DNA of 64,000 nt, from contig NZ_CP025116.1 of the NCBI RefSeq assembly GCF_002831625.1, positions 992,001 to 1,056,000 on the forward strand, given 5' to 3'. Position numbers and translations under genes: made by a program. Under the pieces are notes generated by a model. The model made no database searches. It was not told where the DNA came from and worked only from the letters and a program-made list of their open reading frames with translations. This document shows positions 1 through 64,000 of the stretch, piece by piece. Position 1 is the first letter of the stretch. Every line of letters begins with the position of its first letter. This DNA comes from Nonlabens sp. MB-3u-79 (GTDB lineage: Bacteria > Bacteroidota > Bacteroidia > Flavobacteriales > Flavobacteriaceae).

Positions 1-441
1 TGCGATTGCTTTTGCAAGCTTTACTACGAGTACAGTTCCTTCTTCTTCTGCTATTACTGCTTCACCGTCTTGCTTCATACTGCTCACGTGCAAATACCCT
101 ATTTCATTAGGCTTTAAAGCAACAATACGAGAACCTACGCGTCTATCAGGATCTGCAATAGTACGGGAACGCACATCCATTTCGCTACCGGGTTGGAAGG
201 CGTTAAAGAATAGGTGGTAGTATACTCGATCTATGGTTTCTGGTGAATTGTTCGTGTACACCAGTTTTTGTTGACCGGTGTATTGGTAACGATCTACATC
301 TATATTCACATCCATATCATAGTTGACATGTTGTTGCCAGTATGTACCAGAATCAGATGATGGGTTAGCCACTACATTTTTAGAAGAGTTACAACTAGCT
401 AATGCAACTGCAACTGTAAGAATAAAAGCAATTTTTTTCAT
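1..441 (-). CDS. M1-family metallopeptidase lipoprotein, N-terminal part (3' end outside window)
   Basis: The frame starts at ATG 441 and runs off the left edge, so only 147 residues are visible. It opens with a lipoprotein signal, MKKIAFILTVAVALASC, with the lipobox Cys at residue 17. The mature part contains YWQQHVNYDMDVNIDV and then YTGQQKLVYTNNSP, the start of the beta-saddle N-terminal domain of flavobacterial M1 aminopeptidase-like proteins. The catalytic HExxH region lies outside the window, so activity cannot be judged. The product is probably anchored in the outer membrane or periplasm. It is transcribed divergently from the TonB-dependent receptor. Confidence 0.75.
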   Translation of the reverse strand, partial: MKKIAFILTVAVALASCNSSKNVVANPSSDSGTYWQQHVNYDMDVNIDVDRYQYTGQQKLVYTNNSPETIDRVYYHLFFNAFQPGSEMDVRSRTIADPDRRVGSRIVALKPNEIGYLHVSSMKQDGEAVIAEEEGTVLVVKLAKAIA

Positions 442-712
442 AAGATATTTTTGTTGCTGCTAAGATAAGGATTTACCAATTTTCAATGATGAAGAAAATC
501 TTATCTATTTGAAATCTAAGCTCCATTAGAAACCTGCATACTGCTTGTTGTTGATTTAAGAAGGTGTTTTGAATTTTTGATAACGACATCAGGTTGCTAT
601 TTTCAAATTTGACTTCCATTCTACAATCCATCCTCCAAATGATACAACTCGGTCATTCTAAATTTTAAAAAGCTTTTTTCAGTCCCATCATTGCATCATC
701 AAACCGATTATT
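442..712. other. Divergent intergenic region
   Basis: This 271-bp AT-rich spacer separates the M1 peptidase gene (leftward) from the TonB receptor gene (rightward) and must hold both promoters. On the minus strand TTATCTTAG, about 25 nt before the peptidase start, differs by one base from TAnnTTTG. No convincing box was found for the receptor and there is no long inverted repeat. Confidence 0.4.
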
Positions 713-2857
713 ATGAAAACGCTTTTTACAATTCTCTGTCTTTTTATTAGTTCGATCACAATGGCACAATCTACTGTGTCAGGAGTGATTCTCAATGATA
801 AAAATGAACCAGTGATGGGTGTGAATGTCTATTTGGAAGGAACTTATGACGGTACAATTACAGACCTTGACGGGAAGTTCTCTTTTACCACACAAGAAAC
901 TTCGTACGCAACTTTGATCGCCAGCTATATAGGTTATGAAGAATACAAGCTAGAAGCTCTTGTAATAGATATGGTTGGATTAAAGTTAAGCTTGCGCGAA
1001 AGCTTGAACGCATTAAATACCGTAGTCCTGAGTGCAGGGAGTTTTAGTGCAGGAGATAGTTCTAAAGCAAGTGTTTTAAAGCCCTTAGATATTGTGACTA
1101 CAGCTGGGGCAGTAGGAGATTTTGTTGGTGCATTACAAACCCTTCCAGGAACATCTTCCAACGCAGATGATGGGCGTTTGTTTGTGCGTGGTGGAAGTGC
1201 AGAAGAAACTCAAATTTTTATCGATGGAAGTCGTGTTTTTAGACCATTTGCTCCCACAACTGGTAACATCCCAACGAGAGGAAGATTTTCACCATTCCTG
1301 TTTGACGGTATTACATTTTCTACCGGTGGCTACAGTGCCGAATATGGAGATGCACTTTCTAGTGTGTTGCTCTTAAATACGAACGACTTCCCCAAAGAAG
1401 AAAAAACAGAATTGGGAATCATGACCGTAGGAGGGAATTTTGGAAAGACAAAAATATGGGGTAAAAACAGTCTAAGCCTGAATGCACAATACATCAACCT
1501 AGCCCCATACAATGAGTTGATTCCACAAAACAACCAATTTGAAAAGCCTTTTCAAAGCATCAATGGAGAAGCGGTTTACAGACATGAGTTTGACAAAGGG
1601 CTTTTTAAGGCTTACAGTGCCTATTCTTATAGTGATTTTGCTATTATCCAAGAAGATATAGACATAGAAGAAGGATTTTATTTTGGTTTGAGAAATAGAA
1701 ATTATTACGGCAACCTTAATTACTACGGTTCTTTATCAGAAAGTTGGAATATAGAAACAGGTCTAAGTCTTGCCCACGACACTAACGATTTAAATATTGC
1801 AACGACCAAAATCGACGCTGTAGAAAACGCCTTGCATGCCAAATTTAAACTTCAAAAACGTTATAACAATTACTTTAAACTCCATATGGGCGTAGAGCAG
1901 TTCCTTATCAACTACAAGGAAGAGGTGCTATTAGAAAATGACACTTTTAACAGCGGTATTGAACATGGAATTACGGGCACTTTTACAGAAGCTGAGGTTT
2001 TTGCCTCTAAAGATCTTGCCTTCAAAGCTGGTCTGCGTGGAGATTACTACAGCGCCAGTTCGCAGTTTAAAGTATCACCAAGGTTGAGCGCTGCGGTAAG
2101 TCTCCATAGCAGCTCACAGTTGTCACTGGCATATGGTAATTTTTATCAAGCCGCCCAAAACAATGTGCAGCAATATGAAAAGGACCTCCAACCAGAAAAT
2201 GCACAACATTATATAGCTAACTTTTTATTTAAAAAGAATGATCGCATGTTTAGAGCAGAGGCCTATTATAAAAAGTACGAGCAGTTGTTGACCTACGACA
2301 CGACACGTGTTCAATTTGATAGCGATTTGAGTAATGGTGGCGATGGGTATGCCGCTGGGCTGGATTTATTTTGGAGAGATGAGCGCTCGATTGAGAACTT
2401 GGATTATTGGGTCAGTTATTCTTATCTGGATACCAAGCGTAAATTTCGCAATTTTCCTGTGGAGGCGACTCCTAATTTTGCAACCGATCATAACTTTAGT
2501 CTGGTAGGGAAATACTGGATAGAAGACTGGCAGTCACAAGTAGGTGCGACCTTTAATTATTCTAGCGGTCGTCCATTTACAAATGCAAACGAGTCTGGGT
2601 TTTTGAAGGATAAAACCTCTTCTTTTCAAAGCCTCAATTTGAACTGGGCTTACCTGATCGATCAACAAAAGATCTTGTATTTATCGGTTTCTAATGTGCT
2701 GGGAAGAGCTAATGTTTTTGGGTATCAATACGGCGACATGCCAGATGTTCAAGGGCAATTTGACCGTCGTGAGATAGGTCAGGCAGCAGACCGTTTCTTT
2801 TTTGTAGGCTTCTTTTGGACTATTGGCGGTAGCGATAATCAGTTGGACAACTTATAA
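713..2857 (+). CDS. TonB-dependent receptor with carboxypeptidase-regulatory-like domain
   Basis: This is an outer-membrane beta-barrel predicted to take up a substrate using TonB energy. The 714 residues start with a Sec signal (MKTLFTILCLFISSITMA). A CarboxypepD_reg-like beta-sandwich follows at about 20-105 (VSGVILNDKNEPVMGVNVY), then a plug domain at about 110-225 (RLFVRGGSAEETQIFIDG), then a barrel to the C terminus. No SusD-like partner lies next to it, so it is not a typical Sus-type glycan importer, and the substrate is unknown. It stands alone between a divergent peptidase gene and a small exported TPR-like gene. The length is short for the family but all domains are present. Confidence 0.9.
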   Translation: MKTLFTILCLFISSITMAQSTVSGVILNDKNEPVMGVNVYLEGTYDGTITDLDGKFSFTTQETSYATLIASYIGYEEYKLEALVIDMVGLKLSLRESLNALNTVVLSAGSFSAGDSSKASVLKPLDIVTTAGAVGDFVGALQTLPGTSSNADDGRLFVRGGSAEETQIFIDGSRVFRPFAPTTGNIPTRGRFSPFLFDGITFSTGGYSAEYGDALSSVLLLNTNDFPKEEKTELGIMTVGGNFGKTKIWGKNSLSLNAQYINLAPYNELIPQNNQFEKPFQSINGEAVYRHEFDKGLFKAYSAYSYSDFAIIQEDIDIEEGFYFGLRNRNYYGNLNYYGSLSESWNIETGLSLAHDTNDLNIATTKIDAVENALHAKFKLQKRYNNYFKLHMGVEQFLINYKEEVLLENDTFNSGIEHGITGTFTEAEVFASKDLAFKAGLRGDYYSASSQFKVSPRLSAAVSLHSSSQLSLAYGNFYQAAQNNVQQYEKDLQPENAQHYIANFLFKKNDRMFRAEAYYKKYEQLLTYDTTRVQFDSDLSNGGDGYAAGLDLFWRDERSIENLDYWVSYSYLDTKRKFRNFPVEATPNFATDHNFSLVGKYWIEDWQSQVGATFNYSSGRPFTNANESGFLKDKTSSFQSLNLNWAYLIDQQKILYLSVSNVLGRANVFGYQYGDMPDVQGQFDRREIGQAADRFFFVGFFWTIGGSDNQLDNL

Positions 2858-2956
2858 AATTATTTAGGAGTTGGAATGGGATGATGCTCTATTATTATAG
2901 TCAAGAAGGGTGTCAAATAACAATTCAGTTACTGGTTTCTACAGTTGGGTTGGTTC

Positions 2957-2972
2957 CGCTTTCGCGAAAGCG
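2957..2972. repeat. HIP-like palindrome CGCTTTCGCGAAAGCG, perfect copy
   Basis: Perfect 16-bp palindrome in the spacer between the TonB receptor and the TPR-like gene. It lies in an open frame continuous with the downstream gene, so calling the longest frame would add a false N-terminal extension containing AFAKA. Confidence 0.95.
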
Positions 2973-3017
2973 AGATCGCCACTATCATTGTACCATATAT
3001 CAAATAAACTCTTACTT

Positions 3018-3635
3018 ATGAAAACTATACTCACCACTTTCATCCTGTTTTTATCACTAAGCCTCCACGCACAAACAGGCTACGAAAAAGCCATGCAAAA
3101 AGGACTAGAACTCATGGCAAGCGACTTGCAAGCAGCTTCACAACAATTTGAACGCATCTCAAAGGCCGAAAAAGAAAACTGGCTGCCACCTTATTACGCA
3201 GCTTTGTGCCATATTAACAGTTCTTGGGGGCAACTTCCTAAAGAGACCACCTTGCAACACATGAACAAAGCTCAAGAGCTCATCAATGATGCTGAATTCT
3301 TAACAGAGCACAATCCAGAAATCATGGTATTACAAGGCATGTTAAACACTTGTTGGATTCAATACGACAGCCGTACTTATGGCATGAAACTGTCTGGCCC
3401 GACTACTGCGCTTTATGATAAAGCCATAAGTATGGCTCCAGAAAACCCTAGGGTGATCAGCAACAGAGCAAGATGGTTGATGGGTAGCGCTCAATTCTTT
3501 GGTAAAGACATCGCGCCTTATTGCGGCGAGATCGACAAAGCGATTGAACTATTTGAAAAAGAAATCGCTACAGGTTTTGATCCTGGCTGGGGAAAAAAAG
3601 CAGCAACCGATGTAAAAAAGCAATGTGAGAAATAA
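3018..3635 (+). CDS. Exported TPR-like protein of unknown function
   Basis: The protein has 205 residues from ATG 3018. This start is preferred over one at 2910 because it gives a clean Sec signal (MKTILTTFILFLSLSLHAQ), while the upstream extension is low-complexity sequence made partly by the dispersed palindrome. The mature part is alpha-helical with helix-pair spacing resembling tetratricopeptide repeats (YEKAMQKGLELMASDL near the start, ALYDKAISMAPENPRVISN near residue 130). No enzymatic motif is visible. It is probably a periplasmic protein. It ends in a strong intrinsic terminator, so it forms its own transcription unit. Confidence 0.75.
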   Translation: MKTILTTFILFLSLSLHAQTGYEKAMQKGLELMASDLQAASQQFERISKAEKENWLPPYYAALCHINSSWGQLPKETTLQHMNKAQELINDAEFLTEHNPEIMVLQGMLNTCWIQYDSRTYGMKLSGPTTALYDKAISMAPENPRVISNRARWLMGSAQFFGKDIAPYCGEIDKAIELFEKEIATGFDPGWGKKAATDVKKQCEK

Positions 3636-3651
3636 GGTATCCATAACCATC

Positions 3652-3684
3652 AAAAGGGGCAGAATTAAATCTGCCCCTTTTTAA
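3652..3684 (+). terminator. Intrinsic terminator after the TPR-like gene
   Basis: Arms AAAAGGGGCAGA (3652-3663) and TCTGCCCCTTTT (3670-3681) pair perfectly around the loop ATTAAA and lead into a T run. The centre GCAGAATTAA recurs in hairpins at 21322 and 22452. Confidence 0.9.
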
Positions 3685-3946
3685 TGCTATTTGATTTTAC
3701 AGTCATTGAGATAGAAACTAAACATGTCAGTTCGAGCGAGAGTCGAGAACGATTACCTACCGAAAAAGCCATTACAAAGTTCAAGAGGTTTTTAAGCGAC
3801 CTATGCGGAATTTATTACAGTACTCTACCAAAAACACTCAGGCTTTGAAAAACTTTGTTTTAATAGCACTTTGACAAGCTCAGTGTGACAGAAGCTTTAA
3901 ATCTGGGTTTGATTATAAAACTATTTTCAACTTCTTTTACTTGTTA

Positions 3947-3962
3947 GGCTTTCGCGAAAGCG
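3947..3962. repeat. HIP-like palindrome, one mismatch (first base G)
   Basis: GGCTTTCGCGAAAGCG in the spacer upstream of the alpha-2-macroglobulin gene; the inner 14 bp are a perfect palindrome. Confidence 0.9.
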
Positions 3963-4080
3963 AGATAAAAACAGACACCGATTAAAATATTTCAAAAAAC
4001 TACAAGCTTATATAGCTAATCCTCAATAAGTTTCTATAATTTTAATAAAAATTCCTGTTCATCATTAAACTTACTGCGTT

Positions 4081-7000
4081 TTGATAAAAAAATCTATTTT
4101 ATTTCTGTTTTCGCTTTTTGTTTTGGCTTCTTGTACTAATAAAACCGACGAAGAAAAGCTTCAAGAACAACAAAATGAACTCTTCAAATTTAGAGAACAC
4201 GTCAGCCAGGTTTCTGATCATGTGATTTCTACTAGAGAACCTATTCTAATCAAACTTACAGAGCCGGTAGAAGGCTGGGTAGCTGGAAAAGAGCTGGACG
4301 CCAGTTGGATACAGCTATACCCTAGTGCTTTAGGAAAATTAACTGTTCAGGATGCACAAACCATTTCTTTTTTACCAGAAAAGCCCTTGAAGCAGGACAC
4401 AGAGTATGAAGTGAAATTCCAGTTGGGAAAAGTAAAGGAGGTAGCAAAAGACTTAAGGGAATTCACTTTTAACTTTAAAACGATTGCTCAGGATTTTATT
4501 GTAAGTACCGACCCAGTAGGAAGCTATGAGAGTGATTATCAATATATCAATGGAGCCATACAAGCCAGTGATATTATGGAGTTAGAGAATGCAAAAAAGT
4601 TAGTTGTAGCAAAATTAAACGGCAACAATTTGGTGGTCAAGTTTCCTAATACAAATGCACTAGGTAAGTTTTTTGAGTTTAAAATAGACAGTATCAAAAG
4701 GCCTATCGAAGACGACCAATTGGAAATTTCGTGGAACGGTAGCGGTATAGGTGTAAATGATCAAGGATCAAATACCATTACACTTCCTGGAAAAAACAGC
4801 TTTTCAGTAACTGATATAGAGTTGGTTAACGGAGACACTGCCTATATTTTGATCAATTTTTCTGATCCGCTAGATAAAAGTCAGAACCTCGATGGGATGA
4901 TTCAAATAGAAGGCGTGGATAACATGAAATTTGAGCGTAAAGGAAACGAACTCAAAGTATTTCCTTCTAAATCAGTTACGGGGTCTAAAAAAGTAGAAGT
5001 TTTTACAGGTATAAAAAGTGTCGACGGATATAAATTAAAAAACGGATTTTCAAGTTTTATAGCTTTTGAGCAGGTAAACCCAGAAGTGAAGTTGGTGCGT
5101 TCTGGTACCATTCTTCCTTCTTCACAAAATTCAAAGATCAATTTTAAAGCAGTGAATTTAAATGCGGTGGATGTTTGGGTGTACAAAGTTTTTAATAACA
5201 ATGTGTTGCAGTTTTTGCAAAATAACGATCTGAGCTCTTCAGGAAACCTACGTGATGTAGGAAGGCCAGTCGCTCGCAAAGTGATTGATATTAAAGCAAC
5301 TGGAAATGACGTAAATAAATGGAATACCTATTCGGTAGACCTCAACGAAATCATCTCTTCAGACCCTGGTGCTATTTACCGAGTGGAGTTTAAATACAAG
5401 CTTGCTTACAGTGCCTTTAAATGTGAGTATACTGCCGAAAATCAGCCAGAGATAGAAGAGGGGGATTATGACGATTCTTTTGAAGCTAGTAATTGGGATG
5501 GCGCTCAGAACTATTATGATGAGGAGTACGACTATTACGACTACAATTGGAGAGATCGTGAAGATCCATGTACGTCTTCTTTTTATAGAAATAGGTCCGT
5601 TAGTACTAACGTTCTTTCCAGCGATCTAGGAATTACGGTAAAAAGAGGAGAAAATAACGGTTATTTGATTGCAGTAAATGATATCATTTCTACAAAGCCT
5701 TTAGGTGGCGCCTTAGTAAAGTTGTTTAATTTCCAACAGCAAGAAATTAGCAGTGGACGTACTAATAATGAAGGATTGTTAGACATACGTCCAGACAAGC
5801 CTGCCTTTTTTGCCAAGGTTACTTATAACAATGAGCATGGATATGTAAAGCTGGATGATGGTAACGCATTATCGGTAAGTAAGTTTGACACTTCAGGAAA
5901 GCGACTTCAAAAAGGAATCAAAGGATATATTTACGGAGAGCGAGGTGTATGGCGTCCTGGAGATCATATCTACCTCACTTTTATGCTCAATGATACCGAT
6001 AATAAACTACCCAATGCTCACCCGATCAAATTAGAATTAAGAGATCCTAATGGTAAAATCACACATTCTGAAGTTCAGAAAAACGGATTGAACAACTTCT
6101 ATCAATTTGATCTAACAACAGATGACGCTGCGCCAACAGGAAACTGGAACGCCAAAATAGAAGTAGGTGGTGTAAGCTTTAATAAAATGCTCAAGATAGA
6201 AACCATCAAACCCAACCGATTAAAGGTACAACTGGATTTTGATGAAGAGGTTATTAAATCTAGACAAAATGTCAAGGGTTCTCTAAATGCGATGTGGCTG
6301 CACGGCGCTATCGCAAAAGGCCTCAAAGCTAGCGTTACAGCAAAATATTACGCTACAACGACTCAATTCAAGAAATACGACAGTTATGTTTTTGATGATC
6401 CGTCTCGATATTTTGATTTACAAGAATCTGAAGTATTTGATGGAAACTTAGATCAAAACGGAGATGCCCGTTTCAATTTTGAACCTCAAATGGATTCTCA
6501 AGCTCCGGGCATGTTAAAGGCTAGTTTCCTGACTAAAGTGTATGAAAACGGAGGGGATTTCAGTACTAATGTGACTACCAAAACTTACTCGCCTTATGAC
6601 ACCTATGTAGGAATTGATGTGCCTCCTGGAGACAAGCAAAGAGGAATGTTACTGACAGATACCGACCATAACTTTGATGTAGTGACTTTAGATCAAAGCG
6701 GTACTCCTAAAGCGACCAAAAATCTGGAAGTAAAAGTATATAAAGTCAACTGGAGATGGTGGTGGCAAAGCCAGGCAGGAAGCCTGTCTAGATATGAAGC
6801 AAGTGAATACAGACAGGAAGTATATAGCAACAGGATCAACACTAATTCTAGCGGAAAAGGAAACTTTAAATTTCAACTGAAATACCCAGAATGGGGCAGG
6901 TACTTGGTACGTATTTATGATCCTGCTTCCGGACACTCCACTGGAAAAATCATTTATGTGGACTGGCCAGGTTGGGCAGGAAAAAGCCGTAAAGTAGACC

Positions 7001-9603
7001 CGGAAATGGCTTCCATGCTTATTTTCAATGCAGATAAGAAGACCTATAAAGTAGGGGAGAACGCAAAAATTACGTTCCCATCATCAGCTGGCGGCCGTGC
7101 TTTAATTACTGTAGAAAACGGAACCGAAGTGCTCGACGCACAATGGGCAGAAACAAAGGATAAGCAAACTCAAGTTGACATACCGCTCCTTGATCCGTAT
7201 GTTCCTAACGTCTATGTTCATATTACTTATTTGCAACCGCATGCTCAAACGGCAAATGATCTTCCTTTGAGAATGTATGGGGTGATTCCATTGCTGGTTG
7301 AGAACGCCGCAACTCACCTCGAGCCAGAGATAAAGATGCCTAAAGAACTCGCTCCTAAAAGCAGCGCTGAGATTACCGTGAGTGAGAAAAATAATACAGC
7401 CATGACGTATACCCTTGCCGTTGTGGATGAAGGATTATTAGACTTGACCAACTTTAAAACACCAGATGCTTGGGACAGCTTCTTTGCTCGTGAGGCACTG
7501 GGTGTCAAGACTTGGGATGTTTTTGATGATGTGATCGGTGCTTATGGAGGTCGAATTGACGCTGCTTTTGCCATAGGTGGTGATGGAACAGCTGCAGCTT
7601 CTAAGGCTAAAAAAGCCAACCGATTCCAACCTATGGTCATTCATCTAGGACCTTTTACACTGAAGCCGGGCGAGAAGAAAACACATACTATTTCTATTCC
7701 TCAATATGTAGGTTCGGTACGCACGATGGTGGTTGCTGGAAATGACCGCAAGGAAGCTTACGGAAGTGCCGAAATTGCAACTCCGGTAAAAAAGCCATTA
7801 ATGATGCTGGCATCGCTTCCGCGAAAACTATCCCCTGGAGAAACAGTAAAACTACCAGTAACCGTTTTTGCAATGGACGATAAGGTAAAAGACGTTAAGG
7901 TGACATTAGAAAGCTCCCCATTCTTTGAATTATTAAATGGGAAGACACAGCAATTAAAGTTTACGGAGACCGGCGATCAAATCGCTTATTTTGATGTAAA
8001 AGTGAAGAAGGCTACAGGAATTGCTAAGTTGAAACTCTCTGCATCAGGGAACGGAGAAACTGCTGTTTACGAGACAGAAATCGATGTGGTGAATCCTAAT
8101 CCCTACAGTACCATTTCAGAAAAAGCGATGTTAAAACCTGGAGAAACAGCAACGATTTCTATCCAGCCTTTTGGCACTAAAGGAAGCAATGCCTCTACGC
8201 TAACTTTTTCTAGTTTGCCTGCTATGGATCTTGGCCGCAGATTGAATTACTTGATTCGTTATCCGCATGGTTGCGTGGAGCAAACTACCAGTGCTGCTTT
8301 TCCTCAATTGCACCTTTCTAGCGTGGTAGATTTGAATGGAAACCAGCAAAAACAAATCAGCTCTAATGTAAAAGCGGCGATCAATAAACTAGGCTATTAT
8401 CAGAAAGCAAATGGCGGTTTTTCTTACTGGCCAGGAGGCGGTAGCGCTAACGATTGGGGGACTACTTATGCGGGTCATTTTATGATCGAAGCAGAAAAAG
8501 CGGGATATACAGTTCCTATTTCGTTTAAATCCAACTGGATCGCCTATCAAAAACGAGTAGCAAAACAATGGAGGTACAACGACCACAATGACTTGTATCA
8601 AGCTTATAGGTTGTATACACTAGCCGTTGCAGGAGCACCAGACTTATCTTCTATGAACCGCTTACGCGAAAGCGCAAACCTTTCTAACGACAGCAAGTTA
8701 AGACTAGCTGCTGCCTATGCATTAGTAGGTCAGAACAAGGCAGCTGAAGAGCTATTAAAGAAGAGCAATATAGATTTCCAGCTGAGTAGTTATGATTATA
8801 GAACTTATGGTTCTCCACAACGTAATCGTGCTATGGCTCTAGAAACCTATACGATTATGAAAAAGGAGGAGCGTGCTAGACAGCTTATGGAAGAACTAGC
8901 TAGAAATCTAGACTCTGATCGCTATTACAACACCCAAGCATTAGCTTATAGCTTTATTGCCATCAGTAAATATGCAAAACATGTAGGAGGTAAAGGAGTG
9001 AATGTGGATTATACTTTTAAAGCTAAAACCAATAGCGTTTCCAGTGCTAAAAGTATTGCTAATCGCGATATAGATATTGACGAAAACCCAACTACAGTTA
9101 CAGTGAAAAACAAAGGGGACAATACTATTTTCATTACCAATGCCATGACCGGCAAATTGCCAGTAGGAAGTGAGAAAGCGGCTCAAAGCAAGCTGAGTGC
9201 GACTATGAATTATGTGGATAAAGATGGAAATGCGGTAAATGTGAGTAAGCTCAATCAAGGGACCGAGATCACTGCTGTTACTACCATTACCAACACCACA
9301 GGTTCTAGAATTGAAGATGTGGCCTTGACACAAATCTTGCCATCAGGTTGGGAAATAGTCAATACCAGATTTACAGATTATGGAGCCGAAAAAGCAAATA
9401 CCAGCATAGAATACACAGACATAAGAGATGACCGGGTGAACTATTATTTTGATCTAAAAGCAAAAGAAACACTGACTTTTAAGACCACAATAAATGCTAG
9501 TTATCTAGGCACCTACTATTTACCAGGTATACAATGTGAAGCCATGTATGACGCAGATTATATAGTCAGAAATAAAGGTCAATGGATAGAGGTGGTGAGG
9601 TGA
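4081..9603 (+). CDS. Alpha-2-macroglobulin family lipoprotein
   Basis: This very large protein (1840 residues) resembles bacterial alpha-2-macroglobulins, thought to trap attacking proteases in the cell envelope. It starts at TTG 4081: an in-frame TAA at 4066-4068 rules out a longer start, and the TTG is followed at once by a lipoprotein signal (MIKKSILFLFSLFVLASC, Cys18). Many beta-sandwich MG domains lead to a thioester-type motif, GCVEQTTSAAFPQL, with Cys1398 and Gln1401 both kept, and then an alpha/alpha toroid. An Asp/Tyr-rich insert lies at about 458-495. The penicillin-binding protein 1C gene often linked to this family is not adjacent. Decayed copies of the dispersed palindrome sit inside the gene at 7814 and 8659. 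Confidence 0.92.
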   Translation: MIKKSILFLFSLFVLASCTNKTDEEKLQEQQNELFKFREHVSQVSDHVISTREPILIKLTEPVEGWVAGKELDASWIQLYPSALGKLTVQDAQTISFLPEKPLKQDTEYEVKFQLGKVKEVAKDLREFTFNFKTIAQDFIVSTDPVGSYESDYQYINGAIQASDIMELENAKKLVVAKLNGNNLVVKFPNTNALGKFFEFKIDSIKRPIEDDQLEISWNGSGIGVNDQGSNTITLPGKNSFSVTDIELVNGDTAYILINFSDPLDKSQNLDGMIQIEGVDNMKFERKGNELKVFPSKSVTGSKKVEVFTGIKSVDGYKLKNGFSSFIAFEQVNPEVKLVRSGTILPSSQNSKINFKAVNLNAVDVWVYKVFNNNVLQFLQNNDLSSSGNLRDVGRPVARKVIDIKATGNDVNKWNTYSVDLNEIISSDPGAIYRVEFKYKLAYSAFKCEYTAENQPEIEEGDYDDSFEASNWDGAQNYYDEEYDYYDYNWRDREDPCTSSFYRNRSVSTNVLSSDLGITVKRGENNGYLIAVNDIISTKPLGGALVKLFNFQQQEISSGRTNNEGLLDIRPDKPAFFAKVTYNNEHGYVKLDDGNALSVSKFDTSGKRLQKGIKGYIYGERGVWRPGDHIYLTFMLNDTDNKLPNAHPIKLELRDPNGKITHSEVQKNGLNNFYQFDLTTDDAAPTGNWNAKIEVGGVSFNKMLKIETIKPNRLKVQLDFDEEVIKSRQNVKGSLNAMWLHGAIAKGLKASVTAKYYATTTQFKKYDSYVFDDPSRYFDLQESEVFDGNLDQNGDARFNFEPQMDSQAPGMLKASFLTKVYENGGDFSTNVTTKTYSPYDTYVGIDVPPGDKQRGMLLTDTDHNFDVVTLDQSGTPKATKNLEVKVYKVNWRWWWQSQAGSLSRYEASEYRQEVYSNRINTNSSGKGNFKFQLKYPEWGRYLVRIYDPASGHSTGKIIYVDWPGWAGKSRKVDPEMASMLIFNADKKTYKVGENAKITFPSSAGGRALITVENGTEVLDAQWAETKDKQTQVDIPLLDPYVPNVYVHITYLQPHAQTANDLPLRMYGVIPLLVENAATHLEPEIKMPKELAPKSSAEITVSEKNNTAMTYTLAVVDEGLLDLTNFKTPDAWDSFFAREALGVKTWDVFDDVIGAYGGRIDAAFAIGGDGTAAASKAKKANRFQPMVIHLGPFTLKPGEKKTHTISIPQYVGSVRTMVVAGNDRKEAYGSAEIATPVKKPLMMLASLPRKLSPGETVKLPVTVFAMDDKVKDVKVTLESSPFFELLNGKTQQLKFTETGDQIAYFDVKVKKATGIAKLKLSASGNGETAVYETEIDVVNPNPYSTISEKAMLKPGETATISIQPFGTKGSNASTLTFSSLPAMDLGRRLNYLIRYPHGCVEQTTSAAFPQLHLSSVVDLNGNQQKQISSNVKAAINKLGYYQKANGGFSYWPGGGSANDWGTTYAGHFMIEAEKAGYTVPISFKSNWIAYQKRVAKQWRYNDHNDLYQAYRLYTLAVAGAPDLSSMNRLRESANLSNDSKLRLAAAYALVGQNKAAEELLKKSNIDFQLSSYDYRTYGSPQRNRAMALETYTIMKKEERARQLMEELARNLDSDRYYNTQALAYSFIAISKYAKHVGGKGVNVDYTFKAKTNSVSSAKSIANRDIDIDENPTTVTVKNKGDNTIFITNAMTGKLPVGSEKAAQSKLSATMNYVDKDGNAVNVSKLNQGTEITAVTTITNTTGSRIEDVALTQILPSGWEIVNTRFTDYGAEKANTSIEYTDIRDDRVNYYFDLKAKETLTFKTTINASYLGTYYLPGIQCEAMYDADYIVRNKGQWIEVVR
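8659..8674. repeat. HIP-like palindrome, one mismatch, in alpha-2-macroglobulin gene
   Basis: CGCTTACGCGAAAGCG, read as RLRES in the toroid region of the host protein (the RFRES frame with one changed residue). Confidence 0.85.
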
Positions 9604-9633
9604 GGTAGAGATGGAGAAGGTACTCTTTATATC

Positions 9634-9672
9634 AAACCCTAAAGGATTTGCAAATCCTTTAGGGTTTGTCTT
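9634..9672. terminator. Bidirectional terminator, perfect palindrome
   Basis: Arms AAACCCTAAAGGATTT (9634-9649) and AAATCCTTTAGGGTTT (9652-9667) flank the centre GC and are perfect complements, followed by GTCTTTTT. It lies between the convergent alpha-2-macroglobulin and GT9 genes and could serve both. Confidence 0.85.
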
Positions 9673-9738
9673 TTTAAGGTAAAATAGACGCAACCCTCAT
9701 TCTGCTGTATAGTAGAATCGCTCAGAATTAGTCCGTCT

Positions 9739-10770
9739 CTAGGAATCAAGAATCTTGTTCAACCTATCTAGAACAGCTTTCACTTCAATGGTATTTGTGA
9801 TGTGTTCGTAAGTCTTCACTTTTTTATTCCCAAAAATAGAAGTAGGCACTAATGGAAATTGTTCTCTATTTACCCTTAGTTGATTCTCCATTGGTTGTGC
9901 ATAAGGAGCAAAACCTGCGTAGGGATGTGTGTTTCCCCACAATGTAATTACAGGAACTCCATACAAAGCTGCGAGATGTCCGTTACCACTGTCCATAGCA
10001 ATCATGGCGTCTAGATTAGAGATCACGGCTAGTTCGTTTTTAAAATCTTTAGTGCCAGCGAGATTGATCACGTTTTTATAAGAATTGGCAATCTCTTTTA
10101 ATTGTTCTGTTTCTTTTTTCCCACCACCGAAAAGCAAGATACTCACTTGATCGTTTTTTGCTATTTCCTTGACAATTTCTTTAGCCTTCTCTAGCGTAAT
10201 CGCTTTATTCTGATGTGCAGCAAAAGGCGCAAAACCTACCCATTTAGAAGAATTAAGTCCTATTTGTTCCTGGATTTGAGGTAAAAGGCTATGTTTAGGC
10301 AAAAACTCGGTTCCTTTTAATTCTATGTCAAAACCAAGGTCTCGTAGCACATCTGCATAGCGTTCGGTGCTGTGCTTTAAGGGCTGGAAAAAATCTGGGT
10401 CACTTACAAGTCGTTTCTTATCAGAGCGGCCTTTGTCGATTTTGGCTTTAGGAATTCCTTTAAGAAAAGCACGTAAGATTTTACTGCGCAGCACATTGTG
10501 AAAATCGGCTACAGCATGGATTTCTAGTGCTTTTATTTCTCTAGAAAGTTTATAAAGTCCAGAAATGCCTTTATGGACTCCATCCACATCTGCTTCTATA
10601 AAACTAATATCAGATAGGGGCTCTAGGATGGAACGGAACCTTTTTCGCGAAAGGGCTACGATTTCAACACTTGGGTAATCTCTTTTTAGAGCCAGTAAAA
10701 CAGGAACGCACATCGCCACATCGCCCATAGCGCTTAGTCTTATGACGAGTATGCGTTGAGGTACAGGCAT
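9739..10770 (-). CDS. Glycosyltransferase family 9 (heptosyltransferase-like)
   Basis: A 343-residue GT-B enzyme of the ADP-heptose:LPS heptosyltransferase family. The N terminus RILVIRLSAMGDVAMCVPVL is the standard first beta-strand and glycine loop. The C-terminal donor-site motif is MAMDSGNGHLAALYGVPV followed by TLWGNTHPYAGFAP. It probably adds a sugar to lipopolysaccharide core or a related surface glycan at the inner face of the cytoplasmic membrane. The exact sugar is not inferable. It begins 3 nt after the DUF4254 gene, so the two are cotranscribed. A decayed palindrome at 10640-10655 encodes ALSRKR. Confidence 0.9.
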   Translation of the reverse strand: MPVPQRILVIRLSAMGDVAMCVPVLLALKRDYPSVEIVALSRKRFRSILEPLSDISFIEADVDGVHKGISGLYKLSREIKALEIHAVADFHNVLRSKILRAFLKGIPKAKIDKGRSDKKRLVSDPDFFQPLKHSTERYADVLRDLGFDIELKGTEFLPKHSLLPQIQEQIGLNSSKWVGFAPFAAHQNKAITLEKAKEIVKEIAKNDQVSILLFGGGKKETEQLKEIANSYKNVINLAGTKDFKNELAVISNLDAMIAMDSGNGHLAALYGVPVITLWGNTHPYAGFAPYAQPMENQLRVNREQFPLVPTSIFGNKKVKTYEHITNTIEVKAVLDRLNKILDS

Positions 10771-10773
10771 GAA

Positions 10774-11382
10774 TTATTTTAAAGCTCTGAGGACTGGATT
10801 AAGTTCGTCATCATTGTACATTTTCATCTGCTTATACACTTTCATGTATTTGTTTCCTTTAGAGATATCTTCTAACAATTGATCAAGCGCAGTGGATAAA
10901 TCAATGCGTTGCTCTAGAAGAATGTCCAGTTTCTTTTGACAGGCGTTGATATGGTCTGTGGAAGCATCTGTACGAGTTGCTTCTTCATTCATGTGGTATA
11001 TTTTCAAAGCCAGAATAGACATGCGATCTACTGCCCATGCAGGACTTTCTGTATTGATAGTTGCACCATCTTTAATGTTTAGATCGCTGTATTGATCTAG
11101 AAAATAACCATCCACATATTCTACCATATCGGTGCGATCTTGATTGCTTGCGTCGATTTTTCTTTTAAGAGTCAGTGCGGCAATTGGATCAATTTGCGGA
11201 TCTCTAATAATGTCTTCATAATGCCATTGAACCGTATCAATCCAGCATTTGCGATACAATAAATGCTCGATAAGATGTGTATTGCGGTCGTAAGGATTTT
11301 CAAAACTCTGATCTACCGTATTTGCAACGTGGTATTTATCGATAACAGTTTGAAAAATTTTATTGGCTTTATCTGAAAACAT
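10774..11382 (-). CDS. DUF4254 domain protein
   Basis: About 202 residues from ATG 11382; an upstream ATG at 11403 would add seven residues (MHYKIII) and is less likely. The sequence FSDKANKIFQTVIDKYH at the start and EHLLYRKCWIDTVQWHYED near residue 45 match the DUF4254 family, an all-helical family of unknown function usually found beside glycosyltransferase family 9 genes in Bacteroidota. That same pairing is seen here, with a 3-nt gap. It has no signal peptide or membrane segment, so it is cytoplasmic. A role tied to the neighbouring transferase is an inference from position only. Confidence 0.82.
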   Translation of the reverse strand: MFSDKANKIFQTVIDKYHVANTVDQSFENPYDRNTHLIEHLLYRKCWIDTVQWHYEDIIRDPQIDPIAALTLKRKIDASNQDRTDMVEYVDGYFLDQYSDLNIKDGATINTESPAWAVDRMSILALKIYHMNEEATRTDASTDHINACQKKLDILLEQRIDLSTALDQLLEDISKGNKYMKVYKQMKMYNDDELNPVLRALK

Positions 11383-11424
11383 AATTATGATTTTATAATG
11401 CAAATATAAAGATTTACAATTGCT

Positions 11425-12321
11425 CTAGAATCTAAGAAAAAAGAGAATCAGCATGCTGATAAATGGAATCCATAAGAGTGACTCTTTAATGATTTTATTA
11501 TCAGTTTCTTGTATAAATCTAGCGATAAATATAGCTATTACTGGCAGTAAGAATAACGCGACACCTTCGATGACTAAAAATACAGCCCCACAAACACCAG
11601 CAAATCCTAATATAGAAAATCGCGAACGAGCACTTAATGAGATGTTGGGAAAACCGAGTAAGATAGCCATAGAAAAAAGAAACCCAACGCCCCCTATAAT
11701 TAAAGAAACGATAGTAGATAGCGACCATTCATTGGTCAAGTAATCAAAATTATAATCAAAGCCTTTAAACACTTGGATGAGGTAATCCGTTCCTATAAAT
11801 TGATCAAAAGTAAAAGTGAGCAACGCCACACAACTAACAGCAATAAAAGGAACCGTCCAGTATTTTATATTATTAGAAGCATAAAGAATAATACTTATAA
11901 ATATGACTAAGATCAATAAGGAAGTCCATGAATAAAATAGCGCAGCAATGGCTATCCAAAAAGAAGCGTCAAATATTTTTTTTACCAGACCCAGGCCAGT
12001 ACGCATACTGAGCAACCTTCTCAATGCGAGAAGAAAAAACAGATAAGCAGTAAAAGCCTCTACACTAGTTGAATATAAAGCTCCTATTACAAGTAAACAG
12101 CTGTGAATCCATAAAGAATAGGAGTTGTTTTGAGTGAGCTCATTTTTAAGAGTGGTAAATTGGAATAGCGCTATAGATCCCACAGCTGCAAAAGAAATCC
12201 ATATCAGACTCCAACCTAAATAGGGGTCGTGTACTACAAAATACCCAAGCATGAAACCCACCATCAAAAAAGTGATGATGAAATGAATGGGTTTACTGGT
12301 CTTAAAAAAACTGGTGAGCAT
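11425..12321 (-). CDS. DUF6427 family integral membrane protein
   Basis: 298 residues with about nine hydrophobic segments and almost no soluble domain (for example FIITFLMVGFMLGYFVV near the N terminus and ILGFAGVCGAVFLVIEGVALFLL near the C terminus). The flavobacterial family DUF6427 is recognised from its sequence and its usual setting between DUF4254 and DUF6341/purD. The function is unknown; the link to GT9 suggests envelope glycan work. It lies 42 nt upstream of the DUF4254 start and probably heads the DUF6427-DUF4254-GT9 operon. It is divergent from DUF6341, with only 46 bp between. Confidence 0.75.
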   Translation of the reverse strand: MLTSFFKTSKPIHFIITFLMVGFMLGYFVVHDPYLGWSLIWISFAAVGSIALFQFTTLKNELTQNNSYSLWIHSCLLVIGALYSTSVEAFTAYLFFLLALRRLLSMRTGLGLVKKIFDASFWIAIAALFYSWTSLLILVIFISIILYASNNIKYWTVPFIAVSCVALLTFTFDQFIGTDYLIQVFKGFDYNFDYLTNEWSLSTIVSLIIGGVGFLFSMAILLGFPNISLSARSRFSILGFAGVCGAVFLVIEGVALFLLPVIAIFIARFIQETDNKIIKESLLWIPFISMLILFFLRF

Positions 12322-12334
12322 AGAGATTTTTGAC

Positions 12335-12342
12335 TATTTTTG
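12335..12342 (+). promoter_or_regulatory. TAnnTTTG -7 box of the DUF6341 gene
   Basis: TATTTTTG followed by CA, 25 nt before the ATG at 12368, matches the -7 consensus of Bacteroidota primary-sigma promoters. No good TTG -33 element is seen. Confidence 0.5.
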
Positions 12343-12367
12343 CAGTAGCAACAAGCAATTTACAGAA

Positions 12368-12589
12368 ATGGAAACTTTATTAGACGCAATAGTAAGCTTA
12401 TTTGAACTTATTTTAATTCCTTTTAATGCTCTTAGAGAATTAGAGAATGAAAGTTGGTTTGCAGCAAATGCCGTATCATGGATCGCAATTCTTACCCTAG
12501 TGGTAGCTTTTGTTTACTGGATGTTACAACTTAAAAAGTACGATAAGGATGAGGACAAAACTCAAACTGGTCATTCTTTCTTAGGATAA
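12368..12589 (+). CDS. DUF6341 family small membrane protein
   Basis: A 73-residue protein starting at ATG 12368, METLLDAIVSLFELILIPFN. A longer frame from 12287 overlaps the divergent gene and crosses the promoter box, so it is rejected. One strong transmembrane segment (AVSWIAILTLVVAFVYWML) is followed by a charged tail KKYDKDEDKTQTGHSFLG. It matches the flavobacterial DUF6341 family, normally encoded next to purD as here. The function is unknown. It converges on purD with an 11-bp gap. Confidence 0.75.
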   Translation: METLLDAIVSLFELILIPFNALRELENESWFAANAVSWIAILTLVVAFVYWMLQLKKYDKDEDKTQTGHSFLG

Positions 12590-12600
12590 TCAATTACTTT

Positions 12601-13869
12601 TTATAGGTCAAAACCTATATCCTTACGATAATACATCTTATCAAAATGTAGTTTTTCTACATTTTGGTAGGATTTTTTTAGGGCCTGTTTGAAATCGCTT
12701 CCATAACTAGTTACGGCCATAACGCGTCCACCATTAGTTATTATTTTCCCTTCTTTTAGAGCCGTCCCAGCATGAAAAACGATGCTGTCCTCTACATTTT
12801 TCAAGCCTGAAACCTCCATTCCTTTGTCGTAATTTTCTGGATAGCCACCTGCTACACACATTATAGTGGTCGCGCTTCTGGAATCTATAGTGAGCTGTTC
12901 TTTGTGCAGTTCCGCTTTCGCGAAAGCGTGTAAATGAGCCAGCAAATCACTAGAAATACGAGGTAAGACTACTTCGGTCTCTGGATCACCCATTCTTACA
13001 TTATACTCGATAACTTCAGGTGCTCCATTCACAATCATCAAACCTATGAATACAAAACCTTTATAAACAATAGCTTCTTTTGCAAAACCTTCAATAGTAG
13101 GTTTTATCACATGATCTTCTATTTTTTGCATCAACACATCGTCTGCAAAAGGAACCGGAGAGACAGCGCCCATACCGCCAGTGTTCAGTCCTGTGTCGCC
13201 TTCTCCTATGCGTTTATAATCCTTTGCGGTAGGCATTATTTTATAGGAAGTACCGTCGGTCATGACAAAAACACTCATCTCAATTCCATCGAGAAATTCT
13301 TCTATGACCACTTTATTAGACGCAGCACCAAATTTTCCACCTACCAGCATTTCCTCAAGAGATTCTTTTGCTTCCTTAGCTTGTGGAATGATAAGTACTC
13401 CTTTACCTCCAGCAAGTCCATCTGCTTTAAGTACGTATGGGGGTTTCAGACTATCTATAAAAGCCATTCCTTCTTTTAAGGTCTCTTTTGTAAAACTTTG
13501 ATAAGCTGCTGTAGGAATGTTGTTGCGCTGCATAAATTCCTTTGCAAATTCTTTAGAACCTTCCAGAGCCGCGGCTTGTTGAGATGGACCTATTACATTC
13601 ACATGCTGTAATTCTTCTGTCTGAAAATAATCGTAAACACCTTCTACAAGAGGCGCTTCTGGACCAACGATAACCATAGAAATATCATTCTCAAGAACAA
13701 AGGCTTTGATAGCAGGAAAGTCGGTAATTCCTAGATCTACATTTGTTGCAATTTCATGAGTTCCAGCATTTCCTGGAGCTACAAATAATTTGGAAAGAAG
13801 AGGACTCTTAATAATCGAGTGTGCAAAAGCGTGCTCGCGGCCACCGCTTCCTAAAATGAGAACATTCAT
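12601..13869 (-). CDS. purD: Phosphoribosylamine-glycine ligase (GARS)
   Basis: The second step of purine biosynthesis: ATP-dependent joining of glycine to 5-phosphoribosylamine. The 422 residues begin MNVLILGSGGREHAFAHSII, the classical PurD N-domain loop. The ATP-grasp region contains YVLKADGLAGGKGVLI and EYNVRMGDPETEVVLPR. The length is normal. A perfect copy of the dispersed palindrome lies in the C-terminal half (12913-12928) and adds HAFAKAEL to the protein between conserved elements, evidently tolerated. A good promoter (13889-13921) sits just upstream, so it is likely monocistronic. Confidence 0.97.
   Translation of the reverse strand: MNVLILGSGGREHAFAHSIIKSPLLSKLFVAPGNAGTHEIATNVDLGITDFPAIKAFVLENDISMVIVGPEAPLVEGVYDYFQTEELQHVNVIGPSQQAAALEGSKEFAKEFMQRNNIPTAAYQSFTKETLKEGMAFIDSLKPPYVLKADGLAGGKGVLIIPQAKEAKESLEEMLVGGKFGAASNKVVIEEFLDGIEMSVFVMTDGTSYKIMPTAKDYKRIGEGDTGLNTGGMGAVSPVPFADDVLMQKIEDHVIKPTIEGFAKEAIVYKGFVFIGLMIVNGAPEVIEYNVRMGDPETEVVLPRISSDLLAHLHAFAKAELHKEQLTIDSRSATTIMCVAGGYPENYDKGMEVSGLKNVEDSIVFHAGTALKEGKIITNGGRVMAVTSYGSDFKQALKKSYQNVEKLHFDKMYYRKDIGFDL
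12913..12928. repeat. HIP-like palindrome, perfect copy, in purD
   Basis: CGCTTTCGCGAAAGCG, read as AFAKA within the PurD protein. Confidence 0.95.
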
Positions 13870-14254
13870 AGGTTGTGTTTATAGAATGCAAAAATAAGTT
13901 TTTGTCAAATTGAATAGCAAAGAACTGTCATACTTTATTCAATAGTTATAGTAATTATAAGAATGTAGTTGGAGAATAAATTTATATCCTCCATAAAGTT
14001 TAGGATTCTGAAAATTCAGATAGATGAAAAAGAATACTCCGCTAGCTATATATAATTCATGCTTTCAAAAGGGACCCTTCTAAAAGCGACACATAAATTT
14101 CAAGAATAAGTAAACTCAGCATCACTGCCGGAGTTCTTTCATGTGGTTCGGTTTTTCGAATAGTAGAAAAATTCGGCCTGCATTTGATTGGGAAATGTAC
14201 GAGCGCATCATATCTTGGTCTAAATAAACGATCTTTGATTCAAAACTATATAAA
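13870..14254. other. Intergenic region between purD and the PaaK-like gene
   Basis: 385 bp separating divergent genes. The purD promoter occupies 13889-13921. A 28-codon frame from ATG 14141 to TAA 14227 (MWFGFSNSRKIRPAF...) lies in the same frame as the PaaK-like gene; it may be a leader peptide, a remnant or chance. No other structure was found. Confidence 0.4.
13889..13921 (-). promoter_or_regulatory. purD promoter
   Basis: On the minus strand TTTG (13918-13921), a 21-nt spacer, and TATTTTTG (13889-13896) followed by CA fit the Bacteroidota consensus TTTG-N19-23-TAnnTTTG. The start codon is 19 nt downstream. Confidence 0.7.
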
Positions 14255-15541
14255 TTGCCTCTACAACTCTTTGACACCATATTAAAGCTACAAGGCTTTG
14301 AGATCGACAAGGCTCGTATGGCTTTTGATATATCAGATTTAGGCGATATAGAAAACCAACAACAAGCGATATTAAAATACCACTTTACCAATAATCATTT
14401 TTACAATAGCCTTGTAACTGATAAAACAGTTTCTTGGGAAGAATTACCTGTTTTAACCAAACAAAATTTACAGCAAGCCTTGCACAAGCGACTGAGTAAA
14501 GGCTTTACCACAAAAAACATCTTCAAAGGGAAAACAAGCGGTTCCAGCGGTCACCCTTTTACATATGCTAAGGATAAATATGCTCATGCCATGACTTGGG
14601 CAGCTTTTCATAAGGCCTATAAGCAACATGGAATCGATCTAAACACTTCATTACAAGCACGTTTTTATGGCATTCCATTAAGCGGAAAAGCAAGGTATTT
14701 AGAGCTTGTCAAAGATTTTGTAAGCTACCGCAAACGCTTTCCTATTTTTAATATGAACGAGGAAGTCCTGCAAGGCTTTGTCAACCAGTTTTCAAAACAT
14801 GACTTTGAATACATCAATGGTTATACGAGCAGTATTGTTTTACTAGCAAAATACTGTCAAAGCAAAAATATAGTTCTCAAAAGTAGTTGCCCAACACTCA
14901 AAATAAGCATCGTTACCAGTGAAATGCTTTTCCCAGACGACCGATTGCTTTTAGAAAAATGGCTAGGAATTCCAATAATTAATGAATATGGAGCAAGCGA
15001 AGTAGGATTGATCGCCATTCAAAATTCCAATGGGGATTTTGAAATTAATCAACAGAACCTTTTTGTAGAAGTAGTTAATGAAGATAACAGGCAAGTTCCT
15101 GATGGAGAAATAGGCAGAATTCTAGTCACCGATCTTTACAACAAAGCTAGCCCCATGATACGATATGAAATAGGGGATATGGGGAGTTTAGAAACCCTAG
15201 AGAATGGAACACGAGTTTTAAAACAGTTGCAAGGACGCACCAGCGACGTCGCTTTATTACCTAGTGGTAAAGTAGTTCCAGGGTTGACTTTTTATTATGT
15301 GACTAAAGCCATCATTAAGGAAGACCTGGATATTCTAGAATTTATAGTCATCCAGAAAAGACCTGCATTTTTTGAGATTCAATATGTAAGTAAAAGGGCT
15401 ATGAATACCGTTATAAAAAAGAACATTCAAAAAGCCATGGATCAATATTTAGAACCTGGATTATCATTAGAGTTCACAAAACTGGAAGTTCTCGACAGAA
15501 GCAAACGCGGGAAATTGAAGCAGTTTATGAGTGAGGTCTGA
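14255..15541 (+). CDS. PaaK-like adenylate-forming ligase (phenylacetate-CoA ligase family, CapK type)
   Basis: The 428-residue protein belongs to the AMP-forming ligase superfamily. The phosphate-binding loop KTSGSSGHPFTYAKDKYA lies at about 92-109 and NEYGASEVGLIAIQ near 245-258 is the adenylate-binding motif. CapK-type members of this branch occur in surface polysaccharide loci, as here, where their substrate is not known. The best start is TTG 14255: a TAA at 14225 blocks a longer frame, while the first ATG (14318) would drop family-like residues LFDTILKLQGFEIDKARM. Its 3' end overlaps the convergent GT2 gene by 17 bp. Confidence 0.82.
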   Translation: MPLQLFDTILKLQGFEIDKARMAFDISDLGDIENQQQAILKYHFTNNHFYNSLVTDKTVSWEELPVLTKQNLQQALHKRLSKGFTTKNIFKGKTSGSSGHPFTYAKDKYAHAMTWAAFHKAYKQHGIDLNTSLQARFYGIPLSGKARYLELVKDFVSYRKRFPIFNMNEEVLQGFVNQFSKHDFEYINGYTSSIVLLAKYCQSKNIVLKSSCPTLKISIVTSEMLFPDDRLLLEKWLGIPIINEYGASEVGLIAIQNSNGDFEINQQNLFVEVVNEDNRQVPDGEIGRILVTDLYNKASPMIRYEIGDMGSLETLENGTRVLKQLQGRTSDVALLPSGKVVPGLTFYYVTKAIIKEDLDILEFIVIQKRPAFFEIQYVSKRAMNTVIKKNIQKAMDQYLEPGLSLEFTKLEVLDRSKRGKLKQFMSEV

Positions 15542-16313
15542 TCTTAAGCTTCATGTTTCCCTTTACAAAAAACTGCTCATAAAAAAAGCGGCACAGCATC
15601 CAACTACTTTTGAGACTAGAATACCCCAAATGTTTCTTGTAAACTGCATAATTAAAAGGGATCAAATTCAGTTTGTTAGAAGATAGCCCATCGTCTGCTA
15701 GTCGATAACTGGCAATAGGTTCTTGAATTCCTATGGCAAAATCTGCTTGTTGAATCACGTCCAGCCACATGGCCCAATCTTGTCTTTTACGCAACGCTGG
15801 CATATAGAATTTACCTAGTTTTTTTGCGTTGTAGATTCCAGTAAGATTGCCTAGATAATTAGCTTTTAAGAGTTTCTGAAAGGTCAGTTTTTCAAATACT
15901 TGATGAATAAATTCTGGTTGATCTGGGGATGATTTGAAAATTTCATAAGCGCCATAACAAAAAGTAGCTTGCTGCTTTTTCATCGCCTGGAGCTGCACTT
16001 CTAGTTTATGAGGTTTCCATAAATCGTCTGCATCTAGGAATGCTATATAGGTGCCAGTTGCGGCTTCTACTCCTTTGTTTCGGGTGATTCCAGCTCCAAA
16101 ATTTGAAGCATTTTTTAAGTTGATAAAAGTTAGTTCTGAAGAGGTGTTTTTTGCAGCATAAGCTTTCGCGAAAGCGTAACTACCATCAGTACTACCATCG
16201 TCTATAACAATGATTTCTAAAGGTCGATGCGTTTGGGCTAGAATGCTGTCCAAGGATTCTTTTAGCGTTGTAAGGCTATTAAACGTTGGCGTTATGATAG
16301 AAACCAGGCTCAT
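15525..16313 (-). CDS. Glycosyltransferase family 2
   Basis: A 262-residue GT-A transferase. The N terminus SIITPTFNSLTTLKESLDSI and IIVIDDGSTDGSYAFAKAY form the nucleotide-sugar site, and FLDADDLWKPHKLEVQ is the DxD-type metal site. It resembles WcaA/EpsE-like enzymes that elongate exopolysaccharide or O-antigen repeat units on the cytoplasmic face. The gene begins directly after the stop of the WcaJ-like gene (16313/16314), so they are translationally coupled. The stretch YAFAKAY after the DDGS motif is encoded by a copy of the dispersed palindrome (16161-16176). Confidence 0.9.
   Translation of the reverse strand: MSLVSIITPTFNSLTTLKESLDSILAQTHRPLEIIVIDDGSTDGSYAFAKAYAAKNTSSELTFINLKNASNFGAGITRNKGVEAATGTYIAFLDADDLWKPHKLEVQLQAMKKQQATFCYGAYEIFKSSPDQPEFIHQVFEKLTFQKLLKANYLGNLTGIYNAKKLGKFYMPALRKRQDWAMWLDVIQQADFAIGIQEPIASYRLADDGLSSNKLNLIPFNYAVYKKHLGYSSLKSSWMLCRFFYEQFFVKGNMKLKIRPHS
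16161..16176. repeat. HIP-like palindrome, one mismatch, in GT2 gene
   Basis: AGCTTTCGCGAAAGCG, read as AFAKA within the glycosyltransferase. Confidence 0.9.
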
Positions 16314-17705
16314 TTAATAGGCCTTTTCTTCACCCTGAAACACATTTGCAATGGTTTTACTAATGATTCTTATGTCTAAAGCGATGTTCCAATTTTCGAT
16401 GTAATAAATATCGTTGCGCACACGGCCCTTAATATCTTCTTCTGTTTCTACTTCGCCTCGGTAACCACTCACTTGAGCAAGTCCTGTAATACCAGGTTTT
16501 ACAAAGTGACGCACCATAAATTTATCAATCCGCTCTGCATACATATGGGTGTGACTTACCATGTGCGGCCGCGGCCCAACCACACTCATATCTCCCAAAA
16601 GGACATTGAAAAATTGAGGTAATTCATCAACACTAGTCTTGCGTAAAAATCGACCTATCTTAGTAATTCTAAGGTCACCGCGCTTTACTTGATGTAAATG
16701 TGCGGTGGTATTAGGAACCATAGAACGAAATTTAAAGCAGGTGAACTCCTTGTAGTCCAGTCCATTGCGAGATTGTTTAAAGAAAACAGGACCTTTGGAC
16801 TCCATCTTTATAATAATAGCCACTAAAGGAGTGAGCCAAGACATCAGGCAAGTAATCACAAATAGGGAGAACAGAATATCAAAGGTTCTTTTTGCAAATT
16901 TATGAGCGATATCATCCAGTGGGATCTCTCTTAAAGATAGCACAGGTGTCAAACCGTAATAGTCGTATTGTAAATGCTTAGAGAGTACTGCTGTTGTATC
17001 AGGAATGAATTTAAGTGTTCTAAGGTTGTTATCTGCAAAATCGGTAAGCGCTAGGAGCTGCTCATTATTCAATTCGGTAACAGAGCAAAAAATTTCATCT
17101 ATTTTCTCCTGAATCACCCAACTCTTAAATTCAGATAGGGAAAAGGAACTCGCTGTGACGTCTATTAATTTTTTAGATCGGTAGCCCAGGTCTGTATGTA
17201 TTTTGAAAAAATCAAGAAGTTGTTGGGCGTCTTTGTTTTTACCTAAAATCACCACATTTCTATAATTACCACCCAACGCGCTGCGGTAGTTTTTAAGTAT
17301 AAAAAACAAGGATATTTTTACGAATGAAATACCCGTAATAGTAGCTCCAATATAATTGAATATAAAGGTAGATTCTCTGTTCAACTCATAGTAATACCCA
17401 AAAAACGCAAAGACCACAAACGCAAAAAACACAGACTGCTTAGCCAGACGTGACAGTAAAGTGGCAAATTTTGTGTTCCTACGTATTCTATAAAAATCCA
17501 GTTGCATGGAGACAATCACCCAGCAAATACCTATAAAAATACTATAAGTAAGTAAGTCAAAACTTTCTTTAAAAAAATAAGACGCAGCAAAAATGATAAG
17601 ACTCAAATCCACCAAATAGGAAATGGGTCTTATAAAGCCAGAAAAACGGCCATTGCGATAGGCGATACTATCTGCGGATATGTTTTGTAAAGTCTTTGTG
17701 GTCAC
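16314..17705 (-). CDS. Exopolysaccharide polyprenyl glycosylphosphotransferase (WcaJ-like)
   Basis: This enzyme starts a surface glycan by moving a sugar-1-phosphate from a nucleotide sugar to undecaprenyl phosphate. The 463 residues show four or five transmembrane segments up to about 130, a CoA-binding-like middle domain, and the bacterial sugar transferase domain in the last 190 residues ([13 protein letters not shown], then [31 protein letters not shown] and [14 protein letters not shown]). The first sugar (glucose, galactose or other) cannot be told. It overlaps the UDP-glucuronate decarboxylase gene by 38 bp, so the two are tightly coupled, and abuts the GT2 gene. Confidence 0.92.
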
Positions 17706-18657
17706 GTTTGTTTAAATCTTCTGTAGACAGTGATTTGAAATAGTCATAAGTTAATTTCATTCCTTCTTCACGACCTACTTTAGGTTCCCAATCGAGGATT
17801 TTTTTAGCAAGTGAAATATCTGGACGTCTTTTTAGAGGATCGTCTTGTGGAAGATCTCTATATACTACTTTTTGGTCGGTTCCTGTAAGGGCAATAATTT
17901 CTTCAGCAAAATCTCCTATTGTGATTTCGTTAGGGTTCCCGATGTTTACAGGATCTGAATAATCACTAAGCAGTAATCTATAAATTCCTTCTACTTGATC
18001 GTCCACATAACAGAAAGATCTTGTTTGCGATCCATCACCAAAAATAGTGATGTCTTCTCCTCGCAGTGCTTGACCCATAAAGGCAGGAATCACACGACCA
18101 TCATTGAGTCGCATTCTCGGTCCATAGGTGTTAAAAATACGTACGATGCGAGTTTCTAATCCATGAAACCTGTGGTAAGCCATTGTCAAGGATTCTTGAA
18201 AACGTTTTGCCTCGTCATAAACACCACGCGGGCCTATAGTATTTACATTACCATAATAGCTTTCATCCTGAGGATGTACTAAAGGGTCACCGTAAATTTC
18301 ACTAGTAGAAGCGATAAGTAGCCTCGCATTTTTTGCTTTTGCCAGACCTAAAAGATTATGTGTTCCTAGAGAACCTACTTTTAAGGTTTGTATAGGAATC
18401 TTTAAATAGTCTATGGGACTTGCTGGACTAGCAAAGTGTAAAATATAGTCTAGATCTCCAGCGACATGTACATAATTAGAGACATCGTGGTGGTAAAATT
18501 CAAAATCTTCAAGAGGGAAAAGGTGTTCGATATTTTTAAGATCGCCCGTGATCAGGTTATCCATTGCTACCACTCGGTAGCCTTCTTTTATAAAACGATC
18601 GCATAGGTGGGAACCTAAAAATCCGGCAGCACCAGTAATAAGAACTCTTTTTTTCAT
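17668..18657 (-). CDS. uxs: UDP-glucuronate decarboxylase (UDP-xylose synthase), SDR family
   Basis: It converts UDP-glucuronate to UDP-xylose with NAD. The 329 residues carry the Rossmann motif [16 protein letters not shown], the [10 protein letters not shown] and [14 protein letters not shown] motifs typical of UXS enzymes, and the catalytic YDEAKR (Tyr-x3-Lys). [17 protein letters not shown] closes the C terminus. As the first gene of the uxs-wcaJ-GT2 operon it suggests that the surface glycan made here contains xylose or a related sugar (inference). A promoter box lies at 18685-18692. Confidence 0.9.
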
Positions 18658-18684
18658 GTAAAACGTAGATCAGTTATAAGTTTT

Positions 18685-18692
18685 CAAAGATA
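18685..18692 (-). promoter_or_regulatory. TAnnTTTG box of the uxs-wcaJ-GT2 operon
   Basis: TATCTTTG on the minus strand, 27 nt before the uxs start; no clear -33 element. Confidence 0.45.
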
Positions 18693-18746
18693 GGAAAATT
18701 GAATGCGTGCTGACCCAGCTTTATTGGGAACAGCTAAAACAAGTTG

Positions 18747-19397
18747 TTAGATTACAGCATCCCCAAAAATAAATGGATTGGGATCGAGAATAATCTTCTT
18801 ATAATCCTCTAGCTCTTCTGTTGCTGCAACACCTGGAAAGTCTCCTTTATAAGTTTTCATATCGGTCATGATCTGAAAGTGCAGGTGTGGAGAATAACCA
18901 CCATTTTCTTCTGGTTTTCCTAAGCTTGCTATAATCTCGCTTTCGCGAAAGCGGAACCCCACAGACCATTTTTCCATGTCACTTATTGAGAGGTGGCCAT
19001 AAAGAGTATAGAGTTTCTTAGTGTTGAGATCGTGTTCCAAAATTAAGGTAGGACCGTAATTTCCAGCGTCGTCGTTGTGAGCATAACTGTGTACAACGCC
19101 ATCCATAAAGGCGTGAATACTAGTCCCTGCAGGAGCCCAAAGATCGATTCCCATATGAACATCTCGTACATTACCAGATTGAAATCGAGCCGATTTTCTA
19201 TACAAAGCACGCTGTTCTAAATAACCACCGTGAGCCACATATTTACCAGTAAGAGCACGTTGTTCTTGCAGGTACTTTTCAAAAACAGGAATGTCACTCA
19301 CATCATTCTCATCCCAAAAGGAATTTGCAACCGACAGATTTATAGGGAAATAGTCCTCTGAACTGTATTTAGGATCGATAAGGTGTTTAAATGTCAT
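18747..19397 (-). CDS. M23-family peptidoglycan endopeptidase-like protein
   Basis: About 216 residues from ATG 19397 (MTFKHLIDPKYSSEDYFPIN). A farther ATG at 19448 would add 17 residues with no known counterpart. The LytM/M23 fold is shown by HMGIDLWAPAGTSIHAF (HxxxD zinc ligands), LYGHLS and SPHLHFQ (HxH). No signal peptide or membrane segment is visible, unusual for a cell-wall hydrolase, so the site of action is uncertain. A perfect copy of the dispersed palindrome encodes FRFRES just before the C-terminal metal motif. It is divergent from the CoA transferase operon. Confidence 0.82.
   Translation of the reverse strand: MTFKHLIDPKYSSEDYFPINLSVANSFWDENDVSDIPVFEKYLQEQRALTGKYVAHGGYLEQRALYRKSARFQSGNVRDVHMGIDLWAPAGTSIHAFMDGVVHSYAHNDDAGNYGPTLILEHDLNTKKLYTLYGHLSISDMEKWSVGFRFRESEIIASLGKPEENGGYSPHLHFQIMTDMKTYKGDFPGVAATEELEDYKKIILDPNPFIFGDAVI
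18938..18953. repeat. HIP-like palindrome, perfect copy, in M23 gene
   Basis: CGCTTTCGCGAAAGCG, read as RFRES in the peptidase. Confidence 0.95.
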
Positions 19398-19511
19398 GAT
19401 AATGAATGATTCAATGTTATAGCAATTTAATGAAATACTTGCCTTCATATTGCCGATAAGCGCTTTAAATCCTCAATAAATTGGTGTATTTTTAAACCAA
19501 AGAATTTTGAT

Positions 19512-20213
19512 ATGATCAATAGAACGGTAAAAGGTGTGGAAGAAGCACTGGAAGGCGTTAAAAGCGATATGACTTTTATGGTAGGTGGTTTTGGACTGTC
19601 TGGAATTCCTGAAAACAGTATTGCTCAATTAGTGAAAACAGGAGTTAGCAATCTTACTTGTATTTCAAATAATGCAGGTATAGATGGTTTTGGCTTAGGT
19701 TTATTACTCCGAGGAAAACAAATCAAGAAAATGATTTCTTCCTACGTTGGGGAAAATGACGAGTTTGAACGCCAGATGTTGAGCGGTGAGTTGGAGGTAG
19801 ATTTGATCCCTCAAGGAACACTAGCCGAAAGATGTCGCGCAGCACAAGCCGGTATTCCAGCGTTTTTTACACCAGCAGGCTATGGTACTGAAGTAGCCGA
19901 AGGAAAGGAAGTCAGAGATTTTGATGGAAAGCCACATATTCTAGAACAGGCTTTCAAAGCAGATTTTGCTTTTGTAAAAGCATGGAAAGGAGACGAGGCA
20001 GGAAATTTAATTTTCAAAGGAACCGCTCGTAACTTTAATCCATTAATGGCTGGCGCAGCTACTATTACTGTTGCTGAGGTAGAGGAACTGGTTCCTGCGG
20101 GGGAATTAGATCCCAATGAAATTCATGTTCCAGGAATATTTGTAAAACGTATTTTTCAAGGAGAGAAGTATGAGAAGAGGATTGAGCAACTTACAGTGAG
20201 AAAACGAGAATAA
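19512..20213 (+). CDS. scoA: 3-oxoacid CoA-transferase subunit A
   Basis: The alpha subunit of a two-subunit succinyl-CoA:3-ketoacid (or acetoacetate) CoA transferase, used in ketone-body and branched-chain catabolism. The 233 residues include the CoA transferase family I motif [16 protein letters not shown] near residue 28 and [15 protein letters not shown] near 55. The length is normal. Its partner, subunit B, is 445 bp downstream instead of directly adjacent because a four-helix-bundle gene with flanking inverted repeats lies between them. Transcription probably reads through all three. Confidence 0.93.
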
Positions 20214-20219
20214 ATAAAT

Positions 20220-20246
20220 AATGTGCTGATGTGCTAATGTGCTGAT
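20220..20246. repeat. Left flank repeat of the four-helix-bundle cassette
   Basis: An iterated ATGTGCTGATGTGCTAATG-type sequence between scoA and the cassette gene. It is roughly complementary to the right flank at 20618-20650 (GCACATT/AATGTGC units), giving an imperfect inverted repeat around the gene. Confidence 0.65.
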
Positions 20247-20264
20247 GAATAAAAATAATTTGAT

Positions 20265-20612
20265 ATGCAGAAAAATATTATAGTTGAGAAATCAACTGAG
20301 TTTGCTCTTGAAATTATTGAATTTACTTCTTTATTGAAAAAAGAAAAGCACTACGAAATTTCTAGCCAACTCTTTAGAAGTGGAACTAGCATAGGAGCAA
20401 ATATTAATGAATCTCAACATGCCGAAAGTAGAAAAGACTTTATACATAAATTGAAGATAGCAGCAAAAGAAGTTGCAGAAACAAGGTACTGGTTATACCT
20501 ATGTACAAAATCAGATAGTTTATTATCTCCAAAGCAAGAATTATTTAAAGAAATAGAAAGTATAGAGAAGTTACTGTCAAAAATAATTTCAACAACTAAA
20601 AGTAGAATGTGA
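20265..20612 (+). CDS. Four-helix-bundle protein (23S rRNA intervening-sequence protein family)
   Basis: A 115-residue all-helical protein. ISSQLFRSGTSIGANINESQ at residues 28-47 and FIHKLKIAAKEVAETRYWL are the hallmark of the four-helix-bundle family first found in intervening sequences of 23S rRNA genes (S23-like). Here it sits between the two subunit genes of a CoA transferase, flanked by imperfect inverted repeats, and is richer in A+T than its neighbours. The function of the family is unknown. Its patchy positions suggest a mobile or domesticated cassette (inference). The reading direction matches the operon. Confidence 0.88.
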   Translation: MQKNIIVEKSTEFALEIIEFTSLLKKEKHYEISSQLFRSGTSIGANINESQHAESRKDFIHKLKIAAKEVAETRYWLYLCTKSDSLLSPKQELFKEIESIEKLLSKIISTTKSRM

Positions 20613-20617
20613 TCATT

Positions 20618-20650
20618 AACACATTAGTACATCAATTAATTAGCACATTA
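20618..20650. repeat. Right flank repeat of the four-helix-bundle cassette
   Basis: AACACATTAGTACATC followed by AATTAATTAGCACATT. Its complement carries AATGTGCTAAT and GATGTACTAATGTG units like those of the left flank. Confidence 0.65.
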
Positions 20651-20657
20651 AATAGAA

Positions 20658-21311
20658 ATGTTAGATAAAATAGGAATAGCAAAAAGAATAGCGCAGGAAG
20701 TAAAAGACGGCTACTATGTCAATTTAGGAATAGGAATACCAACCTTGGTAGCTAACTATGTTCCAGAAGGGATTGATGTAGAGTTCCAGTCAGAGAACGG
20801 TGTTTTAGGAATGGGACCCTTTCCTTTTGAGGGAGAAGAAGATCCAGATGTGATCAATGCGGGTAAACAAACCATCACTACTTTGCCAGGCGCCAGCTTT
20901 TTTGACAGCGCCATGAGTTTTGGGATGATAAGAGGACAACATGTTGATCTGACCATTTTAGGAGCTATGGAGGTAGCTGAAAATGGCGACATAGCCAACT
21001 GGAAAATACCGGGTAAAATGGTAAAAGGAATGGGTGGTGCTATGGATCTAGTAGCCAGTGCTGAGAATATTATCGTTGCGATGATGCATACCAATAGAGC
21101 AGGAGAATCTAAACTTTTAAAAAGATGTTCATTGCCGTTAACTGGTGTGAATTGCATCAACAAAGTGGTGACCAATCTTGCGGTCCTTGAAGTAACTGAA
21201 AAAGGTTTTAAATTATTAGAACGCGCTCCAGGAGTAAGCGTAGAAGAAATTCAAAATGCTACGGAAGGGACTTTGATTATTGATGGAGAGATTCCTGAGA
21301 TGAGGATTTAG
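20658..21311 (+). CDS. scoB: 3-oxoacid CoA-transferase subunit B
   Basis: The beta subunit carrying the catalytic glutamate, Glu46 in QSENGVLGMGP, which forms the enzyme-CoA thioester. The N-terminal NLGIGIPTLVANYVPEG is typical and 217 residues is the usual length. It pairs with scoA upstream despite the inserted cassette. A hairpin (21322-21357) follows the stop codon. Confidence 0.94.
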   Translation: MLDKIGIAKRIAQEVKDGYYVNLGIGIPTLVANYVPEGIDVEFQSENGVLGMGPFPFEGEEDPDVINAGKQTITTLPGASFFDSAMSFGMIRGQHVDLTILGAMEVAENGDIANWKIPGKMVKGMGGAMDLVASAENIIVAMMHTNRAGESKLLKRCSLPLTGVNCINKVVTNLAVLEVTEKGFKLLERAPGVSVEEIQNATEGTLIIDGEIPEMRI

Positions 21312-21321
21312 GAATTGTTAT

Positions 21322-21357
21322 TTCCCAAAGAGCAGAATTAATATTGCCCTTTGGGAA
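21322..21357 (+). terminator. Hairpin after scoB
   Basis: Arms TTCCCAAAG (21322-21330) and CTTTGGGAA (21349-21357) pair perfectly. The loop contains GCAGAATTAA, shared with hairpins at 3652 and 22452. No strong T run follows. Confidence 0.6.
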
Positions 21358-21525
21358 GAACGATATTTTGATTTATGGATTACTATTGACTACCGAGAAA
21401 AAGAACCTTCGATGTATGGTTGAGCAATAGTCGAAACCTATTTATTTAGCTGAATCTTTCTTCAAAAGCAAATTTTCTCGACTATCCCTCGAACTGATAT
21501 TCAAGTAAAAATTATTTTCAAAACC

Positions 21526-21554
21526 AACATGCCAAGTTTTTGTCTTGGCATGTT
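21526..21554. repeat. Hairpin repeat AACATGCCAAG...CTTGGCATGTT, copy 1
   Basis: An 11-bp perfect stem with loop TTTTTGT. Copy 2 at 21657-21679 is its reverse complement, so the pair forms an inverted repeat about 100 bp apart. Confidence 0.75.
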
Positions 21555-21656
21555 TGGGGGTGATCTATAAATCTAGGAATTAAACCTCCATTTTAAATGT
21601 CTTTAAACTAGATTAATTTGAAGTTTAATAAAAAACTTCCCGAACTGATTTAGACA

Positions 21657-21679
21657 ATGCCAAGACAAAAACTTGGCAT
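21657..21679. repeat. Hairpin repeat ATGCCAAG...CTTGGCAT, copy 2 (inverted)
   Basis: An 8-bp stem with loop ACAAAAA, the reverse complement of the loop of copy 1. It lies 24 bp past the stop of the minus-strand lipoprotein gene and could end its transcript. Confidence 0.7.
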
Positions 21680-21702
21680 GTCAAATCTGTAAAAACCTGC
21701 TT

Positions 21703-22425
21703 TTAATTCTTTTTTACAAACCTCACGTTTTCTTCTATACCGGATCTCCCTTCATCACTGTAATATTGATCAACAATTAATGTAGAGTCATTCAATGTTT
21801 TTATTTTCCATAATGTGTTTTCTCTTCCTAGAAAGTCTGAAACATTCAAAGTAATATATTCGTTAGAATTATTAATCTGGTAAGCATCTATTTTTGTTGA
21901 GTACCAGTAATCATAATGTAACGTATCCTTTTTAAACTCTGTAGTTGGTGGCCATTTCACTTGTAACCCATCGGGACCAGGAGGAAATGGAGGGAATTCA
22001 TTGATGTCCATGGGTTGATCATTAGGATCCAAATAAAACTCATTGACCCATTTTCCTTGTAAAAGACTTTTATCCCATTGAACAGGTTTTTCCTTTAAAG
22101 TAAATCTACGAGGTTCATTTTTGAGAAAATACCTACCGCTAATTTGGTTTTCTGAAAAGGAATCAATCGCTAATTTATATGAACCAAAGAATTCAAGGTA
22201 AAGTATAGTGCTATCATTTGTTTCTTGAATATAATAGGAATCGTGAGAGCCATTTCGATTGAGAACCCTGTAAGTAGAATCATTAAATTCCAAGACATCA
22301 GATCCATAAGGAGTTGTGAAGTCAAAGGTTTTTCCTTTAAAAACATCTGCTCTTAGCCTACGCTGTGACTTTTTTGTACAACTTGAGAGTATTATTAACG
22401 ATAGAAGTAATACGAGTAATCTCAT
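21703..22425 (-). CDS. Hypothetical lipoprotein
   Basis: A 240-residue protein with a lipoprotein signal (MRLLVLLLSLIILSSC, Cys16). The mature part is beta-rich and polar, with two similar segments: VFKGKTFDFTTPYGSDVLEF near residue 30 and LLQGKWVNEFYLDPNDQP near residue 120, suggesting two lipocalin-like or META-like beta units, each opening with KG/QGK plus an aromatic. The family is not recognised and no function is proposed. It lies in the same direction as the downstream genes but is bounded by hairpins on both sides, so it is probably monocistronic. Confidence 0.7.
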   Translation of the reverse strand: MRLLVLLLSLIILSSCTKKSQRRLRADVFKGKTFDFTTPYGSDVLEFNDSTYRVLNRNGSHDSYYIQETNDSTILYLEFFGSYKLAIDSFSENQISGRYFLKNEPRRFTLKEKPVQWDKSLLQGKWVNEFYLDPNDQPMDINEFPPFPPGPDGLQVKWPPTTEFKKDTLHYDYWYSTKIDAYQINNSNEYITLNVSDFLGRENTLWKIKTLNDSTLIVDQYYSDEGRSGIEENVRFVKKN

Positions 22426-22451
22426 TTTGTAAGTGTTACATTTTTCTAATG

Positions 22452-22475
22452 TCAGAGTTAATTCTGTCCTTTGGG
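22452..22475. repeat. Hairpin of the GCAGAATTAA family after the PaaE-like gene
   Basis: Read on the minus strand after the reductase stop: TTTCCCAAAGGACAGAATTA followed by ACTCTGAC. The TTTCCCAAAG and CAGAATTAA parts match the scoB hairpin. Confidence 0.6.
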
Positions 22476-22485
22476 AAAAGGAAAA

Positions 22486-23529
22486 TTACACTTCATCAAA
22501 ATTCAACACTAATTTAGCGCTAGTAGCATAAGCTTGGCAAGCTAAAGAAAAGCCACTGGCTACTTCTTTGTCGGTTAGGATTGCATTTTTTGCCATTTGT
22601 GCGGTTCCTTCTTGTATCTGGCAAATGCAGGAGCTGCAAATACCACCTTGACAACTATAAGGGGCCTCAATGTCGTTTTTAAGCATCACGTCCAGTAAAT
22701 TATCACTGCGTTTTACGGTAAGTTTGTGCTCTTCATCATCGAGTATAACCGTAAGCTCGGTCAGGTGACTGTCTTCGGTAATCTCCATGTCATTTTCTTT
22801 GGCGGTAAAAAGCTCAAAATGGATCTGTTCTTTGGTAACTACTTCCTTTTCTATCAGATTATCTGTTGCCATAGCAATCATTTCTTCAGGTCCACATAAG
22901 TAGGCTTTTGCAAAAGCGAGATCGCCTACCACTTGTTTCAAGAAAAAGTTGAGGTTAGATTTACTTACACGACCGAATAATGCCTCATCGCGTTCCTCAC
23001 GGGAGAAACAATATTTAAGAAAAAACCGATCTGCATATTGATCTTTAAGATCGTTGAACTGTTCGTAATAAATGGTTTGAGCTACAGACTGATTTCCATA
23101 GATCAAGGCTACTTTGCTATCTGGTTCTTGAGTAAGAACATCTTTGATAATAGAGGTAATAGGAGTGATGCCACTACCAGCTGCAATCATTAGATAGTTT
23201 TGTGGGCCGTCTCCTTTTTTATGAATAAAAAGACCGTCAGGAGGAGCAACTTCTAGTTGGTCACCTGCACGTAGTGTCATGGCATAGTTGGAGAACACTC
23301 CTTTTTCTACGGCTTTTATAACGACTTTCAGGTCTTTTTCGTGCGGTGCACTAGAAAGAGAATAGGCTCGACGCACCTCATTTCCGTTGATCGTAGCTCT
23401 GAGAGTTAAGTATTGACCGGCGGCATAGGCAAAGTCAGTTTGCAGGTTTTCAGTAATCTCAAATAGTATTTCTACTGCTTGGGAAGTGACTTTAGTAACT
23501 TGTTTTATAGTAAGCTTATGAAAAATCAT
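22486..23529 (-). CDS. PaaE-like ferredoxin-NADP oxidoreductase with C-terminal [2Fe-2S] domain
   Basis: A 347-residue single-component electron-transfer reductase. The FAD domain covers about 1-100 (RRAYSLSSAP). The NAD(P) domain spans about 105-235 (GSGITPITSIIKDVL, AYLCGPEEMI). A plant-type ferredoxin domain ends the protein with CQGGICSSC (C-x4-C-x2-C) and a last Cys in SLACQA. It resembles PaaE of the phenylacetyl-CoA epoxidase, but no paaABCD genes lie nearby, so the partner is unknown and the gene symbol is not assigned. AFAKAY at the start of the CGPEE strand is encoded by a GCTTTTGCAAAAGC variant of the dispersed palindrome. A full promoter lies at 23548-23580. Confidence 0.9.
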   Translation of the reverse strand: MIFHKLTIKQVTKVTSQAVEILFEITENLQTDFAYAAGQYLTLRATINGNEVRRAYSLSSAPHEKDLKVVIKAVEKGVFSNYAMTLRAGDQLEVAPPDGLFIHKKGDGPQNYLMIAAGSGITPITSIIKDVLTQEPDSKVALIYGNQSVAQTIYYEQFNDLKDQYADRFFLKYCFSREERDEALFGRVSKSNLNFFLKQVVGDLAFAKAYLCGPEEMIAMATDNLIEKEVVTKEQIHFELFTAKENDMEITEDSHLTELTVILDDEEHKLTVKRSDNLLDVMLKNDIEAPYSCQGGICSSCICQIQEGTAQMAKNAILTDKEVASGFSLACQAYATSAKLVLNFDEV

Positions 23530-23547
23530 GTCGTATTTTTAAAGTTG

Positions 23548-23580
23548 CAAAAGTAATAAAGGAAAATCTAGCTGTAACAA
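23548..23580 (-). promoter_or_regulatory. Promoter of the PaaE-like reductase
   Basis: On the minus strand TTG (23578-23580), a 22-nt spacer, and TACTTTTG (23548-23555) followed by CA fit TTG-N17-23-TAnnTTTG. The ATG is 18 nt downstream. Confidence 0.65.
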
Positions 23581-23620
23581 TTTTATAATTTTTGTAACTA
23601 ATACTTTAAACTCACTGACC

Positions 23621-25105
23621 ATGATCAAACAATTTATCCATCTAGAATGGAAAAGCTTTATTAGAAGTGCAGCATTTAAACAAAATCTTGCTATTAAAAT
23701 TTTGATGGGCTTTGGGGCATTGTACTTTATTGCAATGTTTGGATTGCTAGGTGGCGGTAGTTATTTCATTATAGAAGAGTTTATTGAAGAGGGGAAAATC
23801 ATTGCGGGCAATCCTTTTGAGGTCATTAATCAGTTTTTAATTTATTGGATTTTTGCAGATATAGCCTACCGTTATATGCTTCAAAAAATGCCAGTGGCCA
23901 ACATAAAACCGCTGCTATACCTGCCTTTTGAGAAAGGAAAAATAGTCAACTATGCCTTAGGAAAAACAGTGGTATCCTTTTTCAATTTCTTACCTGCGTT
24001 TTTCTTTATTCCATTTAGCGTGGTCTTAATAGTTAAAGGCTACAGTATTACCGGGGTTATAAGCTGGCACCTCGCCATGTTCTTTATTACTCTAGCGACT
24101 AATTTTCTCAACGTTTTTATGAATAACATCGATAAAGTATTTTATCCAGTTATTGCCGTAATGGCGGCTTTAGGCTTGTCTCAGTACTATGGCATATTTG
24201 ATATTACGTTGTATACAGGTACTGTGTTTATGTTTTTCTATGAAAATGCATGGGCATTTATAATTCCTTTATTGCTGTTGATAGGCACAGTGTATTACGC
24301 CTACCATTATTTTGAAAAGCAGTTGTATCTGGATGAAGGATTAAAGTCTGTAGCTCAAGAAGCGAGTACAGAGGATTTAAGTTTTCTTGACCGTTTTGGC
24401 AAACTGTCCACTTATTTAAAGAATGATATCAAGTTGATCAAACGTAACAAACGCGCAAAAATGACCTTTTTCATGGGATTCTTTTTTGTGCTTTACGGCT
24501 TGTTTTTTATGCAAGACGTGTATGCTGATATCAATGGTATGAAGGTTTTTGCAGGCTTGTTTTGTACCGGCGGATTTTTATTCAGTTTTGGCGGTCTAGT
24601 TCCTAGTTGGGACAGTAGTTATTACAAATTAATGATGGCACAAAACATACCTTACCGGGAGTTTTTGTTGAGTAAATGGTGGCTTATGGTGGCCGCTACT
24701 GTGATAAGTACACTTTTGTGCTCGTTTTACATCTATTTTGGATGGGATTGGTGGTTTGGAATATTGGCCGGAGCCGTTTACAACATCGGTTTTAATAGCT
24801 CTGTCGTTTTATGGGGTGGCGCATTTGTAAAAACACCTATTGATTTAATGACGACTAAAAAAGCCTTTGGCGATTCCAAGGCTTTTAATGCTAAAACACT
24901 ACTCTTACTTCTTCCTAAATTGGTCTTACCAGTAGTTATTTATTATGCCTTTGCACTGACCATCAACGAGACTGCTGGGTTTATAGCGATTGCGGCTACA
25001 GGGGTGTTAGGGTTGCTTTTTAGGAATAAGATTTTTGACCTGATTGAAGACATTTATAAAAACGAGAAGTACGACACTATAGCTGCTTATGCACAAAAGA
25101 ACTGA
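23621..25105 (+). CDS. DUF5687 family ABC-type permease
   Basis: A 494-residue integral membrane protein with about ten to twelve transmembrane segments in two bundles separated by a cytosolic stretch near 240-280 (TEDLSFLDRFGKLSTYLKND). It matches the DUF5687 family, Bacteroidota ABC-2-like permeases encoded just before an ATPase, as here. The start MIKQFIHLEWKSFIRSAAFK is typical. With the downstream ATPase it probably forms an exporter in the cytoplasmic membrane. The substrate is unknown. A spacer of 113 bp with a palindrome copy separates the two genes. Confidence 0.85.
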   Translation: MIKQFIHLEWKSFIRSAAFKQNLAIKILMGFGALYFIAMFGLLGGGSYFIIEEFIEEGKIIAGNPFEVINQFLIYWIFADIAYRYMLQKMPVANIKPLLYLPFEKGKIVNYALGKTVVSFFNFLPAFFFIPFSVVLIVKGYSITGVISWHLAMFFITLATNFLNVFMNNIDKVFYPVIAVMAALGLSQYYGIFDITLYTGTVFMFFYENAWAFIIPLLLLIGTVYYAYHYFEKQLYLDEGLKSVAQEASTEDLSFLDRFGKLSTYLKNDIKLIKRNKRAKMTFFMGFFFVLYGLFFMQDVYADINGMKVFAGLFCTGGFLFSFGGLVPSWDSSYYKLMMAQNIPYREFLLSKWWLMVAATVISTLLCSFYIYFGWDWWFGILAGAVYNIGFNSSVVLWGGAFVKTPIDLMTTKKAFGDSKAFNAKTLLLLLPKLVLPVVIYYAFALTINETAGFIAIAATGVLGLLFRNKIFDLIEDIYKNEKYDTIAAYAQKN

Positions 25106-25131
25106 CCTGAGCACATTGATTATATGAATTT

Positions 25132-25147
25132 CGCTTTCGCGAAAGCG
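25132..25147. repeat. HIP-like palindrome, perfect copy, permease-ATPase spacer
   Basis: CGCTTTCGCGAAAGCG within the DUF5687/ATPase operon spacer. As RNA it could fold into a 6-bp stem with a CGCG loop. Confidence 0.95.
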
Positions 25148-25218
25148 GAACAAAAATGAAGTTCATGCCGCACTTGATGCGGTGCGAAATTAAAACCAAC
25201 AACTAACACTACACCATT

Positions 25219-25959
25219 ATGATTACTATAAATAAGCTTTCAAAACAATACAACGGTACAAGCGTACTAGACATAGAACATCTTGAAATCCCTAAAGGTC
25301 AGGCCATAGGATTAGTAGGAAATAACGGTGCTGGAAAAACGACTCTGTTTTCCCTATTTCTAGATTTGATACAGCCGTCTACCGGTCATATTGTTTCAAG
25401 CGACGTGAGAATAGATCAAAGTGAAGACTGGAAACCTTTTACAAGTGCTTTTATAGATGAGAGCTTTTTAATAGGCTACCTCACACCAGAAGAATATTTT
25501 TATTTTATAGGAGAATTGCGTGGCCAAAACAAAGCAGCTATTGATGCTCTTATCGCCAGCTACAGTGATTTCTTTAACGGGGAAGCCGTAGGACAAAAGA
25601 AATACTTGCGTGACCTTTCTAAAGGAAACCAGAAAAAAGTAGGAATCATAGCCGCACTAATAGGAAATCCACGGGTGATCATTCTTGATGAACCTTTTGC
25701 AAATCTTGACCCTTCTACCCAAATCAGATTAAAGAAAATTATCAAAGAACTCGCAAACGATCCTGAGGTGACTGTATTGGTTTCAAGTCACGATTTGATT
25801 CACGTGACGGAAGTTGCTCAACGGGTGGTGCTTTTAGAAAAAGGGAAAGTGGTAAAAGATATTGAAAAGAGTAGTGCTACTTTTAAAGAGTTAGAAGATT
25901 ATTTTATAGGCATTTCAGAGAGTCATGCGCCAGTGGCAGCAACCATAGAAGAGGAATAG
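25219..25959 (+). CDS. ABC transporter ATP-binding protein
   Basis: The ATPase subunit (246 residues) of the DUF5687 exporter. Walker A is GNNGAGKTT near residue 35, the signature LSKGNQKKVGII near 134, Walker B VIILDEPFANLDP near 153, and the switch His lies in VLVSSHDLIHVTEV. The signature is LSKGN instead of LSGGQ, as in other ABC-2 type export ATPases. The stop is 2 nt from the start of the following small membrane protein gene, so at least three genes are cotranscribed. Confidence 0.92.
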   Translation: MITINKLSKQYNGTSVLDIEHLEIPKGQAIGLVGNNGAGKTTLFSLFLDLIQPSTGHIVSSDVRIDQSEDWKPFTSAFIDESFLIGYLTPEEYFYFIGELRGQNKAAIDALIASYSDFFNGEAVGQKKYLRDLSKGNQKKVGIIAALIGNPRVIILDEPFANLDPSTQIRLKKIIKELANDPEVTVLVSSHDLIHVTEVAQRVVLLEKGKVVKDIEKSSATFKELEDYFIGISESHAPVAATIEEE

Positions 25960-25961
25960 TT

Positions 25962-26192
25962 ATGAGCCCTAGATATAAAATGTTAGGTATACATGTGATT
26001 ATTTTCTTAGCAGCTTTTTTGCTAGCGCGATATATAACGATGCAGTTTGTTATAGAGCCTACTATTTGGACTACTGTCGTTCCATTAACCTGTGCGTGGT
26101 TGATTGCTCCTAGACCTCATGTGGTACAAATGCAATCTGGCAAGGAATATGGGTTGAAATCAATTTTCAGCAAGAAGGTATTTAAGGTCTAA
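25962..26192 (+). CDS. Small membrane protein, tandem paralogue 1
   Basis: A 76-residue protein with two hydrophobic segments (GIHVIIFLAAFLLARYI and WTTVVPLTCAWLIAP) and a conserved tail GKEYGLKSIFSKKVFKV. It is a tandem paralogue of the next gene: both begin MSP, both have two membrane helices, and both end in EYGLKSIF-KK-FK. The function is unknown. The close link to the ABC exporter (2-nt gap) suggests an accessory role, but that is inference. Confidence 0.72.
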   Translation: MSPRYKMLGIHVIIFLAAFLLARYITMQFVIEPTIWTTVVPLTCAWLIAPRPHVVQMQSGKEYGLKSIFSKKVFKV

Positions 26193-26221
26193 TGATATAC
26201 CTTTGGAAAAAATCAATTTCC

Positions 26222-26449
26222 ATGAGCCCTAAAATCAAATCCTTTCTTATTTACGGTGTTTCTTTTACTGCCTTATTTTTAATTTCAAGATTTATCGTAT
26301 CGCAGTTTATGGAGCAAGGAATGATGACTATGTTTATACCTATAGCCGTTGCGATGATTATTTCTCCCAAACCCCATATTGAAGAAACTGAGAACGGCAG
26401 AGAATACGGGTTAAAATCTATATTTTTAAAAAAACCATTTAAGTTTTAA
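26222..26449 (+). CDS. Small membrane protein, tandem paralogue 2
   Basis: A 75-residue protein from ATG 26222 (MSPKIKSFLIYGVSFTALF). A frame opens at ATG 26192, overlapping the previous stop by one base, but the MSP start aligns with paralogue 1 and is preferred. It has two hydrophobic helices and the tail GREYGLKSIFLKKPFKF. Conservation of that basic tail in both copies points to a shared cytoplasmic contact. The family is not recognised. Confidence 0.7.
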   Translation: MSPKIKSFLIYGVSFTALFLISRFIVSQFMEQGMMTMFIPIAVAMIISPKPHIEETENGREYGLKSIFLKKPFKF

Positions 26450-26997
26450 ACGATGAATTACTAAGGCACAATTCAAGCCATTATTCTTGCATTTTTAGCT
26501 GCAGTGGCCTAAGATTTTAACTATAGACAAATAGCTTTTAATTCACTCTCCAGCGATCTTTGTGTTTGATTTCTTTTAAATCGTCTGCTTTTCAAGAGAT
26601 TTAAAAAACACGTCTTCCAGTCTAAAAGCTATTTTGCTACTCACATGTATAGGGAGGAAGGTTTTTAGACCGTTACCTGTAACTTCCCAAAAAACACTAT
26701 TATCTATTTATTAATTAGATAGTTGCGAAAAAAAAATTAGAAAAAGAATGTAAAAAAGTTTTTTATATAAAGCGGTAAAATGGTAGAAGCATCAAAAAAA
26801 ACGCCTACCGATACTTAAAATAGGACCAACCGTTTTTCTAATCAAACCTTTAACGATCTGTTATCAATCAAAAGCCTCATAAATTTACCATCTTCGGGCT
26901 GTAAACATCATCGGTAGTAAAAAATCCTTATTTTTACGATCTTTTACAATATCAACGCGGTATTTGGAGTTATGGAAGTTAGTTTAAAACCTATTTT
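26450..26997. other. Long intergenic region before sprE
   Basis: 548 bp without a supportable gene. An 11-bp inverted repeat AAATAGCTTTT (26529-26539) / AAAAGCTATTT (26624-26634) spans about 100 bp. The right half is very A+T rich. TTATTTTTACG, about 65 nt before the sprE start, is one base off TAnnTTTG. A 9-codon frame (26972-27001) overlaps the sprE start. Confidence 0.5.
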
Positions 26998-29613
26998 TTG
27001 AAACAGTTTTTCTACAATATTTGTATCGCATTCTTGCTTATAGCAATTGTTGCCGGTTGTAGCAGGAAGAAGAATTCCTTTATAAGCCGGAATCTTCATG
27101 CGGTAGGAACAGAATACAACGTCTTGTATAATGGCGATCTCGCTTTACAAGCAGGCCTTGATGGCTTGGAACAAACCTATAAAGAGAATTACTGGGATGT
27201 ATTACCTGTAGAACGCATGACGTTAAAAGACCAAGTCTTTATGCCAGGCGATAAGCCAGCAGATCCCAACTTTGAGCGTGCTGAAGAAAAAGCGGTAAAA
27301 GCCGTACAAAAACACTCCATGCTTATCAATGAGACGGAGTACAACCCGCAAATTGATGAGTCTTATATGCTGCTCGGTAAAGCGCGATATTACGACCAGC
27401 GTTTTATCCCGGCATTAGAGGCTTTCAATTACATCTTACAATTCATGCCCGAAAGCGATCAAATAAATCAGGCTAAAGTATGGCGTGAGAAAACAAATAT
27501 GCGGCTGAATAACAATGAAACTGCGATCAAGAATTTAAGTAAGTTGCTCAAGGAAGAGGAGGGAGCAATAGAAATGGAAGATCTTGCTATTGCAAACGCT
27601 ACTTTGTCTCAAGCATTTTTAAACCTCGAGCAATTAGATAGCGCTCTTATCTATATGAATCGTGCTGAGCAACAGACTAAAAATAAAGAAACACAAGCGC
27701 GTTATAAGTTCATTACCGCACAACTATTTGCTAAGTCTGGTCAGCGCGACAGTGCATTTGCACATTATGATGAGATCATAGAAATGCATCGCAAAATACC
27801 ACGTCGTTATTATATCAATGCCTTTATAGAAAAGATCAAAAATTTTGACACCTCTAAAGATAATAGGGAAGAATTGCTCGCGACTATCGTTGACTTAGAA
27901 GAAAACAGAGAAAACAGACCTTGGTTGGATGCGATTTATTCTCGTAAAGCAATTTATTATGAGAGAGAAGACAGTATAGAAGGAGCAAAAGAATACTACA
28001 ATAAATCCTTACGCGCAAAAAACGGACAGGATTACTATTTGAGAGCTAACAATTATACTGCTCTAGGAAAGATAAGTTTTGATCAGTCTAAATTTGTGAA
28101 CGCCGGTAAATATTTTGACAGTGCTATTGCAAATTACGTGGAGCGCACCAAAGAGCATAGATTGGTTACTAAAAAGAGAAACAATCTAGATGATGTGATC
28201 CTTTATGAAGGAATACGCCGCAGCGCCGATAGTATTTTTAAGGTTCTCGATATGTCGCTAGAACAGCAAGCACAATATTATCAAGAATACATAGACAGTT
28301 TAAAAGCAGAAGAAGAACGCATCGCAAAGGAAGCAGAATTAGAAGCAGCAAAAGCAGCTCAAGAACAAAATGCGTTTCAAACAATCAACAATAATAATGT
28401 TACTAATCGCGGTAATGTAGGACCTGCTTTTGGAACCCCTGGATCTAATATAGGCTCTAATGCTCCTGGCGGAAGTTCTTTCTACTTTTTTAACCAGCAA
28501 ACGGTTGCTCGTGGTAAGTTAGACTTTAGAAGAAAATGGGGAAAACGAAACCTCAATGACAACTGGCGCCGTAAGAATAAAAAAGTAGAGCTGCAAGCAG
28601 AAGTGGAACAAGAGGATGTCGTTGAGGAAGTAGAAGTACGACCAGAATTCACTACAGAGTTTTATACCAGCAGACTTCCAGAAGGTGCAATACTGCTGGA
28701 CAGTATTGCAAAGGCTAGAAACTTTGCCTATTATCAACTAGGAGTTATCTATAAGGAGAAATTTAAGCGCAACGATCTTGCCATCAGCCGTTTTAATACT
28801 TTATTGACGCACGACCCAGCCGAAAAGCTTTTATTGCCAGCACTCTACAACCTGTATTTAATTTACAAGGAAGATAATAGTAGTGACGCTTTCGCGAAAG
28901 CGGAACAGTTAAAAAATAGAATCATAACAGATTATCCAGATACGAGATATGCTCAAATATTGAGAAACCCTGATGCACAACTAGACGACAGTGCGAGTCC
29001 GCTGGCGGTTTATAATCGATTGTATAAGGAATACGAAAAAGAAAAATACGATCTAGTGATCACTAGCGCTGAGAGGTACTCCACTTTATTTAATGGAGAT
29101 GATATCGTGCCAAGGCTGGAGTTGTTAAAAGCATTTGCTGCTGGAAGACTGTACGGTTTTCAAGAATATAAAAAGGGTATAGATTACGTAGCTTTAAATT
29201 TCCCTAATACAGAAGTAGGTAAAAGTGCTCAAAAGCTATCTGCCGATGCCGAAGCTCTTCAAATACCAGAGGTGTTTCTTCCAGAAAATGGACGTACTGA
29301 TTTTAAATTGCTATACAGATTTAAAATCACAGAGGTTACCGAGATGGATGACCTAAAGGAAAAACTAGTGGAGGCCTTTAAAAAGGAAAACTTTGCTTTT
29401 ACAGTTTCTATAGATGTATACAACAAGGAAGAAAAACTTGTAATAGTACATGGGCTAAGTTCAAAATTAGGGGCAAAAGGTCTAGGGGATCTTTTGGCAA
29501 AACCTGAGAATGATTATAAAGTTTCAAAACCTTACTTAGCTATAGCTTCAGAAAATTATAAGATCATACAGGTTTATAAAAGTCTGGATAAGTACGAGAA
29601 AGAAATGTTATAA
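26998..29613 (+). CDS. sprE: SprE/PorW, type IX secretion and gliding motility lipoprotein
   Basis: An 871-residue TPR lipoprotein required in known flavobacteria for type IX secretion and gliding. It starts at TTG 26998, since an in-frame TAG at 26980 leaves no other start. The lipoprotein signal MKQFFYNICIAFLLIAIVAGC has Cys21, and SRNLHAVGTEYNVLYNGD follows, as in SprE. TPR helices fill most of the rest, with an Asn/Gly-rich and charged linker at about 465-540 and a conserved C-terminal domain. The bactofilin gene follows 11 nt later, matching the usual gene order. A perfect palindrome at 28887 adds DAFAKAEQ to the TPR region. Confidence 0.92.
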   Translation: MKQFFYNICIAFLLIAIVAGCSRKKNSFISRNLHAVGTEYNVLYNGDLALQAGLDGLEQTYKENYWDVLPVERMTLKDQVFMPGDKPADPNFERAEEKAVKAVQKHSMLINETEYNPQIDESYMLLGKARYYDQRFIPALEAFNYILQFMPESDQINQAKVWREKTNMRLNNNETAIKNLSKLLKEEEGAIEMEDLAIANATLSQAFLNLEQLDSALIYMNRAEQQTKNKETQARYKFITAQLFAKSGQRDSAFAHYDEIIEMHRKIPRRYYINAFIEKIKNFDTSKDNREELLATIVDLEENRENRPWLDAIYSRKAIYYEREDSIEGAKEYYNKSLRAKNGQDYYLRANNYTALGKISFDQSKFVNAGKYFDSAIANYVERTKEHRLVTKKRNNLDDVILYEGIRRSADSIFKVLDMSLEQQAQYYQEYIDSLKAEEERIAKEAELEAAKAAQEQNAFQTINNNNVTNRGNVGPAFGTPGSNIGSNAPGGSSFYFFNQQTVARGKLDFRRKWGKRNLNDNWRRKNKKVELQAEVEQEDVVEEVEVRPEFTTEFYTSRLPEGAILLDSIAKARNFAYYQLGVIYKEKFKRNDLAISRFNTLLTHDPAEKLLLPALYNLYLIYKEDNSSDAFAKAEQLKNRIITDYPDTRYAQILRNPDAQLDDSASPLAVYNRLYKEYEKEKYDLVITSAERYSTLFNGDDIVPRLELLKAFAAGRLYGFQEYKKGIDYVALNFPNTEVGKSAQKLSADAEALQIPEVFLPENGRTDFKLLYRFKITEVTEMDDLKEKLVEAFKKENFAFTVSIDVYNKEEKLVIVHGLSSKLGAKGLGDLLAKPENDYKVSKPYLAIASENYKIIQVYKSLDKYEKEML
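28887..28902. repeat. HIP-like palindrome, perfect copy, in sprE
   Basis: CGCTTTCGCGAAAGCG, read as AFAKA between two TPR helices of SprE. Confidence 0.95.
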
Positions 29614-29624
29614 AGGCAAATAGT

Positions 29625-30026
29625 ATGTTTAACAATAAAAAGAACAGCAACTCTTATATGGAATCAGGTAAGTCACAAAACAGAATAAGTCATGGAACAA
29701 CTATAGACGGAGATGTAGTTAGTGAAGGTGGTTTTAGAATAGATGGAACTATAAACGGCACTCTTAAAACATCAGCAAAAGTGGTGATTGGGAAAGACGG
29801 TAAAGTAGAGGGTACCTTAGATTGTAACAATGCAGACATTGAAGGTGTTTTTTCTGGAAAGCTTTTAGTTCAAGGATTACTTACTTTAAAGTCTACGGCA
29901 CATATCACAGGAGAGGTGACGACACAAAAACTAGCTGTAGAGCCAGGGGCTACTTTTAATGCCAGTTGTACGATGGAGCCGGGGTCAAACCCCATGAATA
30001 ATAGTAAAAAAGAAAAATCTGTTTAA
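29625..30026 (+). CDS. Bactofilin (polymer-forming cytoskeletal protein)
   Basis: A 133-residue protein whose central part, about 20-110, is a run of short Gly/Val-rich beta-helix turns (GTTIDGDVVSEGGFRIDG, GKVEGTLDCNNADIEGVFSG) typical of bactofilins, which polymerise without nucleotide and scaffold envelope processes. The N and C termini are polar and disordered (SNPMNNSKKEKSV at the end). It lies between sprE and DUF6168, the usual flavobacterial order, and is probably cotranscribed with sprE. Confidence 0.92.
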   Translation: MFNNKKNSNSYMESGKSQNRISHGTTIDGDVVSEGGFRIDGTINGTLKTSAKVVIGKDGKVEGTLDCNNADIEGVFSGKLLVQGLLTLKSTAHITGEVTTQKLAVEPGATFNASCTMEPGSNPMNNSKKEKSV

Positions 30027-30054
30027 GATTACTTTTAAACACATATCCATAATT

Positions 30055-30441
30055 ATGAATTTTTACCTTAAAGCATTTTTACTTATTCTAGTATTGACTT
30101 CAGTAAGTATTAGTTTGCATTATTTTATAGAAGAATCTCCAGTATTCCAGCTATATAAACTTTATATATTTCTAGGCTCTGCTACATTTGCTTCAGTTTG
30201 TTGCATGCACTATTTATATCAATTAGTTCCTGATCAATTGGGCTATGTTTTTTTAGTAACGGTATTTGTGAAATTTGGTGCCGCCTTGATTTTATTTCCT
30301 CAATTACTAAGTCAAGAACCACCTTTGACTAAAGGTCAAATACTTACTTTTCTAATTCCTTATTTTACCTTTCTAGCTGTAGAAGCTTTTATGGTGATCA
30401 AGTGGCTCAATAATAACACTTTAGAGTCTTTAGAAAATTAA
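30055..30441 (+). CDS. DUF6168 family membrane protein
   Basis: A 128-residue protein with four hydrophobic segments (AFLLILVLTSVSISLHYFI, YIFLGSATFASVCCMHYLY, YVFLVTVFVKFGAALILF and ILTFLIPYFTFLAVEAFMVI). It matches the flavobacterial DUF6168 family found between bactofilin and atpB. The position before atpB and the small four-helix shape recall AtpI-like assembly factors, but no sequence motif proves it. An AtpZ-like gene, which often accompanies it, is not seen here. Confidence 0.75.
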   Translation: MNFYLKAFLLILVLTSVSISLHYFIEESPVFQLYKLYIFLGSATFASVCCMHYLYQLVPDQLGYVFLVTVFVKFGAALILFPQLLSQEPPLTKGQILTFLIPYFTFLAVEAFMVIKWLNNNTLESLEN

Positions 30442-30497
30442 AAATTCTAATAAAAAATTTACTAATAAAAGGCTGTTTTTTAATTTCTTTTTTGTCG

Positions 30498-30505
30498 TAC
30501 ATTTG
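30498..30505 (+). promoter_or_regulatory. atp operon promoter box
   Basis: TACATTTG followed by CA, 39 nt before ATG 30545. It matches the TAnnTTTG -7 box and suggests the ATP synthase genes have their own promoter apart from sprE. Confidence 0.6.
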
Positions 30506-30544
30506 CAGCCGAATTAAAGAACATAACTTTTTACGGTGTATTAC

Positions 30545-31753
30545 ATGTATAGAGCTTACCTAAAAACAGCTTTTTTCGCTTTGGTTTTTATTGCTTTCGC
30601 GAAAGCGAATGGACAAAATGACCACGAGAAACAATTAACTAAGGGTGAAAAAATCGTCTTTGATGAAGTTGATGGTGGCGATTATGGCGAAGGAGATGCT
30701 GTAAACACCAAGACTGAAGTAGATAATTTTATAGCGCATCACCTTCAAGATTCCCATTATTTTACTCTTTTTGAAAAGGTTGAAGATCACTTTTTTGTAA
30801 GTCTACCACTACCCGTCATCATATGGGATAATGGTTTAAGAGTTTTTATGTCATCTCTGTTCCACCATGGTGAAGAGATTGCAGAAATTGACGGCAACTA
30901 TTATCAATTGCACCATAGCAAAATATATAAGGTCAATGGACCAGATGATTTTATCGCCGCAGATGTTCACCATCCAGAAAATATAAAGCCTTTTGATATT
31001 TCAATTACCAAGAATGTGGTTACCGCGATTCTAGTGGGACTGATTATTTTCTTGATCTTTGGTGGGCTAGCAAAGCAGTATAAAAAACGTTCCATTCCTA
31101 AAGGTTTTGGTCGTGTATTAGAACCTTTGGTAATTTATGTTCGTGACGAGATCGCAAAGCCTAATGTGGGAGAGAAAAAGTACCGCAAGTTTATGGGTTT
31201 CTTATTAACGGTTTTCTTTTTTATCTGGATTGCAAACTTGTTAGGACTTACTCCTCTAGGAACTAATTTAACTGGTAACATAGCCGTAACGGTATGTTTG
31301 GCTTTAGTGACCTATCTCATTACAACCTTTAGTGCCAACAAAGATTACTGGAAGCATATTTTCTGGATGCCAGGTGTACACTGGGTCATGAAAATTTTCT
31401 TTATACCTATTGAATTACTAGGAACATTGACCAAGCCATTTGCGCTTTTAGTACGTTTATATGCAAATATAACTGCAGGTCACGTGGTACTTTTTACCTT
31501 ATTAGGAGCGATTACCGTTGCCAAAACAGATTTAGATGTTACCACTGGAGCAAGTATAGGATATGGGGTCTTTTACTTTATTCTTGCTTTGTTTATCACA
31601 TTAATAGAATTATTAGTAGCTTTTCTACAAGCATATATATTCACCCTACTTTCTGCCCTATTCATAGGTATGGCGGTAGCAGAGCATGATCATCCAGAAC
31701 ATGCCGGTGCAAAAGAAGATGATGTAGATGAAGTAAGAGAACGTTTTGTTTAA
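30545..31753 (+). CDS. atpB: F0F1 ATP synthase subunit a
   Basis: The membrane stator subunit that carries the proton half-channels. About 402 residues from ATG 30545; a GTG at 30536 is a weaker option lying three codons up. The N terminus MYRAYLKTAFFALVFIAF is a signal-like helix, followed by a periplasmic domain of about 130 residues typical of Bacteroidota AtpB, then five or six membrane helices. LLVRLYANITAGHVVLFTLL holds the essential Arg. A palindrome copy at 30592 encodes AFAKA at residues 17-21, right at the end of the signal-like helix, where cleavage would be expected. Confidence 0.93.
   Translation: MYRAYLKTAFFALVFIAFAKANGQNDHEKQLTKGEKIVFDEVDGGDYGEGDAVNTKTEVDNFIAHHLQDSHYFTLFEKVEDHFFVSLPLPVIIWDNGLRVFMSSLFHHGEEIAEIDGNYYQLHHSKIYKVNGPDDFIAADVHHPENIKPFDISITKNVVTAILVGLIIFLIFGGLAKQYKKRSIPKGFGRVLEPLVIYVRDEIAKPNVGEKKYRKFMGFLLTVFFFIWIANLLGLTPLGTNLTGNIAVTVCLALVTYLITTFSANKDYWKHIFWMPGVHWVMKIFFIPIELLGTLTKPFALLVRLYANITAGHVVLFTLLGAITVAKTDLDVTTGASIGYGVFYFILALFITLIELLVAFLQAYIFTLLSALFIGMAVAEHDHPEHAGAKEDDVDEVRERFV
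30592..30607. repeat. HIP-like palindrome, one mismatch, in atpB signal region
   Basis: TGCTTTCGCGAAAGCG, read as AFAKA at the end of the N-terminal hydrophobic segment of subunit a. Confidence 0.9.
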
Positions 31754-31765
31754 TTTTTAAATTAG

Positions 31766-31963
<198 letters not shown>

Positions 31964-32062
31964 GCTCAGTAAAACAACCACATAAATCATTTACCTATAA
32001 CGGTTGGTTATAGGTAATGATTTATAAATTAAAGATTAAAACAATTATATTAAATACAGATC

Positions 32063-32560
32063 ATGGATCAGTTAATAAATGATTTTTCGCTAGGCCTTTT
32101 CTTCTGGCAACTTGTTATCTTCATAGGATTAATATTCCTTATGGCAAAGTTTGCATGGAAGCCTATATTGAGTAGCTTAGACTCACGTGAACAAGGAATT
32201 GTTGATGCACTCGCTGCAGCAGAAAACGCAAAGCTAGAGATGGTAAATCTGGAAGCTTCCAATCAAGCGGCAGCTCAAGAGGCTCGTGTCCACAGGGACG
32301 AGATGATTAAAGAAGCTCGCGAGATCAAAGAAAAAATGATCTCAGATGCTGCTGGGCAGGCTCAAGAAAAAGCAGATAAAATTATTGCTAGTGCTCAAGA
32401 AGCTATAGAATCTGAGAAAAAAGCTGCTCTTGCAGACATTAAATCTCAAGTTGCAGAACTTTCTGTAAGCATAGCTGAGAAATTAACACGCAACGAGCTT
32501 TCTGAAAAAGATGCGCAACTTGCACTTATCGATAAAATGCTTGCAGAAGCAAATATCTAG
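32063..32560 (+). CDS. atpF: F0F1 ATP synthase subunit b
   Basis: The peripheral stalk subunit of 165 residues. One membrane helix at 9-28 (LGLFFWQLVIFIGLIFLMA) is followed by KFAWKPILSSLDSREQGI, a conserved start of the stalk, and then a long right-handed coiled coil rich in Ala, Glu and Lys. Five bases separate it from atpH. Confidence 0.95.
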   Translation: MDQLINDFSLGLFFWQLVIFIGLIFLMAKFAWKPILSSLDSREQGIVDALAAAENAKLEMVNLEASNQAAAQEARVHRDEMIKEAREIKEKMISDAAGQAQEKADKIIASAQEAIESEKKAALADIKSQVAELSVSIAEKLTRNELSEKDAQLALIDKMLAEANI

Positions 32561-32565
32561 AAACT

Positions 32566-33102
32566 ATGAAATTATCAAGAGCTGCATCACGTTACGCAAA
32601 AGCTATTCTCTCTCTAGCAATAGATGAGAACAATGCTGTTGTTGTAAATGAAGATATGAAAAGCATCCTTGTTACTGTTTCTAAAAACAAGGAGTTACGC
32701 GATTATCTTTCTAGCCCACTGGTTAAGCCCGAACAAAAACGCGCTGGATTACATCAAGTTTTCAAGGATGCAAATGAGGTGACTATGAAGACTTTTGATC
32801 TACTTGTAGCTAATAAACGTACAGATATCCTTCTGGATGTAGCAACAAGCTTTATCGTTCTTTTTGAAGAAATGAATAAGCGTGAGATTGCAACGGTTAC
32901 AACTGCTGTAGAAATCACAGCAGATCTTGAGAAGAAAGTGCTTGCTAAGGCCCAAGAATTAGCAGGTAAAGAAGTAGCCCTTGAGAAAGTAATTGACCCT
33001 AGTATTTTAGGAGGTTTTATACTTAGAGTAGGGGATAGAGAGATTAATGCAAGTGTGCAAAATAAAATTGGTGAACTAAAAAGAACTTTTGCTAGTAATT
33101 AG
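32566..33102 (+). CDS. atpH: F0F1 ATP synthase subunit delta
   Basis: Joins the peripheral stalk to the alpha3beta3 head. 178 residues with the N-terminal helical bundle (SRAASRYAKAILSLAIDENN) and the C-terminal signature ILGGFILRVGDREINASVQN. The length is normal. The 168-bp gap to atpA, long for this operon, holds a one-mismatch palindrome copy. Confidence 0.95.
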   Translation: MKLSRAASRYAKAILSLAIDENNAVVVNEDMKSILVTVSKNKELRDYLSSPLVKPEQKRAGLHQVFKDANEVTMKTFDLLVANKRTDILLDVATSFIVLFEEMNKREIATVTTAVEITADLEKKVLAKAQELAGKEVALEKVIDPSILGGFILRVGDREINASVQNKIGELKRTFASN

Positions 33103-33137
33103 TAATCGATTGATCAGTAGTTCTCTTTCTTTTATTT

Positions 33138-33153
33138 CGCTTTCGCGAAAGTG
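33138..33153. repeat. HIP-like palindrome, one mismatch, atpH-atpA spacer
   Basis: CGCTTTCGCGAAAGTG, 118 bp upstream of the atpA start; the flanks TTTATT and AAACAA are A+T rich. Confidence 0.85.
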
Positions 33154-33270
33154 AAACAAAAAGAGGTTCGTGTTACTCCTTGTGGAGGCATAAACTAAAT
33201 AACAACAAATAAAAACTGTCCAGCAGCGCTTGTCGACGCATAGACATTTAACAAGAATAAAAATAAGAAC

Positions 33271-34845
33271 ATGGCAGAAGTAAATCCAGCAGAAGTATCA
33301 GCAATACTTAAGCAACAACTATCAGGTTTTGATGCGACTGCATCACTTGATGAAGTGGGAACCGTACTTACCGTAGGTGATGGTATCGCACGTGTTTACG
33401 GTCTTTCTAACGCACAATACGGGGAACTTGTTTCTTTTGCAAGTGGGCTGGAAGGAATCGTTCTTAACCTTGAAGAAGATAACGTTGGAGTTGTACTTCT
33501 AGGTAAATCACTTGAGGTTAAAGAAGGTGATACTGTTAAACGTACAGAGCGAATTGCTTCCCTGAAAGTAGGAGAAGGAATTGTAGGTCGTGTCGTAAAT
33601 ACTCTTGGTGAGCCTATCGATGGTAAAGGTGCTATAGAAGGTGATCTTTACGAGATGCCACTAGAGCGTAAAGCTCCGGGAGTAATTTTCCGTGAGCCTG
33701 TTACAGAGCCTATGCAAACCGGTATCAAAGCTATTGATGCGATGATTCCTGTAGGTCGTGGACAACGTGAGTTGGTAATCGGTGACCGTCAAACGGGTAA
33801 GTCTACTGTTTGTATCGATACAATCATCAATCAGAAAGAATTTTATGATGCTGGCGAGCCAGTATATTGTATATACGTTGCGATAGGGCAAAAAGCCTCT
33901 AACGTAGCATTAATTGCTAATGTGCTTGAAGAAGCTGGCGCACTTGCTTACACGACTATCGTGGCAGCAAATGCATCTGATCCTGCTCCTATGCAAGTAT
34001 ATGCGCCATTTGCTGGTGCAGCTATTGGGGAGTATTTCCGTGATACGGGTCGTCCTGCACTTATTGTTTTTGATGACTTATCAAAACAAGCAGTTGCTTA
34101 TCGTGAAGTATCTCTTTTGCTACGTCGTCCACCAGGACGTGAAGCATACCCTGGAGATGTATTCTTCCTTCACTCTAGATTGTTAGAGCGCGCGGCAAAA
34201 GTCATCAACAATGATGAAATTGCAGCAAACATGAACGACTTACCAGAAAGTTTGAAGCCTATCGTAAAAGGTGGTGGATCGCTTACTGCTCTACCTATTA
34301 TTGAAACACAAGCTGGTGATGTATCTGCATATATCCCGACTAACGTGATCTCTATTACAGATGGACAGATTTTCTTAGATGGAGACTTGTTTAACTCTGG
34401 TGTACGCCCAGCGATAAACGTAGGTATCTCGGTATCTCGTGTAGGTGGGAACGCACAAATCAAATCGATGAAGAAAGTATCTGGTACATTAAAACTGGAT
34501 CAAGCAGCTTACCGTGAATTAGAAGCCTTTGCAAAATTTGGTTCTGATCTTGATGCCGCTACTTTAAGTATTATCGAGAAAGGAAAGAGAAACGTTGAAA
34601 TTCTTAAGCAAGCACAAAACAATCCTTTCCCAGTAGAAAATCAAATTGCGATTATCTATGCGGGTTCCAAGAACTTGTTGAGAAATGTGCCTATTAATAA
34701 AGTAAAAGAATTTGAAAGAGATTACTTAGAATTACTTAATGCAAAGCATAGAGGGGTTCTAGATACTCTTAAAGCTGGAAAACTTACTGATGAAGTGATT
34801 GAAACACTTACTGCAGTAGCTAAGGATCTTTCTTCTCGTTACTAA
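33271..34845 (+). CDS. atpA: F0F1 ATP synthase subunit alpha
   Basis: The non-catalytic nucleotide-binding head subunit, 524 residues. The beta-barrel domain is N-terminal, the P-loop GDRQTGKST lies at about residue 171, and [20 protein letters not shown] carries the Walker B region. The ATP synthase signature [11 protein letters not shown] lies near residue 375. All features and the length are normal. The catalytic beta subunit gene atpD is absent from this window. Confidence 0.97.
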
Positions 34846-34860
34846 GAATATAGAATTTAG

Positions 34861-34892
34861 AGTATAGAATATGGATGTCCATGTTCTATACT
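34861..34892 (+). promoter_or_regulatory. Intra-operon hairpin between atpA and atpG
   Basis: AGTATAGAATATGGA (34861-34875) pairs with TCCATGTTCTATACT (34878-34892), 15 pairs with one G-U wobble and a very tight loop. No T run follows, so an RNA-stability or processing element is more likely than a terminator. Confidence 0.6.
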
Positions 34893-34914
34893 CCATACTC
34901 TAACCTCATAAAAA

Positions 34915-35790
34915 ATGGCAAACCTTAAAGAAATAAGAAACAGAATATCCTCTGTATCATCTACCATGCAGATTACCTCTGCAATGAAGATGGTAAGTGC
35001 GGCAAAGTTGAAAAAAGCACAAGATGCTATTACAGCAATGCGTCCTTATTCTGATAAGCTTACAGAACTTCTTCAAAACCTTAGTGCTACTACGGACGGC
35101 GATGCTGGAAGTAAATATACAGAGCAACGAGATGTAGAAAGAGCTCTTGTGGTTGCAATTACTTCTAACCGTGGTCTTGCAGGCGCTTTTAATACCAATA
35201 TTATTAAAGAGCTGATTCGACTGAATCAAAACGAATTAAAAGGTGTGGACGTTTCTTACATGACTATAGGTAAGAAAGCAAACGACTTTGTAAGCAAACA
35301 ATCTCCCGTACAATCTAATAAAAGCGATTTATTTGAGAATATTTCTTATGATAACGTAGCTGTAATTGCCGAAGAATTGATGGAGCTGTTTACAACAGGT
35401 CAATTTGATAAGATCGTTATCGTTTATAACAGCTTTAAAAATGCTGCTACACAAATCGTAATGACAGAAGACTTTCTTCCTCTTAAGCCAGTGGCAAAAG
35501 ATGAGGATGCCCTTCAAGCAGAAACCGAGCTGGACTACATTTTTGAGCCTTCTAAGGAAGAAATCATTGAAGAATTGATTCCTAAGTCACTTAAGATGCA
35601 ATTGTACAAAGGAGTGCGTGATTCTTGGGCTAGTGAGCACGGTGCTCGTATGACAGCAATGCACAAAGCAACAGACAACGCAACTGAGCTAAGAGATCAA
35701 TTGAAATTGACTTACAACAAAGCACGTCAAGCAGCTATTACAAACGAGATTCTTGAGATCGTGGGTGGTGCTGAAGCATTGAATAGCTAA
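34915..35790 (+). CDS. atpG: F0F1 ATP synthase subunit gamma
   Basis: The rotating central shaft, 291 residues. The N-terminal helix MANLKEIRNRISSVSSTMQI and the signature at the C terminus (ARQAAITNEILEIVGGAEAL) are typical. It ends the cluster, with a strong terminator 58 nt downstream, so beta and epsilon must be encoded elsewhere, as usual in Flavobacteriia. Confidence 0.96.
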   Translation: MANLKEIRNRISSVSSTMQITSAMKMVSAAKLKKAQDAITAMRPYSDKLTELLQNLSATTDGDAGSKYTEQRDVERALVVAITSNRGLAGAFNTNIIKELIRLNQNELKGVDVSYMTIGKKANDFVSKQSPVQSNKSDLFENISYDNVAVIAEELMELFTTGQFDKIVIVYNSFKNAATQIVMTEDFLPLKPVAKDEDALQAETELDYIFEPSKEEIIEELIPKSLKMQLYKGVRDSWASEHGARMTAMHKATDNATELRDQLKLTYNKARQAAITNEILEIVGGAEALNS

Positions 35791-35848
35791 ACGACTATTT
35801 CTGCGGAGGCGGAAATCTTTATAAATATATCGAGAGATATAAAATTGT

Positions 35849-35882
35849 AAAAGCCTTTCAGAATTTCTGAAAGGCTTTTTTA
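35849..35882 (+). terminator. Terminator of the atp operon
   Basis: Arms AAAAGCCTTTCAGAA (35849-35863) and TTCTGAAAGGCTTTT (35865-35879) are perfect complements around one base and lead into a T run. Confidence 0.92.
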
Positions 35883-35934
35883 ATGTGGTGTCTTGAAAAA
35901 CTAACTTTTAGGATTTTTTTTGGGCTAGAAGTTT

Positions 35935-35950
35935 TGCTTTCGCGAAAGCG
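35935..35950. repeat. HIP-like palindrome, one mismatch, after atp operon
   Basis: TGCTTTCGCGAAAGCG in the spacer between the atp terminator and the convergent hypothetical gene. Confidence 0.9.
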
Positions 35951-36079
35951 AGATAAGAACCAATTCCTTCCACCAGTGAACAGATTAAATGAACGTCTTA
36001 TTTGGGTCGCACACTGTGTCCGTTTTCAATTCATTAAATCCAATTTACTAAGGCGTTAGAACTTAATTTATGTGGGGCA

Positions 36080-36910
36080 TCAATAATTTTTTTCCACAAG
36101 CTCCATAAACCTATTGGCATAGGCGTCTTTTCCTTCCCAGTTGTTGTAATCTGGTTTTACCATGCTGTTGATGAAGTTTTGGGCATCCTTAAAAGTACTT
36201 CGGGTGTTGAGCTGTGAGATCACTCGATTAAAATCTTGATCGCTTCCATTAAAAAGGTGTTTGATAAAACCCAGTCGGTCATTCATTCCAAATTTCAAGC
36301 CTTTATGCAGACGGTCGTTTAGAGAAATCGGCTTTTCATCAGATTTTGCATCATTCACTTTACGTTCAAAAATAGGCATGGTCTGAAAATCTGCTGTGAT
36401 TTCTTCCAGGTCGTTTTTGGCATATCGTTTGGGATCAGGAAATTCAGTTGGCTCCTCTTTATCTTCAGGGATGCTAATCTTTGCGCTAGTTTCTGGTAAT
36501 TCATCAGGCATTTCCTGCACCATTTTACTGATGGTAGCTATTCCAGGCAGCTCTATTTCTTCTCTGGTATCCTCTTCATCTGCAGGCATGAAAAGGTCGC
36601 TTAGATCGTGATTTGTAAAGGCTTCTTGCGCTTTTTCCTGTGCACCTCCTATCACTTTTTCTACATCTCCTGTAATGCTGTCCACATCTTGTTGTGCTTC
36701 TGTAAATGCGCTAGACAGTCTGCGTTCTATTTCTGCATTTCCAGCTGTGGGTTGTATATCTGAAAAGTGCTTTTCTGTAAAAACAAGTATAGTAAGTTTT
36801 TCATACAATTCCTTGGCAATGGCCTGTAGCTCAATGATGTCTTCTTTTTGTTGAAGTTGAAGAACACGGTGCGCAAGGTTGGTAAGGTCTGCTGCTATTT
36901 TCTTTTTCAT
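36080..36910 (-). CDS. Conserved hypothetical protein, acidic
   Basis: A 276-residue soluble protein. The N-terminal third is helical (NLAHRVLQLQQKEDIIELQA), the middle about 90-195 is acidic, proline-rich and probably disordered, and the last 80 residues form a compact helical domain (LNDRLHKGLKFGMNDRLGFI, then KPDYNNWEGKDAYANRFMEL). The C-terminal part resembles proteins of unknown function found widely in Bacteroidota; no named domain is recognised. It has no signal peptide. It is divergent from tdk with 87 bp between. Confidence 0.75.
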   Translation of the reverse strand: MKKKIAADLTNLAHRVLQLQQKEDIIELQAIAKELYEKLTILVFTEKHFSDIQPTAGNAEIERRLSSAFTEAQQDVDSITGDVEKVIGGAQEKAQEAFTNHDLSDLFMPADEEDTREEIELPGIATISKMVQEMPDELPETSAKISIPEDKEEPTEFPDPKRYAKNDLEEITADFQTMPIFERKVNDAKSDEKPISLNDRLHKGLKFGMNDRLGFIKHLFNGSDQDFNRVISQLNTRSTFKDAQNFINSMVKPDYNNWEGKDAYANRFMELVEKNY

Positions 36911-36997
36911 AATGGGAATATTGCCGCTGGTTTATTTGTATTTTTGATATTTGAGTGAAGAAAAGGTTCTTCACTTTAAACGCCTGTAAATTACAAA

Positions 36998-37633
36998 ATG
37001 TTTCTAGAAAATACGGTTAATCATGAAGAGCAATTTGGCTGGATCGAAGTAATTTGTGGTTCCATGTTCTCTGGTAAAACAGAAGAATTGATCAGACGTT
37101 TAAAAAGAGCGCAGTTTGCACAGCAAAAAGTAGAGATTTTTAAACCTTCTATTGACGTGCGATACGATGAAGAAATGGTAGTTTCTCACGATTCTAACGA
37201 GATTCCGAGTACACCAGTTCCTGCTGCGGCAAACATCCCACTTCTTGCAAGTGACTGTCAAGTTGTAGGAATAGACGAAGCCCAGTTTTTTGATGATGAA
37301 ATAGTTGCGGTGTGTAATGCTCTTGCAAATCGCGGTATACGAGTGATTGTGGCCGGATTAGATATGGACTTTAAAGGAAACCCCTTTGGTCCGATGCCTG
37401 CACTGATGGCAACAGCAGAGTATGTCACTAAAGTTCACGCGGTTTGTACTAGAACAGGAAATCTAGCCCAGTATTCTTACCGCAAAACTGCTGATGAAAA
37501 AGTAGTCATGTTAGGAGAGCAACAAGAATACGAACCCTTGAGTCGGGCAGCTTACTATAAAGCCATGCTTTCTGACAAATTGAAAGATACAGACGTAAAG
37601 ACGGATCAAGTGAATGATAAAAACACCTCCTAA
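36998..37633 (+). CDS. tdk: Thymidine kinase (type II)
   Basis: Phosphorylates thymidine with ATP in the salvage pathway. 211 residues, P-loop [18 protein letters not shown] at about residue 22, [15 protein letters not shown] with the catalytic Glu, and [18 protein letters not shown]. The zinc-site stretch reads [15 protein letters not shown], with only one Cys where many type II enzymes have two, so structural zinc may be missing. The stop TAA is followed at once by the alr ATG (37634), so the two are coupled. TATTTTTG at 36939-36946 is a possible -7 box. Confidence 0.94.
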
Positions 37634-38752
37634 ATGCAATTAAAAGGGACCAGATTAGAAGTAAATTTAGAAGCGCTAGCCCACAACTACCATTATTTGC
37701 GTAGCAAAATAAGTGAAGACACTAAATTTATGTCGGTCGTTAAGGCTAATGCTTATGGCCATGGAATGGTACCTATTGCCCAAAAACTACAAGAATTAGG
37801 AACAGACTATTTTGCGACCGCTTATATGGAGGAAGGCGTAGAATTGAGAGATAACGGAATTATAAAACCCATTCTCATTCTCCATCCACAGCAGCACAAT
37901 CTGGATGTATGCATAGATCGCTGTTTAGAGCCGGTTATTTATAGTATGGAGATGCTCGATGCTTTTACCGCTTCCGCGAAAGCGAAACAACAACAATCCT
38001 ATCCCATACATTTAGAATTCAATACTGGATTAAATCGCATAGGAATAGATCATAAAGATGTAGACAACGTCCTGGAAAAGCTATCCTCTAGCCCAGAAGT
38101 CAAAGTACGAGGTTTACAATCACATCTCGCAGCCAGTGAAGATCTAGGTGAAAGTGTTTTTACTCAAAAACAAATTGCTTTATTTGAAGAAATCACATCA
38201 AAAGTTCAACAAAAATTGGGTTATGAGATTCTTAAACACGAATCCAATACCAGCGGTCTTCTCAATTATAAGAACGCCCATTTTAGCATGGTGCGCTCAG
38301 GAATAGGCCTGTATGGTTATGGAAACGATGCACAGTATGATGCACATCTAAAACCTATTGCGACCCTTATCTCCAACATTTCACAGATACGAACTATAGA
38401 AGCTGGTGAGACGGTAAGTTATAACCGCAAGTTTGTTGCAAAGGGTCGAACTACCTATGCCGTTGTTGCACTAGGTCATGGCGATGGAATTAATCGCATC
38501 TATGGGTATGGGAAGCTAGAAGTTAGAATTAACGGGAAGTCAGCCCCTACATTAGGTATTATATGTATGGATATGTTCATGGTAGACATGAGCTCCATAG
38601 AGGCAAAAGTGGGGGATGAAGTTGTTATTTTTGACCCTCACATTCACACTTCAAGACAAATGGCTGAAGATGCCGGCACCATTTCTTACGAACTCCTCAC
38701 AGGTATTCAAAAACGGGTAAGACGCGTGTATTTAAATAATGCATCCAATTAA
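37634..38752 (+). CDS. alr: Alanine racemase
   Basis: Makes D-alanine for peptidoglycan. The 372-residue PLP enzyme carries the cofactor lysine Lys37 in SVVKANAYGHG and RSGIGLYGYGND and NRIYGYG further on. The length is normal. A one-mismatch palindrome at 37969 encodes TASAKAKQQQS in a surface stretch around residue 115. It is coupled to tdk with no gap. Confidence 0.95.
   Translation: MQLKGTRLEVNLEALAHNYHYLRSKISEDTKFMSVVKANAYGHGMVPIAQKLQELGTDYFATAYMEEGVELRDNGIIKPILILHPQQHNLDVCIDRCLEPVIYSMEMLDAFTASAKAKQQQSYPIHLEFNTGLNRIGIDHKDVDNVLEKLSSSPEVKVRGLQSHLAASEDLGESVFTQKQIALFEEITSKVQQKLGYEILKHESNTSGLLNYKNAHFSMVRSGIGLYGYGNDAQYDAHLKPIATLISNISQIRTIEAGETVSYNRKFVAKGRTTYAVVALGHGDGINRIYGYGKLEVRINGKSAPTLGIICMDMFMVDMSSIEAKVGDEVVIFDPHIHTSRQMAEDAGTISYELLTGIQKRVRRVYLNNASN
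37969..37984. repeat. HIP-like palindrome, one mismatch, in alr
   Basis: CGCTTCCGCGAAAGCG, read as ASAKA (the AFAKA frame with Phe changed to Ser). Confidence 0.88.
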
Positions 38753-38778
38753 TTAGTTTTTTAGCTCCTTTGAGTTTA

Positions 38779-38806
38779 TTGGTCAAATAATTTTTTCTTA
38801 AATTTG
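38779..38806 (+). promoter_or_regulatory. mscL promoter
   Basis: TTG (38779-38781), a 17-nt spacer and TAAATTTG (38799-38806) fit the Bacteroidota consensus. The ATG is 58 nt downstream. Confidence 0.65.
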
Positions 38807-38864
38807 TGTTAATAAATGGAATTGAACTAATTTTACAGAATCAATCCATCTAAAATACAATTAT

Positions 38865-39275
38865 ATGTTTAAAGAATTCAAAGATTTTATAATGACGGGA
38901 AACGTTATAGACCTTGCCGTTGCAGTGATATTAGCCGGGGCTGTAAGTGCTGTAGTAAAAGGGTTTGTAAATCTAATTATGATGCCTATCATAGGTCATT
39001 TTACAGGAGGTATTGATTTTGCCGATCTTAAACTCGTATTGTCTGAGGCAGTACTAGGCGCTGATGGCGTAGTGACAAAACCAGAAAACGCAATTATGTA
39101 CGGTGCATGGGTCAACACCATTATCTCTTTAGTAATCGTTGGTTTTGTTCTGTTTTTAATTGTAAAAGCATACAACAAAGCTAGAAAGCCCAAAGCAGCA
39201 CCAGCACCGGCAGGACCTACAAAAGAAGAACAACTTCTTATGGAAATACGCGATGCCATCAAATTACAGAAATAG
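38865..39275 (+). CDS. mscL: Large-conductance mechanosensitive channel
   Basis: Opens under membrane tension to release solutes during osmotic downshock. 136 residues: the N-terminal helix MFKEFKDFIMTGNVIDLAVA is the family signature, TM1 is VAVILAGAVSAVVKGFV, TM2 is WVNTIISLVIVGFVLFLIV, and the tail is Pro/Ala rich then helical (EEQLLMEIRDAIKLQ). It has its own promoter and terminator. Confidence 0.96.
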   Translation: MFKEFKDFIMTGNVIDLAVAVILAGAVSAVVKGFVNLIMMPIIGHFTGGIDFADLKLVLSEAVLGADGVVTKPENAIMYGAWVNTIISLVIVGFVLFLIVKAYNKARKPKAAPAPAGPTKEEQLLMEIRDAIKLQK

Positions 39276-39327
39276 CACATACGTTAACAACATCACTTTT
39301 AGTAGAGAGTTTTAACCGATCGAATGC

Positions 39328-39362
39328 AGCCGTCTTATTGAAAAATAAGACGGCTTTTTTAG
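39328..39362 (+). terminator. Terminator of mscL
   Basis: Arms AGCCGTCTTATT (39328-39339) and AATAAGACGGCT (39344-39355), loop GAAA, then a T run. Confidence 0.92.
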
Positions 39363-39414
39363 TCCGACAGCAATGGCTCTTTATAGAACACTTACTTAAA
39401 GAGGACAAATTTTC

Positions 39415-39449
39415 TAACCTTCTAAAATTATAAGAATTTTAGAAGGTTA
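39415..39449. repeat. Long hairpin upstream of asd
   Basis: TAACCTTCTAAAATT (39415-39429) and AATTTTAGAAGGTTA (39435-39449) are perfect complements around ATAAG. It resembles the AACCCT-type palindrome at 9634 in build and could be a second terminator or an intergenic repeat. Confidence 0.75.
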
Positions 39450-39492
39450 ATAAAAATCCGCGTAATACTTTTACAGCTTAAATTATGTAATC

Positions 39493-40482
39493 ATGAAAAT
39501 AGCTGTTGTAGGCGTTACCGGTATGGTAGGCCAGGTCATGCTGCGCATCCTTGAGGAGCGCAATCTTAATGTTTCTACCCTTATTCCTGTTGCCTCCGAT
39601 AAATCTGTAGGTACCGAGGTCATTTTTAAGGGCAAACAGTACAAGGTAGTAAGTATGAAACAGGCTATCGATAGTAGACCAGACATCGCTCTTTTTTCAG
39701 CTGGCGGTGAGGTAAGTCTGGAATTTGCACCACAATTTGCAGCAGTGGGAACTACTGTGATTGATAATTCCAGTGCCTTTAGGATGGATACCGATAAGAA
39801 GCTGATCGTCCCAGAAATCAATGCCAGCACTCTTACAAAAGAGGATAAAATCATTGCAAATCCTAACTGTTCTACTATTCAAATGGTAGCGACCTTGGCA
39901 CCTCTTCATAAAAAATACGGTGTAAAAAGGGTGGTAATTTCTACCTATCAGTCCATTACAGGAACAGGAGTAAAAGCTGTAGAGCAATTAGAAAATGAAT
40001 ATGCAGGTAAAAAAGGTCCTATGGCTTATCCTTACCAAATTCATAAAAATGCCATTCCTCACTGTGACGTTTTTGAAGAAAACGGGTACACAAAAGAAGA
40101 GATGAAACTCATCAAGGAAACTCAAAAAATTCTAGATGATTATACGATAGCTGTTACCGCAACTGCTGTCCGCATTCCTGTAGTGGGAGGGCATTCTGAA
40201 AGTGTTAACGTAGAATTTAAAACTGATTTTACCGAGTCTGATGTAAGAAGACTTTTATCAGAAACACCTGGAGTAACTGTTCAAGATAACGTAGATGTAA
40301 ACGTATATCCTATGCCGTTAATTGCCCATGGTAAAGACGACGTTTTTGTAGGCCGTATACGAAGAGATCATTCTCAAGAAAAAACAATTAACATGTGGAT
40401 TGTTTCAGACAACCTTAGAAAAGGAGCCGCTACTAACGCTGTTCAAATTGCCGAATACCTTATAAAAAACAATCTTGTTTAG
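39493..40482 (+). CDS. asd: Aspartate-semialdehyde dehydrogenase
   Basis: Reduces aspartyl phosphate to the semialdehyde on the route to lysine/diaminopimelate, threonine and methionine. 329 residues, with N-terminal NADP loop VVGVTGMVGQVMLRIL, catalytic Cys126 in NPNCSTIQM, and GHSESVNVEF in the C-terminal domain. An unusual hairpin (40505-40571) follows the stop codon and extends into the next gene. Confidence 0.96.
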   Translation: MKIAVVGVTGMVGQVMLRILEERNLNVSTLIPVASDKSVGTEVIFKGKQYKVVSMKQAIDSRPDIALFSAGGEVSLEFAPQFAAVGTTVIDNSSAFRMDTDKKLIVPEINASTLTKEDKIIANPNCSTIQMVATLAPLHKKYGVKRVVISTYQSITGTGVKAVEQLENEYAGKKGPMAYPYQIHKNAIPHCDVFEENGYTKEEMKLIKETQKILDDYTIAVTATAVRIPVVGGHSESVNVEFKTDFTESDVRRLLSETPGVTVQDNVDVNVYPMPLIAHGKDDVFVGRIRRDHSQEKTINMWIVSDNLRKGAATNAVQIAEYLIKNNLV

Positions 40483-40504
40483 AAAGCTATGCTCAACCCC
40501 TAGG

Positions 40505-40578
40505 CCAGTGTATATTTTTCTCTAACTTTACCTATCGAACTTAAAGTCATGATGAGAAAAATATACACTGGTTTTTTT
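40505..40578 (+). terminator. Terminator-like hairpin overlapping the start of the next gene
   Basis: CCAGTGTATATTTTTCTC (40505-40522) and GAGAAAAATATACACTGG (40554-40571) are perfect 18-bp complements, followed by TTTTTTTA. The right arm is codons 2-8 of the T9SS cargo gene and the start codon lies in the 31-nt loop, so the hairpin could both end asd transcripts and mask translation initiation. Confidence 0.72.
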
Positions 40579-41853
40579 ATTTTTTTTGGCCTGGTAGCGC
40601 AAGCACAATTTTGGACAGAAACCTCTTCTGGATTCCCAGCTAACTTTACAGGCTTAAGCAAGTTTCATGTAGTAGATGTAAACGTAGCATGGGCTATTGG
40701 TTATGACGGTGTTAATACAGCAAATAATATCCAGCAATTTTCTAAAACAGACGACTCCGGATTGACATGGACTTCAGGAATTTTTGACCTAGGAGATACC
40801 ACCTTAGGAATAGCAGACTTAAGTGGCGTCGATTCAAATACTGCTTTTGTAGCAGCTTACCCTAGACAAGCTGGACAACAAGGGGGGATCTGGAAAACTA
40901 TAGATGCTGGGGTAACTTGGATGCAACAAACAGCGGCTTCTTTTAATAATGCAGCTAGTTTTCCCAACATCGTGCATTACTTTGATGCAAATAATGGTCT
41001 TGCTATAGGAGATCCTACAAATGGATATTGGGAGATTTACACCTCTAACAACGGGGGCACCACGTATAGTAGAGTTCCCTCTGCAAGTTTGCCAGCACCA
41101 TTGAATAATGAAACTGGTTATTTATCTCAGTTTGCTCATTCTGGAGATAGTATTTGGTTTACAACCAGCGCAGGACGTATTATTCATTCGGCAAATAGGG
41201 GTGTGACTTGGAGTGTCTACCAGTCGCCTTTGAGCGATTTTGGAGGTAATACTATTTTTGGAGATATTTCTTTTGCAACTGCAAATCGAGGAGTCATTCA
41301 GGATAACGCGGGGAATATTTTTAAAACTACAGACGCTGGACAGACTTGGAACGGGGTTGTTTTTTCTGGCACTGGCGCACCGTACGGCGGTGCAATTTCT
41401 TATTTACCAAACACCTTTGTTATGGTGAGTACCGGTGGTGATGTAAGCTTTACTGGGAGTTCGTATTCAATAGATGACGGGACGACATGGATTAATATAG
41501 ATACAGATCAACATGTAGATGTTGCTTTTTTTAATAGTACCGTAGGATACAGTGGCAGTTTTAGTAATACCACTAATAACTTGGGTGTGTTTAGATATAC
41601 AGATACCGTTTTAAACGAAGCATCTGTAGAGGAATTTGTTGAAGTTCAGCTGTTCCATAACAACCGGAGGGAACAATTAGTCATTACGACAGATCAACAG
41701 TTCAAAAATGTAAGGATTTATGATTTACATGGAAGACTTGTACTAATATCTGCAAGCAAGCTTACAACTACAAATCTCATTCCATCTGGAGTTTATATCG
41801 CTCAAATCTTCACAGGTTCTGGCCTTAAAACTGCTAAATTTATAAAATATTAA
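40549..41853 (+). CDS. T9SS-secreted YCF48/BNR-repeat protein with type A sorting domain
   Basis: A 434-residue exported protein. A Sec signal ([19 protein letters not shown]) is followed by repeated beta-propeller blades of the YCF48/BNR kind ([47 protein letters not shown]). The last 80 residues form a type A C-terminal sorting domain ([14 protein letters not shown], then [20 protein letters not shown]) read by the type IX secretion system. Substrate and role are unknown. The start codon is ATG 40549 or 40552, both inside the loop of a long hairpin. Confidence 0.85.
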
Positions 41854-41864
41854 AGGGTTCAATT

Positions 41865-44027
41865 ATGAAAAAATGGCTAGTGGGAGCAGCAGCTCTAGTG
41901 GTATTAATTTCCTGTAAGGAAGAAGAGAAAAAACAAACAAGTATGGCAATGACCTATCCGCAAACAAAAAAAGTGGATACCGTAGATGTGTATCATGGAG
42001 TAGAAGTAGCAGATCCTTACCGATGGCTAGAAGACGATCGCAGTGAAGAAACAGAAGCATGGGTAAAAGATCAAAATAAAACCACTCAAGCCTTCCTTTC
42101 TAAAATCTCCTACAGAGACGAGATCAAAAAACGACTTACAGAGCTTTGGAATTATGAGAAAGTTAGCGCTCCGTTTATAGAAGGAGACTATGCGTATTTC
42201 TATAAAAATGATGGGCTACAAAATCAATACGTTATTTATAGATATCTAAAAGACAGCGATCCAGAAACTGCTGAGGTGTTTTTAGATCCTAATACCTTTA
42301 GCGAGAAAGGAACCACTTCTTTAGGAGGAACCAGCTTTACTAAAGACGGTTCTTTATTTGCCTATTCTATTAGTGAAGGGGGTAGTGATTGGAGAAAAGT
42401 AATCGTACTGGATGTTAACTCTATGGAACAGATAGGTGACACGATAGTAGATATAAAATTTTCAGGAACCTCATGGAAAGGAAACGAGGGTTTCTTCTAT
42501 TCCAGTTATGATAAGCCTAAAGGAAGTGAACTCAGTGCTATGACTGATCAACATAAATTGTATTACCACAAAATGGGGACCCCACAAAGTGAAGACAAAG
42601 TGATCTTTGGCGGTACACCAGACCAAAAATACCGTTACGTAGGAGGTAGCGTTACAGAAGATCAAAAATATTTGGTCGTCTCTGGAAGTACTTCTACAAA
42701 TGGAGGAAAAATGTGGATGAAGGAATTGTATACCCCAAATGCACCTTTAATTGCTGTAGTGGATAATTTTGAAACCAACACCTACCTGTTGCACAATGAG
42801 GGAACTCAACTGTGGTTGGTAACAGATGACAATGCACCTAATAAAAGAATAGTAACTACAGACTTTTCAAATCCTGTTCAGGAAACTTGGAAAGATGTCA
42901 TCCCAGAAACAGAACACGTACTTTCTCCCTCTACTGCTGGAGGTTATATTTTTACAGAATACATGGTAGATGCTGTTTCTCAAGTAAAACAATACAACTA
43001 TGACGGTTCTTTGGTAAGAGAAGTAAAACTTCCGGGTATAGGAAATGTAGGTGGTTTTGGTGCAAAAGAAGAAGACAAAACTTTGTATTACAGTTTTACT
43101 AATTATACCACTCCAGGAAGTACTTATTTGTACGATATTAAAGAAGGAACTTCAAAACTCTACCGCAAGCCAGACATCAAGTTTAATAGTGAAGACTTTG
43201 AAAGCAAGCAAATTTTTTATTCCTCAAAGGACGGCACAAAAATCCCTATGATTATCTCCTATAGAAAAGGATTGGTGTTGGATGGTAAGAACCCAACCAT
43301 ACTTTATGGATATGGAGGTTTTAATATCTCTTTAAACCCTGGTTTTTCTGTGACACAGGCTGCGTGGATGGACTTGGGCGGTGTTTATGCTGTGGCTAAC
43401 CTGCGTGGAGGAGGAGAATATGGTAAAAAGTGGCACGATGCGGGAACTAAAATGCAAAAACAAAACGTATTTGACGATTTTATTGCTGCAGGAGAGTGGT
43501 TAAAAGACAACAAGTATACAGATACAAAACACCTGGCTATTCAAGGAGGTTCAAACGGAGGGCTTTTAGTAGGAGCTACCATGACTCAACGTCCTGATCT
43601 TGCTGGCGTGGCATTTCCTGCTGTAGGAGTACTGGACATGTTGCGGTACAATAAATTTACTGCTGGTGCCGGATGGGCTTACGATTATGGAACGGCTGAG
43701 GACAATCCAGAAATGTTTGAATACTTAAAAGGGTATTCTCCATTGCACAATATTAAACAAGGGGTTTCCTATCCTGCGACCTTAGTGACTACTGGAGATC
43801 ATGATGACCGTGTAGTTCCTGCACATTCTTTTAAATTTGCTGCAGAGTTGCAATCAAAGCAAGCGGGAAATGCACCTACATTGATCAGAATAGAAACTGA
43901 CGCAGGTCATGGGGCGGGTAAATCTACAGAGCAACAGATTCAAGAACGTACAGATATTTACGCTTTTGGCCTTTATAATATGGGCTATGAGAAGCTTCCA
44001 GACCTAAAGTCTCAAGTAAAGATGTAA
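41865..44027 (+). CDS. Prolyl oligopeptidase family (S9A) lipoprotein
   Basis: A serine peptidase that cuts short peptides after proline. 720 residues with a lipoprotein signal ([17 protein letters not shown], Cys17). The N terminus of the mature enzyme ([18 protein letters not shown]) is typical of S9A, a seven-bladed propeller follows, and the alpha/beta hydrolase domain carries Ser563 in [10 protein letters not shown], Asp near 647 in [12 protein letters not shown] and His682 in DAGHGAGKS. All triad residues are present. It follows the T9SS cargo gene by 11 nt, so the pair may be cotranscribed. A good terminator lies downstream. Confidence 0.94.
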
Positions 44028-44051
44028 AATTATCTGGTATATTATTTCAAG

Positions 44052-44079
44052 AACCCATGTTGCAAGACATGGGTTTTTT
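44052..44079 (+). terminator. Terminator of the prolyl oligopeptidase gene
   Basis: AACCCATGT (44052-44060) pairs with ACATGGGTT (44067-44075) around TGCAAG, followed by TTTT. Confidence 0.85.
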
Positions 44080-44084
44080 GTTGA

Positions 44085-44092
44085 TACCTTTG
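44085..44092 (+). promoter_or_regulatory. TAnnTTTG box next to the ABC ATPase start
   Basis: TACCTTTG ends 4 nt before ATG 44097, with TTG 22 nt upstream (44060-44062). Transcription would start at or near the ATG. Confidence 0.55.
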
Positions 44093-44096
44093 TCTT

Positions 44097-45026
44097 ATGT
44101 TGCAATTGATTGATATTAGTTTCGCTTTCGCGAAAGCGGAAACTCTAAAAAATATTTCCCTAAAAATGAAACAGGGAGCTCATGTCGCTGTGATAGGGGA
44201 AAGCGGCTGTGGTAAAAGCACTCTCTTAGACATCGTTTACGGGTTGTTACAGGCACAAAAAGGTGTTGTCAAGTGGAATGATGAAGAGTTAGAGGGAGCA
44301 GACCACCATTTGGTGCCGGGGCATTCCATGATGAAATACGTGCCACAGGAATTTGACCTCATGCCTTTTACGAGCGTCTTTGAAAACGTAGGAGAGCATC
44401 TTTCTATTCAAATAGACGATCGAGTAAGTCGTATTGATGAATTGCTCGATGTAGTCGATATGAGCAGCTTTAAAAACCGCAAGGTGAAAACACTTTCTGG
44501 CGGACAGAAACAACGTGTAGCGATCGCAAAAGCACTCGCTCAGGAGCCTCAACTCTTATTGCTCGATGAACCATTCTCACACATCGATAACTTCAGGAAA
44601 AATGAGTTGCGTAGAAAACTTTTTGATTACCTGACCCATAATAATATCAGCTGTTTAGTAGCCACACATGATCGAGATGATGTGCTTTCTTTTTGTCATC
44701 AAACCATCATCATGAAGGAAGGTCAGATTATCGATTTTAGAGCGACAGCAGAGGTGTATGGAAGTCCATTAAGCACCTATACTGCAGCTTTGTTTGATGA
44801 GGTCAATGCGATTCCTAAGAACTGGTTGGATACTAAGGAGGATTTAATTCTGTACCCACACCAGTTGAAGGTTTCTAAAACTGGCTTTTCTGTGGAGGTA
44901 CAACAGTCTTTTTTTCAAGGAGCAGATTATCTAATTACCGCACAAAAAGATCAAAAAAAGCTTTTTTTTAGATCAAAAAAGATCCTTGAAATAGGCAAAG
45001 AAGTGTTTTTAAACACGATTTCCTAG
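44097..45026 (+). CDS. ABC transporter ATP-binding protein
   Basis: A 309-residue ATPase. Walker A is GESGCGKST near residue 37, the signature LSGGQKQRVAIAKAL near 139, Walker B LLLLDEPFSHID near 158 and the switch His lies in CLVATHDRDDV. A C-terminal domain of about 80 residues follows the ATPase core, as in importer ATPases of the sugar/polyamine type. No permease gene is adjacent, so the transporter is unknown. A perfect palindrome copy at the very start encodes FAFAKAETLK in the first beta-strand region of the domain. Confidence 0.9.
   Translation: MLQLIDISFAFAKAETLKNISLKMKQGAHVAVIGESGCGKSTLLDIVYGLLQAQKGVVKWNDEELEGADHHLVPGHSMMKYVPQEFDLMPFTSVFENVGEHLSIQIDDRVSRIDELLDVVDMSSFKNRKVKTLSGGQKQRVAIAKALAQEPQLLLLDEPFSHIDNFRKNELRRKLFDYLTHNNISCLVATHDRDDVLSFCHQTIIMKEGQIIDFRATAEVYGSPLSTYTAALFDEVNAIPKNWLDTKEDLILYPHQLKVSKTGFSVEVQQSFFQGADYLITAQKDQKKLFFRSKKILEIGKEVFLNTIS
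44123..44138. repeat. HIP-like palindrome, perfect copy, in ABC ATPase gene
   Basis: CGCTTTCGCGAAAGCG, read as AFAKA at residues 10-15 of the ATPase. Confidence 0.95.
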
Positions 45027-45210
45027 GGGAAACTTAAGTCAGTCTTTAAAAAATGGGAGTTCAACTTATAAATTTCAGGCAGGCATTTGGTTCCAACTTA
45101 TTTAGGACCTGCCTAATTATAAGGCAGAGAATCACCACATTGGTTATGGCTTGAGAACACCTAAGTCAACTATTTGTGATGCCAGTGTCTGAATCTGTTA
45201 TGAGGGCTTT

Positions 45211-45218
45211 TATATTTG
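45211..45218 (+). promoter_or_regulatory. TAnnTTTG box of the LEA2 lipoprotein gene
   Basis: TATATTTG followed by CA, 15 nt before ATG 45234. It supports that start over an upstream TTG at 45216, which overlaps the box. Confidence 0.5.
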
Positions 45219-45233
45219 CACAAATTCCTAACC

Positions 45234-45707
45234 ATGAAAAAACTTTTGTTCCTATTCACCGTTTTATTTCTAGGCTCCTGCAAGAATCCTTATGAAGACA
45301 TCGTTTTTGTAGAAATAAAAAATCCAACACTTGAAAAAGCAACATTAGATCAATTGGATATTTTGGCGACTTGTGTGCTTTATAACCCTAATAGCGTAGC
45401 CATAAATCTTGAAGAAGTAGATTTTGACGTATACGTTAATGGAGATAAAACAGCGCTTATAAAGCAATTGGAAAAGGTCCTTATGCCAGCCAACTCTGAA
45501 TTTGAATTCCCTATAAGAGCATCGGTAAACCCTAAAGAAGTTTATGGTGAGAAAGGAAAAGGAGTTTTAGGAGCAGCCCTTCAAATACTCGCTAGTCAGA
45601 AAGTGGATGTAAAATATGAAGGAAGTATCAAGGTGGGTAAAGGAGCGACCCACTTTAGGGTTCCTGTGGTAGATAGCTTGAGTGTTCCTGTGAATTTTAA
45701 TTTTTAA
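45234..45707 (+). CDS. LEA type 2 family lipoprotein
   Basis: A 157-residue lipoprotein (signal MKKLLFLFTVLFLGSC, Cys16) with a single LEA14/WHy-like beta-sandwich: YNPNSVAINLEEVDFDVYVN is the NPN motif strand pair and FRVPVVDSLSVPVNF closes the fold. Members of this family are linked to stress and envelope roles in bacteria, with no defined reaction. It stands alone between two hairpins. The start ATG 45234 follows the promoter box by 15 nt. Confidence 0.8.
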   Translation: MKKLLFLFTVLFLGSCKNPYEDIVFVEIKNPTLEKATLDQLDILATCVLYNPNSVAINLEEVDFDVYVNGDKTALIKQLEKVLMPANSEFEFPIRASVNPKEVYGEKGKGVLGAALQILASQKVDVKYEGSIKVGKGATHFRVPVVDSLSVPVNFNF

Positions 45708-45746
45708 CTCTAGAAGATACGGAATCAAATTCAGTATCTTCTAGAG
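45708..45746. terminator. Hairpin between the LEA2 gene and truB
   Basis: CTCTAGAAGATAC (45708-45720) pairs perfectly with GTATCTTCTAGAG (45734-45746). There is no T run on either side, so it may be a weak bidirectional terminator or an mRNA-stabilising end. Confidence 0.55.
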
Positions 45747-45804
45747 CTTATCTCGTCACATGATTGACAAATATTTCTTTAGAGTAAATAAAAAGCCTCT
45801 ACCT

Positions 45805-46512
45805 TTATTCTTGTGCATCTGCTTTCACTAACTTTTCAAAACTCTCAATACTCATTGCGTTTTCCACACGATAATTTCCTATAGCGGTTCTTCTTAAGGA
45901 AGATAGGTGACCACCATTATTTAGTGCAGCACCAAAATCGTGTGCAATGGATCTGATGTAAGTTCCTTTGCTACAAGAAATTCTAAAATCTACTTCTGGA
46001 AGTTCGATTCTAGTAATTTCAAATTCGTTTACAGTCACTGTTCTTGCTTCGATCTCTGTAGTTTCTCCAGCGCGGGCTAGTTCATACAGTCGTTTCCCAT
46101 CTTTTTTAATAGCGGAGAAAATAGGCGGTTTTTGCTGTATTTCTCCTGTGAACTGTGCTGTTGTTTCTTTTATCAATTCCTCTGTGAGCTGGTCTAATGA
46201 AAAAGTTTGATCTATTTCAGTTTCTAAATCATAACTAGGCGTGGTGCCACCCAAAGTAATTGTGCCTGTGTATTCTTTTTCTTGAGCTTGATAGGTGCTT
46301 ATATTTTTGGTCTCTTTACCGGTACATATAATTAACAAACCACTTGCAAGTGGGTCTAATGTCCCTGCATGCCCTACTTTAATTTTTTTAATTTTATATT
46401 CTTTTCTGATCAGCCAGCGTAACTTATTGACTACTTGAAAAGAAGACCATTCTAAGGGTTTATCTATAAGTAGTACTTGACCTTTTAGGTAGGGGTTTTC
46501 TTGATCTTGCAT
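45805..46512 (-). CDS. truB: tRNA pseudouridine(55) synthase
   Basis: Makes pseudouridine 55 in the T loop of tRNAs. 235 residues, with catalytic Asp53 in GHAGTLDPLASGLL, the strand YTGTITLGGTTPSYDLETE and QKPPIFSAIKKDGKRLYELA. The C-terminal domain is short, as in other Bacteroidota. It lies 50 bp after the DjlA-like gene in the same direction. Confidence 0.95.
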   Translation of the reverse strand: MQDQENPYLKGQVLLIDKPLEWSSFQVVNKLRWLIRKEYKIKKIKVGHAGTLDPLASGLLIICTGKETKNISTYQAQEKEYTGTITLGGTTPSYDLETEIDQTFSLDQLTEELIKETTAQFTGEIQQKPPIFSAIKKDGKRLYELARAGETTEIEARTVTVNEFEITRIELPEVDFRISCSKGTYIRSIAHDFGAALNNGGHLSSLRRTAIGNYRVENAMSIESFEKLVKADAQE

Positions 46513-46562
46513 AGTTGTAAAGAAAGAGAATTAATAATTTGTAGAAAAATGAAAAGGGACTA

Positions 46563-47276
46563 TTAACTTATTCCACGTTCTTTGCGCACTGTTTCATAGG
46601 CATCTTGAACCTTTTTGAATTTCTCTTCAGCACCTTTTTTATAGGCTTCATCCATATCCATTAATTTATCGGGATGGTATTTCTTTGCCATGGTGCGGTA
46701 GGCTTTTTTTACCTCATGATCAGGAACGGACTTATCGATTTCTAGAATCTTGTAGGCGTTATCTTGATCTTTTACAAACATAGCTTTGATCGAGATAAAA
46801 TCGCGCTCTGTGAGTCTTAGGTAGCCGGCTATTTGATAGATCACGTGAATTTCAGCTTCACTTGTATGACCATCTACCTGAGCAATGCCAAATAGAAAAT
46901 GAAGGATTTGTAATCTGGATTCATACCTGGTTCTGGCGTTGAGGTAATTGCAAATTTTTACCGCATCGACCTCGCGCTTTTTAACCACTTCATTAAAGAC
47001 TTTGAATATAGCGTTAGCTCTTTCTTTACCATAAGAACCAACAAAATACTGTCTTACGTAGTCCAGTTCGTTTTGGGTGATTTTACCATCTGCTTTAATA
47101 ACTAAAGAGGTAAGAGATAGTAAATTCAATTCAAAATCCTGCGGGCTTACCGTAGTACTTCTCTGAAAAGGGCTTCCTGATTGGGTTCTTCTTTGCTGGG
47201 AACTCCCATCACTTAGAAAAGCGGTGTAAATCCATCTGAGAACAAAAAATATAGCTATATAGCCGAAAAATGACAT
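46563..47276 (-). CDS. DjlA-like membrane-anchored J-domain co-chaperone with TerB domain
   Basis: A 237-residue protein. An N-terminal helix (SFFGYIAIFFVLRWIYTAFL) anchors it, the TerB-like helical domain spans about 50-160 (KADGKITQNELDYVRQYF), and a C-terminal J-domain has the HPD motif in KKYHPDKLMDMDEAY. This is the DjlA layout: a membrane-bound DnaJ-type partner of DnaK. The target process is not known. Confidence 0.85.
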   Translation of the reverse strand: MSFFGYIAIFFVLRWIYTAFLSDGSSQQRRTQSGSPFQRSTTVSPQDFELNLLSLTSLVIKADGKITQNELDYVRQYFVGSYGKERANAIFKVFNEVVKKREVDAVKICNYLNARTRYESRLQILHFLFGIAQVDGHTSEAEIHVIYQIAGYLRLTERDFISIKAMFVKDQDNAYKILEIDKSVPDHEVKKAYRTMAKKYHPDKLMDMDEAYKKGAEEKFKKVQDAYETVRKERGIS

Positions 47277-47438
47277 ATGTTGTTGTGCTGGTTATGAGTA
47301 CACCTAGTAAATCTTTAAATGGCAATCATTTTAAAATTTATTTGGCAGGCCGAGATAGGTCTCGATTACAAATCTTTGTTTTCAAGTAATGTGCCATAGC
47401 GTATTTATAAGGTTGAGGTGACAAAATGGCCACGGCAG

Positions 47439-47948
47439 CTATTTTTTACGTTTAAAAACCGGTACAGAGGAGCAAGCTTCTCCGTACATAATAGATCGAG
47501 CTACCTCTTGTAACTTCTCGGTCATCATGGCGTACGCGGCAACGGGAACAGGTTTGTTAGAGCAGCCTTTTACAATTACTGGAGCGTCTTGAAACTCACT
47601 CACATCAATACTTGCGATCACTTCTCTATAAATTTCAGTTTCTAATTGTTCCAGAGAGCCATAAACTACTTTTTTAGCAATTCCATAAAGGTGGCTTTGC
47701 ACCAGCATCCACGCCCATTGTGGTACAATGGCATCTTCACTGCAATGGATAGCTACGTAATGATTGTTATATACGGAGAAGTCTGTTGTTTTTAAGCTTT
47801 CGCGAAAGCGGGATTCCACAAGCACTATTCCCTCTAACAACCATTGAGAAATATCAATAATTGTTCTAGGTCCAGGCGGATAAAAATCTTCTAAGTCAAA
47901 GGTTTTTAACTTAGAACTTGTAACGCGATTGATGATTTCTTTTGTCAT
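47439..47948 (-). CDS. DUF2480 family protein, end of SUF operon
   Basis: A 169-residue soluble protein matching DUF2480, a Bacteroidota family normally encoded at the end of the SUF operon (LEDFYPPGPRTIIDISQWL near residue 20, GCSNKPVPVAAYAMMTEKLQ near 130). The function is unknown. Its position suggests a role in Fe-S assembly or trafficking (inference). It starts 2 nt after the sufT-like stop. A palindrome copy at 47795 adds SRFRESL. Confidence 0.8.
   Translation of the reverse strand: MTKEIINRVTSSKLKTFDLEDFYPPGPRTIIDISQWLLEGIVLVESRFRESLKTTDFSVYNNHYVAIHCSEDAIVPQWAWMLVQSHLYGIAKKVVYGSLEQLETEIYREVIASIDVSEFQDAPVIVKGCSNKPVPVAAYAMMTEKLQEVARSIMYGEACSSVPVFKRKK
47795..47810. repeat. HIP-like palindrome, one mismatch, in DUF2480 gene
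   Basis: AGCTTTCGCGAAAGCG, read as RFRES in the protein. Confidence 0.9.
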
Positions 47949-47950
47949 AT

Positions 47951-48271
47951 CTAGAGCATTCCTAATTCTAACTTTGCCTCTTCACTTATCAAATCTTTAT
48001 TCCATGGCGGGTCAAAAGTGATTTCCACTTCTGCATCATTTACCTCTTTAAGGGTTTTTACTTTTTCTTCTACTTCTACTGGCAGCGTTTCGGCCACTGG
48101 GCAATTAGGCGACGTTAACGTCATGAGTATTTTTACGTCACCATCACTGCTTACCATAACATCGTAGATCAATCCTAGTTCGTAAATATCTACTGGTATT
48201 TCTGGATCGTAAATGGTCTTGAGTACTTTTACTACTTTTTCTCCTATTTCTTGTCCGTTAATTTCTTCCAT
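47951..48271 (-). CDS. sufT: SufT/MIP18-like Fe-S assembly protein (DUF59)
   Basis: A 106-residue MIP18 (DUF59) protein, MEEINGQEIGEKVVKVLKTI at the start, then YDPEIPVDIYELGLIYDV and the Cys motif TSPNCPVAETLPVEVEEKV. It helps mature or deliver Fe-S clusters in SUF systems. The start is ATG 48271, directly after the sufE stop; a longer frame reaching 48304 overlaps sufE and is not favoured. Confidence 0.85.
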   Translation of the reverse strand: MEEINGQEIGEKVVKVLKTIYDPEIPVDIYELGLIYDVMVSSDGDVKILMTLTSPNCPVAETLPVEVEEKVKTLKEVNDAEVEITFDPPWNKDLISEEAKLELGML

Positions 48272-48272
48272 C

Positions 48273-48698
48273 TTAGTTGACTTGTGTTTGGTATGCGATC
48301 GCATACATTTTTAATTGTTTGATCATGGAAACAAGTCCATTTGCTCTTGTAGGGGAAAGGTGTTCTTTGAGCCCTATTTCATCTATAAAATTGGTGTTGG
48401 CCGCGATAATATCTGCTGGTTTTTGACCAGACCATGCTCTTATGAGAATGGCAATGATACCTTTGGTAATAATTGCATCACTGTCTGCTGTAAAGGCAAT
48501 TTTATCAGATTCTAGCGCTGCATTTACCCATACTTTAGACTGGCAACCTTTTATAATACGGTCTTCTGTTTTTAAACTTTCATCAATTAAAGGAAGACTT
48601 TTCCCCAAATCGATCATGTATTCATAACGCTGCATCCAGTCGTCAAACATGGAAAACTCTTCAACTATCTCTTCTTGTATTTCTTGAATACTCGCCAT
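48273..48698 (-). CDS. sufE: SufE sulfur acceptor
   Basis: Takes persulfide sulfur from SufS and passes it to SufBCD. 141 residues with acceptor Cys52 in IIKGCQSKVWV. RIIKGCQ and IAILIRAWSGQKPADI are typical family sequences. Its ATG overlaps the stop of the META gene by one base, so they are translationally coupled. Confidence 0.93.
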   Translation of the reverse strand: MASIQEIQEEIVEEFSMFDDWMQRYEYMIDLGKSLPLIDESLKTEDRIIKGCQSKVWVNAALESDKIAFTADSDAIITKGIIAILIRAWSGQKPADIIAANTNFIDEIGLKEHLSPTRANGLVSMIKQLKMYAIAYQTQVN

Positions 48699-49102
48699 TA
48701 TTTATCTTCTTTTTTTACTGCAACTATAATTATTTTTCCTTTTTCATCAAGAAGGTTGATGCCTGTCTTGGTAACTTCTACAGAGGCTGCTTTTGACAAC
48801 TGATTCTTATACTCTTTTTCTATTTCATCAAGGTCGCTACAGTACATTTTTGTTCCCGCGAGTAATCCCACTTCAATTTGATTTTTTTCAGGGTTTTTAA
48901 AGCTTCCAAAATATTGATTACAAGCAGATTTTCCTGAAATCTTGTTTTCTTCACCCATTTCTATAGACAAAGTGATATCGTACTTAGAGTAGTCGTTGCT
49001 TCTTACCGTGGTAACCTTATAATCTCCGTCTGCATCCTTCATGTCTTTGCAGCTTGTGATGATTATAGATATAAAAGCTAATAGTATTGTTGCTAGTTTC
49101 AT
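48698..49102 (-). CDS. META-domain lipoprotein in the SUF operon
   Basis: A 134-residue lipoprotein (MKLATILLAFISIIITSC, Cys18) with a META/HslJ-like region: the segment GKSACNQYFGSFKNPEKNQI, with CNxYFG, is the family core, and LAGTKMYCSDL follows. HslJ-like proteins are envelope stress proteins of unclear role. It is embedded between sufS and sufE, overlapping sufE by one base; an envelope protein in a cytosolic Fe-S operon is odd. Confidence 0.78.
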   Translation of the reverse strand: MKLATILLAFISIIITSCKDMKDADGDYKVTTVRSNDYSKYDITLSIEMGEENKISGKSACNQYFGSFKNPEKNQIEVGLLAGTKMYCSDLDEIEKEYKNQLSKAASVEVTKTGINLLDEKGKIIIVAVKKEDK

Positions 49103-49127
49103 AATACTTGATTTTTTTATATCAGAG

Positions 49128-50342
49128 TCAAGATAACATATTTACAGCACGCTGCAAAGCTTGTACCATAACATCTATTTCTTCTTTAGTATTGTAAAAA
49201 GCAAAACTGGCTCTAATGGTCCCAGGAATTTCAAAACGTTCCATAACAGGCTGTGCACAGTGGTGCCCGGTTCTTACGGCCACTCCTAATTTATCTATAA
49301 TCGTTCCTATGTCGTAAGGATGCAGGCTAGCCACATTAAAACTAATGACCGCAGCTTTGTCAGTTACATCACCATAAATTTTAGCGCCTGGAATACTTTT
49401 GATTTGCTCTGTTCCATAAACTAGCAGCTTGTGCTCATAAGCAGCGATGCTTTCCATACCTATTTCATTTAGGTAATCAATAGCAGCACCTAAAGCAATT
49501 CCACCAGCGATATTAGGTGTTCCCGCTTCAAATTTATGAGGCAATCCAGCGTAGGTTGTTTTTTCAAATGTTACTTGATCAATCATCTCGCCACCACCTT
49601 GATAAGGAGGTAAGCTGGTTAAGGCTTCTTCTTTTCCATAAAGGATTCCTATTCCTGTAGGACCGCACATTTTATGCCCAGACATGGTATAGAAGTCAGC
49701 ACCGAGCGCTTGCATATCTAATTTCATATGGCCACATGATTGTGCTCCATCAATAAGGGTCATCGCACCGTATTGATGCGCTGCGTCTATGATTTCTTTA
49801 ACGGGGTTGGTAACGCCTAGTGCATTAGAAATATGATTTACAACTACAAATGCAGTTTTAGAATTGAGGAGTTTGTGATAAACATCCATATCTAACTGTC
49901 CGTCATCTAATACCGGAATCACTTTTAAAGCAGCTCCTACCCGTTCACAAAGCATTTGCCAGGGTACAATATTTGAATGATGCTCTACTGCACTAACAAT
50001 GATTTCATCTCCTTTTTTTACAAAGACATGAGCGCCACTTGCTACGGCATTAATAGAATGGGTATTTCCAGAAGTAAAGATGACCTGTTTAGTAAGAGGA
50101 ATATTGAAAAAAGCTCTTACTTTCTCACGAGCACTTTCAAAATGGTCAGTTGCTTCCTGACTCAAGGCATGCACACCACGGTGTATGTTTGCGTTGTATA
50201 GGGTATAATACTCTACGATTTTATCAATCACCTGTATAGGTTTTTGAGAAGTCGCGGCATTGTCAAAATAGATCAATGGCTGTCCGTTTACCTTTCGGTT
50301 TAAAATAGGAAAATCGGCTCTTATTTTCTTGATATCTAGCAT
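49128..50342 (-). CDS. sufS: Cysteine desulfurase SufS
   Basis: Group II PLP-dependent desulfurase that feeds sulfur to the SUF system. 404 residues, with PLP lysine in MSGHKMCGPTGIGIL and persulfide Cys362 in AVRTGHHCAQPVMERF. The length is normal. It is separated from sufD by 2.65 kb holding unrelated ORFs, and carries its own TAnnTTTG box 5 nt before the ATG, so it may be transcribed apart from sufABCD. Confidence 0.95.
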   Translation of the reverse strand: MLDIKKIRADFPILNRKVNGQPLIYFDNAATSQKPIQVIDKIVEYYTLYNANIHRGVHALSQEATDHFESAREKVRAFFNIPLTKQVIFTSGNTHSINAVASGAHVFVKKGDEIIVSAVEHHSNIVPWQMLCERVGAALKVIPVLDDGQLDMDVYHKLLNSKTAFVVVNHISNALGVTNPVKEIIDAAHQYGAMTLIDGAQSCGHMKLDMQALGADFYTMSGHKMCGPTGIGILYGKEEALTSLPPYQGGGEMIDQVTFEKTTYAGLPHKFEAGTPNIAGGIALGAAIDYLNEIGMESIAAYEHKLLVYGTEQIKSIPGAKIYGDVTDKAAVISFNVASLHPYDIGTIIDKLGVAVRTGHHCAQPVMERFEIPGTIRASFAFYNTKEEIDVMVQALQRAVNMLS

Positions 50343-50347
50343 AGGTG

Positions 50348-50355
50348 CAAAGGTA
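50348..50355 (-). promoter_or_regulatory. TAnnTTTG box next to the sufS start
   Basis: TACCTTTG (minus strand) followed by CA, ending 5 nt before ATG 50342. No -33 element is clear. Suggests a leaderless or nearly leaderless sufS mRNA. Confidence 0.5.
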
Positions 50356-50524
50356 AGCTCTACGCGTGAAGGCTTTGTTAAATAGAAGTTAGAAAATAGA
50401 TCAATCCAAGATTCATTTTATCTTTAAGTTTATGATAATCCCTAGGTATTTTAGGGGCATATTGCCTCTCGTTTTTATAGGGGTTTAACATGCTTCTAAA
50501 TGAATTTGCCCATAGTACTCAGAG

Positions 50525-50989
50525 TCATCTTTTATACGCGTTGTCCAGTTCCTTTAGATATTCACATAAATTGTCTCTAACGCTCTCCCAGTCATCAGTA
50601 TTTCTTAACTGTTCCAATGCTGTGTGGTACTTAATAGGCTTTGTGTGATCTACAAATAACTGTTGTAGTTCTAACATGACATCAGTATTCCTCTTTTGAA
50701 GAAATGCCGTCTCAAAGTACATGGTGTTTAGATCATTATGCATTCCTAATGTAAAGTCTAAAATACACTCTACTTCTTTAAGGCTTTTTTTATCTGCACT
50801 GGAATTATTAACCTCATTAAAAGTAATCACCTGTGCATAGTGATGATTCAGTGTCAAGGTCTTTTCATACAAGATTTTGATAGTTTGGAAACCTTTTGAA
50901 CAACCTATTTTACTAATATCAGTAGTTTCAGAATATTTATTAAATCGCAACAGCTCTTGTAACTGACCTTTGTGTATAAGTAGGGCCAC
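50525..50989 (-). CDS. Hypothetical protein, C-terminal part of a frameshifted gene
   Basis: A 154-residue frame that opens at a GTG (50989) and reads as a helical protein (KGQLQELLRFNKYSETTDIS, then YHTALEQLRNTDDWESVRDN). Upstream, in the next frame, another ORF (50905-51150) reads equally well up to the same point, ELTSQ, where this frame continues with QQVALLIHK. A missing base near 50995-51005 would join them into one protein of about 200 residues. The family is not recognised. Confidence 0.55.
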   Translation of the reverse strand: MALLIHKGQLQELLRFNKYSETTDISKIGCSKGFQTIKILYEKTLTLNHHYAQVITFNEVNNSSADKKSLKEVECILDFTLGMHNDLNTMYFETAFLQKRNTDVMLELQQLFVDHTKPIKYHTALEQLRNTDDWESVRDNLCEYLKELDNAYKR

Positions 50990-51150
50990 TTGCTGCGCTG
51001 TGATGTTAGTTCATGGATAGGCTGATGCAAACTGTGGTTTTGCTCCTCAAATAAGGCTTGTACTTCCCGCAGTTCTGTACCTAACCCTTTTAGGAGTAGA
51101 TGGATCTCTTCATTTGGATGAGGAGGCACAGGCCATAGGCTGGTTACCAT
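50905..51150 (-). pseudogene. N-terminal fragment of a frameshifted gene
   Basis: An 81-codon frame with protein-like text up to EEQNHSLHQPIHELTSQ; after that the frame loses its character and ends. The codons upstream of ATG 51150 spell a hydrophobic helix (IITLVTVLLF) but contain no start codon before the stop of the neighbouring gene, so the original start may be lost too. Best read as the broken front end of the gene continuing at 50989. Confidence 0.5.
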
Positions 51151-51198
51151 AAATAACAGAACTGTTACAAGGGTTATAATTTGCCAGCAATAGGATAA

Positions 51199-51642
51199 TT
51201 AGAGGAGCCTAAGGGTCACTGTAAAGGAATCTTCTGTGATTATGACAGGATAGGTTCCTGTTGTTATGGTAGTGAAGTTCTGAGGAAAATTTAAGGCTTT
51301 TCTTGTCTCTTCGTCGAGCACAAGAGCTTCTTCCATTAGAAAAGCAAAGTTCTCTGTCGGTGTATTTATATTGATTTCTTTACCTAATATTTTAATCTCA
51401 TCTTCCTTGGTAAGTTGGTCTCTTTCAAAAACTAAAGTCAAGGTGTTATCTTCATTTATTATGGTTTGAGTGTTGGACTTACTGATCTCTAGACTTTCTT
51501 TAATAGCACAAAGACCTCGTCGAGTACAATTGCTATAGGATCCTAAAGTAGAGGTGGCAAAGACAGAGCTAATAAAGGTTTCTGCTTGAGAAAATGCAGT
51601 TAAGGATAAAAAGAGCAGTGCTATGGTTATAATATTTTTCAT
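51199..51642 (-). CDS. Small exported protein of unknown function
   Basis: A 147-residue protein with a Sec signal (MKNIITIALLFLSLTAFSQA). The mature part holds two Cys in SNCTRRGLCAIKESLE and beta-rich sequence to the C terminus (TTGTYPVIITEDSFTVTLRL). No family is recognised. It lies upstream of and in line with the frameshifted gene, probably as one unit placed between sufS and sufD. Confidence 0.6.
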   Translation of the reverse strand: MKNIITIALLFLSLTAFSQAETFISSVFATSTLGSYSNCTRRGLCAIKESLEISKSNTQTIINEDNTLTLVFERDQLTKEDEIKILGKEININTPTENFAFLMEEALVLDEETRKALNFPQNFTTITTGTYPVIITEDSFTVTLRLL

Positions 51643-51891
51643 AATTTATTGATTTGCTAAGTTCAATGATTTTTAATAATCAATTTAAAGATAGTAGTAT
51701 TCTTACATACTTCCCTCTTAATCAGAGAGATATTTTTTATATTTACTCATTTATGAATACCTGTAAACTTCTCTTAAAGATTTAAAAGAGGGAGTTTACA
51801 CTCTTGAAGAATTAAGGATGCATTTACTTTTGGAGGAACAACTAAATAACAATATACCTCAGAACAACTGCAGCGGAACGTCGTAATTAAA

Positions 51892-52641
51892 TTAATTATA
51901 GCTTTTATTGATCTTTATTACAATGGAATCAATCCTTTTTAAGGTAGCGCTTAATGCTGTAAAGTTGGACGTACTTTTATGAAGGTTTTCTAATTGAAAA
52001 GTCATCAGATTTCGCAATTCTTGGTCCTTCAAGAGCTTGTCAAAGTCTGTTTTTGTCCCACTGGGTTGAATATAATCTTGATTAAGAGCAATTTCTGAAT
52101 AATTAATGTGTTTCCCGATATAGGGTTTTATTAATTTAATTTGGTACTCTCTAGATAGTTCATTAGAAATTATACATTGACTTCTAAAATAATTTAAATT
52201 TTCAAATTGACGATTAAGTGCATCATCATCTATCTTATACAAGTAACCTTGATTTATAAATTCGTCAATTATGGGAAGGTAGAAAGTAAGAGATTCCCCT
52301 TCGGTTAACTCCCCAAGAGCTGTTTTAAACTCATTTAAGGAATCTTTTTGATGGGTTGACATGACATTTAACCCACGCCTTATTTGAGGAATCATAGACT
52401 CGTTCGTGTATTTTGAACTGTAGTCAATAACCTGAGTGGTAGAGTTAATTTCTTCATGCATTTTACTGAAGTAGGATTTCATAACTTCATCTTCTTTTCT
52501 CCTGTCATTCCAATTGTTAATTTGAAGGGCAAAAAACACTCCGATAACTACAATTAAAATCTCTCCTACACCATATTTTATGTAACCCTTTAAAGATATT
52601 GATAAAATAGCATTCCTTCTTATTTTATTGAAAACCCCCAT
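51892..52641 (-). CDS. DUF6090 family membrane protein
   Basis: A 249-residue protein with one membrane helix at about 24-43 and the family signature GVGEILIVVIGVFFALQINN followed by WNDRRKEDEVMKSYFSKM. The rest is a soluble helical domain, probably periplasmic. DUF6090 proteins are numerous in flavobacteria and have no known function. This copy lies between the two SUF blocks and is not part of the usual SUF gene set. The 249 bp before the next gene hold an imperfect TGTAAACT/AGTTTACA hairpin (51762-51800). Confidence 0.8.
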   Translation of the reverse strand: MGVFNKIRRNAILSISLKGYIKYGVGEILIVVIGVFFALQINNWNDRRKEDEVMKSYFSKMHEEINSTTQVIDYSSKYTNESMIPQIRRGLNVMSTHQKDSLNEFKTALGELTEGESLTFYLPIIDEFINQGYLYKIDDDALNRQFENLNYFRSQCIISNELSREYQIKLIKPYIGKHINYSEIALNQDYIQPSGTKTDFDKLLKDQELRNLMTFQLENLHKSTSNFTALSATLKRIDSIVIKINKSYN

Positions 52642-52992
52642 TTTATAACTTTTACTTTTCTCAAAAATAGTTTAAACTATTTAAATAGCTCATTTTATGC
52701 AATCTATAGAAGCCCCCTTAGAGCAAATAATACGAGGATGACCAATAAATATATAGTTCTTTAATTGTTGCTGGAAGAATAGGACGCCAAAATCTTCTTA
52801 GAGGTACTCCTTTTTGTTGAGTTTTCTGTAGTGCTATTAGCTCGTTTTATCTTCTATATAGTATTGGAATATGTTACAGTGTAAGCCTTTATACAGGGAT
52901 TAGTCTGGGCATGCTTTCCTTCATAAATTGGGACATAAAAAAACGCCAGACCTTTGGGGTCTAGCGTTAGTAATTAATTTTAAAAAATACTT
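52642..52992. other. Intergenic region downstream of sufD
   Basis: 351 bp without a gene. The sufD terminator occupies 52935-52968. The remaining sequence between 52680 and 52920 shows no repeats or frames that could be supported; it may be decayed coding DNA. Confidence 0.4.
52935..52968 (-). terminator. Terminator of the sufABCD block
   Basis: On the minus strand AACGCTAGACC pairs with GGTCTGGCGTT (one G-U) around CCAAA and runs into TTTTTT. Confidence 0.88.
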
Positions 52993-54306
52993 TTACAGAT
53001 CAAATCCTATTTCCACACCTAACTTCATCGCGATAAGTTTCGTAATACGAGATTTAATCTCTGGGATTTTTACGGTTTCTAATACGCTGTTAGCAAAAGC
53101 AAACATCAATAAAGCACGAGCTTCTTTTTTAGGAATCCCTCGGGCTTGCATGTAAAACAATGCTTCTTCATCGAGCTGGCCTATAGTACATCCGTGGGAA
53201 CATTTCACATCGTCAGCAAAAATCTCCAATTGAGGTTTTGCATTGATGGTAGAAGTATCACTTACTAAAATGTTGTTGTTTTGTTGGTAGGCATTGATCT
53301 TTTGAGCAATTTTATCTACCAGAACTTTACCGTGAAAGACTCCTACGGCACGCTCGTCAAAAATCTGTTTATATTCTTGGAAGCTTTCACAATTAGGAGC
53401 TGTATGATGAACAAGCGTGGAATGATCTACGTGTTGTTTTCCTTCTATAATGGTTACGCCATTAAGAACAGAATTACAATGCTCTCCTCGCTGGTAAAAA
53501 CTCAAGTTATTACGAGTCAATTTCCCTCCAAAAGAGAAGGTGTGAATACGCACTTCGGAATTGTCCTTTTGCTCAGCAAAGGTGTGATCTATTAACGAGG
53601 CACTCAAACGATTATTTTGGATTTTATACCAATCTATTAAGGAACGCTTTGCAGCATAAATTTCTGTAACGCTATTGGTCAGCACCTCGTTATCATTCAG
53701 ACTTTGGTGTCTTTCAATAACTTGTACTTGAGAATTCTCTCCTACCACAACAAGGTTGCGGGGTTGTGTCATCAACTGAGCTTCATTTCCTGTAGAGAAA
53801 TAAACGATCTCAATAGGTTTCTCTACTGCGATGTTGTTACCTATATGTATGTAAGCTCCTTCCTTAGCAAATGCCGTGTTTAAGGATGTAAGCCCATCTT
53901 TAGTAGCAAGCTTGTTGTAATGTTTTTCTATTACTGTCGCGTACTTAGGATTATTCAATGCACTAGACATCAAACAAACGTCAAATTTTTCATGGGTCGT
54001 TTGAGAAAGTTGCGAACTATAAATACCATCAATAAATATCACTCGATATGCATCAATTTGGTGCATGAGGTATTTTTTGATATCTCCATAAGAAATACTT
54101 GTTTCTTTTTTAGGGAAAAGCACGTATTCTTTGTTGAATAGAGACTTTAAGGAAGTGTATTTGTAGGCTTCTTCTCGACGTTGTGGTATTCCTAGTTGTT
54201 CAAAATCGTTCAATGCTTCGTTGCGTAAATGATGCACGTAGCTATTGGTATCTACCTCATTTTCTAGGGCAATAAAAGAAGAAAGGATATGGTCTTTAAA
54301 ACTCAT
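52993..54306 (-). CDS. sufD: Fe-S cluster assembly protein SufD
   Basis: A scaffold subunit of the SufBC2D complex. 437 residues forming the parallel beta-helix core (NNRLSASLIDHTFAEQKDNS near 230, QKINAYQQNNNILVSDTSTI near 345) and the C-terminal helical tail with KCSHGCTIGQLDEEALFYMQ, the conserved part where SufD meets SufB. The terminator after it ends the sufABCD transcript. Confidence 0.94.
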   Translation of the reverse strand: MSFKDHILSSFIALENEVDTNSYVHHLRNEALNDFEQLGIPQRREEAYKYTSLKSLFNKEYVLFPKKETSISYGDIKKYLMHQIDAYRVIFIDGIYSSQLSQTTHEKFDVCLMSSALNNPKYATVIEKHYNKLATKDGLTSLNTAFAKEGAYIHIGNNIAVEKPIEIVYFSTGNEAQLMTQPRNLVVVGENSQVQVIERHQSLNDNEVLTNSVTEIYAAKRSLIDWYKIQNNRLSASLIDHTFAEQKDNSEVRIHTFSFGGKLTRNNLSFYQRGEHCNSVLNGVTIIEGKQHVDHSTLVHHTAPNCESFQEYKQIFDERAVGVFHGKVLVDKIAQKINAYQQNNNILVSDTSTINAKPQLEIFADDVKCSHGCTIGQLDEEALFYMQARGIPKKEARALLMFAFANSVLETVKIPEIKSRITKLIAMKLGVEIGFDL

Positions 54307-54321
54307 AGTTAATATTTTTTT

Positions 54322-54337
54322 CGCTTTCTCGAAAGCG
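54322..54337. repeat. HIP-like palindrome, one mismatch, sufC-sufD spacer
   Basis: CGCTTTCTCGAAAGCG, 15 bp before the sufD start; the changed base lies in the central CGCG. Confidence 0.85.
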
Positions 54338-54403
54338 AACTTAAAAGTTCATTATTGAAAAGTAAAAGCAATTTAGATAGCTTCAACACTTAAGTTGCTG
54401 TTT

Positions 54404-55156
54404 CTAAGCCTCTACCTCTTCTTTGATCCAGTCGTAACCGCGTTTTTCTAATTCTTGCGCCAATTCTTTGCCGCCAGTTTTAACGATGCGACCGTCATAT
54501 AAAACATGTACAAAATCAGGTACGATATAATCTAAAAGGCGCTGATAGTGGGTAATAACAATCGTGGCGTTGTCTTTATTTTTTAATTTATTCACTCCAT
54601 TTGCAACAATGCGTAATGCATCGATGTCTAGTCCAGAGTCGGTTTCATCAAGAATTGCCAGTTTAGGCTCTAACATGGCCATCTGGAATATTTCGTTACG
54701 TTTTTTCTCTCCTCCAGAAAATCCTTCATTCAAAGAACGGGAAAGGAATTTGCGATCAATCGCTAACATTTCAGATTTCTCACGGATCATTTTTAACATG
54801 TCCTTAGCGGTCATATCATCTTTTCCTTGGGCTTTGCGGGTTTCATTGATAGCGGTTTTCATAAAATTAGTAACCGATACTCCTGGAATTTCCACTGGAT
54901 ATTGAAAAGAAAGGAAAACACCTCTGTGCGCTCTTTCTGCTGGATCCAACTCTGTAATGTCTTCTCCTTCTAGAGAAATATCGCCTCCAGTTATTTCATA
55001 TTCATCACGTCCTGCAATAATATTTGCAAGGGTGGATTTACCAGCACCATTAGGTCCCATTATCGCGTGTACTTCTCCTGCATTTACTTCAAGATTGATT
55101 CCACTCAGGATTTCTTTTCCTTCGATTGTTGCTTTAAGGTCTTTAATCTTTAACAT
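54404..55156 (-). CDS. sufC: SufC ATPase
   Basis: The ABC-type ATPase that drives the SufBC2D scaffold. 250 residues with Walker A GPNGAGKSTLANIIAGRDEY, signature region LNEGFSGGEKKRNEIFQMA and Walker B LAILDETDSGLDIDALRIV. The start lies 5 nt after the upstream lipoprotein gene. Confidence 0.96.
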   Translation of the reverse strand: MLKIKDLKATIEGKEILSGINLEVNAGEVHAIMGPNGAGKSTLANIIAGRDEYEITGGDISLEGEDITELDPAERAHRGVFLSFQYPVEIPGVSVTNFMKTAINETRKAQGKDDMTAKDMLKMIREKSEMLAIDRKFLSRSLNEGFSGGEKKRNEIFQMAMLEPKLAILDETDSGLDIDALRIVANGVNKLKNKDNATIVITHYQRLLDYIVPDFVHVLYDGRIVKTGGKELAQELEKRGYDWIKEEVEA

Positions 55157-55161
55157 AGCTG

Positions 55162-55599
55162 TTATTTAACTTCTTTAATATCTAATGTTTTTCCAGTCTT
55201 AATTACATCGGCACTAGTTGCTGGAGTTACTTCTATAATTTTTGTAATCGTAACCATTTTATCCCATCCTTCACCGATCTCTGCTTTTATAGGGTTGGGC
55301 TTTACAGTACCGTGAATCACCACGTTTACCATATCGAATTTGGTTTTTTTCAAGGCTTTTGCTACTTGATCTAGCTCCCTCATTTTATCGTCGATTGCTA
55401 TGGCATAAATTTCGTTTCTTGTAGTGAGTACAGCAGCATCTTTGATAAAGATAAATTCACCTCTGTATACTAGCTGTCCTTCGGGAAGAACTTCTGCAGT
55501 GATTTTTTTGACTACAGTTGTTTCTTCTGTAGAATCCTTATCATTTTTGCAAGAGACTACACTTAAAAGCAAGAAACTTAAAATAATCAATCGATTCAT
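55162..55599 (-). CDS. Hypothetical lipoprotein between sufB and sufC
   Basis: 145 residues from ATG 55599 (two more if ATG 55605 is used). The lipoprotein signal MNRLIILSFLLLSVVSC has Cys17 and is followed by KNDKDSTEETTV. The mature part is a small mixed domain (EFIFIKDAAVLTTRNEIYAI, then KPNPIKAEIGEGWDKMVTIT). No family is recognised. It sits inside the sufB-sufC transcript with gaps of 5 and 21 nt. As with the META lipoprotein, an envelope protein is encoded within the SUF operon. Confidence 0.72.
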   Translation of the reverse strand: MNRLIILSFLLLSVVSCKNDKDSTEETTVVKKITAEVLPEGQLVYRGEFIFIKDAAVLTTRNEIYAIAIDDKMRELDQVAKALKKTKFDMVNVVIHGTVKPNPIKAEIGEGWDKMVTITKIIEVTPATSADVIKTGKTLDIKEVK

Positions 55600-55620
55600 A
55601 ATCAATGTATTAGTTATTTT

Positions 55621-57069
55621 TTAGCCTACAGATCCTTCTAGACTTATTTCTAAAAGTTTCTGTGCTTCCACGGCAAATTCCATAGGTAATTTGTTCAACA
55701 CTTGTTTTGAAAAACCATTGACGATAAGCGCAATGGCTTTTTCTGTATCGATACCACGCTGGTTGCAATAGAAAATTTGGTCTTCACCTATTTTACTAGT
55801 GGTAGCTTCATGCTCTACTTTGGAAGTACTGTTACTGGTCTCAATGTATGGAAACGTGTGCGCTCCACATTCATTACCCATTAACAAACTATCACATTGT
55901 GAAAAGTTACGAGCATTTGTTGCTCTAGCACCTATCTTCACTAGACCTCGATAGGAATTTTGAGACTTTCCAGCACTGATACCTTTAGAGATAATGGTAG
56001 ACTTGGTGTTTTTTCCCAAGTGAATCATTTTAGTTCCAGTATCTGCTTGTTGGTAATTATTTGTTACTGCTATGGAATAAAATTCACCAATTGAGTTATC
56101 TCCTTTAAGGATACAACTAGGGTACTTCCAGGTTACGGCACTACCAGTTTCAACTTGAGTCCAAGATATTTTTGCGTTTTTCTCACAAATACCTCGTTTG
56201 GTTACAAAATTAAATACACCACCTTTTCCTTCAGCATTACCTGGATACCAGTTTTGAACAGTGGAGTATTTGATCTCTGCATCATCTAGTGCAATTAACT
56301 CTACACAAGCTGCGTGCAGCTGGTTCTCATCACGTGATGGGGCTGTACAACCTTCTAAATAAGAAACGTAACTGCCTTCGTCTGCTATAACAAGTGTTCT
56401 CTCAAACTGTCCTGTTCCACCTTCATTGATTCGGAAGTAAGTTGAAAGTTCCATAGGGCATTTCACTCCTTTGGGAATATAACAAAACGATCCATCAGAA
56501 AATACGGCGCTATTTAAAGCGGCGTAATAATTGTCATTTTGTGGAATTACTGTTCCTAAATACTTTCTTACTAATTCTGGATGTTCTTGAATAGCTTCAG
56601 AAATAGGGCAGAAAATAATTCCTTTCTCGCCTAGTGATTTCTTAAAACTTGTAGCTACAGATACAGAGTCTATCACCACGTCCATGGCAACTCCACTAAG
56701 TTTCTTTTGTTCGTCTATGGAGATTCCTAGCTTTTTAAAAGTCTCTAACAATTCTGGATCTACCTCATCTAGGCTGTCGTATTTAGGCTTAGAATTAGGG
56801 GCTGAGTAATAAGATATGGATTGAAGATCTGGTTTTTTATAGTTTACATTAGCCCATTCCGGCTCTTCCATTTCTATAAAAACTCGGTAGGCTTCAAGTC
56901 TCCATTCTAACATCCATTCTGGTTCATTTTTCTTTGAAGAAATAATACGTATCACCTCTTCACTGAGACCTACAGGAATAGTGTCGGACTTCATATCTGT
57001 ATAGAAGCCGTACTCGTACTCTTTAACCTTTAGTTCTTCCTCTAATTGTTCTTCTGTATATTTTGACAT
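55621..57069 (-). CDS. sufB: Fe-S cluster assembly protein SufB
   Basis: The main scaffold on which the cluster is built. 482 residues, with [20 protein letters not shown] near 135, [20 protein letters not shown] near 225, the [20 protein letters not shown] region and [20 protein letters not shown], whose Cys and neighbouring residues are involved in cluster formation. The length is normal. A palindrome copy lies between this gene and sufA. Confidence 0.96.
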
Positions 57070-57085
57070 TTTTTTTTCTTATAAC

Positions 57086-57101
57086 CGCTTTCGCGAAAGC
57101 G
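57086..57101. repeat. HIP-like palindrome, perfect copy, sufA-sufB spacer
   Basis: CGCTTTCGCGAAAGCG in the 49-bp spacer between sufA and sufB, so it lies in their common transcript. Confidence 0.95.
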
Positions 57102-57118
57102 TCATTTAAATCATCTTA

Positions 57119-57448
57119 CTACAGAGAGAAAGACTCTCCACAGCCACAAGTTCTTTGTGCATTAGGATTGTTGAAAACAAATCCCTTACCGTTTAAACCA
57201 CCGCTAAACTCTAACACAGTTCCCATTAGATACAAAAAGCTTTTTTTATCCACAGCGATTTTTACATCGTTTGCTTCAAATACTTTATCTGTTTCTATAG
57301 CTTGCTTATCAAAGTTTAGATCATAAGATAGACCGCTGCAGCCACCACTTTTCACTCCAACTCTTACAAAGTCTTTATCGATTGCAAATCCTTCTTCACT
57401 CATTAACTGAGCGAGTTTAGCTTTTGCGGTTTCTGATACACTTATCAT
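57119..57448 (-). CDS. sufA: SufA/IscA-type Fe-S carrier
   Basis: A 109-residue A-type carrier that takes clusters from the scaffold to target enzymes. The three Cys ligands are visible: GVKSGGCSGLSYDL and, at the end, QRTCGCGESFSL. The start is ATG 57448 (MISVSETAKAKLAQLMSEEG); a farther frame start at 57490 would add 14 residues crossing the promoter box. It heads the SUF operon. Confidence 0.93.
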   Translation of the reverse strand: MISVSETAKAKLAQLMSEEGFAIDKDFVRVGVKSGGCSGLSYDLNFDKQAIETDKVFEANDVKIAVDKKSFLYLMGTVLEFSGGLNGKGFVFNNPNAQRTCGCGESFSL

Positions 57449-57474
57449 ATTAAATAGCTTATTTATAACGATTA

Positions 57475-57482
57475 CAAATATA
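57475..57482 (-). promoter_or_regulatory. TAnnTTTG box of the SUF operon
   Basis: TATATTTG on the minus strand, 26 nt before the sufA ATG. No TTG -33 element is clear. Confidence 0.5.
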
Positions 57483-57606
57483 CAACACACTAAGCTGTAA
57501 AATCGGTCGAGCTATGATATTCTCATATAGCGTTATTTAATCTATTGATGAGTAGAGTTTTCTTAAATATTAAGTTATTTTTATGTGGCCATTCTTGCCT
57601 AAATCG

Positions 57607-57614
57607 TAGTTTTG
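57607..57614 (+). promoter_or_regulatory. TAnnTTTG box next to the thiL start
   Basis: TAGTTTTG followed by CA, ending 4 nt before ATG 57619. Suggests a leaderless or nearly leaderless thiL mRNA. Confidence 0.5.
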
Positions 57615-57618
57615 CAGG

Positions 57619-58662
57619 ATGATAGAAGACAAGTCCCCACAACGTACACCAGTAGAAAACTTAGGCGAGTTCGGCCTGATTGATTTTATAACAAAGAATT
57701 TTGAGATAGAACAAGACTCTACCATTACTGGAATAGGTGATGATGCAGCGGTTTTAAATCACACAAAGTCTACTGTAGTAACGACAGATATGCTCGTGGA
57801 AGGTGTTCACTTTGATTTGAGCTATGTACCATTAAAACATTTAGGTTATAAAGCGATTATGGTAAATTTATCTGATGTGTATGCTATGAACGCTAAAGCC
57901 ACACAGGTAACAGTATCTATTGCTATTTCAAACAGATTTCCTGTAGAAGCAGTTAACGAGTTGTATGAAGGTATTCACATGGCTTGTAAAACCTATGGAG
58001 TTGACCTTATAGGTGGTGATACCACAGCATCGCGTAGCGGTTTAGTTATTTCTGTAACGGCAATTGGCGAGCAAGATGCAGATAAAATTGTGCGTAGAAA
58101 AGGAGCAAATGAAGGAGATTTATTAGTTGTTTCTGGTGATATAGGAGCTGCTTATATGGGGTTGCAAATTCTAGAAAGAGAGAAAGCTGTTTTTAAAGCT
58201 AATCCGCAAAATCAGCCAGATATTGAGGCATATAGTTATTTATTAGAAAGACAATTAAAGCCAGAGGCTAGAAAAGATATTTGTAAATTATTAGAAGAAC
58301 TGGAGGTACACCCTACCAGTATGATCGATCTATCTGACGGATTGAGTTCTGAAATTATTCATTTATGTAAGCACAGTGAAGTAGGAATGACCTTATATGA
58401 AGATAAGATACCATTAGACCCTACAGTGATTACGGCCTGTGAAGAGTTTAATTTGGACAGTACTACAATAGCATTAAGTGGTGGAGAAGACTATGAATTG
58501 TTGTTTACTGTAAAACAGGAAGATTTTCCTAAAATAAAAGCAAATCCTAGTTTATCGGTAATAGGACATGTAGTAGATGCTTCTTACGGGATTAATTTAG
58601 TGACTCGTGGGGGAGAACAAATACCAATTAAAGCAATGGGATGGAATAGTTTTCAGGAATAA
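57619..58662 (+). CDS. thiL: Thiamine-monophosphate kinase
   Basis: Makes thiamine diphosphate, the last step of the pathway. 347 residues of the AIR synthase-like fold, with TGIGDDAAVLN near residue 40 (metal and substrate loop), MLVEGVHFDLSYVPLKHLGY near 59, DLIGGDTTASRSGLVISVT and MIDLSDGLSSEIIHL. The length and motifs are normal. It converges on the small zinc-ribbon gene with a 10-bp overlap. Confidence 0.95.
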   Translation: MIEDKSPQRTPVENLGEFGLIDFITKNFEIEQDSTITGIGDDAAVLNHTKSTVVTTDMLVEGVHFDLSYVPLKHLGYKAIMVNLSDVYAMNAKATQVTVSIAISNRFPVEAVNELYEGIHMACKTYGVDLIGGDTTASRSGLVISVTAIGEQDADKIVRRKGANEGDLLVVSGDIGAAYMGLQILEREKAVFKANPQNQPDIEAYSYLLERQLKPEARKDICKLLEELEVHPTSMIDLSDGLSSEIIHLCKHSEVGMTLYEDKIPLDPTVITACEEFNLDSTTIALSGGEDYELLFTVKQEDFPKIKANPSLSVIGHVVDASYGINLVTRGGEQIPIKAMGWNSFQE

Positions 58663-58895
58663 ATTTGCGTTCTTGCCTGTTTTCTTCTGCGATCCACATC
58701 ATTTAAGGTGCGATTAATTTGTGATTGGCGCTCGTTAAGAGGCACAATATTTCCATAAATAGTTCTTGTCATTTGTTTATGACACTTGGAACAACATATT
58801 TCTTGAATATGATCATTCACTTTGTAGGACACTCGGTAGTGGTGACCTATAATGTAACAGCCTAAGGCTTTTAAAGGAGAATATATTTTGTCCAT
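58653..58895 (-). CDS. Small zinc-ribbon-like protein
   Basis: An 80-residue protein with CCSKCHKQM in the middle, flanked upstream by a Cys and two His (GCYIIGHHYR). This Cys/His set resembles small DUF1660-like zinc-binding proteins. The C-terminal third is basic (NDVDRRRKQARTQIYS) and might contact nucleic acid. It has no signal or membrane segment. The function is unknown. Confidence 0.65.
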   Translation of the reverse strand: MDKIYSPLKALGCYIIGHHYRVSYKVNDHIQEICCSKCHKQMTRTIYGNIVPLNERQSQINRTLNDVDRRRKQARTQIYS

Positions 58896-58987
58896 ATATT
58901 AGGTTTTTATGAGATAAAAATCCTTTATCAGTGGTTAACTGACTGTAATATAGGAACTTTGTTAATAAAATTTGTTGAAAGGCATAA

Positions 58988-59743
58988 TTAATCGATGAAA
59001 TACATGTTTTTTAGGATATCTAAAGGGTTTATCAACAAAGACATGTGTCCGTTGTCGATTATTCTAGTATTTGCTCTTAGGTGAACCCGCTCTCTTTCAA
59101 CTAGTTCCACCGGCACAATTTCATCTTGTTGACCACATAAATAAGTAATGGGGAAATCAACTTCTTTTAAAAGAGGTAAATAATCACTTCTATCTCGCAT
59201 GCATTTAAGAGCTTGAATAATGCTTCTAATAGAAATTTTATCTGCTTGTTGCTTCATTAATGATATGCGAGTTTCATATAATTTTCTTTCTTCAACAGTA
59301 AATAGGTTTCCTATTGCCATACTTACATAAGCAGCTTGATGTTTTTCAATCAACTGTATCGATCGATCGCGTATTTGTTTCCGCTGCTCGGTATCGTTAG
59401 AGGCGATGCTGTTGATTAAAGTAAGAGAACGCGTTTTTTCGGGTCTCGCTTTTGCAAAAGCGCAACCTAAATAACCGCCCATACTATGACCGACCACATG
59501 AATTTTTTCTATCTTCTCAATCATTAAAATTTGATCGATCTTTAAACTGAGCTTTTCTAAGGTGTAGTCTTCCTTAAATTCTAAAGTCTTGCCATGACCA
59601 GGAAGGTCTATTTTTAACAAGGAATGAGTAGTCAGTAAATCTTGCTCTATATATTTCCATTGTTCCATGCTTCCTAAAAAGCCGTGTATCAATAGCACTA
59701 CGGGTTGATTATTGTTTATAAAGCTATAGTGTAAATCGTTCAT
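58988..59743 (-). CDS. Alpha/beta hydrolase
   Basis: A 251-residue hydrolase. The oxyanion part LLIHGFLGSMEQW lies near residue 18, the nucleophile elbow is VGHSMGGYLG (Ser near residue 89), the acid is likely the Asp in CGQQDEIVPVELV and the base is the His in IDNGHMSLL. It resembles MenH/BioH-type enzymes, but no menaquinone or biotin gene is near, so the substrate is unknown. CAFAKARPEK after the elbow is encoded by CGCTTTTGCAAAAGCG, a two-change variant of the dispersed palindrome. A promoter box lies 4 nt before the start. Confidence 0.9.
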   Translation of the reverse strand: MNDLHYSFINNNQPVVLLIHGFLGSMEQWKYIEQDLLTTHSLLKIDLPGHGKTLEFKEDYTLEKLSLKIDQILMIEKIEKIHVVGHSMGGYLGCAFAKARPEKTRSLTLINSIASNDTEQRKQIRDRSIQLIEKHQAAYVSMAIGNLFTVEERKLYETRISLMKQQADKISIRSIIQALKCMRDRSDYLPLLKEVDFPITYLCGQQDEIVPVELVERERVHLRANTRIIDNGHMSLLINPLDILKNMYFID

Positions 59744-59747
59744 GAAG

Positions 59748-59755
59748 CAAAGGTA
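59748..59755 (-). promoter_or_regulatory. TAnnTTTG box next to the hydrolase start
   Basis: TACCTTTG (minus strand), ending 4 nt before ATG 59743; a leaderless candidate without a clear -33 element. Confidence 0.5.
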
Positions 59756-59827
59756 ATAGCTAGTTCACGGATAGGTGATCATAAATGGGTCAGGGTTGTG
59801 AAATATTTGTTAATTTAGCCATTCACA

Positions 59828-61180
59828 ATGGGAAAGAACTATCTATACTTATTGAGCATCTTATTTATATTTTTGGTTTCTTGTACAGACACCGAAGATT
59901 ATGAATTGGCGAGAACAGCTTTAGATATTCGTCTGGAAGAATTGCTAGAGCAAAATGCGAATGGGCAGGGCAAAAGTTTTTTCTTATTGCCAGATAGTGA
60001 TGATTTTAATGCGATACCTCAAGATCCGTTAAATCCATTAAACACTTATAAAGTTGCTTTAGGACAATTGTTGCTGCATGAAACGGCTGCCGCTGGCGCG
60101 CCTAAAATGAGTCAAATGGAAGGCACTTATTCTTGCGCTTCCTGCCATCCTGTAGCTTCCAGCTTTTATTCTGGTCTAAGGCAAGGAATCGGGGAAGGAG
60201 GGACTGGTTTTGGTTTTGCTGGAGAAGGCAGACAAATTGATTTGAACATGCCATTGGACTCGGTAGACTTACAGCCGGTACGGGTACCTACTTTATTAAA
60301 CGTTGCTTATCAAGAAACAGCTTTGTGGAACGGTATGTTGGGAGGAACGGGTCCTAATGTAGGAACTGAATCCAGATGGGCAGCAACAGGAGTTCCTGAA
60401 AATAATTTGGGTTTTCAAGGCATAGAAACACAAGCTTTAGTAGGACAGTCCACGCACAGACTTCAAATCGATGAAAATTTTATAGATAATAATGGTTACC
60501 GATGGCTTTTTGACCAAGCCTTCCCACATGTAGCCCTCAGTTCTAGGTATACCTCACAAACTGCTGCCCTAGCACTTGCTGCCTTTAATAGGACACTTTT
60601 GGCAAACCGTTCTCCATGGCAAGATTATTTAAAAGGAGATTACAATGCTATTTCTGATCGAGAGAAAAGAGGCGCTATTGTTTTTGCAGACAAAGGAGAG
60701 TGTATAACTTGTCATACCGGTCCAGCACTGAAAGATCAGGAATTTCACGCTTTTGGCTTTGGACACTTTGACGACTCTAATGCTGCAATAGTTTTAGATG
60801 ATGCAGGCTTTGATAATGTAAAAAAAGGACGCGGAGGCTTTACAGGAGACCCATCTGATAATTATAAGTTTAAGACACCAACTCTATACAATTTACGCGA
60901 TGCAGCTTTCTACGGTCATGGTGCTACCTTTAGTAGTATAGAAGAAGTGGTGCGGTATAAAAATAATACTTCCCTACAGGATCAAAACGCTTCTTCAAAT
61001 CTGGCTTCAGAAATGGGTGCTATTCACCTTACTGAAGAAGAAATATCAGATCTTGTTTATTTTTTAGAAAACACTTTGTACGATGCAGAATTAACTCGCT
61101 ATGTGCCAGATGCCGTGCAGTCTGGGAACTGTTTTCCTAATGCAGACCCCCAAAGTAGAATTGATTTAGGCTGTAATTAA
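59828..61180 (+). CDS. Di-haem cytochrome-c peroxidase/MauG-family lipoprotein
   Basis: A 450-residue lipoprotein (MGKNYLYLLSILFIFLVSC, Cys19). Two c-type haem sites are present: CASCH at 103-107 and CITCH at 292-296, matching the two-domain bacterial cytochrome-c peroxidase/MauG layout. It probably reduces peroxide or oxidises a partner at the envelope. LQPVRVPTLLNVAYQETALW and FKTPTLYNLRDAAFYGHG are family motifs near the haems. No electron donor gene is adjacent. Confidence 0.88.
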   Translation: MGKNYLYLLSILFIFLVSCTDTEDYELARTALDIRLEELLEQNANGQGKSFFLLPDSDDFNAIPQDPLNPLNTYKVALGQLLLHETAAAGAPKMSQMEGTYSCASCHPVASSFYSGLRQGIGEGGTGFGFAGEGRQIDLNMPLDSVDLQPVRVPTLLNVAYQETALWNGMLGGTGPNVGTESRWAATGVPENNLGFQGIETQALVGQSTHRLQIDENFIDNNGYRWLFDQAFPHVALSSRYTSQTAALALAAFNRTLLANRSPWQDYLKGDYNAISDREKRGAIVFADKGECITCHTGPALKDQEFHAFGFGHFDDSNAAIVLDDAGFDNVKKGRGGFTGDPSDNYKFKTPTLYNLRDAAFYGHGATFSSIEEVVRYKNNTSLQDQNASSNLASEMGAIHLTEEEISDLVYFLENTLYDAELTRYVPDAVQSGNCFPNADPQSRIDLGCN

Positions 61181-61352
61181 AACAGTCAATTATCTATATA
61201 TCAATGGAACTTGTGCCATTACCTAGAGTCGGTTTCCAATCTATTGGACACTAATATCAACACCTTAATACTTCTAATTTTAAAGAGCTCAAATTTTTAT
61301 TTGCCTTTAATATTACTTGTATATATTTATTTAATAAGGCTGAGTTATACCT

Positions 61353-61360
61353 TACATTTG
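61353..61360 (+). promoter_or_regulatory. TAnnTTTG box of the endonuclease-family gene
   Basis: TACATTTG 20 nt before the TTG start at 61381; it supports transcription starting just upstream of that codon. Confidence 0.45.
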
Positions 61361-61380
61361 AGGGCTAAAATATTCTTGCC

Positions 61381-62370
61381 TTGTCCATTCCTTCACAATC
61401 TTTTGAGCAGTACACTGTTGCTTTTTATAATGTTGAAAATCTTTTTGACGCTATTAATGACCCACAGGTAGTAGATGAAGATTTTACTGATTTTGGCCGT
61501 AAGAATTGGACAGAAAATAGGTATCAAAAGAAACTCACTAAAATAAGCGATGCGATAAGTAAGATAGGTTTTGAACTTACCGGTAAATTACCAGCATTAG
61601 TAGGTCTTGCAGAAGTCGAGAACAAAAAAGTGCTTCACGATCTCATTACCCAACCTAAACTCGCTCAGAGCACTTATGATTTTATTCATTACAACAGTCC
61701 AGATGAGAGAGGAATAGACGTAGCTTTATTGTACGATACTCGGGTTTTTATACCTAGTCATTCAGAGCCTCTTGTTATACATTTAGAAAACGAAGAAGGG
61801 GTGCGTGATGCTACTAGGGATATACTTTATGTTGAAGGAGTTCTAGCGGGTACTCCAGTTCATATTTACGTAAATCACTGGCCGTCACGTCGCGATGGCA
61901 CAGAGACTACCGATGCCAAGAGGGTTGAGGTAGCTAGTCAATTAGTACAACACCTAGAAAAAAAGGACCCAAACAGTAAACGCACCGATCAACATTTAGA
62001 ATTAAAAGAGGCACACCATGTGATTATCATGGGGGATTTTAACGACGATCCAGAGAATAAGAGTATCAAAGAAGGAATTTTACCTATGGGTTTTGATAAT
62101 ATAACAGCTCCTTTAAAGAAGTTTCATCGAGGTTCATTGAATCATCAATTTAAATGGAATCTTTTTGATCAGATCATGATTAGTGAGAGTTTACATAATG
62201 ATGTTCCTAATTCTTTATATTTTCATAAAGCAGATATTTTTGACGACATTATGTTGAGACAATGGAAGGGAAAATATCGCGGTCAACCAGCTCGAACATT
62301 TGCAGGAAACAATTATAAAGGTGGTTATAGTGATCATTTTCCGGTTTTTGCGCTGTTCAGGAGAAACTAA
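61381..62370 (+). CDS. Endonuclease/exonuclease/phosphatase family protein
   Basis: A 329-residue protein of the DNase I-like metallophosphatase fold. FYNVENLFDAINDPQVVDED, GLAEVENKKVL, VNHWPSRRDG, IMGDFNDDPENKS and GGYSDHFPVFA give the full set of active-site motifs. The start is TTG 61381: an in-frame TAA at 61366 excludes a longer frame and the conserved FYNVEN lies at residue 15. It has no signal peptide with this start. The substrate (DNA, phospholipid or nucleotide) cannot be told. Confidence 0.88.
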   Translation: MSIPSQSFEQYTVAFYNVENLFDAINDPQVVDEDFTDFGRKNWTENRYQKKLTKISDAISKIGFELTGKLPALVGLAEVENKKVLHDLITQPKLAQSTYDFIHYNSPDERGIDVALLYDTRVFIPSHSEPLVIHLENEEGVRDATRDILYVEGVLAGTPVHIYVNHWPSRRDGTETTDAKRVEVASQLVQHLEKKDPNSKRTDQHLELKEAHHVIIMGDFNDDPENKSIKEGILPMGFDNITAPLKKFHRGSLNHQFKWNLFDQIMISESLHNDVPNSLYFHKADIFDDIMLRQWKGKYRGQPARTFAGNNYKGGYSDHFPVFALFRRN

Positions 62371-62503
62371 GACGTTATTGAACCCCAAAACGAACCTCTT
62401 AATCTATTATAGATTTGTTAAACAGAAGTAGGGATAGTTTTTTTATATATTCACCAAACTAGATATAAGCATACTATTTATAGATTTCTAATTTTTATCA
62501 TTT

Positions 62504-62519
62504 CGCTTTCGCGAAAGCG
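62504..62519. repeat. HIP-like palindrome, perfect copy, before porP
   Basis: CGCTTTCGCGAAAGCG with flanks ATTT and GAAT, in the 244-bp spacer upstream of the PorP/SprF gene. Confidence 0.95.
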
Positions 62520-62601
62520 GAATTAGAAGCAAGAAATCCAAGATCATAAGTAGAATCGTTCTATATTTAGCCATCTGAAACTGAAACCGCAACCTTAAAA
62601 C

Positions 62602-62609
62602 TAACTTTG
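62602..62609 (+). promoter_or_regulatory. TAnnTTTG box next to the porP start
   Basis: TAACTTTG ends 5 nt before ATG 62615; the alternative GTG at 62609 overlaps the box and is therefore unlikely as a start. Confidence 0.45.
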
Positions 62610-62614
62610 TGAGA

Positions 62615-63529
62615 ATGAAAAAATTACTTGCAATGGGGCTCTTTATCTCTGTCGCTGCTACTAGTATAGTAAACGCACAACAAGACCCTCAGTACACACA
62701 GTACATGTACAATCAAAACATTATCAATCCAGCCTATGCAGGAACTCAAGATGGTGTAAATATCACAGCTCTTTACAGGCAGCAGTGGTCAGGTATCACT
62801 GGAGCTCCAGAAACCATCACCCTTTCTGGTAGTACACCACTAGGGGAAAGACTAGGTTTAGGTCTCTCCATTATCTCTGACAACATAGGTCCGGTAAGTG
62901 AAACCAATGCCTATGGAGATTTCTCTTATAAACTACAAGTTGGGGAGAAAACTACACTAGCCTTAGGTCTAAAAGCAGGACTTACCTTTTTTGATGTGAA
63001 TCTGAATACCGTTCAGACCACACAACCAGGCGACCCACTTTTTTCTGAAGAACTGAACGAGACCTATTTAAATCTAGGTGCCGGCGCCTTCCTTTACGGA
63101 GATAACTGGTATGCTGGTTTTTCTGTTCCTAATATGTTGAGAAGTACACACCTTGACGAGAACGGCCTAACCTTCGGTAGTGAGACACAACATTACTTCC
63201 TAACAGGTGGATACGTTTTTGACGTTGCCGAAAATATTAAATTGAAGCCACACGTGCTAGTAAAAGGAGCTTTTGACTCTCCGGTAAGTTTTGACTTAAA
63301 TACTAACGTTTTGTTCAACAACAAATTTGAATTAGGAGTTTCTTACCGCTATGAAGATTCTTTCAGTGGATTGATAGCAATGAATATCACAGATACTATT
63401 AAAGTAGGTTATGCTTATGACCGAATAGTCTCTGATATTTCTGTAGTTTCTGATAGCTCTCACGAGGTATTTTTAACATTTGGCCTAGCCTTCCCACGTA
63501 AAGTGATGCAATCACCGCGTTTCTTCTAA
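62615..63529 (+). CDS. porP: PorP/SprF-family type IX secretion outer-membrane protein
   Basis: A 304-residue outer-membrane barrel from ATG 62615, with a Sec signal (MKKLLAMGLFISVAATSIVN, then AQ). The mature start QQDPQYTQYMYNQNIINPAY followed by AGTQDGVNITALYRQQWSG is diagnostic of PorP/SprF, the partner that holds type B cargo such as SprB at the surface. The barrel ends in a strand with FGLAFPRKVMQSPRFF. The OmpA-like gene follows 25 nt later, the usual pair. Several paralogues normally exist per genome, so this need not be the canonical PorP. Confidence 0.9.
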   Translation: MKKLLAMGLFISVAATSIVNAQQDPQYTQYMYNQNIINPAYAGTQDGVNITALYRQQWSGITGAPETITLSGSTPLGERLGLGLSIISDNIGPVSETNAYGDFSYKLQVGEKTTLALGLKAGLTFFDVNLNTVQTTQPGDPLFSEELNETYLNLGAGAFLYGDNWYAGFSVPNMLRSTHLDENGLTFGSETQHYFLTGGYVFDVAENIKLKPHVLVKGAFDSPVSFDLNTNVLFNNKFELGVSYRYEDSFSGLIAMNITDTIKVGYAYDRIVSDISVVSDSSHEVFLTFGLAFPRKVMQSPRFF

Positions 63530-63554
63530 TTCTAATCATGCAAAGAGTACAACC

Positions 63555-64000
63555 ATGAAAAAACTATACATACTTTTAATTTTATTCGTTGGTGTTGCGA
63601 TGAGCGCGCAAGCACAAACCGATAAAACTGCAAAAGCAGATAAATTATACGAGCAACTGCGTTATGTAGATGCAGCAGAGGCTTATGAAAAGCTGATCAA
63701 AAACGGAGTAAGAACCCAACACGTTTATACACAACTAGGAGATTCTTATTTTTATAACAGCGATTTTAAAAATGCCGAAAAGAATTATGCGAGAGCAATA
63801 AAAAATGATCCTCAAGTTGAGACTCTTTATAGATATGCTCAATCTTTAAAGGCTTCTCAAAAATATGATCTTTCTAATACGATCATGAATCAATTTGCAT
63901 CTCTAAAGCCCGGAGACGATCGTGCTAAGGAATACAAATCAAACCCAAATTATATCAATGACATTCTTGGTATGAAAGTAGGTTTTACTACTAAATCTCA
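63555..64000 (+). CDS. OmpA/TPR-PD40-family protein, N-terminal part (3' end outside window)
   Basis: Starts at ATG 63555 with a Sec signal (MKKLYILLILFVGVAMSAQA) and runs off the right edge after 148 residues. The visible mature part is TPR-like (ADKLYEQLRYVDAAEAYEKL, then GDSYFYNSDFKNAEKNYARA). In flavobacteria the gene after PorP/SprF encodes a periplasmic protein with TPRs, PD40 propeller and an OmpA domain, related to PorE. Only the TPR part is visible, so the rest is inferred. Confidence 0.82.
   Translation, partial: MKKLYILLILFVGVAMSAQAQTDKTAKADKLYEQLRYVDAAEAYEKLIKNGVRTQHVYTQLGDSYFYNSDFKNAEKNYARAIKNDPQVETLYRYAQSLKASQKYDLSNTIMNQFASLKPGDDRAKEYKSNPNYINDILGMKVGFTTKS

What the first reader, a model, noticed from the sequence alone, without database searches (positions are those of the whole stretch)
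2957..62519. Dense dispersed palindrome CGCTTTCGCGAAAGCG (HIP1-like element)
Eight perfect copies (2957, 12913, 18938, 25132, 28887, 44123, 57086, 62504) and nine with one mismatch (3947, 8659, 16161, 30592, 33138, 35935, 37969, 47795, 54322) occur in 64 kb, about one per 4 kb, in a low-G+C background where fewer than one is expected by chance. Flanks often extend the symmetry with TT(C/T) before and (G/A)AA after. Spacing is even and copies fall both in and between genes, unlike REP or MITE elements. It looks like the cyanobacterial HIP1 type: a word kept or spread genome-wide. The centre TCGCGA could be a methylation or nucleoid-protein site.
Basis: partly seen in the sequence, partly recalled or inferred. 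Interest (0 to 1): 0.85.

Follow-up and report, generated by a model that had tools for sequence, protein, structure and literature searches.

The report
Genome-wide palindromic self-tag in marine flavobacteria
A 16-letter DNA palindrome with specially composed flanks is written hundreds of times, well spaced, through the genomes of one genus of flavobacteria and of two other sampled genera, and looks like a protein-read 'self' mark, perhaps a DNA-uptake signal.

Summary
All 17 reported copies are there plus one two-mismatch copy (18 found, 0.02 expected). The genome holds 427 perfect copies (reversed control 0); all 22 congeners searched hold 180-737. Of 256 sampled genomes of other genera in the family, two more have hundreds (630, 153) and 27 have 1-12; in the eight low-count genomes inspected the copies lie in a shared metal-resistance island.

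It is more than a 16-mer. Copies sit between about 28 bp of G/T-rich, C-poor 5' flank and a mirrored A/C-rich 3' flank, with preferred T positions, in genes and between them. The arms show no pairing beyond chance past the first base, which favours a protein reading duplex DNA. Copies avoid each other within 2 kb. Empty orthologous places mostly show no length change (168 of 197 alignments): substitution in place. Sub-words outside sites stay near expectation; no C5 methylase was found in the own genome.

Not HIP1 by membership, not REP/MITE, not a terminator. Best reading: a self-DNA recognition word, most likely an uptake signal; rivals are a chromosome-architecture site or a two-way Chi-like site. 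The reading protein is unknown.

The parts
2957..2972 (.). perfect palindrome, intergenic by own gene model
3947..3962 (.). one mismatch (position 1), intergenic
8659..8674 (.). one mismatch (position 6), inside the ORF 4081-9603
12913..12928 (.). perfect, inside the purD-like ORF 12601-13869 (GARS domains)
16161..16176 (.). one mismatch (position 1), inside the glycosyltransferase-2 ORF 15525-16313
18938..18953 (.). perfect, inside the M23 peptidase ORF 18747-19448
25132..25147 (.). perfect, intergenic, 26 bp after the ORF ending at 25105
28887..28902 (.). perfect, inside the ORF 26998-29613
30592..30607 (.). one mismatch (position 1), near the start of the ORF 30536-31753
33138..33153 (.). 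one mismatch (position 15), intergenic
35935..35950 (.). one mismatch (position 1), intergenic between convergent ORFs
37969..37984 (.). one mismatch (position 6), inside the alanine racemase ORF 37634-38752
44123..44138 (.). perfect, near the start of the ABC transporter ORF 44097-45026; the orthologous site in congener G005 carries a 21-bp insert at its centre
47795..47810 (.). one mismatch (position 1), inside the DUF2480 ORF 47439-47948
54322..54337 (.). one mismatch (position 8), between the ORFs 52993-54306 (SufBD domain) and 54404-55156
57086..57101 (.). perfect, between the SufBD-domain ORF 55621-57069 and the ORF 57119-57490
62504..62519 (.). perfect, intergenic

Best explanation
The element is a dyad-symmetric DNA recognition site of about 70 bp: a near-invariant 14-16 bp palindrome plus weaker, asymmetrically composed arms (C-poor, with T preferred at -2, -3, -6, -9, -11 and -12 on the 5' side of each strand). 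It is read as duplex DNA by a protein, inferred to be a homodimer or symmetric complex. SHOWN: real, genome-wide and genus-wide; present in two further sampled genera; arms go with the word; strongly maintained; mostly more than 2 kb apart; absence in orthologs without length change, which implies substitution in place. INFERRED: it marks DNA as 'self'. Most likely it is an uptake signal of natural transformation: a receptor prefers fragments that carry it, incoming alleles with the word replace alleles without it, and a second copy on the same fragment gains nothing, which gives the 2-kb exclusion zone. That a receptor exists, and that the genus is naturally transformable, is not shown.
For: Copy number 180-737 in 23 of 23 genomes of the genus, reversed control 0. 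Two further genera with 630 and 153; G250 has the same arms (skew 0.40; T 0.77 at -2, 0.57 at -3, 0.50 at -6 and -9) and even spacing (CV 0.57). Arms: GC skew +0.54/-0.47 in genes and +0.46/-0.54 between genes at 4-20 bp; the same T positions in 124 of 281 sites, those where all six frames are closed within 75 bp. Where an ortholog lacks the word the skew is gone (-0.03/+0.05 against +0.38/-0.37). Substitution in place: 168 of 197 absent alignments have net length 0. Maintenance: at 72-80% local identity 229 of 273 ungapped orthologs of perfect sites keep 15-16 of 16 bases. Exclusion: 38 pairs within 2 kb against 145 expected, ratio about 1.1 beyond. No orientation preference between genes. 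Two phages of the genus have no copy within 3 mismatches in 70.7 kb. DprA domain in 23 of 23 congeners, ComEC domain in 22 of 22 own-genus genomes searched. Haemophilus uptake words have a core with weaker AT-rich arms (PMC7811141, passages) and even spacing was seen by Karlin et al. (cited in PMC1939737, passage). Self-preferring uptake is reported for Riemerella columbina, placed by its authors in Flavobacteriaceae (PMC7965970, section and passages read).
Against: The Haemophilus USS is not palindromic (PMC12616744, passage). DprA and ComEC are too widespread to explain anything genus-specific: ComEC in 13 of 14 genomes of other families, DprA in 11 of 14 control genomes. I saw no report of transformation in this genus, but no search tested it well (one search listed no paper with the genus name). 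Flavobacterium johnsoniae was not competent in the R. columbina study (PMC7965970). [quoted passage not shown] Density (about one per 5 kb) is lower than in Haemophilus (about one per kb). Near-misses are rare: 248 perfect, 34 one-off, 16 two-off 14-mers, while drive models foresee intermediates. Arms are weaker at sites that some relative lacks (+0.12/-0.17), and G234 has the core with hardly any arms (skew 0.12). A purely architectural site would share most of these marks.
Confidence: 0.42

Rival explanations
1. Chromosome-architecture site: a genus-specific nucleoid protein (dimer plus arms) binds hundreds of spaced sites and bridges or organises the chromosome.
For: Palindrome and long symmetric arms suit a dimeric, wrapping or spreading protein; spacing is regular with a 2-kb exclusion; no preference for gene orientation; 0-6 copies per 20 kb in 20 stretches spread over the chromosome.
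Against: Only one ParB-type protein in G000 and in 19 of the 22 own-genus genomes searched, so no genus-wide Noc-like paralog. No spacing period beyond 2 kb. Selection on each of over 600 single sites would have to be strong. Three genera that do not group in a quick SufB tree use the same 16-mer.
Confidence: 0.25
2. Two-way Chi-like site: the end-processing nuclease stops at the palindrome from either side and leaves a 3' strand whose last 30 or so bases are G/T-rich, good for RecA loading; a palindrome needs no orientation.
For: The arm on the 5' side of the site is G/T-rich on both strands, the side on which RecA would be loaded after Chi (Chi polarity recalled). RecA prefers TGG-like, Chi-like repeats (PMC3763553, start of abstract seen in a listing). 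T peaks follow a weak 3-base rhythm in non-coding sites (p 0.049).
Against: Over-represented words of the Chi kind are typically 5-10 nt (PMC4390886, introduction) and not palindromic (recalled); mutual exclusion within 2 kb is not expected of Chi; the polarity argument is a single two-way outcome.
Confidence: 0.13
3. HIP1-like word kept by an orphan methylase and methylation-guided repair.
For: Palindromic, genome-wide, in and between genes; deviations gather at the first and last base (67 of 111 mismatches), as reported for HIP1 (PMC4390886, section 2.6).
Against: Inner words outside the sites are near expectation (TCGCGA 99 vs 101, TTCGCGAA 4 vs 12, CTTTCGCG 3 vs 10, CGAAAGCG 11 vs 8, CGCTTTC 81 vs 67). 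No C5-methylase domain in G000 and in 7 of the 21 other own-genus genomes searched, which hold 422-680 copies. A 14-bp unit with arms exceeds known methylase sites (recalled). N6/N4 methylases were not searched.
Confidence: 0.07
4. Dispersed mobile repeat (REP/REPIN/MITE) spread by a transposase.
For: Palindromic, hundreds of copies; Y1 transposase domain in 17 of 23 congeners.
Against: 168 of 197 empty orthologous alignments have no length change (long inserts could escape because alignments had to span the site); over half of classified sites lie within genes, in all three frames; 6 of 23 congeners have no Y1 match yet hold 255-680 copies.
Confidence: 0.02
5. RNA-level element (terminator, Rho-type or hairpin processing signal).
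For: It can form a hairpin; the strand 3' of the site is C-rich and G-poor in either direction.
Against: Intergenic copies follow the share of intergenic bases by orientation: 82 codirectional, 20 divergent, 15 convergent against 91,865, 25,937 and 18,074 bp. 147 of 268 lie well inside genes. Arms do not pair better than shuffled partners (z -1.6 and -1.9 at offsets 4-12 and 13-28); only offset 1 differs, with z +2.5 in the pooled genus but -2.1 in G000 alone.
Confidence: 0.03

Closest known systems
DNA uptake sequences (USS of Pasteurellaceae, DUS of Neisseriaceae)
   Same: Hundreds of copies, genic and intergenic, core with weaker arms, even spacing, lineage-restricted; the word is absent from two phages of the genus
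   Different: 16-bp palindrome with symmetric, strand-biased arms of about 28 bp; lower density; clear 2-kb exclusion; transformation of this genus unknown to me; few intermediates
HIP1 and alternative HIPs of cyanobacteria
   Same: Palindromic, genome-wide, in and between genes, deviations at the outer bases
   Different: Twice as long, has arms, inner words near expectation outside sites, no C5-methylase match in own genome, different sequence and phylum
Chi sites
   Same: Genome-wide word; G/T-rich on the side where RecA would load
   Different: Palindromic and long, with arms, mutually excluding
Architecture and occlusion sites (Noc, SlmA, matS; recalled)
   Same: Palindromic protein site of similar core length, repeated round the chromosome
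   Different: Far more copies; no ParB paralog shared by the genus; a gap at the terminus could not be tested at this sampling

Membership tests
HIP1 / HIP | 8-mer GCGATCGC or an alternative short GC-rich palindrome | tested here: not met
   unit is CGCTTTCGCGAAAGCG plus arms; inner words near expectation outside sites
HIP1 / HIP | cognate DNA methylase of an inner sequence | tested here: inconclusive
   no C5 methylase match in G000 and 7 of 21 other own-genus genomes; N6/N4 families not searched
USS / DUS | many genome-wide copies in and between genes, made by substitution in place | tested here: met
USS / DUS | core with weaker arms and even spacing | tested here: met
USS / DUS | DNA carrying the word is preferentially taken up by competent cells | not testable with these tools
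   needs a transformation assay
USS / DUS | competence machinery and a cognate receptor | tested here: inconclusive
   DprA and ComEC domains present but not specific; receptor unknown
REP / REPIN / MITE | inserted element, mainly extragenic, tied to a transposase | tested here: not met
Chi | short oriented word that modulates the end-processing nuclease | not testable with these tools
   not short, not oriented; activity untested
Noc-type (ParB paralog) sites | a second ParB-family protein in all carriers | tested here: not met
   one ParB_N match in 19 of 22 own-genus genomes, G000 among them
Intrinsic terminator / RNA hairpin | placed at 3' ends, arms pair and covary | tested here: not met

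The most novel reading that the evidence does not exclude
A new kind of genomic self-label: a 16-bp palindrome with strand-polarised arms (G/T-rich 5', A/C-rich 3'), mostly one per more than 2 kb, read symmetrically by a still unknown protein, able to colonise a new genus and rewrite it by in-place substitution in genes and spacers (three genera of one family that do not group in a quick SufB tree), and carried elsewhere as a passenger on a metal-resistance island. It would join uptake or recombination bias to a palindromic, orientation-free signal, unlike the one-sided USS, DUS and Chi.
Probability: 0.35. Interest if true: 0.9.

Novelty: new variant of a known kind. Interest (0 to 1): 0.74.

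Why it matters
Genome-wide words that a lineage writes into its own DNA are few, and the best known (USS, DUS, Chi, HIP1) were described in other phyla. This one is long, symmetric, almost genus-limited, has measurable arms and an exclusion distance, and occurs in three genera beside more than 200 sampled genera of the family that have few copies or none. That contrast makes the search for the reading protein tractable and lets one ask directly how such a word is born, kept and spread. It is also a ready marker of DNA moved out of these genera.

Tried and rejected
Rejected with data: chance; confinement to the window; mobile repeat; terminator or RNA hairpin; short methylase core (in part); Noc-like ParB paralog.

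Led nowhere: a search for other palindromic 'dialects' in 80 loci of other taxa (3,866 to 21,449 bases each) gave only three loci with weak hits, while the word itself shows up by part of the same rule (two or more copies of its 14-mer) in 50 of 55 own-genus stretches. Orthologs of G250 and G234 sites in held own-genus DNA: 2 distant alignments of one site, neither with the word; no power. A helical 10.5-bp rhythm of T in the arms: p 0.48. Two papers asked for by DOI were not held.

Caveats: gene models are my own crude ORF scoring. Searches required a central GC and so dropped the one-mismatch site 54322; later counts include it. One search left out sites within 60 bp of stretch ends or only partly in a gene. 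Counts are not independent: most congener stretches are orthologous to the window and one site appears in many species pairs; of 970 alignments 751 have the word (up to 2 mismatches), 197 lack it (4 or more), 22 lie between; alignments had to span the site and 60 bp each side, so long inserts could be missed. One search dropped gapped sites and imperfect query sites. The Markov expectation was trained on DNA that includes the sites. Perfect copies alone are less even (CV 0.69 and 0.67). The tree is one protein, quick method, weakly resolved.
Full report
Identity of the genome. The window lies at 992,001-1,056,000 of a single 3,184,776-bp contig, G000. The genus is probably Nonlabens (Flavobacteriaceae): congeners G002 (3,914,632 bp) and G019 (2,915,920 bp) match sizes I recall for N. 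dokdonensis DSW-6 and N. marinus S1-08. No call names the genus.

All 17 listed copies and one more (59447) are there; 0.02 expected. G000 holds 427 perfect copies, and the reversed control gives 0. In one search, 59 genomes were searched: all 23 of the genus (G000 included) hold 180-737 copies; of 36 genomes of other genera one holds 4 and the rest none. In one search, of 256 genomes of other genera in the family, 29 have a match: G250 630, G234 153, and 27 with 1-12. In one search, of 166 genomes outside the family two have a single copy.

The unit. In 1,199,469 bases of own-genus DNA there are 286 copies within two mismatches (194, 73, 19). Mismatches gather at the outermost bases (67 of 111). 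The inner 14-mer occurs 248 times perfectly, 34 times with one and 16 times with two mismatches, against means of 0.00, 0.10 and 3.33 for 60 permuted palindromes, one of which reached 99 at two mismatches. Inner words outside the sites are near second-order Markov expectation: TCGCGA 99 vs 101, CGCG 1059 vs 1503, TTCGCGAA 4 vs 12, CTTTCGCG 3 vs 10, GCGAAAGC 10 vs 13, CGCTTTCG 6 vs 8, CGAAAGCG 11 vs 8, GAAAGCG 69 vs 67, CGCTTTC 81 vs 67. Nearly all the excess is in the whole word.

The arms. The 5' side of each strand is C-poor and G/T-rich and the 3' side is the mirror image (first seen). GC skew at 11-20 bp from the centre is +0.51 and -0.56, fading by about 50 bp. T has preferred places: in 124 of 281 sites, those where all six frames are closed within 75 bp, T is 0.77 at -2, 0.76 at -3, 0.58 at -6, 0.69 at -9, 0.57 at -11 and 0.73 at -12, against 0.35 background. 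A similar, weaker pattern holds inside genes. All 20 congeners sampled (14 by one stretch, one by three, five by four) show the same sign of skew. The two halves do not pair beyond chance: at offsets 4-12 complementarity is 0.335 against 0.349 for shuffled partners, at 13-28 0.280 against 0.294; offset 1 alone departs, upward in the pooled genus (z 2.5) and downward in G000 (z -2.1). This argues for a protein reading duplex DNA, not for a hairpin.

Place and spacing. Of 268 classified sites, 147 lie at least 30 bp inside a gene and 121 between genes, with about 12% of bases between genes by my crude models. All three codon frames are used (AFAKA 71, RFRES 47, LSRK 29). Of the intergenic copies, 117 have genes on both sides; they follow the available bases, with no liking for convergent or divergent gaps. 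Interval CVs are 0.40-0.61 in six genomes of the genus against 0.94-0.97 for random placement, and 0.57 and 0.60 in G250 and G234. Pairs within 0.5, 0.5-1, 1-1.5 and 1.5-2 kb are 2, 9, 10 and 17 against 37, 37, 36 and 36 expected; beyond 2 kb the ratio is flat at about 1.1 (all held blocks pooled). So copies exclude each other over about 2 kb without a period. Three of 20 sampled stretches of G000 hold 0-1 copies (L121, L127, L129): two are low in G+C (0.348 and 0.339) and the third is mostly one 14.9-kb ORF. L121 encodes a HEPN/Toprim and a PIN protein.

History. Sites were aligned with their orthologs among 21 genomes. Of 970 alignments 751 have the word, 197 lack it and 22 lie between. Of the 197 (54 different sites), 168 show no length change over the site and 60 bp each side. 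Flank skew is +0.38/-0.37 in orthologs that have the word and -0.03/+0.05 in those that lack it; the intact partners of the latter have weaker arms themselves (+0.12/-0.17). At 72-80% local identity, 229 of 273 ungapped orthologs have 0-1 differences in the 16-mer, 5 have 2-3, none has 4-5, and 39 have 6-11: the word is either intact or something else, with hardly any intermediate. One coding case (G003 position 9243 against G020 and others) reads, by my own reading of the aligned DNA, RFRES where relatives have PYRDK, without a gap. In an intergenic case the copy at window 25132 is missing in G005, which has another perfect copy a few tens of bases away.

Other carriers. G250 has the same arms (skew 0.40); G234 has the core with little of the arms (0.12). 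In a quick SufB tree neither sits with the own genus, five rows of which group with support 99 (weakly resolved elsewhere). Low-count genomes often share copies at repeated distances (933 and about 2,446-2,481 bp). Eight of the 27 were inspected (G033; G117, G122, G131, G145, G155, G188, G259): their word-bearing stretches share homologous DNA at 75-97% identity. In L214 it encodes an RND efflux pump, an outer-membrane efflux protein, an AraC-type regulator, a multicopper oxidase, an ArsP-type permease and P-type ATPases, and L207 an RND pump fused to an efflux protein (10 proteins scanned); homologs of eight proteins of L214 and L207 recur in the other stretches. The island carries the word with arms (skew 0.32) into hosts that otherwise have few copies or none; all nine near-copies of G033 lie within about 100 kb of one contig. 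The simplest reading is that the island evolved in a word-writing host. Phages: two phages of the genus have no copy within 3 mismatches; 41 stretches of IMG/VR contain the word, with weaker arms (0.20).

Proteins tested. Y1 transposase: 17 of 23 congeners, so not needed. DprA 23 of 23. ComEC domain 35 of 36 relatives, all 22 of the genus among them. ParB: one match in 19 of 22 own-genus genomes, two or three in the rest. C5 methylase: none in 8 of 22 own-genus genomes, G000 included. No candidate reader was found.

Interpretation. A word that is intact or absent, made by substitution in any frame, indifferent to transcription, symmetric in its arms, and rarely repeated within 2 kb, is best explained by one symmetric DNA-reading protein and a benefit that saturates locally. 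An uptake signal does this: one word per incoming fragment is enough, and recombination then spreads word-bearing alleles. The Haemophilus word has a core with weaker AT-rich arms (PMC7811141, passages); uptake words were called evenly spaced by Karlin et al., though PMC1939737, which cites this, finds them not even enough for compaction signals (passages); Neisseriaceae have dialects by lineage (PMC3630211, abstract); self-preferring uptake is reported for Riemerella columbina, while Flavobacterium johnsoniae was not competent in the same study (PMC7965970, section and passages). Against the uptake reading stand palindromy, low density, few intermediates, and no known transformation in the genus. 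A chromosome-organising protein explains nearly as much. A two-way Chi-like site explains the polarity of the arms: the G/T-rich arm lies where RecA would load (RecA prefers TGG-like repeats; PMC3763553, start of abstract in a listing).

Literature. No paper in the library held the 12-mer CTTTCGCGAAAG or joined 'highly iterated palindrom' with 'flavobacter'. The listing for Nonlabens with 'palindrom' gave 7 papers, none of which by title concerns this word; they were not read. Ten searches were made. Most subscription journals are not held, so absence from print is not shown.

Noticed in passing
L207, L208, L209, L214-L220, L229: A heavy-metal-resistance island (RND efflux, outer-membrane efflux, multicopper oxidase, ArsP-type permease, P-type ATPases) shared at 75-97% identity by eight inspected genera carries the word at recurring places into hosts that otherwise have few copies or none; the word marks its likely origin.
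   Followed up: partly
window 44123; L174 (G005): In congener G005 the orthologous site is split at its centre by a 21-bp insert, itself nearly palindromic (CCTGCCTCCCGGCAGGCAGG with the base before it) and a multiple of three in length.
   Followed up: no
window 25132; L173 (G005): The intergenic copy is missing in G005, which has a different perfect copy a few tens of bases away, as if the gap rather than the exact place were kept supplied.
   Followed up: no
L225-L228 (G234): A genus with 46.5% G+C uses the same core with almost no arms; it may be a young or decaying user of the word.
   Followed up: partly
L129:4491-19343: A 14.9-kb open reading frame of about 4,950 codons without a single copy of the word.
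   Followed up: no
L121, L127: Stretches of lower G+C with one copy each; L121 encodes HEPN/Toprim and PIN proteins. Copies may be scarce in acquired DNA.
   Followed up: partly
own-genus noncoding sites: T in the arms follows a weak three-base rhythm (p 0.049) although these sites are not coding.
   Followed up: no
L131-L171: 41 stretches of IMG/VR contigs contain the word while two phages of the genus have none; these may be prophages or host DNA.
   Followed up: partly
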